Shown piece after piece: positions 1-64,000 of a DNA stretch of 64,000 bases. Made by a program: the position numbers and the translations under genes. The notes under the pieces were generated by a model, which saw nothing but the letters and a program-made list of their open reading frames with translations, searched no databases and was not told the origin of the DNA. Source of the DNA: Umbilicaria muhlenbergii. Taxonomy: Eukaryota > Ascomycota > Lecanoromycetes > Umbilicariales > Umbilicariaceae. Position 1 is the first letter of the stretch. Each line of letters opens with the position of its first letter. The stretch spans positions 8,665,431-8,729,430 of the forward strand of contig KK106981.1 of the NCBI GenBank assembly GCA_000611775.1, in the 5' to 3' direction.

Positions 1-3000
1 CTCATATGAAGAGCTTATTGCCTCAACTTTAATTCTTAAATGATCAGAAGGCTTACTGCTTCAGTGTTTATCATGTGCATTATCAGCTTACTGACAGTTG
101 AAGATAATCTCATGAATGTGAACATGTGTTCTACACTTTGAACAAGTCAGGATCACTCTTTATCCTTGAACTCTTCATATTAAAGACTGAGCATGTGTGA
201 ATTGACTGTGAAATGAAGGCGTGACGCTTCAATATTAAGAAGCAGTTTATCAAGTTACAGTTATTTGATGAATTTATAAAGAAAATTCAAGATCACCCTG
301 CTGTTTACATCATGATATGAGTCAGTTCAAGTGATGATGCTGCATCAAAGGTGCACATACAAAGTGCTGAAATAACATAAGCTTTACCTGAGAAGTACAC
401 TGATTATACAGATGTGTTCTTAATGAAGAATGCTGATCTTCTTTCATTTTATAAAATCAGTGATCATGCAATTGACCTGAACAGCACAGATTCATCTTAT
501 GACTCTTTGTATAACCTCTTCAATACTGAGTTAAAGGTGTTATGAGAATACTTAAATGACATTTTAATGAAAGATTAAATTCATTATTTCATGAGTCCTG
601 CAGGGGCACTCATTCTTTTTATTTCAAAGAAAGATGAAGAGCTGCACTTATGCATTAATTATTAAAGATTAAATAAAATAATCATCAAGAACAGGCACCT
701 GTTACTTTTTATAAATGAAATGTTGAATCAGCTTAATGAAGTTAAGCTATTTATGAAGTTGAATTTAAAGGACGCTTATTACTGTATTTGCATAAAGAAG
801 AATAATGAGTGAAAAACAGCATTCTACATGCATTATAATCACTTTAAGTATATGATCATGTCTTTCAGATTGATCAACACTTCAGTTATGTTTCAAGCTT
901 ACATCAATTAAGTATTAACAAGGCTTATGAATGTCTTTTGTGTTGTCTATTTAGATGACATCCTTGTATACTCAGAATCATCAACACAACACTGAGAGCA
1001 TGTTAAGCAGGTGTTAAACTGACTTCATTGATTTTAACTTTACATGAACTTTAAGAAGTGTGAATTCTTCATTATCAAGGTGAAATTCCTAGGGTTTATT
1101 ATCACAACTGAAGGTGTAGTGATGAATTCATGATAAGTGAACATCATACAAGACTGATCAGTATTAAAAACTTTTCAAGAAGTATAAGTCTTCCTGAGCT
1201 TTATGAACTTTTATAGATGCTTCATTAAGTGTTATTCACAAGTTGCAGCCCTCTTGACAAACCTTATAAAGAGTAGCAAGGATGAAAAGAAATTTAAATC
1301 TTTTAAATTCTTAAGTGATACAAAGAAGGTGTTTGATCACCTTCATGAAATCTTTATGACAGCACTCATTCTGATTTACTTTAATCTGAAGTTACAGATA
1401 CAGGTGAAAATTGATGCATTAATCATTAAACTCACTGACATCCTGTCTCAGCTGTTGAATAACAGAAAATGACATTCAATTATGTTTTAATCAAGAAAGC
1501 TGTCTCCTTCAGAGATTTAATATAAAACTCATGATCAGGAGCTTCTTGTCATCATTATGATGTTTAAACACTGACGTCACTACCTTGAAGACAGTTGTCA
1601 TATCATAAAGGTATTAACTGATCATAACAATTTATGAGGATTTATGAATGTGAAGGAATTAAATAACAAGCAAGCATGATGAGTAATGAAGTTCACTGCT
1701 TTTAATTTCAATATTTTACATCAGTCTGAAAAGATCAACCCTGCTGATGCATCATCAAGGTGATCAGACTACAGAGATGTTGAAAAGATGAATGAAATCA
1801 TGAAGAAATTACTCTCAACACTTCAGAGAAAGTTAATCACTCTTGTGAATATATTCTCACTCAGATATGCCTCTATTGTGAGACAGTTGCTTGCAGAGGT
1901 GAGAAGAATGATCAGAATTAAAAATCTTAAACTTCAGAAAAAATGCTGAAGAAGTGACAGCAAAACATCTGCTCATGATAACTGTAACATAATTGTGACA
2001 CAGCTTAACTCTGTCACTGAAACTGTTGATTGCAAACAACTCATTTCACATGTGATGATAAGAGATCTTGTCATTCATGAAACAGCTGATGAAAGCCTGA
2101 GTTTACCTTTAAGAAATTTGATTTAAACTTTACAAAATGATGATTCATTTGTAAAAGTGACGCGCAACACTGATCATACATCAGTGAAGCACAAGGTTAA
2201 AGCTGAAAATCTCTGAAGGTTTAACTCTGAAGGTCTTTTATTTCATGAGGAACAAATATACATTCTGAAAGAAAAGTCAGTAAAAGCAGAGATCTTGAAA
2301 CATCATCATGATGATGTCTTGACAGAGCATTTCAGAGTAGAAAGAACTTTTAAATTAATTAATTATAAATATTATTGAATTGATATGAGTCAAGATGTTA
2401 AAGATTATGTTGTGTCATGTGACATCTGTCAAAGGGTGAAAGTGTTTAAACATTATCTTTATGATGAGCTATAGGTGTTGCCTCAGTCAGAAAAATCATG
2501 ACAGCAAGTCATAATGAATTTTATCATTAACTTGCTGTTAAGTAAGTGCAAGGATTGCATCTATGATGCAATCTTAATGATTATGAATCAGTATATGAAA
2601 ATGACCTGATATATTCAAATCATGAAAATGATTATGACAACAGAGTTGACTGACTTGTTTTATGAGAAAATAATATACTGATTTAATGTACTAAGCTGAA
2701 AGGGGTTGTCTCTGATCAGGGATCAGTTTTCACAAGCACTTTTTGATCAGAAATGTGCTATTATTTAAGAATGAAGCATCAATTAAGCATTGTCTTTCAC
2801 CTGCAGATGAACAGGCAGACAGAATAATAAAATTAAACCTTAAAACATTATCTTCACTGTTATTACTCAGATGAACAAGATAACTGAATGAGTCTTTTAC
2901 CCTTGACAGAATTTGCTTACAATAATAAAATGCAGACATCAATAAAGTGTAGCTCTTTTTATATCATGTATGCTTATTATTCAGAAGTAAGATTTGAAGT

Positions 3001-3560
3001 TGAGGATGACTTCAGAAAAGAAGAGATACTCACAGTTAAAAATTAAATGAAATGATTTCATGACATATAAAAAGTGCTGTCACAATGATGAGAAAATGTA
3101 ATTAAATCTCAAGTCAAATATTATGATGTCAAATATAAACTCAAGACTTATAATGTGAGAGACTTGATAATGCTATTCATGAAGAATTTATGACAGAAGT
3201 GCTTAAGCAGGAAACTGTCTCATAAATTTATTAAATCATTTCAAATTGAAGATTTAATAAGAAAGCAGGCCTACAAGTTAACTTTATTACTCATTTATCA
3301 GATTCATAATGTCTTTCACATCTCTTACTTGAAGTCATATCAGCACAGAGCTGATGATGATTTTAAATCATTACTGTCACCTTCAAAGCTAATTGATGAT
3401 GAAGAAGAATATGAAGTTGAAGAGATTTTAAATTACTGAAAATTCAGGAATGAAATCCTGTACAAAGTGAAATGAAAAGGTTGATCAGAAGAATATGATC
3501 AATGAGTGTTAAAAAAAAACTTAAAAGGTGCACAGGAAATGTGAGCAGCCTTTAATAATA
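1..3560 (+). mobile_element. Ty3/gypsy fossil C, pol region (5' part outside window)
   Basis: Decayed gypsy polyprotein on the + strand. Recognisable parts in order: reverse transcriptase about 560-1120, with a VVYLDDILVYS block near 945-975; RNase H about 1320-1700; integrase zinc-binding and core regions about 2270-2960; and a chromodomain about 3395-3530 with a KVKWKGWSEEYDQW-like core (seen in sequence, allowing for decay). The order RT, RNase H, integrase, chromodomain is that of the chromovirus branch of Ty3/gypsy (established knowledge). Broken by dozens of disruptions. A second copy of the family lies on the minus strand at 62391-63589. The family name is secure; the limits are not, because the 5' end is off the window. 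Confidence 0.85.
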
Positions 3561-5060
3561 AATTAAATGAGCATAAAAAGAAGTGATCAAGGAAGATTTA
3601 ATTAATGTCATAAGAACACTTTTTCCTGATTTTCCTCAAGAGGTTTTACAGGTTTTATTAAGACCTTATAGATGATTTACAGCAAGAGTCAAGAGTGACA
3701 AGTTCATTAAAAAAGATGAATCATCAGCAAAGCACAAGAGAAGCATAATATTATTATCATCACAGCAGTGAATCAGAGCAGGCTGAAAGAATTATTATAC
3801 AAGATCAACAAAATGTTAATAAAACATTATTTACTCATCTTCATCATTATTTTTTTTTTCTCATCTTCATCATTCTTCTTTGATTTCTCTGACCTCTCTG
3901 ACTCCTCAAAAGGAGAAAAATCTTCATTATCATTATCATCATCATTATCAACAACAGCAGGCAAATGCTTTTAAAATTGAATGCAAATTAACTGATCTTA
4001 ACAGTTAAGAAAGAAGTATGAAGAAGAGAATTGAACTGAGTATCTCATGATATTCAGAATATCTTCAAGAGTGACATTAATACACTTAATCTGCTCAAGG
4101 AGCAGGAGGTTGACCTTGACAGTAAATTTCAATTTCAACAGCTTTTGATAACAGTCAGTAACACAGAGATGTGCTGTAATCTTCTTATTATAACACTTTT
4201 AACGCGCCTTAAGGGCGGTCAGGAGGGCAGGCAGAGGAGTGTTGATATTAACTTTATTGATTAAGTGAATCAATGTGTTTATCTTGCACATGAACCACAC
4301 AGGGACCTTAAATCATCAGTGAAGTATAATAAGTGAGCATGTTAAACTTACTGAAAGACAAGCCTTGTGAAGATTGATGCAGTATGTGCACTTAACATTT
4401 ACATATGCATCACATACCTGAGTCATGTCATCTGTGAAATGATGACTACATCAGAGGCAGAAGGGTTCAATAAGTCATGCATGTAATTTAATGAAGCACT
4501 TAACAATGAGTGAGTGTTGTATGATGACTCACATTAAAAGTGCATCTATGAAGCCAGCTTCTCTGACTTACAAGCATAATGACTGATGTTGTGATGTTGA
4601 AGATGATGCATTTTGAGGGTGTGTTGATGATGTTGTGATGAAGTGTCACTGCTCTGACAAAAGTTGATGGCAGAAGGTTGAGGAGTTAATAATATTTATA
4701 TCTTGAAGCTTTTATTATGATATCACTGCTCATGACCTGAGTAGTGCTATCATAACACTATTGCAGCTTCACTGCTGTGACTTCATTCTCATCACTCTGC
4801 TTCTCAGGATTTTCATGTTCACATGACTAATTCACCTCACTATTACTTCACTTAATCAGTGTCAGCGCTGCGTCATCAGTTCAACAGTTAATTAAGTTTT
4901 TCATCAATCACTTACTCTTCTGCATCAGAGGGCTGATGCATAAGGGGGAGGCAATTGTCATGAGTTAATGACAATTCAAGACTCACATAAGGCATGTGTC
5001 TTACAAATGACTTAACAGTGTTAATGAGTCACATGAAAACTCTGCACTGCTTAATCTCAT
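3561..5060 (+). other. AT-rich 3' region of fossil C, no gene recognised
   Basis: About 1.5 kb between the chromodomain of fossil C and the 5' LTR of element A. It contains a low-complexity open stretch at 3768-3974 (a hydrophobic run followed by Ser-rich sequence, from TTATCATCA-type repeats) and small homopurine and TCATCA tracts. There is no LTR pair to mark where C ends. It most likely holds the long non-coding tail of C and older debris (inference). I see no host gene. Confidence 0.5.
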
Positions 5061-5338
5061 TGTCAGGGCCATCATATATAGTAGTATGATAATACAACAG
5101 TACAACAGTACAACAGTACATCATTATAACTCACTTATATGATGACTCAGTGAGTAGCGCCTTGACATCAAGTGAAAACTCTTCACAAGGAGGTTCAGAA
5201 ACCTGCTTCCTCAGTAATCAGTTTTGTCATCAAATAAAAGACATATAATTATTGCATTGACCTCATCATGACTATATTGCTTATGACACTCTGTTCAAAC
5301 ATCATTATGATGCTCTGTCATACACTCTGCTTCTTACA
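5061..5338 (+). repeat. 5' LTR of element A (278 bp)
   Basis: Starts TGTCAGGGCC and ends TTCTTACA. It matches 12989-13274 directly, and 21228-21513, 29164-29481 and 63590-63867 in reverse complement. It carries a short ACAGTACA-type minisatellite near 5095-5120 that varies in copy number between LTRs. The outer flank 5056-5060 is CTCAT. Confidence 0.92.
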
Positions 5339-8300
5339 TACTGATCACTCAGTACCTTCAGGTGAACAGTCACATCAAAAGCAAATAAAACATGATGACA
5401 TCAACACTTCAATCTCATCAGGACAGTGAAGCAGCTAATTAAATTAAATCAGAGCCTTCAATTAACAGATTTATATTATCAACTGTCAACATCTCTGCTT
5501 CTGACATTGTCAATGACAATGATGAACATATCAATGCAGGTAACCCTGATGACTTCATTAATAATCTTGAAGCAGTCACTGCTCACAATCAGGAAGTCAT
5601 CAAGCGTCAGTGATTACAACTACAATGTGTACAACAAGAAATTGAGTTTGAAGATAATAAAAAAAAGCTTCAGGAGTTTAATCAACACCTGTAAAAAGAT
5701 CCTTTAATTATGAGAAATTCAAGAAATGACACAGGTTCATCACATGAATTATGATGTTGAGTTATGACAGACATCACACCCCTCCTTTTTCAACACCTTA
5801 TAAAGTCATGAGAGCCTCATCTCTATGCAGGAGGCGTTAAAGTCATGAGATGAAAACTTCAAAAATATCTGAATGAAATCAATCAGAATCAGGAGCTGAT
5901 GTCAGAGTAATTTTTTATCAAATGAGATTTCATCATCTGAGCAGGCACTTACCTTGAGAAAACAGTCATGAGTGACTGATGAAAACAAAAGGAGCAGCAT
6001 GATCATACTTAAGTCACTTATAACAACTTTTTAAAGATTTTAAAGAAGAACCTATCTCCTGATGAAGACATAAACAAATGAAATATCATCACCTTCAATG
6101 CAGCTGAATTTCATAATCATGATATAATCACTTTCTGATATGATAAATTATCAGAACTCTATCACTTCCTTTCAGCTTCACACAAGGAAATCAGTGAGAC
6201 ACTCATTTAAGACTGCTGATGATCAAGACTTCCTCATCACATTCTGATTAAACTATGATGTTGAGATCTGACGCAGGTTGCAAGACAGTCAGTGCAGGAA
6301 ATTTCAGCACATCTTGACATCATCATTAATCATGAACCATTCTGAAGCTGCTCAGACATCAAAAAGGATCATTAAAGCAAAACTGATAATAATGACAAAA
6401 GTATGACACAGACATCATATTATGACAGAAAAGAATCTCTCATCAAACAATAAATAATCTGCACTCAATTCACTTAATTCAGCTGTGAAAGAGAAAACAA
6501 CTCATGAGGTTTCTACTGTGAAAGTGACTGCAATCAGAGCCAGAATCTCAATCATATATTAATCACTGAGGAAGCAACTATGATGATGACATGAACATTC
6601 ACAACCCCCTCATGCTGACAAGGAGACTTCATCTCAAGGAATGAAGTGAATGCATGAAGGTCAACAGGTCTCTGCATTAAATGTGAAGTCATCAATCACT
6701 GAATAAATGATTATATGACTGAATGATCTACAGCTGTCTTCACTGCAGTTAATGTGAATAAATGACTTGCAGATCACCTTCAGTTTGCTTCATTATTAAT
6801 TATTAATGATATCTCACGTCTGATATCAGGGCAACTAGAGGTGAAACTGCACATAATGACAATGAGTGATATGATGAGCAAATCTTCACAATATTCATAT
6901 ATTATTGACAACGGCAGTCAGGGCAATATAATCACATGAGATGTTGTCAATAAGCTGTCCCTACTGACTGAATCTTATGAGGCTCAAGGCAATGCATGAG
7001 GTAATGTGATTGAGCTATCAGAGTCTGTTGTACTGATGATTACAATGTACAACACTGACAGTCAACTTTACTGCTATAGCAATCATTTCTTTATCACACA
7101 AGACAACACATCAGCTCCTTTTGTCCTCAGATTATCATTTCTAGTTCATGCAAACTCAAATCACTACTATGATATGAGTAAATTTTTATGAAGAAAGCCA
7201 AAACATACTACTGCACATCATATATTCATCATCAATGAAAAGAAGGTGTTGAAGAATGTCTTACATATAAATAATCTCATCATTACTGACTGCTTTATAG
7301 GGCTGATGAATTTAGTGACTGATATGAAAAAATATACCCTACAGATGAACTCATTGTGATATGACAAAAAATATGACAATGTCTATGACAGTCTACCTCC
7401 TGAATATTATGACTTCACAGACATATTTTAAGCAGCTGAGAAGCAGTCTCTACCTGAGAGAGGTTCACATGATCATGTCATTGACTTGAAATCAAAGCAG
7501 CAATCTTCATTTAAAAAGTTATACTTAATGTCCTCAGCTGAGCTCAATGTACTGAAGGTATATTTAGATAATGTTATGAAGGCAGGCATAATTCATAAAT
7601 TAATATCATCTGCAGCTTCACCTGTTATGTTTGTACCAAAATCAGACAGCAGCCTATGACTAGTCATTGATTATAAGCGCTTGAATGATATTATCATTAA
7701 AAATCACTACTCACTACCACTTATATCAGACATGTTGAATCATCTTCAAGGAGCTAAGAAGTTCACTAAGCTGAACTGCAAGAATGCATATAATCAAATA
7801 TGAATCAAGGGTGAAGATGAGTGGAAAACAGCATTTCAAACATGATTCAGCCTGTTTAAATATCTTATCATGTCTTTCAGTCTCATGAATGCTCCTGCTA
7901 TGTTTCAGGCATTCATTAATAAGGCTCTTAATGAGTTTCTTGATATAATTTGCATGATTTATCTAGATGATATCCTGATCTTCAGCAAAGATGAATCTGA
8001 ACATGAGGAGCATGTATGACAAGTATTAATTATGTTACAACATCATGATCTTCATCTTAAGATCAGTAAATGCTTTTTTAATGCAACAGAAGTGAACTTC
8101 CTGAGGTTTAAGATCAATACTGAAGACATACATATGAGTTCAGAAAGGATTCACATCATTGAAGAATGACTACCCTCAGAGAACATTCATGAATTACAGG
8201 TCTTTTTAAGCTTCATTAACTTCTTCTGAAGGTTTATAAGAGGTTATTCATGAATTGCAGCATCACTGTTAAATCTTCTGAAAACAGGAAAGAATAAAAA

Positions 8301-9140
8301 GAAGACTGAGGATACATTATTCTTTCCTCTTCAATCTCAACAGACTGTTATTAAAAGGAAGCAGAACAACCTGACCTCATTATGAAGATTTAATACAAAG
8401 TATTCAGCATGCAACCTGTAAGTCAGAGGAGAATTATAACAAGAAAACATCATACCTGCCTCTTTTTCACTCTCAGAAGTCACATTAAAAATGTTTAATG
8501 CTCTGAAGGAGACCTTCATGAGTGCTTCATTATTACATTATTTCAATGAAAACAAACTCATGAGGGTTGAAATGAACGCCTCTGAATTCACAATTAATGA
8601 AATCTTGATGCAACACTTTAAGGTTGATGATCAATTGCACTGATTATTAATTACTTATTACAGTAAGAAGCTGCTAAATACTGAGATTTAATATGATACA
8701 AGTGAGCAAGAGCTCCTTGTCATCATGAAAGTCATGCATCATTAACAGCACTACTGTTGAGGCGCTAAGCACTCAATCATCATATTAATCAATCATGCAA
8801 ACCTTGTTTGATTTATGACTACCTTAAACCTCACATGAAGGCAGCTCAAGTGAGCTGAAAAGCTCACTGAGTACAACTTTAAGGTCACATATCAAGAGAG
8901 CAAGAAGAACTCTGCTGACAGTTTATTAAAATGACCTGATTATGAACTGCTGAAGGTTGTCAGTACCTTAATCATCACTGAAATAATGCAACAATCCTTT
9001 TATTTAGGAAGCAAGAATTATAAATCAGTGCAGAAGAAATTATACATGCTTGCTGCAATGACACTGCAGTCAAGACACTCAGTATGACAGAAGTTACAAC
9101 AAAAGAATGTTGTACCTGTCACAATAAATAATATCAGTAT

Positions 9141-9400
9141 GATGAATACTGAAGCTGATGACATGACTGAAACATCAGCAGTTCATGACCTACATGCTTG
9201 AAAAACAAGCCGTGATGAATATGTCAGTATGACATATGCTGAAGCTGATGACATGACTGAAACATCAGCAGTTCATGACCTACATGCTTGAGAAGCAAGC
9301 CATGATGAACATATCAATATGATGAATACTGAAGCTGATGATATGACTGAAACATCAGCAGTTCATGACTTATATGCTTAAGAAGCAAGTCATGACTGAA
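9141..9400 (+). repeat. Three 90-base tandem units inside element A pol
   Basis: Units begin at about 9141, 9231 and 9321, each opening with a variant of GATGAATACTGAAGCTGATG. The period is exactly 90 bases (30 codons), so it keeps the reading frame. They lie between RNase H and the integrase zinc-binding region. The same array is present in element B near 25105-25375 on the other strand, so it belonged to the family before these copies inserted. Confidence 0.85.
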
Positions 9401-12270
9401 TGAAAGAATCTGAGTATGCAAAACCTGAGCAGCACTCAATCAAGGATAATGCAGCAGGCATTGTAATTATGAACAGTGATGCAAGTCACATTCTTATTAA
9501 TTTTTAAATTAAGGATAGTGCTCCTTCTGTTGACATTGTTGAAGCACTTCAACTCATGTCTACTCACTCACCCCTAGGTGAGGAGATAACAGCTTATACA
9601 AGAATGTTTATTGAACAACTTAAACATATGATTCATACTGAACAGTCAAAAGATGATTTGATACAATGAGTACAACAGGGATTAACTACCCCTCTTGAGG
9701 ATAAAAACAACTTGATCAGGTCAGAAATGATAAATATGACAATAATACTCCCTGACATAATGAAATGTTGAGAGGAAATTGAGGATGTCATATATTATGA
9801 TGATAAGATTTACATTCTGCAGAACTCTGCCCTTCACAATGCAGTGATCAGTTGATTTCACAATGATGTCTTTGCAGGTCATTTCAGGAAGTCAAGAATT
9901 ACAAAATTAATGCAATGATCTTATAACTGACTTGATGCTGTCAGAGATGTATGATATTACTGTCATGACTGTGTTGAATGTTAAAAGGTGAAGCCAGCTC
10001 ATCATAAATCATATAAATTATTAAACTCATTGTCAGTCTCAACTGAGTCATGACATACAGTGACAATGAACTTCATTATGAATTTATCACTGAGCAGCAT
10101 GTATAAAAGTATGACATGAGATTCAATCCTTGTCATAGTTGATAAGTTGACCAAAATGGCTCATTATATTTCAGTACAGAAGACAATGTCAGTTGTTGAC
10201 TTCATTGAAGTGTTTATTCAGGACATAATTAAGCATCATGACATGTCAAAAGTTTTAATCACAGACAGAGATAAGCTGTTTACATTAAAGCAGTGAATCA
10301 GCTTCTGCTTTCACATGTGATGTCATCATAACATGTCAACAGCTTTTCACCTGCAAACTGATGATTAAACAAAGAGGCAGAATCAGTCCCTGAAGATGTA
10401 TTTATGCATATTCATTAATGAGCAGCAAGAGAACTGAGTGAAGTTTTTACTCTGCATGAAGTTCTCATACAACAACTTCATACATGCTGTTATGAGAAAG
10501 AGCCTCTTTCAGCTTAACTTAAAGTGAGATCCTCAGATGAGCTTAAGTAAATCATTTATACAGCACTCACATGAATAAATAAGACTTTATGCAGATGCAC
10601 AGCAGCTTCAAGATCAAATTGCAACAATTTAAGAGCAGTTACAACAGGTTAATGAAACATATGCAAATTATTATAATCAGTGCTGAATGGAGATAACATT
10701 CAAAGAAGGTGATTTAGTACTGATTAATGAAAAGAATGTATCAATGAACAAGCAGATGAAGAAACTGCATTGAAAAAAACTCAACTCATTCATGATATGA
10801 CATGTGATAAGTCAGTCATCATATGAACTTGACCTCTCAGAGGATTAAAACATCTATAATGTATTCAACATCACTTTATTAAAGTCATTTCAAGACACAT
10901 GTCATGTGTCTTCTGCATTAGCAGAAAAAGACTTACTACTCAACTGAGATGATGAGTGAAAAGTTGAGGCAATTATGAATAATCACATTCATGACAGCAA
11001 GCTTCAATACCTCATTAAATGAAAGCTGACAGATCAGGTGTGAGATGACACATGAAAATCAACACACTTCATTCATAATGTAAAGGCAAAAATGTGAAAA
11101 TTTCATGCTGACAACTCTGATAAACAGAAATTCAGGTGAGTCTTAAAACATGACTCTTTGAGATCAATTAAGAAGCTGTCACAAAAGTCATGAGCCTTAA
11201 GAATTGAAAACCTTGTCAGCTTTGTTAATCTGATCTTTTATGACAGAGCCTGTGCTTTACAACAAGTATGACAAAAGTTATGATGTTATGATGTTATAAC
11301 AAGATCTTTAATAAAATTACTGCATGAACTACATTATCACAGACGTGTCACATTGCAGAGAACATTTAAATGCAGAAACATTTCATTTCAGATTTAAAGA
11401 TTAAAATGAATCTGAGATCAACACTTTGCACTCAATTCTTCATCAGCATCATGTCAAGTCATCTTTATTTATTTACTTGTCTTTCATCATTTTAAACTCT
11501 TCTTTATTATTATTTGATGAAGCCTCTGACCTCATCTCCTCAATGCATCAACACTCACAGAGTTCAATGTACTCTTGATGATGATGAGATTGATGAGTGT
11601 TGAGAATGTGAAGAGCGTGAGCAGTGCTCTTCAATAAGATAATAAAAGCTTGAATGAGCTTCTCAGAACTACTGAATTAACACATTTCAATCTCAAGAGA
11701 GTTAAAAAACTCATGTTGAGAAGCAGCTGCAGAAGGCATGAAGAGTGTTAATAATGACTGATAAGAGATGATGACATGAGGAATTGATCAGTCATCAAGC
11801 ACTATACAACAATTAACATGTTAATAATACAACAGTGCAACAGTACAACAGTATGATAAAATGTTGTATATACAACAATATGACAAAATGTCATAGATAT
11901 GACAAGTACATCATATTCATATTAAATAAAACAAAATGAAAGGGGATTAAAAAAGGCAGATTTATAATGTGTCATCACTTCTCCTGTCATCATAAGCATG
12001 CATGCGCAGAACAACAACATCAGAGCTTTTAAAGACTGAGACAGTGATGATTGAAGACTTCATCATGCATTAATCATGAGGGTTGCAGAGTGATGTGTAA
12101 CAAGTGCAGATTGAATTAATCTGTGACATGAAGCACTGATCAACTTTGACTTTTCTGCAAGAGTCACAGTGAGCAGTATCTGACAATGTGTGACTGAGGT
12201 TCTTTTAAATCACACACTCATGATGATGACCCTGCTGCACGCGCGCTGACAGTGAGGTATTGTTGTGACA

Positions 12271-12528
12271 TCACACAGAGCAAGAACTGCTGCTGAAGAT
12301 GTCACTCAGAAGTAAATGCTTAACCCTCTTCAAGTGTTGAATAATCAGTTTTATCACTCTGTTTCCCTGTCTCTTTCTGAAGGTGTTGATCATCACAGTT
12401 TCATTCACTGACTCTGACTCAGAGCCCTCCTCATCACATTGAGCCTGAAGATCAACAGGCTTCTCTGATGAAGATGAGTCTTCACTGTTGTTTGTGATCA
12501 TGAGTTCAAGAGTTTGATTATTGATCAC
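12271..12528 (-). other. Antisense open frame in the 3' region of element A (85 codons)
   Basis: An open frame on the strand opposite to pol, in the long region between the chromodomain and the 3' LTR. It is acidic and Ser-rich near its start, then has a basic segment (RKRQGNRVIKL). Element B has a clearly related sequence at about 21990-22247. I do not recognise the product. Some fungal and plant gypsy families carry extra or antisense frames (established knowledge); whether this was ever expressed is unknown. Confidence 0.4.
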
Positions 12529-12988
12529 TTATATATCATGTTAACATTCATATGATATATGACAGGAAGTATGACATCATAAATGAGGCATGAGCTGCAA
12601 GCTTCATGATGTTCTCTTCATGAGGTGAACATCTCTGCAATGAGAATGATGTCATGAAGTCATCAGATCACTCAATGAGCTGTGAAAAAGCTGTGAGAAG
12701 TATGATGACATATTATAAGAGAGATGATGAAGAAGAAACACAAGAGGAGGATGTTTTAAACTTACAGTAAATATTTTAATTTTAATGTTTATGTTAAGAA
12801 GAAGAGCTTACTGTCAGGTGTAATATCATCATAATTAAGTGAGAGCATGTGATCAGCTTTATTTTAACATGATTTCACATCCTCATCTTACATGATCAAT
12901 TATCTATCAGGTCATCATGATGATGTTTATAATGATGAGTTTAAAATCAATTGACATCAGGAATGACGTCATGAGAAGGGAAATGTTG

Positions 12989-13274
12989 TGTCAGAGTCAT
13001 CATATATAATAATACAACAATATGACAGTATGACAGTATGACAGTATGACAGTATGTCACTATAACTCACTTATATGATGACTCAGTGAGTAGCATCTTG
13101 ACATCAAGTGAAAACTCTTCACAAGAAGGTTCAGAAACCTGCTTTCTCAGCAATCAATTTTATCACTGAATAAAAGACATATAATCATTGCATTGACCTC
13201 ATCATGATTATATTGCTTATGACACTCTGTTTAAACATCACTATGATGCTCTGTCATACACTCCGCCCCTTACA
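12989..13274 (+). repeat. 3' LTR of element A (286 bp)
   Basis: Starts TGTCAGAGTC and ends CCCCTTACA, with a tandem TATGACAG run near 13020-13055. The outer flank 13275-13279 is TTTGC, which does not match A's 5' flank but is the reverse complement of the flank outside element B's 5' LTR. Confidence 0.92.
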
Positions 13275-13690
13275 TTTGCCTTGATTAAAAAAGTTATATC
13301 ATAATTTAACAGAAAGCAGAAGATCACTTTTACATTAATCATAAAAACTAAATATATTGAATTATGCAGCACTGTTAAGACAGTAGTTTAAATTACTGAA
13401 TAATTTAAAAAAATCAATTTGAAGAGGTTTTTAAATCATAAAACAATTCATTAATATGAAGACAATCAGTTAAATATATATTTTATCAAAAACCCTGAAT
13501 TTTATATTTAAATAAAGCATATTAACATACAGTATCATTGTATAAGAGAAGTTTTAAAAGACAGTCTTATCAACTTATTTTATATTTGTATCAATAATAT
13601 GACAGCTGACTGCTTAATCAAGTCTTTTATTAAGGATAAATTTTAAGTTAAACTTTTCTTGCTCAGCCTTGATACTTAGAACTTTACAGG
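13275..13690 (+). mobile_element. Ty1/copia RNase H fossil
   Basis: AT-rich relic whose + strand reading shows landmarks of the 3' end of copia pol: an ISW-x-NRKQ block near 13300, a YEDNQ-like block, KNPEF followed by IKHINIQYHCIRE near 13500-13560, and a MTADCLIKS block near 13600 (compare KNPEFH, TKHIDVRYHFIRE and VADILTK in the family). It abuts the 3' LTR of element A. The upstream part of the same copia domain appears to lie at 29482-29579 on the minus strand, on the far side of element B. Old and broken. Confidence 0.75.
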
Positions 13691-14221
13691 ACGGCCTTTT
13701 ACAGATAAGTTAATAAAATCTTTTAAAAAAGCATATCAAATTGCCTCTCTGATGAAGTTATTAAGTTTTTGAAGGACATGATTGGCAACTTATGATTTTA
13801 TTTCAATTCTATTCAAGTTATTTTTGATTATTTTTTACTCATGACTTACAGAGGCTGAACAAGACGCTCACTAACATTAATTTAAGTTTTGTTTATGCAT
13901 TTTATGTTTCAGATTTGCCCCTGAAATCAGCCAATCACCATTCTACTTATAGGACCCAAAATAGCAGGCTTCAGGCCACAGTGATGAAGTGAGAGTGTTA
14001 CATGCGGAAAATCATTCATCCGCCCCGCCCTGCAGCAGCCAATAGCAGGCATTATGCCCTACATGCGCTCAGCCCGACTATAGGCGCTCAGTCAATGTAG
14101 GTGAGCACCGAGAAAGCTGATATGGGGGGGTATTTAATAAGCTTTGATTTCTACGAAGACTGCTTGCTTCTATACGTTCATTTATATCAATTTGGGCGAT
14201 ATTTAGCTAGATACAATACAT
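13691..14221. other. Transition from AT-rich to GC-balanced DNA, no gene recognised
   Basis: Base composition changes at about 13900: CpG and GC-rich blocks appear (for example CCGCCCCGCCC near 14021). There are CCAAT motifs near 13929 and 14039. This would be downstream of the truncated sulfatase reading frame, but I find no continuation of that gene here on the minus strand. No coding region is supported. Confidence 0.5.
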
Positions 14222-14515
14222 TTATTTGGCCTCTATATCGTCCATTGCAACACAGAGATTGACACGAGATGGGCAGCAAAGGGCGACAGTACAAAAGTGG
14301 TGTTGATAAGTGAGACCTTTGTCGGTGAGGTGTTTCTTGACAAGCGGTTGGTAAGAGAGTGACTCGAGATGAACATCTTGGTCGTCGGTCAGAAAGAAGA
14401 CGACATTCGGTTTTCTCGTCCCCATCGTCAGAGGTGATTGGGCGTCAGACTCAACGGCTACCGCCGTAAGCGCCGCTAACCCGAATAGCCGGGCAATCTT
14501 CTTAGAAAACAGCAT
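14222..14515 (-). pseudogene. Arylsulfatase, N-terminal fragment
   Basis: The minus-strand frame starts at MLFSKKIARLFGLAALTAV, a typical secretory signal peptide, so I prefer this Met to the in-frame one 25 codons upstream at 14590. It continues with RKPNVVFFLTDDQDVHLESL (the metal-binding DDQD segment of sulfatases) and CTVALCCPSRV, which holds the C-x-P-S-R motif whose cysteine becomes formylglycine. Family members are roughly 500-650 residues and hydrolyse sulfate esters outside the cell. Here the match stops a few residues after the catalytic motif, and the frame ends at 14222 after about 97 codons of which the last dozen are unrelated. The rest of the sulfatase is missing, so this is a remnant, divergent from the transporter gene at 15264. 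Confidence 0.85.
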
Positions 14516-14590
14516 GTTGGAAGGACAATATTTTGGTACAAGTTCAAATCGTGCGCTGAGAACCTGATGTTTCATCGGCTGTTTAACCAC

Positions 14591-15263
14591 TCACAAATTC
14601 ATGTGTGTCCTTCCAAATCGTTGAGCGGGGTTCTCTGTTTCACTGCATGGCTCCAGCACGCAATTTGCGCCACTGATTTGCTTTCTTTCACGGCGATCCA
14701 CGGCGCTATAGCAGCCTACCATCATTGGGCAATGAGAAGTCTTTCTTCTGGGGTGTGCAGAAGAGGCGTCCTCACGATGGCAACAAGACCGAGAGGACTT
14801 GTGAGATGGATGACAATCTTTACGTGGGTAAGCAACACCCCTCTAGTTGGTTTGATGATCCATGTACTATGCACTTGAAGAGCTTCCTCTTCGGGATTGC
14901 AAACAGGGCTAAGAAGCGGAATCCTGTTGACCTTGGGAAGCCACCTACTTGTAGTGTGGGTTTCAATTCTCCTTGAACATCTTGCAGTCCCTTTACGGTG
15001 ACTCGTGTGCTTTTTTCCAAAATGGTGTAATCTCGGAACGATCACTTTGATGCTACAATGCCATTGCCCAATCGGGGCATTCAAGAGGCCAACCCGAAGA
15101 GCGCCTTCGAGTCTAGGCTATGTCGTGCTCGGAGAGTGGATGTCTTTCTATGGCACATTTGAAAGTTTCTGTCAATGCCATTATGTATATAACATCAAGA
15201 ATCGCTATGTTCAAGATCCCCTAAGCTTCCAGTCCTGAAATACTGGAAAACCTATTACGCAAA
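14591..15263 (+). other. Sulfatase-transporter intergenic region with unrecognised coding-like relic
   Basis: GC-balanced stretch between the divergent sulfatase start and the transporter start. On the + strand it has protein-like pieces in changing frames: an 83-codon frame at 14725-14976 (FFWGVQKRRPHDG, SWFDDPC, KKRNPVDLGKPP), then SLYGDSCAFFQNGVISERS around 14985-15045, and a frame at 15005-15238. I do not recognise the family. It could be a decayed gene or part of an unusual promoter region; frame changes without clear introns favour a relic. The promoter of the 15264 gene should lie at its right-hand end. Confidence 0.35.
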
Positions 15264-17911
15264 ATGACTTCTACTTCCATCGACAAAGGTCCAGAAGTGG
15301 CCTACACAGATGAACCACCTCTCCGTACCTTTACCTCCTCGGATCTACGCAACGCCATTGGAGCGGAACCATGGTGGAAATTTGGTGGTCATGACCGAAT
15401 TTTCGTCTCGAGTCGCCTAGGGACGTCAGATTCGAGCCTATCCTCCTTTCGAAAAGACACGCGGATTGAAACCGGTAATAACAACGACGGAACTGTGTTC
15501 TCTGATCCTATAGGAGCGGAGATTTATGAACCGATTGAGAAATATGAGGGTCGACATAGGTTTGATCCGCGCGCAACATGGTCTGATGATGAAGAAAGAA
15601 AGCTTGTGCGAAGGGTAGCCATATTCAAACACTACCCTAGAGTACCAAATTGCAGAGGCTAACATAGTCAAATGTAGCTCGATTGGAGGATTTGCTTGTG
15701 GGCCTGTATCATGTTCTTTGCCTTACAGCTAGATCGAGGCAACATCTCTCAAGCGTTATCTGATAACATGCTTAGTAAGTCTCTGCAATTACCACTGGAT
15801 CGAGCTTGCAAAGGATATAAGTCTGACTTCTCATTAAGCGGACCTTGGTATGACAAGGAATGATTATAATAATGGCATGACGATCTTCTACTGCTCGTTC
15901 CTCTTCGCAGAGCTTCCATCTCAGCTTATCGGCAAAAAGATTGGCGCTGACAATTGGATTCCGTGAGCAAGTCCAACACCAATTGATCCAGATTCTTACT
16001 AATATGTCATGTGAATGAAGGATACAAATGGTTCTGTGGAGGTAAAGGCTCCTTTCTAATAGATCAATGATCACGTTTCGCTAATTTCAAGTCTCAGTGC
16101 GACTGCTAGTTCGCAAAGCCATCTCAACGGCCGAGTAACGTTCTATGTCACCCGTGCGCTCCTCGGTCTCCTTGAAGGGTAGGTCTTCCACAATAGATTA
16201 CCCTAGAAGAGGTGTTGGCTTACAATGATCGATAATGGACAGCGGCTTCATCCCAGACGTGAGTTGCTCTTGGGCCTCAAATGTGAACCATTGTTCGAAG
16301 AGCTTTGTACTGATCGTTCAACTTCAAGCTGGTGCTCTATTTGAGCTATTTCTACAAGAGTAGTGAATTACCCCTCCGCCTTGCCTGTTTTTGGACTTCC
16401 TACGTCTCCACCAACATCATTGCCTCATTCCTTGCGTATGGGATTCTCCACCTGAGAGGATATAATGGCATGGCTGGATGGCGATGGCTTTTCGCAATTG
16501 AAGGGGGTATGACAGCTCTGGTGGGCATTATATCATGGTAAAGTCAGGCGTTGTGTTAACAGTATTCCATACTGATCTCTAAGGCTTTACCTTCCTCCCT
16601 CACCTACTCAAACGAAGCGCAACGGTTTCAAAGGACTGTTACGAAGCAAGGATGGGTGGTTTACGGAAAGGGAAGAAGTCATCATGGTAACCCGCATCCT
16701 AAGAGATGACCCTGGAAAAGCGACTATGCACAATGTATGTTAGTCTTGTAAAAGAGTGCTTTGAGCGATGCTGACAAAGTCCATCAACTCAGCGACAAGC
16801 TATTAGCCCTAGCCTACTGTGGCAGAGCCTTTGTGACTATGACATGTAAAGGATCATGTGGTCTGTACTCTTGCAGCTCTATGCTAATAGCATACAGGTG
16901 GCCCATCTACTTGATCGGTTTGACATGGACAATCCCAATGGTATACCATCTATTACATATTTCCGTTTCTTCTTTACAGATTCTCCATGTCAAGAAGTGG
17001 TCCTGAGATTTGTGCTGACATACGTTCGCTTTCAGGTTCCGGAAACGAACTACTTAACTCTCACCCTACGGAGTTTAGGATTCGATACATTTACCACCAA
17101 TCTTCTCGTGATCCCCTCAAGTGTCTTGTTCATCATCCAGCTTTTATTCTGGACCTGGTTTTCTGAGAAAATGAACCAGAGATTTTTCGTGGGGCTTATC
17201 AGTCAAATTTGGACAATCCCATTAATCATCGCCCTCGAGACACTACCATTGGAGTTTACAGGCGCCAAATGGGTCCGTTATACAATATCGTCGCTGATTG
17301 TCGGCTACCCGTACGCTCATGCTACACTAGGTACGCTGCAACGTCCATAGAAAAGAGATATTCCCTGGATCGACTGATAGATTTTTCTCCGTGTAGTGGC
17401 AATCACGAGCAGAAACGCTGGATCGGTTAGAACTAGAACCGTTGGGTCGTCTCTATATAACATGACTGTCCAGATGAGCAATGTTATCGCTTCGCAGGTT
17501 AGTGGCAGAGTCCTCTGCTTCAGCTACTACTATGAACTCTCTAACTATCGACAAGCAAATAGATATATCGCGCGGACGACTTACCGCTTTATCGCCAAGG
17601 TAACAAAGTCCTCCTCGGTATCGCGGCGTATAACGTCGCCTTGTTCATCGGAACCAAGTTCTTCTACGTTTGGAAAAACAGGTAAAACAGTTTGGATTCG
17701 AGTCTTCCCTAGCCAGGCTAACCCGAGGCTCTAGTAAGCGTGACAAGATCTGGAGCAACATGTCGCAAAATCAACGACTTGACTACCTTGCTACTACCAA
17801 AGACAAGGGTAACAAGCGGTACAGAACAGTCTCCTCTATCTTCTCCTGCTCCCAGAGCTAATTTTACTGATTTTGTTTCGTTTTAGTCTCGACTTTCGCT
17901 TTGCACATTGA
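15264..17911 (+). CDS. MFS anion:cation symporter, Dal5 / alternative sulfate transporter type
   Basis: Plasma-membrane transporter of the fungal ACS/Dal5 branch of MFS, which includes allantoate permease, AstA-type sulfate and Soa1-type sulfonate carriers. My splice model has 15 exons, all GT-AG: 15264-15614, 15678-15774, 15839-15962, 16021-16041, 16092-16178, 16243-16258, 16329-16537, 16584-16734, 16793-16845, 16898-16940, 17036-17330, 17397-17497, 17563-17681, 17735-17818, 17887-17911. It yields 591 residues with no stop, a normal length. Landmarks: a long cytosolic N-terminus ([23 protein letters not shown]), [11 protein letters not shown] (130-140), [15 protein letters not shown] (218-232), [10 protein letters not shown] (282-291), [53 protein letters not shown] and the conserved C-terminus RLDFRFAH. 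Exons 4 and 6 are only 21 and 16 bases. The substrate is inferred from the TauD and sulfatase neighbours; allantoate or another organic anion is possible. Confidence 0.9.
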
Positions 17912-19083
17912 GTCTGCGAATAGAAGCAGAGAGCGCTCTTTCATAACCGGGCATACCTGTTCTGCACGTCCCGTGTGACTCAGTCAGGTATGTGAGGGCA
18001 GCAACAGCGTTGTACTAGGGGCTGTTATTTCAATTTCCTTCAGCCTATACATTTGGTTGTGCCTAGGATAAACATATATATGACCAATGGGGAGATGGGG
18101 TTCTTACAAATCCGCAGTGAACATAATTAGTACACTTGATAAGCATACAAATATCAGATTCAGTCCTTGCTCAAGATAGGCTTGGTTGCTAGGGGTGAAG
18201 ATTCGTGGCGCTAATACATACAAAAAGCAACAGACTGTACACGCTACCAAATCAGAGCACTCAGCTATTCTCGAGACAATATCAAGACTTATCTTCTCTC
18301 TCAGAATCCTAGAAACCAGCAAAACACAGCACTGCCGCTTTGCCGCTTTCCCGAAAGGCTGCTCGTCAAATCACTGTCACGCGTCCTCGAATCAATCCTG
18401 CATAGAGCTAGAATCAGAACAGTAGGTCAGATAACCGCCACATGCAACAGCAAACCCCTCTCTATCTTCACGCAGAAGACGCAATCTTTAGCCTATCTGT
18501 CGTAATTCGAGGGTTCCTTAACCCATGCCATCTGATTCGCGCCTGATGGTATAATTCATGCACGTCAAACGCAATCCCGGGATGATCAACACGTGCTGCA
18601 AGACGCTTCTGCCTGGGACGAAGCTAAATGAAACATTTGTTGGCCAACGCGTGTTTGCGAGCGGATTTCGAGGAGGCTGATTGGGCGGCCGGCCAGCGGG
18701 CAAGGTACTTAGCTGATAAGAAGATCTAGTATGCAGAGTCGAGAACTCGATCTGCAACTAGTACTCGCCCTTTTGTGGCTTTACTTAGCCTTCAGAAGAG
18801 TCTGGGCGATGATCTTGGCTGAACAAGTGTTCGTGCGAGTCTCTTATCGAGCTTCCTGGTCGGCTCACGGCACTTACAGGTGAGAGATTGCTCATCGACC
18901 AGATCGAAGCCATAAGGAAATCAGCTGGACTCTGTTTCGGGACGTGTCTTTCTGGATCGAGTGATTTGAATATATCTAGACACTTCCTTGGCTGCTTTCC
19001 AAAAGCTGCCATCCTCGAATCCGCTCCTCTTGTCGCTGTTTTAACAAAACACCGTTTCCCTCTCCGAACTTCAGTACGTAGGC
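17912..19083. promoter_or_regulatory. Intergenic region: transporter 3' end and dioxygenase promoter
   Basis: 1.17 kb, GC-balanced, with no convincing gene on either strand (short frames only, without codon-like character or family motifs). Possible control sites upstream of the dioxygenase: an E-box CACGTG at 18590-18595, an inverted CCAAT (ATTGG) at 18680-18684, GATAAG at 18715-18720, and an AT-rich GAATATATC stretch near 18967. E-boxes are bound by Cbf1-type regulators of sulfur genes in yeasts, and GATA sites by nitrogen regulators (established knowledge); their use here is inference. Confidence 0.45.
18590..18595. promoter_or_regulatory. CACGTG E-box about 490 bases upstream of the dioxygenase
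   Basis: A perfect palindromic CACGTG. In yeasts this is the Cbf1 site used with Met4 at sulfur-assimilation promoters. A six-base palindrome can occur by chance, so function is only suggested by the nature of the downstream gene. Confidence 0.35.
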
Positions 19084-20437
19084 ATGGCATCCTCCGCTGT
19101 TGATACAGCCGCGCCCGTGGCAGACCTAGTCCATAAGAGAGCAGCTTTCAATGGTATTGCGGAAGAATCAGTCACGAACGCGGCTGTGTCCAATGGGCAT
19201 ACAGAAGAGCTCCACTCCACCCCTTCCAAAACCCCGCTGGAACTCAGTGGCGTTCTTGATCAGTTCAAGTCGTTCGACGTCACCCCTGTTATCGGGAAGG
19301 AGTTCCCAAACGTCAACCTTGCAGACTGGCTGAGAGCTCCGAATTCCGACGAGCTGCTGAGAGATTTGGCAATTACAGGTTCGTAAATCCTACATCTCTA
19401 ACCGTTATTCTAATGAAACAATATATATACTCATCTCAACGTAGTCTCCCAACGCGGCGTTGTTTTCTTCCGCGCTCAAGACTCTTTGGACGACACCCTC
19501 CAAAAAGAGCTAGCCCAGCACCTTGGCGAGCTCTCTGGCAAGCCCAGCTCCTCAACTCTGCATGTCCATCCGATCATTAATTCCGGTCGTGAGCACGGCG
19601 GCTCGGACAACGAGATCAGTGTTATTAGTTCTGTGCAAGCAAAAGCAATTTACAAAGGTTCGTTCTTGGATCCGAGCGAGAAGAAGCAGAGCGGTAAGGA
19701 GGGCTGGCATTCGGATATTACGTTTGAGCCGGTGCCGAGTGATTATGCCATTCTTCGGCTTGTTGAGCTTCCTGGAACTGGAGGAGGTAAGAATCTCGTC
19801 CGTCGGCTTTTTCGGTTCCGATCGCTAATGGCACTCGTTTAAAGATACACTCTGGGCGTCTGGTTACGAACTCTTTGACCGCCTCTCCGCCCCCTATCAA
19901 AAATTCCTCGAGTCCTTGACCGGAACCTACGCGCAGCCAAAATTCGGCGAAGCAGCTAAGAACGGCGGTTTCAGTATGTTTGCCGGTCCTAGAGGTTCTC
20001 CCGACAACATCGGCGACAAGCTCGAAGCCATCCATCCCGTTATCCGGACAAACCCCGTAACAGGATGGAAATCCGTCTTTGCGGTCGGCACACACGTACA
20101 GAAAATCAACGGAGTAACGCCGCTGGAATCGAAAGCCTTGTTGGAATGGTTCGTGAGGCTGATTGTCGAAAATCACGACTTGCAGGTACGTCATCGGTGG
20201 CAGAACCCGAATGATGTGGCTATCTGGGATAATCGTAGCGTTTATCATGCTGCGACTCCTGATTACGAGGGTTTTGGCGAGCGCTTGGGGCATCGTGCCG
20301 TGAGTATTGGTGAAAGACCTTACCTGGATCCGGCAAGTACGTCAAGACGTGAGGCATTGCGACAGAATTTGGAGGCCAATGGCAGTAAAGGAGGATCGTT
20401 GGAGACAAATGGCAAGGTCAGGCGCGGAGTTTCCTGA
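19084..20437 (+). CDS. TauD/Jlp1-family 2-oxoglutarate Fe(II) dioxygenase
   Basis: Cytosolic non-heme iron dioxygenase; family members use 2-oxoglutarate and O2 to cleave taurine or other sulfonates, releasing sulfite for sulfur assimilation. Three exons: 19084-19378, 19445-19786, 19845-20437, with introns of 66 and 58 bases (GTTCGT...GTAG and GTAAGA...AAAG; branch CTAAC near 19400 and GCTAAT near 19824). The product is 409 residues, usual for the fungal family, with no disruption. Iron ligands are visible as H187-x-D189 in GWHSDITFEPV and H347 in SVYHAATPDY; R363 in LGHRAVSIGERP is the expected 2-oxoglutarate-binding Arg. A fungal N-terminal extension precedes TPVIGKEFPNVNLADWL. It is tandem with and downstream of the transporter, both on the + strand. 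Taurine, another sulfonate or a sulfate ester could be the substrate. Confidence 0.93.
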
Positions 20438-20663
20438 GGACGACTGGAATATGATATATAAGACTATGGCTCCAATCAACCATTAATTCTTATATTGATA
20501 CAGGCAGTAAATCTTCTTGTTGTTGAATATAGCCTCAATGCGTAACGTAATCTACCCAGCAACGCCGGAGTATAGGCAACGCCCCCACCCCCCCACCCCC
20601 CCCGGTAGGAAAACATGAATACACATAAACAATGATAGAAAATCAGAATTTCACCATAATTGC
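20438..20663. other. Dioxygenase 3' flank with a C-rich tract
   Basis: Non-coding. It contains a nearly pure C tract interrupted by two As at 20582-20603, after which composition becomes AT-rich. This marks the right-hand edge of the GC-balanced island. No polyadenylation hexamer of the AATAAA type is obvious right after the gene. Confidence 0.55.
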
Positions 20664-20922
20664 ATGCATTTAATGAAGAAAGAAGAGCATCTTCTAAAGG
20701 TCATTGAGGTCTACATTGAGGCTCTTAAAGATTCAGAAAATCCACCTTCCTACCGCTGAATTGTCAATCAATACAACATATTAGACTGTACACTAAGAGG
20801 GAGAATTCAGGGCACTCAACAATTTAAAAAAGTAATCAGCAGTATTATGCAGAGATTATCAGCTATAAAAGAGGGTTCTAGAATGATCACTATGAATAAA
20901 AGATTTGCATTCTCTAGCTAAG
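20664..20922 (+). mobile_element. Probable pogo/Fot1-type DNA transposase fragment (HTH region)
   Basis: The + strand frame reads MHLMKKEEHLLKVIEVYIEA, then, past an in-frame TGA at 20757-20759, IVNQYNILDCTLRGRIQGT and MQRLSAIKEGSR. The pattern helix, RxxVNxYxIxxxTLxxRxxG, then QRLSxxxE resembles the Psq-type HTH start of fungal pogo/Fot1 transposases (family knowledge). Only the DNA-binding part is seen; no DDE catalytic domain follows. Short and decayed, so the call is tentative. No terminal inverted repeats were identified. Confidence 0.4.
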
Positions 20923-21227
20923 AATCTTTTAATAGCAAAAGAAGATATAATTGACTTAAGTGTTTATTAATATTTAAAATTTCTGCAGTGTTATCCTGAC
21001 TTGAAAATTATCTTCTCATGAAAGTTAAATTAGTCATAATATTTAGCAGGTTCTCTAGAAATCATTGAGCATTAAATTTCAATTATACTACATCATAATT
21101 GTCAGATTATAGCGTCCCTTACTAGAAAGAGAAGTATAGTTGAGGTATGTGACAGCATGAGATATAAATGTATAAAGGTTATATGATCCTAACTATATAA
21201 AACTAATAATTAAGGAATGAAGATGAG
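20923..21227. other. AT-rich spacer before element B
   Basis: Non-coding AT-rich DNA between the transposase fragment and the outer end of element B. Its last five bases (21223-21227, ATGAG) are the reverse complement of the CTCAT outside element A's 5' LTR. Nothing else is recognised. Confidence 0.5.
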
Positions 21228-21513
21228 TGTAAGAGGCAGGGTGTATGACAGAGCATCATAATGATGTTTGAATGAAGTGTTGTAAGCAATATAATCATGA
21301 TGAGGTCAATGCAATGATTATACATCTTTTATTCAGTGACAAAACTGATCACTGAGGAAGCAGGTTTCTGAACCTCCTTGTGAAGAATTTTCACTTGATG
21401 TCAAGGCGCTACTCACTGAGTCATCATATAAGTGAGTTATAATGATGTACTGTCATACTGTCATACTGTCATACTGTTGTACTGTTGTATTATTATATAT
21501 GATGACTCTGACA
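21228..21513 (-). repeat. 3' LTR of element B (286 bp)
   Basis: In + orientation it starts TGTAAGAGGC and ends CTCTGACA. The adjacent host-side flank 21223-21227 is ATGAG. Confidence 0.92.
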
Positions 21514-21989
21514 CAGCATTCTCCTTCTCATGATGCTGTCTCTGATGTCAATTGACTTCAAACTCATCATTATAAACATCATCATGATGACTTGATAAGT
21601 GATTGATCATGTAGGGTGAGGATGTGAAACTGCATTAAAATAAGACTGATCACATGCTCTTGCTTAATTGTGATGATATCATGCCTGACAGTAAGCCCTT
21701 CTTCCTAACATAAACATTAAAATTAAAATGTTTATTATAAGTTCAAAACATCCTCTTCTTGTGTTTCTTCTTCATCATCTCTCTTATGACATGTTGTCAT
21801 ATTTCTCATGACTTTTTCACAGCTCATTAAGTGACTTGATGACTTCATGATGTCATCCTCATTGCAGAGGTGTTCACCTCATGAAGGAAGCATCATGAAG
21901 CTTGCAGTTCACACCTCATTTGCAGTGTCATACTTCCTGTTGTATATCATATGAATGCTAACATGATATATAGGTGATTAATAATTGAA

Positions 21990-22247
21990 CTCTTAAACTC
22001 ATGATCATGAACAACAGTGAAAACCTGCCTTCATCAAGGAAGCCTGTTGATCTTCAGACTTAATGTGATGAGGAGAGCTCTGAGTCAGAGTTGATGAATG
22101 AAACTGTGATGATCAACACCTTCAGAAAGAGATGAGGAAACAGAGTGATAAAATTAATTATTCAGCACCTGAAGAGGGTTAAACATTTATTTTTAAGTGA
22201 TGTCTTCAGCAGTGGTTCCTGCTCTGTGTGATGTCATGATGATACCT
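21990..22247 (+). other. Counterpart of the antisense frame in element B's 3' region
   Basis: Opposite strand to B's pol and closely similar to 12271-12528 on the minus strand in element A, including the segments ETVMINTFRKR and NRVIKLIIQHLKRVKHL. Decayed. Similarity of the two copies shows that the frame was part of the family, not a chance feature of one copy. Confidence 0.4.
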
Positions 22248-25104
22248 CACTGCTGGCGTGCATGCAGCAGGGCCATCATCATGAGTGTGTGATTTAAGAG
22301 AACCTCAGTCACACACTGTCAGGTACTGCTCACTGTGACTCTTGCAGAAGAGTTGAAGTTGATCAGTGCTTCATGTCACAGATCAATTCAGCCTGCACTC
22401 ATTACATGTCACTCTGCAATCCTCATGATCAATGCATGATGAAGCCTTTGATCATCACTGCCTCAATCTTTAAAAGCTCTGATGTTGTTGTTCTGCATGC
22501 ACATGCTTATGATGACAGAAGGGGTGACAGCACACTGTAAGTTTACCTTTTTTAATCTTTTTTCATTTTGTTTTATTTAATATGAATATGATGTACTTGT
22601 TGTACCTATGACATTTTGTCATACTGTCATATATATAACATTTTATCATACTGCTGTACTGTTGCACTGTTGTACTATTAACATGTTAATTGTTGTATAA
22701 TGTTTGACAGCTGATCAATTCCTCATGCTGCTGTTTCTTATTAATCATTACTGACATTCTTCATGCTCTCTGCAGTCACTTCTCAACATGAGTTTCTTGA
22801 TTCTCTTGAGGTCAAAATGTGTTAATTTAATAATTCTGAGGAGCTCATTCAGGCTCTTGCTGTCTTGTTAAAGAACACTGCTCATGCTTTTCATGTCTTC
22901 AACACTCATCAATCTTGTCATCATTAAGAGTACATTGAACTCTGTGAGTGCTGATGTGTTGAGGAGATGAGGTCAGAGGCCTCATCAAATAATAATAAAA
23001 AAGAGTTTAAAATGACAGAAAACAAGTAAATAAATGAAAGTGACTTGATGTGATGCTGATGAAGAGTTGAGTGCAAGGTGTTGATTTTAAATTCATTTTA
23101 ATCTTTAAACCTGAAATGAAATGCTTCTGTGTTTAAATGTTCTCTGCAATGTGACATGTCTGTGATAATGTAGTTCATGTAATAATTTTATTAAAGATTC
23201 TGTTATAACATCATAACATCATAACTTCTGTCATACTTATCATAAGGCACAGGCTCTGTTATAAAAGATCAGGTTAACAAAGCTGACAAGGTTTTCAGTT
23301 CTTAAAGCTCATGACTTTTGTAACAGCTTCTTAATTGATTTTAAAGAGTCACATCTTAAAACTCACCTGAATTTCTGTTTGTCAAGATTGTCAGCATGAA
23401 ATTTTCACATTTTTGCCTTTGCATTGTGAATGAAGTGTGTTGACTTTCATGTGTCATCTCACACCTGATTCATCAGCTTTCATTTGATGAGGTATTGAAG
23501 CCTGTCATCATGAACATGATTATTCACAATTGCTTCAACTTCTCACTCATCATCTCAGTTGAGTAGTAGGTCTTTTCCTGCTAATGCAGAGGACACATGA
23601 CATGTGTCTTAAAATGACTTCAATAAAGTGACATTAAATATGTTATAGATGTTTCAATCCTCTGAGAGGTTAAATTCATATGATGATCAACTTATCACAT
23701 GTCATATCATGAATGAGCTGAGTTTTTTTTAATGCAGTTTCTTCATCTGCTTGTTCACTGACACATTCTTTTCATTGATCAGTATTAAATCACCTTCTTT
23801 GAATGTTATCTTCATTCAGCACTGATTATAATAATTTGCATATGTTTCATTAACCTGTCATAGCTGCTCTTGAGTTGTTGCAATTTAATCTTGAAGCTGC
23901 TGTGCATCTGCATAAAGTCTTATTTATTCATGTGAGTGCTGTATAAATGATCTACTTAGACTCATCTGAGAGTCTCATTTTAAGTTAAGCTGAAAGGGGC
24001 TCTTTCTTGTAGCAGCATGTATAAAGTTGTTGTATGAGAACTTCATGCAGAGTAAAAGCTTCACTCAGTCCTCTTGCTGCTCATTAATGAATATGTGTAA
24101 ATACACCTTCAGGGACTGATTCTGCCTCTTTGTTTAACTGTCAATTTGCAGGTGGAAAGTCATTGACATGTTATGATGACATCACATGTGAAAGCAGAAG
24201 CTGATTCATTGCTCTGATGTAAACAGCTTGTCTCTGTCTGTGATTAAGACTTTTGATACATCATGATGCTTAACTATGTCCTGAATAAACACTTCAATGA
24301 AGTCAGCAACTGACATTGTCTTCTGTACTGAAATATAGTGAGTCATTTTGATCAACTTATCAATTATGACAAGGATTGAATCTCATGTTGTACTTTCATA
24401 CATGCTGCTCAGTGATAAATTCATAATGAAGTTCATTGTCACTGTATGTCACAGCTCAGTTAAGACTGATAATGAGTTTAATAACTTATATGATTTGTGA
24501 TGAGCTGACTTCACCTTTTAACATTTGACACAGTCATGACAGTAACATCATACATCTTTGACAGCATCAAATTAATCATAAGATCATCACATTAATTTTG
24601 TGATTCTTGACTTCCTGAAATGACCTGCAAAGACATCATCATGAAATTGACTGATCACTGCATTACAGAGGGCAGAGTTCTGTGAAATGTAAATCTTATC
24701 ATTGTAGTATATGACATCCTCAATTTCCTCTCAACATTTCATTACATCAGGGAGTATTATCATCATATTTGTCATTTCTGACTCAGTCAAGTTGTTTTTA
24801 TTCTTGAGAGGGGTAGTTAATCTCTGTTGTACTCATCATATCAAATCATCTTTCAACTGTTTGGTATGAATTGTATGTTTAAGTTGTTCAATAGACATTC
24901 TTATATAAGCTGTTATCTCCTCACCTAGAGGTGAGTGAGTAGACATGAGCTGAAGTGCTTTAACAGTGTCAGCAGAAGAAGCATTATCCTTAATTTAAAG
25001 ATTAATAAAAATGTAACTTGCATCATCATTCATAATTACAGTGCTTGCTGTGTTATTTTTAATTAAGTGCTGCTCAGGTTTTGTATACTCAAGCTTTCTT
25101 ATTC

Positions 25105-25375
25105 AGTCATGACTTGCTTCTTGAGCATATAAGTCATGAACTGCTGATGTTTCAGTTGTATCATCAGCTTCAGTATTCATTGTATTGATATGTTCATCAT
25201 GACTTGCTTCTTAAGCATGTAGGTCATGAACTGTTGATGTTTCAGTCATGTCATCAGTTTCAGCATATGTCATACTGACATATTCATCACGGCTTGCTTT
25301 TCAAGCATGTAGATCATGAACTGCTGATGTTTTAATCATGTCATCAGCTTCAGTATTCATCATACTGATATTATT
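25105..25375 (-). repeat. 90-base tandem units in element B pol
   Basis: Three imperfect units matching those at 9141-9400 in element A, in the same place between RNase H and integrase. Confidence 0.75.
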
Positions 25376-28300
25376 CATTGTGACAGGTACAACATTCTTT
25401 TGTTGTAACTTCTGTCATACTGAGCATCTTGACTGCAGCATCATTGCAACAAGTGCATATAATTTCTCCTGCACTGACTTATAATCCTTGCTTCCTAAAT
25501 GAAAGGACTGTCACATTATTTCAGCAGCAGTCAAGGTACTGACAGTCTTCAGCAGTTCATAATCAGGTCATTTTGACAAACTGTTAATAAAGTTCTTCTT
25601 GCCCTCTTAATATGTAACCTTAAAGTTGTACTCAGTGAGCTTTTCAGCTCACTTGAGCTGCCTTCATGTGAGGTTTGAGGTAGTCATAAATCAAACAAGG
25701 TTTGCATGATCAGTCAATATGATGATCAGGTGCCTAGTGCCTCAACAGTAATGCTGTTAATGATGCATGATTTTCATGATGACAAGGAGCTCTTGCTCAC
25801 TTGTATCATATCAAGTCTCAGTATTTAGCAGCTTCTTGCTGTAGTAAGTAATTAATAATCAGTGCAATTAATCATCAACCTTGAAGTGTTGCGTCAAGAT
25901 TTCATCAATTGTGAATTCAGAGGCATTCATTTCAACTCTCATGAGCTTGTTTTCATTGAAATAATATAATAATGAAGCACTCATGAAGGTCTCCTTCAGA
26001 GCATTAAATGCTTTCAATGTGACTTCTGAGAGTGAAAAAGAGGCAGGTATGATGTTTTCTTGTTGTAACTCTTCTTCAACTTGCAGATTGCATGCTGAAT
26101 ACTTTGTATTAAATCTTTATAATGAGGTCAGGCTGTTCTGCTTCCTTTTAGTAACAGTTCATTGAGATTGAAGAGGAGAGAATGATGTATCCTCAGTCTT
26201 CTTTTTATTCTTTCCTGTTTTCAGAAGATTTAACAGTGATGCTGCAATTCATGAATAACCTCTTATAAACCTTCAGAAGAAGTTGATGAAGCTTAAAAAG
26301 ACCTGCAATTCATGAATGTTCTCTGAGAGTAGTCATTCTTCAACAGTGTGAATCCTTTCTGAACTCATATGTATGCCTTCAGTATTGATCTTAAACCTCA
26401 GGAAGTTCACTTTCATTGCATTAAAGAAGCATTTGCTGATCTTAAGATGAAGATCATGACATCATAATGCAGTTAATACTTGTCATACATGCTCCTCATG
26501 TTCAGATTCATCTTTGCTGAAGATCAGGATATCATCTAGATAAATCATGCAGATTATATCAAGGAACTCATTAAAAGTCTTATCAATGAATGCCTGAAAT
26601 GTAGCAGGAGCATTTATGAGACTGAAAGACATGACAAGATATTTGAACAGACTGAATCATGTTCAGAATGCTGTTTTTCACTCATCTTCACCCTTGATTC
26701 ATATTTGATTATATGCATTCTTGCAGTTCAGAGATGTGTATAAGAGCCAGCTTTAAAGATGATTCAACATGTCTGATATAAGTGGTAGTGAGTAGTGATT
26801 TTTAATGATAATATCATTCAAGTGTTTATAATCAATGACTAGTCATAAGCTGCTGTCTGATTTCAGTACAAACATAACAGGTGAAGCTGCAGGTGATATT
26901 AATTTACAGATTATACTTGCCTTCATAACATCATATAAATATACCTTCAGTACATTGAGCTCAGCCGGGGACATCAAGTATAACTTTTCAAATGAAGGTT
27001 GCTGTCCTGATTTCAAGTCAATGACATGATCATGTGAATCTCTCTCAGGTAAAGACTGCTTCTCAGCTGCTTAAAATATGTCTGTGAAGTCATGATATTC
27101 AGGAGGTAAACTGTCATAGACATTGTTATACTTTTTATCATATCACAACAAGTTCATCTGTAGGGTATATTTTTTCATATCAGTCACTAGGTCCGCCGGC
27201 TCTATAAAACAGTCAGTAATGATGAGGTTATTCATACATAAAACATTCTTCAACACCTTCTTTTCACTGATGATGAATATACAGCATGTGATAATATGTT
27301 TTGACTTTCTTCATAGGAATTTACCTGTATCATAGTAGTGATTTGAGTTTGCATGAACTAGAAATGATAATCTGAGGATAAAAGGAGCTGATGTGTTGTC
27401 TTGTGTGATAAAAAAACAATTGTTATAATGATAAGATTAATCATCAGTGTTGTATGCTGTAATCATCAGTATGACAGACTCTGATAGCTCAATCACATTA
27501 CCTCATGCATTGCCTTAAGCCTCATAGGATTCAGTCAGTAGGGACAGCTTATTGACAACATCTCATGTAATTGTATTACCCTGACTGCTGTTGTCAATAA
27601 TATATGAATATTGTGGAGATTTACTCATCATATCACTCATTGTCATTATGTGCAGTTCCACCTCTAGTTGCTCTGATATCAGACGTGAGATATCATCAAT
27701 AATCAGTAATAAAGCAAACTGAAGATGATCTGTGAGTCATTTATTCACATTAACTGCAGTGAAGACGGCTGTAAATCATTCAATCATACAATCATTTGTT
27801 CAGTGATTAATGACTTCACATTTAATGCAGAGACCTGCTGACTTTCATGCATTCACTTCATTCCTTGAGATGAAGTCTCCTTGTCAGCATGAGGGGGTTG
27901 TGAATGTTCATGTCATCATTGTAGTTGCTCCCTCAGTGATTAATATATGATTGAGATTCTGACTCTGATTGCAGTCACTTTCATGATAAAAACCTCATGA
28001 GTTGTTCCCTCTTCTGTGGCTGAATTGAGTGAATTGAGTGCAGATTGTTTATTATTCAGTGAGGAATTCTTTTCTGTCATAGTATGACATCTGTGTCATA
28101 CTTTTGTTGTTGTTATCAGTTTTGCTTTAATGATCCTTTTTGATGTCTGAGCAGCTTCAGAATGATTCATGATTAATGATGACATCAAGATGTGCTGAAA
28201 TTTTCTGCACTGACTGTCTTGCAACCTGCGTCAGATCTCAACATCATAGTTCAGTCAGAATGTGATGAGGAAGCCTTGATCATCAGTGATTTTAAATGAG

Positions 28301-29163
28301 TGTCTCATTGATTTTCTTGTGTGAAGTTGAAAGGAAGCAGTAGAGTTCTGATAATCTGTTGTATCAGAAGGTGATTATATCATGATTATGAGATTCAACT
28401 GCATTAAAGATGATGATATTTCATTCATTTATGTCTTCATCAGGGGATAGGTTCTTCTCTAGAATCTTTAAAAAGTTGTCATAAATGACTTAAGTGTGAT
28501 CATGCTGCTCTTTTTGCTTTCATCAGTCACTTATGACTGTTTTCTCAAGATAGGTGCCTGCTCAGATGATGAAATCTCATTCAGTAAGAAATTGCTCTGA
28601 CATCAACTCCTGATTCTGATTGATGTCATTCAAGTATTCTTGAAGTTTTCATCTCATGACTTTAATGCCTCCTGCATAGAGATGAGGCTCTCATGACTTT
28701 ATAAGGTGTTGAAAAGGAGGGGGTGTGATGTCTGTCATAACTTAACATCATAATTCATGTGATGAACTTGTGTCATTCTCTGAGTTTATTGTAGTTGAAG
28801 GATCTTCTTGCAGATGTTGATTAAACTCTTGAAGCTTCCTTTTATTGTTCTTAAACTTAATTTCTTGTTGTATGTGTTGTAGTTGTAGTCACTGATGCTT
28901 GATGACTTCTTGATTGTGAGCAGTGATTGCTTTAAGATCATTAATGAAGTCATCAAGGTTACCTGCATTGATATGTTCATCATTATCATTGACAATGTCA
29001 GAAGCAGAGATGTCAACAGCTGATAATGTAAACCTGTTAATTGAAGGCTCTGATTCAACTTAATTGACTGCTTCACTGTCCTGATGAGATTAAAGTGTTG
29101 ATGTCATCATGTCTTATTTGCTTCTGACATGATCATTCACCTGAAGGTACTGAGTGATCAGTA

Positions 29164-29481
29164 TGTAAAGGGCGGAGTGTATGACAGAGTGTCATAGTGA
29201 TGTTTGAATGAGATGTCATAAGCAATATAATCATGATGAGGTCAATGCAATGATTATACATCTTCTATTCAGTGACAAAACTGATCACTGAGGAAGCAGG
29301 TTTCTGAACCTCCTTGTGAAGAGTTTTCACTTGATGCCAAGACGCTACTCACTGAGTCATCATATAAGTGAGTTATAATGACATACTGTCATACTGTTGT
29401 ACTGTCATACTGTTGTACTGTCATACTGTTGTACTGTCATACTGTTGTACTGTCATACTACTATATATGATGGCCCTGACA
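29164..29481 (-). repeat. 5' LTR of element B (318 bp)
   Basis: In + orientation it starts TGTAAAGGGC and ends CCCTGACA. It is longer than the other LTRs of the family because of a run of alternating TGTCATAC and TGTTGTAC units near 29383-29458. The outer flank 29482-29486 is GCAAA. Confidence 0.92.
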
Positions 29482-29579
29482 GCAAAGATGTGTTTATGAG
29501 TCAATTTGTGATTTAAAGTATCTTTGATGTAATTTAAGTCTGAATACTTAAAAACACTCATAGGTTTAATTATTAAATA
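29482..29579 (-). mobile_element. Short copia-like relic next to element B
   Basis: About 98 AT-rich bases between B's 5' LTR and the start of fossil F. Read on the minus strand it resembles the part of copia RNase H that lies just upstream of the segment beginning at 13275, with fitting spacing. It is short, so the call leans on the matching GCAAA/TTTGC flanks. Confidence 0.45.
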
Positions 29580-30930
29580 TGTCAGGTTTACACCTGAACA
29601 TATTATTAAACTGAATGTTGTATCAAACTGAATAACTGAATGAGTTAGCAGTGATTAGATTGAATAAGTTAATGATGATTAAACTAATAAGTTTAGCATG
29701 CATATAAAGATTTTAACCTTTGCACTTTTTCCTTCTTTTACTTCTTAGACTAAGATTCTTCTCTGTAGTTAAATGTCAACTGTTAAAACACATGCATTAA
29801 TTCATAATCTGTATAATCTTGATATTATTTTAATCTCTTTTTTTATCTTCTGCTGCAAGGCATCCTGAATGAATTTTGAATCAAATTAACACTGAAGTCA
29901 GATGATCAACACATCAAAATTAAAATCAGAATTAAAATTAAAATCAGAATTAAAATTAAAATCAGAATTAAAACTTGAATCAAAATCAGAATTAAAAATC
30001 AGTCATGATAATCAGAGAAACTGATAACAGAGTTTACTCATGAATTAAAGAGTCTTTATTAACTTCTGTGAATGATGAATAATTCACTTTGAATGAAAAC
30101 TTGATCAATCAGATCCTGATCACTCTGATTGCAAAAATCTTGATTAATCTCTTATAAGAACATTTCTCTGAAGCAATGACTACTCTCTGATAATTAATCA
30201 CTGATCATGAGTAGTCCCTGAATGAAATCAACATTATTATAAAGGCACATGAAGAACTACAAGTGAATTATGAAAAAATGAAGGATAAGAACAGAGAATT
30301 GAAGAAGAAAGTCACTGAATAAACTGATGTGATAACATATCTTGAATAATGAATCATAATCACTCATACAAGCACCCTCTGACCTGATTTCCCTCAACTC
30401 ACAGTTGAAGAATCATTCAGATTATTAAAGCTCTCTGATTCACTGATGTTCTTTAATAATCATTTGAAATATGATGAATGAGTAATGAAGATCAGAAACT
30501 ACTTACTAATAATGAACAAATGATACTTCACTGAGCAGATAAAAATAACATACATGAAGATAAAAGTTGAGAGTGACTCTGTTAAACACATAAGACCTCA
30601 AATGAATTCAGCATCTTGAACAACTTATTTAAATGTTATTAAACTGCTAGAACATTTGACCTGAATCTACAGAGACTCAAATTGAAAATGTATCATCATT
30701 GATGAATTTCATAAATTTTATTAAGAATTCAAAGACTTCTCATTCTTCTGAGCTGATTTTCAGTGATATGTTACTGAACTGAATGAGTTTTTTAATTTAT
30801 ACTGAATAGGAGAACTTCTGAACAAGGTGAATAATATTATTCAATGATAATTAAATATTGATGATGACAGACTTGAAGATCTTTATAAACTCATTAAGTG
30901 CTGTCAGTGAATTAATCAAACTTTATGACT
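29580..30930 (+). mobile_element. Fossil F (Ty3/gypsy), first piece: LTR-like start and gag
   Basis: Starts TGTCAGGTTTACACC, the same start as fossil G at 62390 on the other strand. An LTR of roughly 200 bases is likely (about 29580-29790), but no partner LTR of F is in the window, so its inner edge is uncertain. A gag-like region follows, with an AATTAAAATCAG minisatellite at about 29930-30000. It is interrupted after TGACT (30926-30930) by the miniature LTR element. Dozens of breaks in total. Confidence 0.75.
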
Positions 30931-31080
30931 TGTTATGATTATACCATGGCTTCACTGGCGTACTAGCTCCGCTACTCATTCTAGAATAAGTTTAGCTTAG
31001 TTTAGCTGGTATATAGCAGGCTTCAACGCCACTAATAAGAATCAACCTTCTTACAATCAATATTCGGAACACTTTCAACA
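30931..31080 (+). repeat. 5' LTR of the miniature element (150 bp)
   Basis: Begins TGTTATGATTATACCATGG, ends ACTTTCAACA. It is the same length as the 3' copy and differs from it only by about six transitions. Confidence 0.92.
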
Positions 31081-32288
31081 ATTTGGTAGCAACACCGGTT
31101 CAAGCATCATAGACTGCTTGATCAAACCAGGCCTCCTTGTACCATTCAATATGAGCGAGTCAATCAGCTTGTCACAAGCACCAGTCCTTCCCTGGATGAA
31201 CCACGACGTCACCGTCGACCAGCTTGAAGCCATTCAACTTCAAGTTTTAACGCCTTCTCGTCATCAGCCGCCTATTCACCATCAACCAGCTGACCACTCT
31301 TCATTGAGCAGCTCGTCATCAGCCAGCTGTTCGCCTCCCATTGGTCACCGTCTATATGACAAGCCTCTCAAGTCATTGAGCCTCCTGTTGAACTGAACGG
31401 TCTATACCAGCAATTGAATGTTCATGGTTCTTCCACGGCCAAACTGGCTTCCTCTTCTTCTTCCTCAGTTCGGCAGGCCTCTTTAGCTCCAACAGATGAC
31501 TCGACGTCAACTGTACTGTCCTAGCCATACGAGCTTCTACTGGAAGTGAAGAATGAGAACGCCGTCCATCTGTGGGAGAATGACCCTCTGAGCTGCTCAG
31601 ACCAGAAAGAGAGGCTCAAAAGGCCATGGCAAATAACAGAAGAGCAGGCCAAACGGATCAAGGAAGGGAACGTGAGCAGCTATCACCAAACTGAGGCTTC
31701 ACCAATGAGCAACGAGCTGAACTTACGGCCCTCATAGTTCAAACAGTCACCTCTACTCTAGCTGCTCTGTGATCTCCACAGCCTCTGTCTGCTGTGCAGC
31801 CTCTGCCCACAACTCCGAATGAGGTGCTTTATGGTTTTCGACCGAGCGAAGCGCTCGATGAACCTACCCCTACTCAGCATAACCATGGCCCCGCCATAGC
31901 AGCTGAAGTGCACGAGCCTCATGGTCCTACCACAACCGTCGAAGCTCATTCAACGGATGAAGAACGCGCTACTGAGGGAGCTAGACTACAGGAAGCTCGA
32001 AGAAGAGACCCCCTACCTATCATGTCTAGCTATCAGCAGCTTCCGCCTGCTGTCAAGCTTATGTTTGCTGTTCAGCCCTCACCTACCGTTCTGCCTCCGC
32101 CTGCTGTCAAGTCTCTATTTGCTGTGCAGCCTCCGTCAGCCTTTCAGCCTCAGCAGCTTCCGCCTCTACCTGTTCAGTGTCCATCGCAATTTGCCGCTAG
32201 TGCCGCAAAAGGCATTGAGTAGGAAGAAGCACTACCCTAGTAGCGCATCACCCATCAAGGCGATGGCTTTTCTTCGTGGCCGGCAGAT

Positions 32289-32438
32289 TGTTATGGTTAT
32301 ATCATGACTTCACTGGCGTACTAGCTCCGCTACTCATTCTAGAATAAGTTTAGCTTAGTTTAGCTGATATATAGCAGGCTTCAATGCCACTAATAAGAAT
32401 CAACCTTCTTACAATCAATATTCAGAACACTTTCAACA
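32289..32438 (+). repeat. 3' LTR of the miniature element (150 bp)
   Basis: Begins TGTTATGGTTATATCATGA, ends ACTTTCAACA, followed directly by the duplication TGACT. The usual purine-rich tract just inside it is weak. Confidence 0.92.
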
Positions 32439-33595
32439 TGACTGCTTGACACAAAGAAGATTATCAGATCTCAACTGAATTAAACATTCTCCTTCACAAG
32501 TCAAACTCATACAAGGATTGAATATTTTATTAAAACCTTAAAATCAACTACCTGAATGATCACTGAGTCAGTTCCCTGAATACTGAACTGAACATCACAC
32601 TCAGACGCTGTCAAAGAACAACAGATGAAGAAAGAACAATGTTTTAAATATAATGAACAAAGACATCTTGCCTTAAATTATTCAAACAAGGACAAAAAGA
32701 AAGAGATTTCAACATTAAGACATGTGTAATGAATTATATTCAATTCTGATTCTGATTTTAAATTAAACTCAGGAAAAAGCGTTCCTTTATTAAAGTTACA
32801 ATAAAGAATGATGATAATCCTCTTGTGATATTAATGTTAATAATTAATGAAGACATTCTGTTCACCTGAACATCATTCAAAGCAGATTGCAAGCTCACTC
32901 TGAATGAGGTTAAATTATGAGTCAAGGCTCTACTTGATACTGAGTCAACTGAATATGCATTCATTAATGTTAACCTGACAAAGACTCTGATTGAATAATC
33001 TGAAATTAAGACAGTATCACTGCCAAAGCTCTGAACTTTACATGATTTTCAGAAAAAGACAGTGAGATGAGTTACACACATGATTTATTTAATTATAAAG
33101 GTTTACAATTATTCTCAGTGACTCACCCTCATGATGATTGTAGACATGAAAGATCTCAGCATTATATTAAAATTCTCTTGAATGAATCACACCTGGATTT
33201 TAATCAACCCTGTGAATCAGGTAGTGATTTTCTCACTGAATAAATGAATTGAACTGAATGAATGAACTGAACTGAACAACTGAACTGAACTGAACAACTG
33301 AACACTGAATGAATAAATGAATCAAATGATTGAACCTGAACCAAATGACTGAACTGAATCACTGAAACTTTATCAGATCTTGAAGAAATTTATCACAAAA
33401 GTAAATCCTGAATCAGCCTCTGCATCAAAAGATAATAACCCCTCACATGCAGTTAATATCAAGATGATTAACATGACACTGTTCACATTAAATATGAAGG
33501 AAGACAATGAGATCTTTGTTATCTTTATTCAACAAATTGAGAAAGCATTGAACCTTGAACTGAAGTTAAATGAATTAAATATTAAAGTGATTCTC
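32439..33595 (+). mobile_element. Fossil F, second piece: gag end and protease region
   Basis: Continues F after the miniature element. A zinc-knuckle remnant (CFKYNEQRHLALNY) lies near 32640-32690, followed by protease-region sequence to about 33220 and a TGAACTGAA minisatellite at about 33240-33330. It matches fossil G at 60108-61120 on the opposite strand. It ends at the insertion of element E, just after TTCTC (33591-33595). Confidence 0.75.
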
Positions 33596-34050
33596 TGTAA
33601 GTGTACTACCATGAGGTAATATCTTAACTAAGGAATTATGAAGCTATGTGACAATAATGACTTAAACTTATAGTTGATGGTTCACAATAGTATGATATTG
33701 CTAGTAGGTAGAGAATTATTGTTAAGAAAGAAAATGAGACATGCTTTAACCTCATAATATATCCCTTCTGAAGTTAGCCTGCTTGAGGAAGATCTCATGA
33801 AGCAGTCACCTCAATGAAGTTATCTTTATGAGATATTCATTGCTGAATCACATCTTCATAAGATGTCATCAATGATGTTAACTTCTTTAATCACTTTCAT
33901 GAAGTGTCAGGAGTGATGTTTATTAACTGAGTTCTCTCATGAGGTTGATTCATTAATGAAAGTTACTTTTGCAAGGCTGTGCTGTTGTTAAATATAATCT
34001 TTCTTATTTTAAATTAGCACCTGATGAGTTCTGTACATCAGATGCTCACA
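33596..34050 (-). repeat. 3' LTR of element E (455 bp)
   Basis: In + orientation TGTAAGTGTACTACC to GATGCTCACA. It aligns without obvious gaps to 40236-40690. Confidence 0.9.
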
Positions 34051-37000
34051 TTGTCCTCTTTCTTTAAAAGCTCATGCCTTCATGAGTATGATGACATTCA
34101 CAGTTGCAAGCCTTCACTGAGAAGTGCTTCACAATGCACTGATAACAGTAAAAAAAATGACCCTGTAGATCAGAAAAAAAAATTAAAATCATAAAAAAAA
34201 AAATATGTTGCAGAGCTCATTAAAACTCAGTGAGAAAAAAAGTCTCCCTTCACAAGATGTTTGTGAAGTTATGATTGATTTATACACTGACTCAGTGTTT
34301 ATAATGATTGTTGCTCATTTGTAAGCCTGTTCAGCTGTTCACAAGATTATTCAGATTCACTTTGTCAAGCATTATGAATGACCCGTGCAGATCATAAGGT
34401 CAGAGTTTTCACTGTCAACAACCTTCACAACTTCAATCTTTCACCTCTCATCAGATAAGTTCATGATCATGATTCTTGTGATGTTTTATCCTCATGATGC
34501 TTGTTTTCACAATGCTTGCCTTCATGATGCTTACCTTCATGATACCTTTTCATTAACAGCAGTACAGCTCATCATGCTTCACATCAGTCACATCATCAAC
34601 ATTCTCAGGCAAATCATCTGTGATTCTCATTTGTTTCCTCTGTTCATGCAGGCCTCTGACTCAGCCCCTCATAATTAAACCTTTCATGAGGTAGCCCTTC
34701 ACAGGGAGGCTCAGCTTCATGATTATGTCATCTCACAGCAGCTTGTTCAGCTCACTGATCATGAGCAAGATCATGAGATGATCTATAAGTGACTTTTATG
34801 ATCACTTTTCATGAGAACGCTTCATGACTGATCTTCATGATAATAATCATAAAGACTGAGGACATCTCTCCTCATGTCATCAAGTGCACAGAGTGTCATC
34901 AGCACATCAGTAAGACCTGCATCTTCTCATGTATGACTTTATGATACATTTTCATGAAGCACTTTTGCTAACTGTTCACAGCTTTATCTTCATCACCTTT
35001 GACCTCATCATCTTCCTCACAGGAACTGAGTCTGCTTTCATCTTCACTTTCACCCTCAGTCAACCCTGACCCTGAGGGTCACAAGGAGGCGCGCAAGGCG
35101 TGCAAGTGAAAAAAATGTTAAATGAGCAAGGCTCATAAAGCTGTCATGATCACTGTCTAGGCTCAACACCTCTGTGAAGGTGAAAACTCATGAGCTTCAC
35201 TGAAGAGAAATACTGCTGTGACAAATTAATGATGATTGAGATGTTTAAGCTCTTTCAGAGGTAAATATCAGCTCCTGTGAGGTTTATCTCTCACAGAACT
35301 TTAGCTCTGAGTTGAACCTCTTCATGATGTTAAGAATTAATAAGCTTCAACAAGCTGAAGTCAGCATGACTCATTCCTTCATGAGTCTTCAGGCTTTGTG
35401 AAGTGATTTCACTTTCAGTCCTTTGATAATTTAGTGCTCTGATGAGCAGAAGGGATCTTAACCCTTTGTTTAATTTCCTCATGAACATGTACTGATATTA
35501 ATTATGACTCACAGAGTCTCAGAGAAGTCCTCATGAAACTTCTTAATCAATTTCTTGAAGTTGCAGATGTTATTCACAGGCTCTTAAGTAATCTCTGAGA
35601 ATTTCTTTCACATAATGTGATATTGTAGAACAGGTTTATCCTCAGGGCTGATCACAATTCATGAGATTATTATAACCTCAACCTCTCACTTCCTTTCAGC
35701 TGAGTTTTTTGTAAGATGAAGTGATTTAAACTCTGATGTATTCTCACCTGCTCACGGTTTATGATCATGAAGCAGGTTAACATGAAACACATTATGAATG
35801 CAAAGTTCCTCTGATAGTTTCAGCTGATAAACAACATTCTCAATCTTTTTTACAATCTGAAAGGGTTCATAACACTGTCAATTCAGTTTTCATGAGAATC
35901 ACTTCAGGGTTATATTTTTAACCTTTAATCAGACTAACTGTTCAACTTTATAAATCACATCAAGGTGAGACTGATTGTAATGCTTAGCTTGATACTCTTG
36001 AGACTTTGCAAGAGCTCTGCAGACTTTTATTTAAATTTTATGAAGATGCTTCACAAGCTGCTCAGCTTCAGTGATAATTTCTTTAACTGCAGAGTACTTC
36101 ATGAGTTCCTTCACAGTGAGCATATTCAATCTAGGTATGAAGTCATAAACAATCTTAAATAATGCCTTTTCAGTAGAAGAGTGTAGACTCATGTTGTATG
36201 CAAACTCAATTAATGTTAAAAGTGAGGCTCAATTGTTCTGTTGATAATTAATATAACTTCACAGGTACTGTTTCAGCATGTTATTTTATTATTCAGTCTG
36301 CTCATCAGTTTGTGAATGAAAGGCAGTGCTCAACCAGTGATTAATCTTCAATATGAACATCAGGTTGACTCAGAGTCATGAGGTAAAAACAGATTCACAA
36401 TCTGAAATTAAAGCTTAAATGACTTCATGCAGTTTAACAATCTCTTTAACAAAGGTCTTCACAAGTTGATCAGCAGTTCAGTCCTTTCTGACTGAAATAT
36501 AATGTGTCATTTTTGAGAATTTGCACATCATCATCAGTATGGCATCATACACACTCTCATAAGCATAACTCTCTGAAAGATCAATTATAAAGTTTAAGGT
36601 GAGTACCTCTCAGAGTCTCTTCAGAATAAGTATGAGTTGTAATAATTTAAATTATCTTTCATGAATGACTCTGACTCCTTGATAAACAAGACAAGAATTG
36701 TAGTATTCTTGAATTTGCTTTCACATGTTTAGTCAGTAGTACTTTGCATGTATTAAGATAAAGGTTTTCTCTGTCATGAGGTGATTTGCAAGTGACTCAT
36801 CATGATGCTTCTTAATAATCTCAAGTCATAATGACTCCGCATGAGGTATATAAAGCACTGAGTTAAAGTATAAAAGGTCATTCTTTCATGATTAAAGTAA
36901 ATGAGAACCTGACATTTTTGAATTAACTTCATGAGCAGTGATCTGTTTCAGCATATGCTTCATGAGGGGATCAATTCACAAGAACTCAGGTAACATTTTA

Positions 37001-40000
37001 ATGAAAGAGATGTTAATCTTTTTATAAGATCTTTCATTTAAAACAACCTCAGAGGCCTGTTTCTGTTGATTTCACTGTCAGGAACTTGTTGTGCCTGCAA
37101 TTAATACCTCATGAAGATGTACCTCCTGAGTTAATAAGTCATCTTTAAGCTCAACTGAAATTAAAGTTACTGTCAGAAACAGCATCTGTTGCAATATTAA
37201 AACATTCTCAGTTTGATTCTCTTGTTTCACTTCACATTAATGATCAGGTCTTCATGAAGGGCTGTCAACAGAATTTAAATTTCTCTTTTAATAAGTGATA
37301 ACAAAATCATAAGTTGATAAAGTCAACACTCATTAAACCTGTCTTCATGAGAGCTTATGAGTAGTTATAAAACTTCACAAGCTCAAATGATCTGATAGCA
37401 CTTCAACTGAATGAGTGAATCCTTTTAAATAATGCTGTCAATGATGAAAACTCTCAACTATCATGAGCAGCTCTTCATCATGAGTTTCATACTTTTATTT
37501 CATGAGTATCATCTTTCATGAGAAGTAGGCTGTAACTCTTTACTCATTAAGATGCTTTTGTGAGAGAATGCTTAAAATCACATACCCTGAGGCATCTGTT
37601 TCAAGTCATATTGATAATGTGATGTTGAAATGCTGCAGAAATGAAGTGATAATGAAAGTCTGCACAAGAACCTTAAAAGTAATCTGTGCCTTCAAAGACA
37701 GAAAGCCTGCCCTTCATGAGATTAACTTTTTATTTGATTTTGCATTAAACCCTTTAATGATCTTCATGAGAGGTGCAGTGATACATGAAAAGCTCTGTAT
37801 GAACCTTCAGTAGAAGTTCATGAAGCTCAGAAATGTTTACACTTCATGCACACTTTCTGACTCTGATCAGTTGACAATGATGAATATGTGATTCATCTTC
37901 ATTTCAACCTTCATATCTGTGATAATGTATCTCAAGAAGGGCACACGCTTCACATTAAATAAGTATTTAAAAAGCTTTGTGAACAACCTTGTCATGAGCA
38001 GAGCTTTCAAGATAATTTGAACATGCTGTTCATACTGACTCTCTTCTGTTGAGTAAATCAGTATATCATTTAAGAATATAATCATGAAGATGTTTAAATG
38101 TTCATGAAGGACTTTATGAATATAAGACTGAAAACTCACAGAAGCATTAATAAGCTCAAAAAGCATAATTAAATATTCATACAGCTTGTACTTAATATGA
38201 AAGGCTGTCTTTTACTCATCATCCTCATGTATGCAGATGTGATAGTAGGTGTTTTTAACATCAATCTTTGTAAAGATCTGAGCATCATAGACATGATTCA
38301 TGATCTCATCAATTAATGATAAAGGGTATCAGTTCTTTTAAGTAATAGCATTTAACCTTTGATAATTCATGCAGAGCTGCAAGCCTTCATCATCTTTAAA
38401 TGCAAAAAGCACTGATGCTCTCATGAAAGATTGTAACAGCTGAATAAACTCATTCATGAGGTTGATATTTAAATACTTTCATAGTACAGTCAACTCCTTC
38501 ATGAAAAGATTGTACAGAGGGTTAAAAGATGATGTTGTTCTCTTCAGCAGATTAATTGAGTGATCTCTTTTGTGATGAGGAGGCAGAGTTTTCACTTAAG
38601 TTTCTGAAAAGATCTTCATGAGGCTCTTGTAGGCTTCAGGAATCAGGTTCATGAAATTTTTTAATTTATTAAAGTTTATCACCTGCAATTCTTGCATCAT
38701 GTAGTTCACTTTAAGATCTCTGAGTTTTCTCATGAAGTCTTCTATGATGATCTTTTTTAATAATAAAGTTGTTAAGAAGTTCTCTGCATCTGATCTTCAT
38801 TATACTGTAAGATTGATGAAGTCAACCTTCAGATTATTTCATCATAATCATGATAATCTTAAGATTACTGGCATCTTTAAGTCAGCAGAGGTAAAAGATT
38901 CATAAGTTTATTTTCAGACTCTGAAAGAGTCCTGAATCTCTACTACTTCATGATAAATAAAATAAGTCTGCAAGGTATCTTCTTCAGCATGACAAAGCAG
39001 TAACATCTTAAAGACTGAAGATAAACTCTTCATAATATTCTTGCAAAGAAGATTGAGGTCATTAACATTGTTAAGAACAGCTGAAAGTGATCTTTCTACA
39101 AGATGTACTGTGAGTCATAATCATGTCTTCATTTTAAAAAATGCATCTTTCTTTGATCTTGACTTCATGATGACCTTCATGATAACCTCAGAGACTGTCA
39201 TGACATGATTATTATTATTAATTAAACTGATTAATAAAGTCCTGCTCACAGTGTTGTTTGACTTCTTCTTAAAACAGTTCAGTTCTTTATGTCTGTGCTT
39301 ATCACAGTAGTTGCAGTCTTCATTAAAAAACACTCCTCATGAGGATTCTGAATTGTGCAGTGTAATGATGATAAATGTTGTAAGTTTGTGATCCTTCTGC
39401 TTCATGACATTCATAGAAGTGCTTTCATTGAAGTCACTATTCATGATTATTGCCTGTGAGTGAGTTTCAGTCTCAATGCTGAGATGAAGTTTCTTCATGA
39501 GTGTAATCAAATCTTCATGAGAGTTTGAAAACACAGGGTGTTCATGAATCTTCTGCTTCATGATGTGATTCAGGCCCTTGAAGAAGATCATTAACTGAAT
39601 TTAATGATAATCCTTCACCTCATTTTTTATTTAAATCAGAAGTTCATCTGACCTGTGAAAATACTCATCATCAGATTCACTGTTTAACTTGTGACAATTC
39701 ATTTAATTCATTCATGTGTTATACATCTGATTATCATGATTTTTTAAAAAAGACTTTAAAAAGTCTTTCTGACTTTCTCAGGTATTTTTCAAGCTTTTTT
39801 CTTCATGATATGTGACTCATCACTCTGTAATCTTGTAGTTCAGATATTGATCTGACTCTTCAAGGTGAAGCTTCATGAGAAGGTGCTTAATTTGATGTAC
39901 ATACTGCTGAAAGTGAGGGTAGTTCTTCATATGATAGAGGTCTTCATCTTTGACTCACTTTTCATAGCAGGTGTGTTTCAAAGTTGAAGATAAATTTGAT

Positions 40001-40235
40001 GTAAATCATCTGTGAGCTTTAAACTCAGTCTGCTTAGTATGTTTCTTCTCACTCATGAGTTGAATCTTCACAAGTTGAATTTTGATATTCATCATGATGA
40101 ACTCCTCAGAGAATGTAGAAGTGACGTGTCATGATTAAGAGTCAGAGATGATAAAATCATCATTAACTGTTGCTTGTGAAGTTTCTGAAGCAGTTTGTGA
40201 AATCATTGTGAAGGAATGAATTGAAGTAATAAAAT

Positions 40236-40690
40236 TGTAAATGTATTATCATGAGGTAATATCTTAACTAAGGAATTATAAAGCTATGTGACAATAATAA
40301 CTTAAGCTTATAGTTGATGATTCACAATAGTATGATATTGCTATTAGGTAGAGAATTATTATTAAAAAAGAAAGTGAGACATGCTTTGACCTCATAATAT
40401 ATCTCTTCTAAAGTTAACCTGCTTGAGAAAGATCTCATGAAGCAGTCACCTTGATGAAGCTGTCTTCATGAGGTGTTCATTACTGAATCACACCTTCATG
40501 AGGTGTCATCAATGATGTTAACTTCTTTAATCACTTTCATGAAGTGTCAGGAGTGATGTCTATTGACTGAGCTTTCTCATGAGGTTGATTCACTAATGAA
40601 AGTTACCTTCACAAGGTTGCACTGTTGTTAAATATAATCTTTCTTATTTTAAACTAGCACTTGATGAGTTCTGTACATCAGATGCTCATA
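40236..40690 (-). repeat. 5' LTR of element E (455 bp)
   Basis: In + orientation TGTAAATGTATTATC to GATGCTCATA, followed by the duplication TTCTC. Confidence 0.9.
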
Positions 40691-43305
40691 TTCTCTCTTT
40701 TAAATATCATGATCTGATTGATGTCTTTTTTAAAAAAGCTGCAAATGAACTCCCTTCACATCAACTTTATGATCACAAGATTGTCTTAAAGGGTGAGCAA
40801 AAGCTAAAATACACATCTTTTTACAATATGTCACATGAAGAACTGATAGTGATGAAGAACTACATAGAAGATAACTTATAAAAAAGTTTCATTGAAGTCA
40901 GTCAATCATCAATAGCCTCACTGATTCTGTTTATATGAAAGAAAGATGAGTCTTTATGACTGTGCATTAACTACTGAAAGCTGAATTCAATTATGAAGAA
41001 AGACTGATACTCATTATCTTTAATTGAGGAAACCCTGACTCAGATTTTAAAGACAAAATACTTCATCAAGATTGATATACAACAGGTATTTCATTACATA
41101 TGAATGAATCCTGAATCTGAAGACCTGATAATCTTTTAAACAAGACATGATTCTTATAAATATAAGATCTTGCCTTTCAAACTCACTAATGAATCAGTCA
41201 CCTTTCAGTACTTTATTAATGATGTATTATTTAATTTATTGAACATATGCTGTACAACATATTTAAATGATATCTTGATTTATTCAGAGTTCTTGTCTGA
41301 ATATTAAACTCATGTTTGAACTGTTCTAGAACAACTGAGAAAAGCAAATTTACAAATTAAAATCAAAAAGTGTAAATTTCACAAGACTGAAACTCAATAC
41401 TTAAAACTGATCATAAGATGTCATGACATTCAAATGAATCTTAAAAAGATCACAGTCATTAAGATTTAAAAGATATCAATTAATTTAAAACAGCTGCAGG
41501 CATTCTTAGGTTTTTGTAACTTTTACTGATAATTCATAGAGGAATATTCTAAAATTATAAAATCTTTAATCAGACTGATAAGCAAGAACATACTCTTTAA
41601 TATGTAAACTGAACAATGTCTTTAAGCATTTAATAAACTAAAGAACTGACTGATTAATATGTTAATATTACAACACTTTGATTGAATTTGAACATGTTAT
41701 CTTAAATGTGATTCATCTGATTTGATATTCACAGGAGTACTATCTCAGAAAGATGATTAAAAATTAATGCATTCAATGACATTTTTCTTTAAGAAACTCA
41801 TATCAGCTAAATGTAATTATGAAATCTATAACAAGGGATTGTTGACTATCATTTAAAGTTTAAAAGAATGACATGCTAAATTAACAAAAACAGAGGATTT
41901 AATTTAAATTTTAATAAATCATAAAGCCCTGAAGTACTTTATAATGATCAAGAAATTAACTCACAGACAAGTCAGATGAGCTGAATTTCTCTTATAATTC
42001 AACTTTGTGATCACTTATCAAACAGGCAAGGAAAATAAAAAGGTGAATGCACTCATTAAACACTTAAATGATTAATTAAAGAAGAATGAGGATGATGAGT
42101 GATTATAATATTAATCTTAAATCATGCTACTGAGTCACTGCTTAAACTCATGCATTATTATTAAACAAAAGAAAAAAGCTCCTCATCTTTTAAAATCAAC
42201 TCTGAATAAATCAGCCTTGAACAAATCAACTGAACAGACTTTAAATGAAACTTTAAATGAGTTGATTACCTGTTATGTGAAAGCAGATGATTTCTGCCAG
42301 GAAATTCTAAGCATATTACAGATCAAAACAAGATATTTAATAAAAATCTCTCTTAATGACTGCACTGAAGACACAGGCTGACTGCTTTATTAAAAACATG
42401 TATGAGTCTCAGGCATTAATAATGATCTGAATCAGAATGAATTATGATGATGATTAATTCAAGAAGCTCATAAACAGCTGATGATAAAACATATTAAACA
42501 TTAAAAGACTCTGAAACTGCTTGCACACTTCTACTACTGACTCTGAATGAATTAAACAATAAGTCAGTTTGTTTAAAATTGCCACATCTGCCGCTGAACA
42601 AAGAACATGAATGAGTAGTATTAAGAAGTCTTGAAATCACTTTTAATTTCAAGTCATTCATGACAAGATATTTCACTCAACTTGATTATCAAGTTATTTA
42701 AAAGTGAAGGATTCAACACAATCCTGATAATTATTTGCAGATTAATCAAGAAGAGACATTATATCTTTTATTCAACAGATAAAAATGAGAGAATGTTAAT
42801 AAAATACATCATAAAATTATTGCTTCACAATGTATGAAGATTTCATGAGTTATCACAAACAATAACATCAGACCACAGGTCACAATTTATCATATTACTT
42901 TGAAAATACTTGTGTGAATGATTTTAAATCAGATTAAAACCTTCAACTGCTTTTCATCCTGAGACAGACAGGCAGTCTGAAAATGTAAATATAAATATTA
43001 AACACTATCTTAAAGCATTTGTGAATTATCAGCAAGATGACTGAGCTAAATGACTGTTAATGATTAAGTTTACAGTCAACAATGCAGATTCTGACTTCAT
43101 CAAAGTTTCATTATTCTTTGTGAATAAAGAATATCTCTCTTGAATGAACTTCAACTCTGAATGATTGATCACTTCACTGCTGACAAGAGAATAAATTCTG
43201 AAGGAAAAGGCTGATTTCATAACAAATTATATGAAGGTTCTACATGTGATGTTATAAAAGAACATGACAGCAGCATAACTTCAACAAGAAGATTTCATGA
43301 ACAGA
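40691..43305 (+). mobile_element. Fossil F, third piece: RT, RNase H, integrase
   Basis: Continues F after element E. Reverse transcriptase about 40700-41520 (starts KYHDLIDVFFKK-like; TYLNDILIYSE block near 41258-41290), RNase H about 41690-42000, integrase about 42730-43250. It is nearly the same as the reverse transcriptase of fossil G at 53800-53085. The integrase side fades out near 43305, where fossil I begins on the other strand; no 3' LTR of F is present, so F is truncated there. Confidence 0.8.
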
Positions 43306-43941
43306 ATTTAAATATTAACCTCATATTAATGAAAGAGGGTATTAATTTTATTTAATGAGAGCATTGAGCTTTTGATAATTCATGCAGAATCATAAGTCAC
43401 TGTTTGCCTTCAAGATGAACAACATCAGTGAGGTGTAAACTGCCTTGCTGAGGATAATAAAGTCTTTGAGGAGGTTTTCATTAAGATACTTAATCTTTTA
43501 AAGCTTGTAGAGTGACATGCAGTAAGTCTGACTTTAAGGTGAAGTGACATCACTCATCAGCTCAATTTTGTGATCATAAAGATGATGAGATGAAAGCTTG
43601 CTGACCTTGAAGTGATCAAAAACATCAAGGTACTCATGATATTTTGAAGACAACTTTTAATGTATCTTCTTAAGATGTTCAGATGTGTTCATCTTGAGAT
43701 TTATTTCCTTTAAATAATACTTTCAATTCAACATCAGTTGTCTGTCAATGTTTTTCATCAACATAATGAATAAGTGTATCTTCTCTTGATGAATCAGCAC
43801 TACATATGAAGCTGCTCTCACACTGTGAACAGAGAATGCATCATCATCAGCAGTCAAAGAAAGTTGAAGCAGAATTTTAAAAGTTGTCTGAATAATTCAA
43901 GAAACTGTTCAGGAAGGTGAAGTGAAAAATGTTAAAACTCT
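43306..43941 (-). mobile_element. Fossil I, second piece: start of reverse transcriptase
   Basis: The minus-strand reading shows KYHEYLDVFDHFKVSKLSSH near 43650-43590 and a block near 43440-43340 like the KxNDLRFCMDYRxLN region of Ty3/gypsy reverse transcriptase. It is cut on the left near 43306 by the end of fossil F, and on the right by element J. Boundaries are approximate. Confidence 0.65.
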
Positions 43942-44335
43942 CACATTATAATATTAACAAAGTATGCAGTGTGAGTATACACATGATATTATTCATCTTG
44001 CTCACCTTGCTCACCTGTTGAGCATGATGAGCATGAAGTGTTACATCATGTTGCTCACCTTGCTCACTGAGATGAGCATGATGAGCACACTGAGCACATG
44101 AGTCTCTTATAGTCTATATAATCACAGGTAGATTCATAGTTAAAAGCTCATGCTCAACTCATATATTAAATGCAATCTCTTAAGTCTATGACTACTAATT
44201 CCCTCACTTGGTCTTAACTTTAAAGGTCATTACATGATCATGATAATTCATTGAATCTTGTTTAGTTCATTGAATCATATTTATAGTTCATTGAATGATA
44301 ATATCACTTCAATCACTATGACATCATCTGTTACA
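43942..44335 (+). repeat. 5' LTR of element J (394 bp), left edge uncertain
   Basis: Aligns to 50037-50430. The expected TG start is not preserved, so the edge may be off by a few bases. Inside are two adjacent inverted arrangements of TTGCTCACCT and TGAGCATGATGAGCA at about 43997-44032 and 44051-44086. Confidence 0.85.
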
Positions 44336-47300
44336 CTTTGAGCATCAATTTATGAAGTATCAGTCATGCAATGAACTGACTCATCAGTCTCATGATGTCT
44401 GCTTTCACTGAGAGAGGTTGATCAGTCACAGCACAACCCTCTGACAAAGTAATCTGAGTTAAAATTTCATTACTGAATAAGTTTCTTAATGAGAGAAGAA
44501 TGTTAAACTTGTTCTTCACTCAACTTGACATGTACCTGTGATTCAACAAGACTCTATTTGTTTTGAAATCAGAGAAGATGTTGTTCACTTCCTCATTTCT
44601 GAGGTTGAATGCTTTAAACTGATTTGAATCTATCCTTCAAGATTACCTTGATAATAAAAGTGAAGATCAGGATGACCTGACTAATGAGATCTTTCACAAA
44701 CTAAAGAAATTCAAAAAGCAGATAAGAATAATATTCAGGACAGTTGATGAAGAGAGAATAACAAAGTGAGAAATCTGTAATATTCAGCAGAAAAAAGCAG
44801 CTGCTATGTACATGACAAACTTTCAAAGACTCACCTCACATATGAATTGAGATGATATTGCTTTGACGGCGCAATATTATAAGGGATTGAAGGATGTGAT
44901 AAAGGATGAGATCTTAAAAGCTGAACACTCTGTCACACTCTCAGAAATGATTGAATGATCAATCATCATCAACAACTGAGCTTACAAATGAAGTTTAAAA
45001 AAGAGTCATAAGATTCTCATACCTTGAAGGGCTGAAAAGAACTGTGAATGACAATACAATGACAAACTCTACTACAGGCCTCAACTCATGAAAATTGATA
45101 CAATAGTTCAAAAAAACCGTTTTCAGTGAAAGAATGACTCAGGCAAGAAAGAGAGAACTCATGAAAACAACTGTTATAACTGTGAAAAGCTGAGACACTT
45201 TGCCTGTGACTGTTGAGTCTCAGGAAAAATCATTCAACTCAGAAAGACATACACTGTCATGCAAGAAGCAAAGGACAGGAAAGAATATAACATTATGTCT
45301 TAAACAGCATGTTATGATGATGCTTGTTAAATACATCAGAGTGACAAAGATGACTCTGAATGATTTTCATGTCAATGAAAAGAAATAAAAGATTACATCA
45401 TGACTTCTCAGGTGAGCCTGATCATCATTTTAAAGAAACAGCAAAATTGATGTGATCAATTCAGTCAAGAAGGAAACTATGTTGACAGTGATGATGTCAT
45501 GCCTTCATTCAATGATGAAGAAGACTTCATGAAAGTAGCAGACTTCAAAGATTCAGAAGAGTTCATGAAAAAGAATGATGATATCTGAGCATTCACCCGT
45601 GAAGAACAGTGATTGAAAACTTATAAGAAAGTGTTCAATCTCATGAAGAAGTCTCTTGAGAATGATGAAGAACATGTGAGCCTGTTGCAAGAACACATCC
45701 TGTGAATGATTAAAAACACATTCACTCAGAAGAGAGAAGTCAGGGACATAAATTATCAAGACATAATTAAAGAAACTTCATCAAAAGGTTTCAAGTTCAT
45801 CACTGAAGAAGAGTACATTACCCTTGATGAAGCTCACATCTCAAGGAAGTTGAGGATAAAAGTTTAAGACCTCTGAAGTGAATACTTAAAGCTGAATTCA
45901 GTATGATATTTAAACAAGAAAGTCAAACCTGAAGACTTTAAATATGTAAAGAAGAACCTGAGGTTTTTTTCTTTTAATTCAAAAAACTAAAAGACCCTTC
46001 AGGTCAGAGGCTCTCAGAGATACTTATTTTAAAGTCTTCAGAAGACATGATTGCTAAAGAAATCATTATCACAGCAGATGCAGACAACTTTCATGTATGA
46101 ATTAAAGTGAAAGGCCACTCAGCCTGACTGTTAATAAACAGTGACTGTACAGAGAACTTCATAAACTCATGATTCATCATGAAAAAAGGAATCAAAGTTC
46201 AGAAGAAGCAAAATCCTTACTTGCTTTAAAAGTTTAATGAAACCCTTATGAAACACAATAATGAACTCATGAATGAAGAAATGATCCTGATATTCATTCA
46301 GTTGAGTCAACACTGAGAAAAAATCAGTTTCAACATCATGAAGCAGTCAGGAAGCAATATAATTTTAAGTATATTTTAACTCTGAAAGATCAATCTGATG
46401 ATCAATTGAGCTGAGAATAAGATATACTTCATGAAGAGCAGTACTCTCATGAAGTTGTATTCAATCCTGAAATCACCTGAAGGAGTGAAAGTCTTCACTA
46501 TGACAGCAGAAGAGACATGTGAGGAGTTAAAGAATTTTAATGCAAAGATACTGTGAACTAAATGAGTTGATGATGACTGAGATCTTATTATCAAGTTATC
46601 TATCCCTAAAGAATACAAAGACTTTGAAGAGTTGTTTACAGCAGTAAAGAAACAGAACGCCTTGCTGAAATATTAAAAATGAAATCATGAAATCAAAATC
46701 ATAAAAGGTTGCAAACTGATGAAGCAACTTATCTACTCATTGTCACCTCAGAAGTTAAATGCATTGTGAGAATATTTAAAGAAGAACTTATGAAAAGGAT
46801 TCATTTAAAAATCTCAGTCTTCAGCTGAATATCTGATATTGTTTGTCTCAAAATCTGATGAATCATTGAGGTTGTGTGTTGACTACAGGGCACTAAACAA
46901 CATAATGATCAAGAACAGTTACTCATTACTGCTTATGTCAAAACTGCAGGACAGATTTCAGAGAGTGTAATGATTCATGAAGTTCAACATTTCAAGAGCA
47001 TTCAATCAAATACAGATAAAAGAAGGTGATGAATGAAAAACAGTGTTTTGAACATGCTCAGAGCTGTATGAGTACTTGATAATGCTGTTTGAATTAATTA
47101 ATGCCCCCGCAACTTTTCAGGCCTTCATCAACAACATTTTGTGACAGTATTTAAATCAGTTCATGATCATCTACCTCAACAACATACTGATATACTTGAA
47201 AATGAGAGAACAACATGTTAAACATGTTTAAAAAGTTTTATAAGTGTTAAAGGACGCTGACCTGTGAGTTAAGCTGAAGAAGAGTCTTTTTCATGTTAAA

Positions 47301-50036
47301 GAAGTTCAGTTCCTTGAATTCATCATCATATCAGAAGGCTTACAGATGAATCTGAAAAAAATTAATTTCATGATTAAATAATCAGTTCTGATAAGTGTTA
47401 AGGAAGTACAATTCTTCTTAAACTTTGCAAACTTCTATAAGAAGTTTATCAAGAAATATTTTAAAATTTCAGCATCATTAATGAAGTTGACAAAGAAAGA
47501 CTGAAAGTTTGTTTAATTTACTGAAGCACAGAAATCCTTCAAAGAGCTGAAGAAGCACTTCACATTGCAACTGATTCTTATGAGTTTCAACCTCAAGAAG
47601 CTTATTACGCTTGAGATGAACACATCAAATGAAGCTATAAAAGTATGCATTAATCAATTAAATGATAAAAGACATCTGTGATCAATAATTTACTACTCAC
47701 AGAAGCTTTTAAATACTGAACAGAGTTACAAGATACATGACAAGAAGCTGTTAACTATTGTTAACACATTTAAGCAATGACATGTATATCTTGAAGGATC
47801 AAAGCATGAGGTTCAGGTGTATTCAAATCATAAGAATTTATTATACTTTATGACAACAAAAATCTTAAATCAGAGACAAGTTCATTGGTTGAAAGAATTA
47901 TCACAGTACAACTTCAGGATTCATTATCAAAAAGAATCAGAGAACATCAAGGTGAATGCTTTCAGCAGATGAGTTGATTATCTGCAAGAGAAATCAATCA
48001 TGAATTAAGTTATCTTTCAGGAGGATGAGCAAGGTAGAATAATTTACAATCAAGAAGTCAACTTTATGATAAAAGTTGAAAACAACATTTTTGAGAAACA
48101 AGTCTGAAAAGTGTTGAAGAATGACAAGTTAGCACAACAGATTCTTCAGAATATTAATGATCATGAAAGTTTTAAAAAGCAAGAAGGTCTCTTACTCTTT
48201 TAAGATTTAATTTATGTCTCAGTCAGCTTAAGAGAAGCACTGATAGAAGAAAGTCATTTCAGCAAAATGAATGATCATCAGAGAATCAACAAAACAATGA
48301 AATGACTCACTAAAACATATTATTTCCCATGCATGAGGAAAAAAGTTAAAGAGATCATTCAGAAATGTGACACATGCTGAAAAAACAAAGCTGAGTGACA
48401 TAAATCATATGAATTGTTGAAATCATCATCAACATCATCACGTTCATGATCAAGCATTACATTAAACTTCATAGTGAAACTATCACAGTCAAAGGAATCA
48501 CTGATGAAAGTGTTATACAACATGATCCTCATAATAATAGATTAACTTATGAAGTATGAATACTTCATACCTTATAAAGAATCATCATCAGCAGAAGAAT
48601 TAACATACACATTTTTAAGAATCATAACAGTCAATCATGAGCTGTCAGAAGAAATAATCTCAGACAGAGATAAATTCTTCACCTTTAAGTTTTAAAAATC
48701 ATTAGTGAATCAACTAGAGATTCATCATAAGCTGTTCACAGCATATCATCCTCAGATGAACAGACAGACTGAATGATTAAATTAAACATTAAAACAGTAC
48801 TTGCGCTGCTATGTTAATTATCAACAAATCAATTGAGTAGAACTCTTACTGATAGCTCAATTAACTTATAACACAGCAACAACAGAATTCATGAAGGTAT
48901 CATCATTTTACATCAACTACAAATTCAACTCACTTATGAATAAAGTGAGAAGGCTGAAAGTCATAGCACAGAAAGTGAAAATATGAATAAACTGATTAAA
49001 GAACCTTCATAAGAAATTATAATGAAATATAAAATTTGCCTCAGAAAGGTCAACAGTATATTATAATAAGAAAAGAGATAAGAGATCTACTCTTGAAGAG
49101 GAGGGTAAAGTATATCTTTTATAACACAACATCAAGACAATATGATCAAGCAATAAATTGAATCATAAGAAACTAAGACCTTTTCAGATTGTGAAGAAGA
49201 AAAAAAGTGTCAACTATGAACTTGAACTTTCATCATTTATGTGAATACACTCAGTATTTTATGTATCTCTACTTGAATCAGCAGATCTGAAAACATCATT
49301 GCAAATGAATTCATCAGAGATTAACCTGAAGAGTCAAGATGCTGAGTTCAAGGTAAAAGAAATTCTAAATCAACAGGAAGTTGATGATGAGCTTTATTAT
49401 TTAATCAAGTGAAAAGGGTATGACACAGCAGGAAACACATGAGAATCAGAAGAAAATCTTACTCATTATATAATAAAATTACATCAGTTCTGACAACAGA
49501 ACCTGAACCTCAGAGGTTATTCAACACTGAGAAGTTGAAAAGTTTAAAAGTAGCAGTTGAAGTTGAAGTCTTCACTTGCTTACTCTCCTTCACCTTCAAC
49601 TCTTTAATGTTTATAAACTCATGAGAGATGAAGTCTTTCTGATGATGTTGCAACAGTTTTTTCTGTTTACACAAATGAACTAACTTAATTGACGCCTCAG
49701 CAATTATTTCCTCAGCAGCAGAAGTCTTTTCCTTTAAGAAAGTCAGTTCAGCTTTCATCTTTTCTCAGTCAACATTATTAAAAGAAAGGTCACAGGACTT
49801 CTCAGTTTAAACATAAATAACACACTTTTCAAAATCATCACTCACATGATAATCTTTTACATCATCAACACATCACCTACATGATCACATGACAGAAGAA
49901 GTGAGGTCAAGTCTGTAAAAAAAATTATAACATCATTAAGAGGAGTTCAGTTTCTTTTGCACTCAAGAAGAAGACATGAAGATGTTTAAGTTTTTAAGAA
50001 TGAAAACCTTAAGGGAAAAGCTAATGTTAAGGCTCC

Positions 50037-50430
50037 TGCACTATAGTATTAACAAAGTACACAGTGTGAGTGTACACATGATATTGTTCATCTTGCTCAC
50101 CTTGCTCACCTGTTGAGCACAATGAGCATGAAGTGTTACATCATGTTGCTCATCTTGCTCATCAAGATGAACATGATGAGCACACTGAGCACATGAGTCT
50201 CTTATAGTTTATATAATCACAGGTAGATTCATAGTTAGAAGCTCATGCTCAACTCATGTATTAAATGTAATCTCTTAAATCTATGACTACTAGTTTCCTC
50301 ACTTGGTCTTAACCTTAAAGGTTGTTACATGATCATGATAATTCATTGAATCTTGTTTAATTCATTGAATCATACTTATAATTCATTGAATGATAATATC
50401 ACTTCAGTCACTATGACATCATCTGTTACA
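50037..50430 (+). repeat. 3' LTR of element J (394 bp)
   Basis: Starts TGCACTATAG and ends ATCTGTTACA, preceded by a short purine-rich stretch (AAGGGAAAAG near 50011). It has the same TGCTCA/TGAGCA inverted units as the 5' copy. Confidence 0.9.
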
Positions 50431-53080
50431 AAAGATAAAAATGAAAAAGTAAAATATTTAATAAAAGATGAACATCTTTCTTCTGCCTCTGCCTTTCCTG
50501 TAAGTGAGGAAGAGAAATTTTCTTTAAAGATAATAAAATCATCCTTCAGATTCAAAAGGAGCTGATTTTAGTTCATTCATGATTTCCTCAGAATGATGTC
50601 ATACTGCCTTAAGTCAATTATCAACATAAGAACAGTAGTCTCCCTATGCTTCTTTTTTATAAGCAGATTTAAGTAAATGATGTGAGTAATTTGCCTTCTG
50701 ATGATGTTCTCATCAAACTCATGTACATTTTTCAGTTTAAATAATGAAACTGGCTTCAGCTCAAGCCTGTCACAGATCATGAGAATCAGTTAAGTATGAA
50801 TGAGAGCATATGCTGTACAGCTGATATCTACAAGAGTGTGAAAAAGTATAAAAAAGCCTTAAAAGTAGAGAGAGCAGGCTGTAATAAACAGTCATAATGT
50901 AAAAAGCTCAAGGTCATCATTCAGAATGTTCAGATTATTTGAATGATGTTCATTAAGATTCAGCAAAGGGTTCATGCTGCACAGAGAAACTAATTCACTT
51001 TTAATCATGACTTTAATAGAGGTCATTCATTTTCTGACTTAAAATTAAAGTTCTTTTGATTAATATTCACATGAAGTTCACTCACAGACCTGTCACGTCA
51101 GAAGAAAGAAGACAATTGTTGAACATGCTGAAAGCATTCACTGACAGAGTGCTTAAGGTGATAATAAATATAACAGTTTTCATTCTTCTCATTAATTAAA
51201 TGTTGTGAATTGATTGAGGTTCTTCAAATGTTCAAACTGTTCAGAGGTGTGATGAAATGCATCATGAGCTGAGTGACAGGCATCTTAAATGTAACTTGTT
51301 TATACCTCTTTAAGTAATTTATTATAATATTAATATTGACATCTTTTCAGTCCTTCACTGCTCAAGCAGTATGTTGTTCATTGTTCAGATAAATGAGGTA
51401 GGTCTTCATGATTAATAATGAATTAAATTGAATTATTTAAGATGACAGAGCAGCTTGAAGATGAAGAGAGATTTTATTTTTAAAATCATTTATACATTGA
51501 GCCTCATCATACTCAAGGAAGGTGAAAAGGTAATGAAACTTAACATAAAAGTCTGAAAATCACTTTAATTCTTGAATAAGTTTAATATAAACTTGACAGT
51601 AATTCCTCTGTTTATTTAAATCTTCATAAATCTTCCTCAAGTCCTTCAAGATTTTATTCATGTTATGATAAAGGTCTGTGACTGAGAGTTCATACAATGA
51701 ACAGGACTCAGTGTGTTGAATGACTTTTTTATTCAATCAAGACAACATGTACCTCATACAAGCAATCTCAGTCAGGTAATGATCTTCATTGATGCTTAAT
51801 TTAATCTTCATCTTGCCTACTCAATCCTCTCACGTAGGTTTGAAATCATCATTTAAAAAAGGAGGATCAGGAAGCTTCTGTGAACACTTATCATTATTTA
51901 AAATGTTTGAACTGTTTAAAATGTTTGAAGAATAAGTGTTTTTTATTCAATTCATTGTCTTTTCTTCTGAAGGTGATATTTAACATCTAGAGTGACAAAG
52001 CTGACACTGAGAGAAGTCATATGATGTTGTTTCTCTGTGAGAACATTTGTAAGAGAGTTTTTTTCAATCATGAGGTTGATGACTTGTTTGCTGATTTTCA
52101 TGCCTAAATCTCACTGTTCACATAGTGTGTTGAGGGTTTTTAAAAACTGCTCTGACTTAACCTCTGCTCAGCGCTGAAGCTGCTCAACATTGACAATGTT
52201 ATAAAGAGTTTCAGCATCATCTTCACTGATTCATTTGTGATGTCATGTAATTAAAATGAAGTACTTTCTTGTCTTTCTGCTCTTCTTGAGTTCTCTGAAA
52301 GCTGCATTCATTTTGAGGTAAATCATCTTCACACTGAGAAGAGCTTCTTCTGCTTCATCTTCATGCTCATGTTGATGAGATGAGCTTGCTTCAGCAGCCT
52401 TTTCTTTCTGAGCCTGACTCAGTGAAATCATACTCTCATATGTCATGTTGATGATGATGTGTTGATGATTCAGTGTTGAAGATGTCTGTTTCACAGCATT
52501 TTATGTTTAATGCTTTTCTTAACCTCTGTTCAGTGTTCAGTTTAATGATTTGTTCAGTTTGTTGTCTGAATGATTCAGTGATTTCTTTTGATTCAGCTCT
52601 TTCATAAGAGCAAGGTGAATGCAAGTTATTTAAATTCAACTTAACTGCTTCATGAGTGTTCAGTGATGATGTGTTCACTCATTTATCATAACAGGTTCTT
52701 TTAACTCAACTGCTTCATGAGCTTTCAGGTTTTTATATGACTTAAGTTAACTGATACACTTCTGTATGACTTAAAAGGTGTAGTTGCAGAGAGTAATGTT
52801 ATCAGTGTTTTTCAGTGTCATTAACACACATCACTCAAGGCCTTTCTGAACAGGTTATTTCAGTTTGACTGTCTCATGAACATTAAAAGAATGAGAATTA
52901 ATTTAATATCAGGATCATGCAGAGCTCATCATGCAAATATGATGATTAAGAGATTAATTTTAAGAAGTCATTAAGTGATGAGCAAAACTACATATGTGAA
53001 TGTTGCAGAATTAACTAAACGCGTTAAGCTCAATCAGAAGTTAATGTAAATTACTTAATTTTATCATGTTTTTAATAATC
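50431..53080 (-). mobile_element. Fossil I, first piece: gag to protease
   Basis: Minus strand. Gag-like open stretches lie at 52243-52678, including an acidic Gln/His/Glu-rich segment (SSSHQHEHEDEAEEALL). They are followed by a long decayed gag body, and a protease-like frame at 50577-50780 (ELKPVSLFKLKNVHEFDEN) that runs to element J. The right-hand limit near 53080 is where similarity of fossil G to F stops. No LTR pair was found for I. Confidence 0.6.
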
Positions 53081-53954
53081 AGTTCTAGATATTAAGTTTC
53101 AGTCTTATGAAATTCACACTTCTTGATTTCAGCCTGTAAATTTGCCTTTCTCAGTCATTTCAGAATAGTTCAGACATGAGTTTAATGTTTAAATAAAGAC
53201 TCTGAATAGATCAGGATATTATTTAAATATGTTATATAACATGTGTTCAATAAGTTGAATAATATATCATTAATAAAGTGCTGAAAGGTGACTGATCTGT
53301 TAATGAATCTGAAAGGCAAGATCTTATATTTGTAGAAATCATGCCTTGTTTGAAAGGTTGTCAGGTCTTCAGATTCAAGATTCATTCATATGTAATGAAA
53401 TACCTGTTGTATATTAATTTTGATGAAGTATTTTGTCTTTGAAATCTGAGTCAGGGTTTCCTTAATTAAAGATAATGAGTATCAGTCTTTCTTCATAATT
53501 GAATTCAGCTTTTGATAATTAATGCATAATCATAAAGACCTGTCTTTCTTTTGTATAAATAGAATCAGTGAGACTACTGATGATTAACTGACTTCAATGA
53601 AACTTTTTTGCAAGTTGTCTTCTATGTAGTTCTTCATCACTATCAGTTCTTTATGTGACATATTATAAAAAGATGTATATCTGAGCTTTTGCTCATCCTT
53701 TAAAACAATCTTGTGATCATAGAGTTGATGTGAAGGGAGTTCATTTGTAGCCTTTTTAAAAAAGACATCAATCAGGTCATGATATTTTAAAGAAAGAATC
53801 ACCTTAATATTTAATTTACTTGAATTTTATTTAAAGTTCAATGCTTCCTCAATCTGTTGAATAAAGATAATAAAGATTTTGTTATCTTTCTTCATATTCA
53901 ATGTGAACAGTGCTGCATTAATCATCTTGATATTAACTGCATGTGAGGAGTTAT
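53081..53954 (-). mobile_element. Fossil G, second piece: reverse transcriptase
   Basis: Minus strand, same family as F. KYHDLIDVFFKKATNELPSH near 53790-53735 and CYITYLNNILIYSE near 53235-53200. Similarity to F at 41340-41410 ends near 53085, so G is truncated there. It is separated from the rest of G by element H. Unlike F, it has no element E insertion at the corresponding site. Confidence 0.8.
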
Positions 53955-54155
53955 TATTATAACATGAGCTTCAAGCTCTGACAGATGTTAAACTGTTGAG
54001 TTAAATTAAAATTAACATGTCTTGACACTTAAATATTTATATCATGACTGCAGTCTTTGTATCAGCTTTTCTTCTTGTACTTTTTTAAGTTTAAATAACT
54101 CACCTCTTGCAACAGTTTTAAGTCTGCTTATGAAGTGAAATAATTAACTGTAACA
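53955..54155 (+). repeat. 5' LTR of element H (201 bp)
   Basis: Starts TATTATAACATGAGC (the TG start has decayed), ends AACTGTAACA. Same length as 59907-60107. Confidence 0.9.
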
Positions 54156-57100
54156 TTAAAAAAGTACCTCACACTCTTTTCAACCTCTGAAGGTGACAGA
54201 ATATCAGCTGAGATAAATGCATGTGTTGACAGAAAAATTTTTCCTCAACATCATTAAACATCTCAACTCACAGTTTATCAAGTGATCAGGAGGTTCTTAA
54301 AATATTTTAAATTTATTAATTAATTATCAACAATCAATTCTCAAGTCCTACAAGAAGTAAGCAACAAATGATTAATAAATACTCTGTCATGATGATGAGT
54401 AATTATAAGAAGTCAACAAATGAAAATGTTCTGCAACACATAAATGCTCTTGAAGATTTATTTGTAAGTACAGACAACTGCAGTAGAGGCAGTTGAAAAA
54501 GTAAGATTCTGAACTGAATAATCTCAACATCAGGAGTAGATGTCTGAAGCATTAAAGAAATCATGATTAAATCACATTGAGAGAGAGAAACTTCTTCTCA
54601 ATCTGAAAGATTATCCTTGACTGAAGGACAGCCAGATGATTGTGAGAGATTAAAAACAATAAACATCATGAAGGTGAACTCTTGAGATGAGGTGACCTCT
54701 AAAAACTTACAGTGATAAATAACACATAATTCAGAGAACACCTGCCATTTAGTGATGAAGGCGCTAAATCAGAGAGATTCATATAAAGCACAAATGCAAG
54801 ATCTGAAAGAACAGAATAATCAGAAAAACTCTCAGATAAAAAAGTCAACAACTGAGAAACAAGAATTAAAACAGAATGTGTTAAAATTAACTTAATGACT
54901 TAACAACTCTGAAGCAGAGCAGTCAAGAGAAGGCACACTTAAATTAAATATGAATGATGTAATGAAGAAGTGTTCAGTGAAGTTTCTGAATTCATTAATT
55001 CTGAATGATGATCTTAAGCTCATGTTTCAGGTATGAAATGATCAGATGAAGAGCAAGTTGTGAATTAATGATGATTGATTCAATCAGTCAGATCAAGATG
55101 AGGCTGAACACATTAAAATGATTTACATCAAGACATGAGTTGATGATAAGATCACTGAATATCTCTACTCATGACTGAAGGCTCAGTCAGGAAGAGAGAT
55201 TTATGTTAAAAAGATTATTTAATGTTTAAAGAACATCTTCAAGAATTCAGATCATCATCTGAAGGCATGAAAGCAGCTGAATAAGCTTAAGATGCCTTAC
55301 TTAAGAAATTTCAACATGTTTCAGTTGAAGTTTTTATGACTGATGAACTCAGCAAAGATGCCTGCAGATCAGTGAAAGAAAGAAGTTCATGACAAATTAT
55401 ACAACTCACTTCAAGTTTAAATGAAAATTTACATTGCTGATGAGGATATGTCATTTGACATTTATTATAAAAAGACTCAACAGTTCATGAGAGATCTTGT
55501 CAAGGCAGATGAGAAAATTAAAGAATGAAAAAATCAACAAAAGCTGCAGAGGAAGTGATCAGCTTTTAAATTTAAAAAGAAGATAATCATGATAATCATT
55601 GTCATCACATGAGAAGTAATCAAATTAATGTTAATTAATGTAACATGTTATATCTGCAATAAGAAAAAACACTTAATGAGGAATTATCCTGATAAGTTAA
55701 AGAAGACTGAGGCAAAAGCTGTAAACTTTAATCATTCAGATTCAGAAAATGAGTTACTCTAGATGAAGTCTTCACCTTAAAGTCAACAGAGGGAGCAAAG
55801 ATAAGCAAGATGAGAATGTTAAATATTTTAAGAGAATCATCATTAACTTGAGATTATTAACTTGCAGTCAATAACTTAATCATGAGGATAACAACTCTGC
55901 TAAACATTAATGTTGCTGAGAAGACTTTTATTCACAAGAGACACTTTAAATTTGTGAAAAAGTGCCTGCAGTTATACATCAAGACAGCACAGAGATTAAT
56001 CTCTTTAATAAATTATAATAATCAAAATGCTGAGATGATCTTCAGAGTATTTACAGCAAACTTAATGATTAATGAAAGATGAATCTCTACTCACTTCTTA
56101 TTTTATAATATCAGAAGGCATGATGTTCTGATTAAGAGGAAATGATTTGAAAAGACTTAAGTTTTAATTGATTGTTTCAATTAAAAGCTGATTTGGCCTG
56201 AGGAGGCTCAGTATCAGGCAAGCAGAAACTTAATAATGTCAAGATGAAAGATTCAATTACTGAAACTCATACTGAAGCATCAGGCAGATGCTGAATGACA
56301 TGATGATTTACATAAGACAGTCACACTGACTTAAATTCTCAGAAGAGTAGAGGAAAACAGTCATTAATTTAAATCACAAGAGTTAAGAAAGTCAGTTCTG
56401 CAGTTACAAGCATAATCAAAGACATGAAGAGTTCAGCAGCAGATCAACATCAATGAGATGAAAAAACAACTGAATGAAAAAGAAGATTTAATGAATCACA
56501 CAAGTAATTCAATGAATGAAGGTCAGGGTTCATTGAATGTGAAGAAGTTAAAAAATCATAAACCTCCTCTTTATCAAGAAGTGAATATTATACTTCTGAA
56601 AGCAGGCAACTTTCTATGCAATATTAAAAGAGAAGAGATTGTTATTGATGTCATTAACATTCATGAGGTTAATCATTTAATAGAGAATCAACAGATTCCT
56701 GACCCCCTACTATAAGATGAAATGAAGTTAAGTTAAATCATAAAAGAGAAGTTACCTCCTCAGTATTAAGAGTTTGCAGAGGTTTTTAACAAGAAAGTGT
56801 CAGATCAACTTTTTTTACATAAGAAAAAAGTGAATCATGATATCATCTTAAAGGATGAAAACAATCTGACCTTAAGCCCTTTGTACAGTATGTCATTAAA
56901 ATAATTAAAGTTAATTAAAACTTACCTGAAGAATCACCTGAAGAAGGATTTCATAATCCTCAGTGATGTCTCTTATACTTTATCAGTTCTCTTTGCAAAG
57001 AAACCTGAAGAGGGGTGATGTTTTTGTGTTGATTACTGAAAACTCAACACAATCATCAAGAAGGATAAGTATTCATTGTCTTTAATTAAAGAGACTTTAG

Positions 57101-59906
57101 CATGACTGACTAAAGTAAAGGTTTTTATTAAGTTAAATGTTAAACAAGCGTTCTACTGAATACAGATGAAGGAGTTAATTAAGGATTTAATCATCTTTCA
57201 TACTAAATACAGGTTCTACAAATACAAGATTTTATCTTTTGATCTTTGCAACAATTTTGTGTTCTTTTAAAGATACATTAATGACATCTTGTTTAATTAC
57301 CTGAATAATTTCTGCACAGCTTATGTGAATGATATCTTAATTTACTCAGAGGATTCATTGAAGCATAACACTCAAGTTAAAAAGATGCTTCAACACCTTA
57401 AAGAAACAGGCTTATAAGCAGACATTAAAAAGAATGAGTTCAATGTTCAATCAACAAAGTTCTTGAGTTTCATCATCAGCACTAAAGGCATTGTGATGAA
57501 TTCAAAAAAGATAACTGTCATCAAGAACTGATCAGTACTGAAATCTGTTAAAGAGATTCAGTTCTTTTTAAAATTCTGCAACTTCTACTGCAGCTCATTA
57601 GTGAAATGAGGTTGAGTTATATGTTCATTGACAAAGTTGACAGTGAAAGGAGCTTGACACATCTTAAAAGAGTTTAAGATGCAAGCCTTTAAAAAAGCAA
57701 AAGAGCTGATGTTATCAGATGCTGTTCAAGTTCATTACTTCTTTTACACAGAGATCAAGATGAAGACTGACATCAATGATGAAGTTGTTACAGGAGTACT
57801 TACTTAACTGCAGAAAGATGATAAGTGAAAATCTGTAATTTACTTCTCAAAGACAATGTCACCTGAGGAAATGTGATATGAGATTTATGACAAAGAAATG
57901 CTAACAGTTGTTAAAACTCTTCAAGAATGATATGACATATTATTAAATTTACAGGCAGTTCCTTTTGTCATAATCATAAATCACTGTGCCTTGAAATACT
58001 TTATCATTAAGTGATTGCTCAACTTATGACAGGCTAAATGAGCTGATATTGTGACAGATTACAACTTCAAGATTATTTATTACTCAGGAACAGTCAACAT
58101 CATTGTTGATGTTTTAACAAGAAAACATGATGAGTTAATCACTCAGAAAAAAAAGAACATTGCTGCATGCACTCAGCTGTTTTTAAACTCAGATTATGTG
58201 ATAACTTCAGTGAAGGAAGGCTTATCAGACAATGAATAAAATTTAAAAAAGCAAATCAAACTCATTGAAAGTTCTTATCAGTTGATGAATTGAATCCTTC
58301 AGGTTAATTAATCTCATGAATCACTGAGTCAGTACTGCCAGATGACAAGAAAGGAGAAATAAGATTAAAAGCTTTAAAACAGTCTTCTTACATGATTTAA
58401 AAAGCTCATGATGCTGAACATGAACGCTTTGCAGACTCATTTGATTAATGAGGCTCATTCAACATCAGTGACAGCACACTCAGGCAAGACTAAGATGACA
58501 AAGCTGTTATCAGTTCAATACTACTGACTGAGTCTGTTAAATGACTGTTCAACTTTTGTTTTGAACTGCTGAACATGCCACTGAATGCATGTATCTTGAG
58601 ATAAAACTTCAGGCTTACTTCACCTGCTATCAATTGAAGATAAGTGCTGACAGCATGTCTCATTCAATTTTAAAACCTTCTCACTGAACAAGAAAGGCTT
58701 TGACAATATTTTCATGATTATAAATCACTTTAAGAAAAGAGCATTCTTATTACTCTGCAAGAAAACAGTAACAGCAGCTCAAGTTGCTCAACTGTATTAT
58801 GAGTACATCTGAAGGATCTATGAAACATCTGAGATAATTACATCAGATCAAGGTTCTTAATTTATATCAGCATTCATGAATGAGCTCTGCAAGCTTGTAA
58901 AAGTAAAGCAAAAGCTCTTAACAGCATATCATTCACAAATTAATGAGAGTACTGAAGTACTGAATTAATATATTGATCAATGACTACATTTTTTTGTGAA
59001 TTACTTTTAAAACAACTGGTCAGACCTTCTGTTAATGATGAACTATGCACAGGCAATTCTTCCTCATGAGTTCACAAGCATATCATCTTATGAGCTGAAA
59101 TTAAAACAAATCTCACATCTACACTTTCATTAAAAAGAGTGAATGCAATTCTTGAACACAGTGAGGGAACAGCTCACATGTGAGGAGACTCAGACCTTTG
59201 TCATTAAAACACATGAAGCTGTAAAATGAGTAAAAAGCAACCTGAAACAGACTTAAAATAAAATGACAGATCAAGCAAATAAGCACTGAAGAAAATTAAA
59301 CTTCTTTGTCAGAGATTAAGTATATGTTACTCAAAAAGACTGAACCACAGAGAGGCTTAATTTAAAATTAAATCATCAAGCAGCAGGACTCTATCACATA
59401 CTCAGTATAAAAAAACACTCATATGTTGTGAATCTGTCAAAGCACATGAAAATGAATAACATCTTTCATGCAGATCATTTAAGAAAGGCCTCAGATGATG
59501 CTCTTTCAAAACAGGTTCAAAAACCTGACTCATTCATTAAAGTCAACAGTTAATTGAAGTACACAGTTGACAGAGTTCTTGCAAGCTGAGTTCACAACAA
59601 TATCTTGCAGTATCAGGTGACTTGAGAAGGTTATGACTTTAACTTAAAATGATACAACACTGAGGGCTTCATTGACTTACCTCAGAAATTGAAAGACTTT
59701 CATGATGCTTATTCAAATGAGGCTGAATCACTGCAGAGACTGCAAGTGTGATTGAATGCTTACAAAGATGACAAGAAGTTAAATCTTGTGAAAGAAAACA
59801 ACTTAATAATTAAGAAAGAGGCAAAGAAGCAGTGAAGAAGAAAGATTTAACTCAGAAAGTTAATATTTAAAAACTGAGAACAGTCCTTCTGTCTGAAGAA
59901 GAATGA

Positions 59907-60107
59907 TGTTATGACATGAGCTTTAAGCTTTAACAGATGTTAGACTGTTGAGTTAAATTAAAATTAACATGTCTTGACACTTAAATATTTATGTCATGAT
60001 TATAATCTTTGTATCAGCTTTCCTCCTTGTACTTTTTTAAGTTTAAATAATTCACCTCTTGCAACAGTTTTAAGCCTGCTTATGAAGTGAAATAATTAAC
60101 TATAACA
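59907..60107 (+). repeat. 3' LTR of element H (201 bp)
   Basis: Starts TGTTATGACATGAGC and ends AACTATAACA, followed by the duplication GTTAT. Confidence 0.92.
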
Positions 60108-62390
60108 GTTATTACCCTTTGATGCTTTAACTGATTCAGGATTAACTTTTGTAATGAATTTCTTCAAGATCTGATAAGGTTTCAGTGATTCAAGTTCAAT
60201 CATTCAGTTTGTTTATTCATTCAGTGTTCAGTTGTTTAGTTTCATTCAGTTCATTCAATTTTATTTATTCAGTTTCATTCAGTTCATTCAGTTCAGTTCA
60301 TTTATTCAGTTTAATTTATTCATTCAGTGAGAAAACCACTACCTGATTCACAGGGTTGATTAAAATTTAAATGTGATTCATTCAAGAGAGTCTTAATATA
60401 ATGTTGAGATCTTTTATGTCTACAATCATCATGAGGATGAATCACTGAGAATGATTACAGACCTTCATAATTGAATAAATCACATGTGTAACTCATCTTA
60501 CTGTTTTTTTCTGAAAATCATATAAAGTTCAGGGCTTCAGCAGTGATACTGCCTCAATTTCAGATTATTCAATCAAAGTCTTTGTCAGGTTAACATTAAT
60601 GAATGTATATTCAATTGACTTAATATCAAGTAAAGCCTTGACTCATAACTTGATCTCATTCAGAGTGAGCTTGCAATTCACTTTGAACAGTGTTCAAGTA
60701 AATAAAATGTCTTCATTGATTATCAGTATTAATATCATAAGAGGATTATCATCATTTCTTATCATGATTTTAATAAAGAAACACCTTTTCCTGAGTTTAA
60801 TTCAAAATCAGAATTAGAATTGAATATGATTTATTATATATGTTTTAATACTGAAGTCTCTTTTTTTTGTTCTTGTTTGAACAGTTTAAGGTGAGGTGTT
60901 TTTGTTCATTGCATTTAAAACATCTTTTTTTTATCTGTTGTTCTTTGATGGCATCTGAGTGTGATGTTTAGTTCAGTATTCAGGGAACTGACTCAGTGAT
61001 CATTCAAGTAGTTGATTTTAAGGTTTTAATAAAATGTTCAGTCCTTGTATGAGTTTAACTTGCAGAGGAGGATGTTTAATTCAGTTGAGATTTAATGATC
61101 TTCTTTGCATCAAGCAGTCATAAAGTCTGATTGATTCATTAACAGTGCTTAATGAATTCATAAAGATCTTCAGGTCTGTCATTATTAATATTTAATTATC
61201 ATTAAATGATGTTATTCATCTTGTTCAGAAGTTCTCCTATTCAGTATGAATCAAGAAACTCATTCAGTTCAGTAACATATCATTAAAAATCAGCTCAGAA
61301 GAATGAGAAGTCTTTAAATTCTTAATAAAGTTTACAGAATTCATTAATGATGATACATTTTTAATCTGAGTCTCTGTAGATTCAGGTCAAATGTTTTAGC
61401 AGTTTAATAATATTTAAATAAGCTGTTCAAGATGCTGAATTTATTTAAAATCTTATGTGTTTAACAGAGTCACTTTTAACTTTTATTTTTACATATGTTA
61501 TTTTCATCTGCTCAGTGAGGTATTATTTATTCATTACTAGTAAGTAGTTTCTGATCTTTATTACTCATTCATCATATTTCAAACAGTCACTGAAGAACAT
61601 CAATGAATTAAAGAACTTTAATAATCTTGATGATTCTTCAACTGTGAGTTGAGGAAAATCAGGTCAGAGGGTGCTTGTAGAGATGATTATGATTCTTTAT
61701 TCAAGATATATTATTATACTGATTTATTTAATGACTTTTTTCTTCAATTTCTTGTTCTTATCCTTCATTCTTTTATAGTCTGCTTGTAGTTCTTTATGTG
61801 CCTTGATAACAGTATTGATTTCATTCAAGGACTGCTCATGATTGATGATTAATTATTAAAGAGTAATCATTGCTTCAGAGGAATGTTTTTGTAAGAGATT
61901 AATTAAAGTCTCTGCAATCAGAACTGTTAAAATCTGATTGATTAAATTTTCATTCAAAGTGAGTTGTTCATCATTCATAGAAGTCAACAAAGACTCTTTA
62001 ATTCATGAGTAAACTTCATTATCAGTTTCTTTAATCATCATGATTAATTTTTGATTCTGATTTTAATTTTAATTTTAATTCTGATTCTGATTCTGGTTCT
62101 GTGAGAATCTGAATTCAGAATTCATTCAGGATGTCTTATGACAGAAGATAAAAAAAAAGATAAAAATAATATTAAAATTATGCAAATTTTAAATTAATGC
62201 ATGTGTTTTGACAGCTGACATTTAGTTACAGAGAAGAATTCTCATCTAAGAAGCAAAAGAAGGAAAGAGCACAAAAGTTAAAATCTTTATGTGCATGTTA
62301 AACTCATTAATTTAATCACTGTTAACTCATTCAGTCATTCAGTTCAGTACAATGTTCAGTTTAATAACATATTTAAATGTAAACCTGACA
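60108..62390 (-). mobile_element. Fossil G, first piece: LTR-like start, gag, protease region
   Basis: Minus strand, starting at 62390 with the same TGTCAGGTTTACA as F. Contains the AATTAAAATCAG-type minisatellite (about 62040-62095), gag, a zinc-knuckle remnant near 60900, protease region about 60790-60350, and the GAACTGAAT minisatellite (60180-60310). At about 61108-61116 it has the undisturbed version of the site where F carries the miniature LTR element. It lies inside fossil C2 (62391 onward), so it is younger than C2. Confidence 0.8.
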
Positions 62391-63589
62391 ACTTCTTCAC
62401 ATTCATAAATCTTTATAAATTATTATGATTAGTCAACATCTTTATAATATGACAACTGCCTTCAAGGTAATGATGTCAGTGTTTAAATATTATAACAATA
62501 ACAAGAAGCTTCTGATCATGAGTTTTATATTAAATTTCTGAAGGAGTCAACTTTCTTAATTAAAATGCAATTAAATGTCACTCTTCATTATTTAATAACT
62601 GAAACAGGATATCAATTAATTTAATGATTAATGCATTAATTTTCACTTATATTCATAACTTTGAATTAAAGTGAATTAAGATGAGTGCCTTTATAAAGAT
62701 TTTATAAAGCTGATCAAACACCTTCTTTGTATCAAGTAAGAATTTAAAAGGTTTTAATTTCTTTTTATTCTTGTTATCTTTTATAAGGGTTGTCAAAAAG
62801 GCTGTAACTTGTGAATAACACTTAATAAAGTGTTTATAAAAGTTTATAAAGCTCAGGAAGACTTGTACTTTCTGAAAAGTTTTTAATACTAATCAATCTC
62901 ATATAATATTCACTCATCATGAATTTATCACTATGTTATCAGTGAAGATGATAAACTTTAAAAATTTTTACCTTGATAATAAAGAATTCACACTTCTTAA
63001 AGTTCATATAAAGTTGAAATCAGTGAAGTCAATTTAATATTTTTTTAATATACTCTCAGTGTTCTGCTAATAATTCTGAGTATATAAGGATGTTGTTTAA
63101 ATAAATAATACAAAAGATATTTATAAGTCTTATTAATACTTTATTGATGTAAGCTTGAAATGTAGCTAAAGCATTGATCAAGTTAAAAGGTATGATTATA
63201 TACTTAAAATGATTGTAACATGTGCAGAACACTGTTTTTCATTTATTATTCTTTTTTATATGAATATAATAATAAATATCCTTCAGATCTAGCTTCATAA
63301 ATAACTTAACTTCATTAAACTGATTCAGCATCTTATTTATAAGAGGTAATAAGTGTTTATTTTTAATAATCACCTTGTTTAACCTCCTGTAATTAACATA
63401 TAAACACAACTCTTCATCTTTCTTTGAAACAAAAAGAATGAGTGCCTCTGCAGAGCTCATGAAATAATGAATTCAACCTTTCATTAAAGTGTTATTCAAG
63501 TATTCCCGTAGCACCCTTAGCTCAGTATTGAAGAGATTATATAAAAAGTCATAAGATGAGTCTTTGTCATTCAAATCAATCATATGATC
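62391..63589 (-). mobile_element. Second copy of family C (C2), RT and RNase H fragment
   Basis: Minus strand, closely similar to 455-1640 of fossil C. The open stretch at 63239-63460 (LILFVSKKDEELCLYVNYRR) is the start of the reverse transcriptase palm. It is cut at 62390 by the outer end of G, and at 63590 by the outer end of element D, so both elements inserted into it or truncated it. Decayed. Confidence 0.8.
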
Positions 63590-63867
63590 TGTAAGGGGCT
63601 GAGTGTATGATGATCATCATATAGGTGTTGAACGGGGTGTCATAAGCAATATAATCATAAAAGAGTTAATGTAGTGATTATACATCTTCTACTCAGTGAC
63701 AAAATTGATCACTGAGAAAGCAGGTTTCTGAACCTCCTTGTGAAGAGTTTTACTTGATGTCAAGGCGCTAGGCGCTGAGTCATCATGTTTATATAATGTT
63801 GTACTATAGTGTCATACTATAGTGTTGTACTTGTCATATTATCATACTATTATATGATGACCTGACA
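63590..63867 (-). repeat. 3' LTR of element D (A/B family)
   Basis: In + orientation TGTAAGGGGC to GACCTGACA, matching the LTRs of A and B. It lies inside the reverse transcriptase region of C2, preceded by TGATC (63585-63589), a candidate duplication whose partner is off the window. Confidence 0.9.
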
Positions 63868-64000
63868 CAGCATTCCTCTTCTCATGATGCTGTCCCTGAG
63901 GTCAACTGAATGCTCATAAACCTCATTATGATGTCATAACAGTTGAGGTTGTAGGGTGATCACATGAGACTGCATTAAGATAAGACTGATCATGTGCTTT
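63868..64000 (-). mobile_element. Element D, 3' internal region (runs off the window)
   Basis: Similar to 21514-21660 in element B, just inside the 3' LTR. It shows that 63590-63867 is not a solo LTR and that a third family member continues to the right. Confidence 0.8.

Follow-up and report, generated by a model that had tools for sequence, protein, structure and literature searches.

Exchanged target-site duplications at two inverted LTR retrotransposon copies flanking a gene island in Umbilicaria muhlenbergii

In a 64,000-nucleotide stretch of the Umbilicaria muhlenbergii genome (contig KK106981.1 of assembly GCA_000611775.1; hereafter the window), a small island of genes lies between two LTR retrotransposons, A and B, that face in opposite directions. 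Neither element is bordered by a matching pair of short flanks, as would be left by its own insertion, but each carries a flank that matches one of the other. Has the DNA between them been turned around by recombination between the two copies, or does the pattern have another source, such as the assembly itself? A preliminary description favored the first reading. We regard a genuine inversion, brought about by homologous recombination within the inverted copies, as the best explanation and as probably correct, with a misassembly as its most serious rival.

Two inverted copies and their flanks

Element A occupies positions 5061-13274 on the plus strand, with a 5' LTR at 5061-5338 (278 bp) and a 3' LTR at 12989-13274 (286 bp). 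Element B occupies 21228-29481 on the minus strand, so that its 3' LTR (21228-21513, 286 bp) faces the island and its 5' LTR (29164-29481, 318 bp) lies outermost. Flanks were read directly from the sequence, and the limits of the elements and their LTRs were located by script. The two elements align collinearly from end to end, with 7351 identical columns, 846 transitions, 17 transversions and a single gap of 40 columns within an 8-bp repeat array of the LTR. About 10% of sites differ, and the longest identical run is 100 bases. Of the transversions, 14 fall within one 19-bp block, discussed below, which leaves three in 8.2 kb. A and B are thus full-length copies of one LTR retrotransposon family, inverted relative to each other, as had been proposed before the alignment was made. 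Because the differences are almost exclusively transitions, with three transversions outside the block, the copies must have been near-identical before they decayed, and would have been good substrates for recombination.

The LTRs are direct repeats of the TG...CA type, with ends TGTCA...TTACA. Five of the 10 open reading frames of at least 70 amino acids listed over A and B were searched against Pfam. One piece of B (25868-26116) matched PF17919, RT_RNaseH_2 (E 5e-8, 33.3 bits against a cut-off of 29.8), a domain that we take to be typical of Ty3 elements; the other four gave no match. The family therefore has the LTR ends, the RT/RNase H domain and, crosswise only, the 5-bp target duplication of a Ty3/gypsy-type element. 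The reading frames of both copies are broken.

The flanks of each element disagree with each other, sharing one base of five in A and one of five in B. Compared crosswise, they agree completely. CTCAT at 5056-5060, on the left of the A 5' LTR, recurs in reverse complement as ATGAG at 21223-21227, beside the B 3' LTR; TTTGC at 13275-13279, on the right of the A 3' LTR, recurs as GCAAA at 29482-29486, beside the B 5' LTR. By inspection, identity stops at exactly 5 bp in both pairs, the sixth base being different. Given the 5-mer make-up of the window outside A and B, two random 5-mers would agree with a probability of about 0.0021-0.0022, and both pairs would do so with a probability of about 4.5e-6. 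Both observations of the preliminary description, that the elements lack matching flanks of their own and that the 5-mers match perfectly crosswise, were borne out; the sequence as it stands truly shows an exchange of target-site duplications between A and B.

Other LTR elements of the window served as controls. Among nine direct-repeat pairs, two were A and B, four were taken as LTR elements, and three weak ones (67-79% identity, without clear LTR ends) were left out. Three of the four controls have an exact 5-bp duplication of their own: TGACT around 30931-32438, TTCTC around 33596-40690 and GTTAT around 53955-60107. The fourth, at 43930-50430, has flanks AAAAA and AAAGA, which agree at four of five bases. 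Control ends were set by hand from the alignments while the flanks could be seen; the shift was 1-2 bases for two elements and freer for those at 33596-40690 and 53955-60107, which makes these elements a good control and not a blind one. Comparison of the flanks among all six elements gave no exact cross pair in the same orientation (0 of 30) and two in the inverted type (2 of 30), both of them the A-B pair, with none among the remaining 28. Since the controls keep their own duplications, duplications in this window normally outlast decay. It is this, together with crosswise matches in the one arrangement that an inversion predicts, that favors the inversion.

Transition-only decay and the search for a crossover

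Both elements have lost nearly all their CpG dinucleotides: the 2-kb bins of A and B retain 1 to 8 each, and the three of the island core 89 to 118. The same kind of decay is seen elsewhere. In seven other repeat pairs from the AT-rich part of the window, transitions outnumber transversions by 126:6, 121:5, 199:16, 83:2, 42:1, 32:0 and 15:0, and the LTRs of the 1.5-kb element at 30931, the body of which is GC-richer, differ by 6:0. Divergence that consists almost purely of transitions is typical of repeat-directed C-to-T mutation (RIP), whose classical signature is the change of CpA to TpA. A and B resemble fungal RIP targets in their transitional divergence, near-absence of CpG and spared neighboring island core. 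They differ in that the TA/AT ratio is below 1 in all 32 bins, so that the classical CpA-to-TpA signature is lacking. The decay of A and B was probably due to a repeat-induced process, which may be read as RIP.

All mismatches in the six pairwise comparisons of the four LTRs are transitions. Informative sites at which the LTRs split two against two group A5' with B5' at eight sites, with A3' at seven and with B3' at six; after removal of CpG sites, the respective numbers are four, two and three. These counts rest on one alignment in which gap placement within the repeat array is uncertain. An 8:7:6 split is what independent decay of four near-identical LTRs would give, and it speaks neither for nor against an inversion. 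LTR length (A5' 278, A3' 286, B5' 318, B3' 286) yields no pairing either. An A5'+B3' pairing beyond the first 30 bases, suggested by a hand reading of the alignment, was not upheld by the same site count. The four non-CpG sites that unite the two 5' LTRs are confined to the first 24 bases of the LTR, perhaps because a repeated stretch decays less at its outer edge, so that older letters were kept in both. The preliminary remark that single-base differences at the LTR ends give mixed support is accurate as a description, but those differences carry no weight as evidence of ancestry, being transitions only and split 8:7:6. More generally, differences at LTR ends are unsafe for pairing LTRs where decay proceeds by transitions alone.

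The interior of the elements was searched for a crossover. No change point was found in the polarity of mutation between A-derived and B-derived changes (476 of 500 shuffles as high), nor in strand within A (248 of 500 shuffles). Within B, a weak strand change point lies at element position 509 (32 of 500 shuffles). The tract in which A and B diverge least, considered as a possible footprint of conversion, spans element positions 2547-3824 and is not significant, values as low being reached in 39 of 200 shuffles. The most diverged bin is at element positions 6500-7000 (z 4.5).

An adapter block in element B and the rival explanations

The 19-bp block that holds 14 of the 17 transversions lies at 26732-26750 (plus strand) and is identical at 18 of 19 bases to the Nextera/Tn5 mosaic end, which we take to be AGATGTGTATAAGAGACAG; in eight of eight papers, the term 'mosaic end' occurs together with the reverse complement of AGATGTGTATAAGAGACAG. 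The block replaces an equal number of bases of A, those at 7752-7770, in exact register, presumably where A reads as a conserved RT motif. A micro-inversion was considered for the clustered transversions and rejected: none is present in the sequence, and the block was identified as adapter. At up to three mismatches, 0.04 matches to the mosaic end are expected in the window and two were seen, this block and a site at 21221; no further site, in A or elsewhere in the window, comes within two mismatches. The look-alike at 21221 (three mismatches) and a weaker one at 29486 (four) each lie near an outer end of B. We take both as chance, the former being mostly an ordinary LTR end. The block itself is best read as sequencing adapter left in the assembly, which means that there is an error at this point in the assembly or in its consensus. 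Two causes would account for it: an untrimmed read that determined the consensus or a polishing step where coverage was low, or a contig end that was joined by overlap at this place.

The second cause bears directly on the inversion. The block, which the preliminary account of the locus had missed, makes misassembly a concrete rival. Suppose that contigs ended inside A and B, and that the contig between them, made up of the island with the 3' half of an element on each side, was placed in reverse. A single misorientation would yield exactly the crosswise pattern, and the adapter, with its 18 mosaic-end bases in place of those expected in B, would mark the join. A wrong overlap would also have been easy at this point, since identical runs of 67 and 53 bases between A and B, the fourth and eighth longest, lie close by on either side of the block, which moreover sits inside the tract of lowest divergence (itself not significant, as noted). 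Against this, with divergence at about 10% of sites and identical runs of at most 100 bases, A and B should be distinguishable by reads of ordinary length. Exact register of the replacement is also what polishing or consensus calling with untrimmed reads would give, with no join needed, and the window contains no N and A no mosaic-end match. We consider the misassembly unlikely, if the one rival to be reckoned with. Should the adapter mark a bad join, the locus would show that in a draft assembly an exchange of duplications is not by itself proof of an inversion.

Much less probable is chance or another history, in which two independent insertions lost their own duplications and acquired crosswise matches by accident, or in which separate loci recombined and were then rearranged further. 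Nothing inside the elements demands an inversion, given the 8:7:6 split of LTR pairings; the flanks, however, would have to have matched twice by a chance of about 4.5e-6, in a window where such exact matches were found in none of the 30 same-orientation and none of the 28 other inverted-type comparisons.

A single insertion that carries the genes and spans about 1661 to 29579, splitting an older element at 1660|29580, was rejected as scarcely credible: a distal copy at 60108-63589 does join both outer parts, with 62390-63589 matching 1660-462 and 61116-62390 matching 30930-29580 in abutting order, but the left element continues past 1660 in collinearity with another relative (459-1301, 1491-1645 and 2275-2922 match 38568-37719, 37521-37367 and 36836-36194), the right part starts like an LTR with TGTCAGG, and the edges 1660 and 29580 have no duplication in common. 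For the repeat at 60108-63589, in which sequences like 462-1660 and 29580-33439 are joined, ordinary nesting is the better explanation, with one element interrupted by another.

The proposed inversion, its gene island and known counterparts

Inversion by recombination between A and B would have proceeded as follows. A small gene island would first have been bracketed by two insertions of the same LTR retrotransposon in opposite orientations, at CTCAT and at TTTGC; each insertion presumably duplicated the 5 bp of its target. Before the two copies had diverged appreciably, homologous recombination inside them would have inverted everything between the crossover points. Each element would thereby have gained one end and one foreign duplication from the other insertion; the swapped duplications are visible in the sequence, and the bodies of the elements would be hybrids to match. 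Later decay of both copies by transitions only, probably repeat-induced, may then have erased the internal trace of the crossover. Ectopic recombination, as the preliminary description had it, is therefore retained as the best explanation, but the extent given there for the flipped segment, 13275-21227, is not: the inverted segment would run from some point within A to the corresponding point within B. With supposed breakpoints inside the elements, no gene need have been cut by the flip.

The island (13275-21227), the unique part of the supposed inverted segment, keeps its CpG in the core and is AT-rich at its edges. GC content is 0.33-0.40 in the left flank, 0.21-0.29 and 0.28-0.35 at the left and right edges of the island, and 0.26 in the right flank; this comparison gave no pointer to which junctions are ancestral. 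Exon-like open reading frame pieces at 19045-20437 (plus strand) belong to a TauD-family dioxygenase gene. Two pieces matched Pfam TauD (E 2e-25 and 5e-12), the best solved-structure match was a taurine dioxygenase (E 7e-22), and the match to the NCBIfam taurine dioxygenase model (E 1e-27) was nevertheless far under the model's cut-off. Pieces at 15225-17430 (plus strand) form a probable MFS permease gene with introns, whose product we take to be like an allantoate permease. This identification is a weak one: three of four pieces had no Pfam match, and the fourth, which had a sub-threshold match to an unrelated viral family and no solved-structure match, matched two NCBIfam transporter models at E 3e-5 and 5e-5, far under their cut-offs. 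A further open reading frame at 14222-14590 (minus strand), probably truncated, matched a sulfatase N-terminal domain at E 7e-4, under the Pfam cut-off. Together these genes suggest uptake and use of organic sulfur. Searches of the window for tRNA genes and Rfam families gave no matches, nor did a search of viral contigs with a dioxygenase piece. An exact 28-base LTR pattern had no match in viral and prokaryote contigs; these collections contain no eukaryote genomes, and an exact pattern misses decayed copies, so that these negatives carry little weight.

One could go further and imagine that the facing retrotransposons flipped a sulfur-scavenging island (dioxygenase, permease and sulfatase remnant), that repeat-directed mutation then locked its orientation, decay acting as a brake, and that the island may occur in both orientations within the species. 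We offer this as speculation and think it very unlikely to hold as a whole. The inversion itself, if real, is a clean example, readable in a single sequence, of gene rearrangement by retrotransposons where transposons are abundant, one in which the scars at the target sites have outlived the evidence inside the elements.

Rearrangements of this kind have been described elsewhere. In the cited account of inversion 2z3 of Drosophila buzzatii, copies of the transposon Galileo lie in opposite orientation, with exchanged duplications, and are chimeric (PMC2775673). A and B resemble them in being same-family copies inverted at two supposed breakpoints with target-site duplications exchanged, and so show two of the hallmarks of the Galileo case. 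The two differ in kind and in evidence: Galileo is a DNA transposon with 7-bp duplications and A/B an LTR element with 5-bp ones, and in that account comparison with other copies established that the Galileo copies are chimeric, and the breakpoints were sequenced in non-inverted chromosomes (PMC2775673), whereas A and B are known from one arrangement. Among fungi, the cited text on Candida albicans describes inversions of about 4 to 103 kb between long inverted repeats, the majority being predictions; the inversion at centromere 4 was detected by PCR in isolates, and seven others by computation only (PMC6591007). As proposed here, recombination between inverted repeats flips the intervening DNA in a fungus, but eight of nine of the C. 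albicans inversions described there lie in repeats that contain open reading frames, with a median identity of 98.3% (PMC6591007). The inversion between A and B, if real, is thus a kind of event already known.

LTRs of elements A, B and C, and internal repeats of A and B

We compared the LTR-start stretches of A, an LTR retrotransposon on the forward strand (5061-5084 in its 5' LTR and 12989-13012 in its 3' LTR), with the corresponding LTR ends of B, a same-family element on the reverse strand (21228-29481). Four non-CpG letters at the LTR start were common to both 5' LTRs and absent from both 3' LTRs, perhaps reflecting weaker decay (transition-only divergence of repeat copies, probably repeat-induced) at the repeat's outer edge. 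Inside both elements lies a tandem array of approximately three units, each about 91 bases long (9124-9400 in A and 25102-25378 in B). A third, more diverged copy, C (63590-64000), has an LTR of the same family, adjoins a repeat at 60108-63589 and continues beyond the window end. Compared with each of the four A and B LTRs, its LTR showed 18 to 31 transversions.

A mosaic-end sequence in element B

Positions 26732-26750, inside B, matched the Nextera/Tn5 mosaic-end sequence at 18 of 19 bases. This remnant is an assembly or polishing fault.

A small LTR element and the gene island

A GC-richer, 1.5-kb element (30931-32438) bears 151-bp LTRs of 96% identity and is flanked by an exact TGACT duplication. 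A Pfam search with three of the six ORFs listed for it returned no match. Its host site is a decayed element, and its own decay is slight.

Between A and B, the island at 13275-21227 groups a dioxygenase, a probable permease and a sulfatase-like ORF that is probably truncated. These three may together constitute a cluster for organic-sulfur use.
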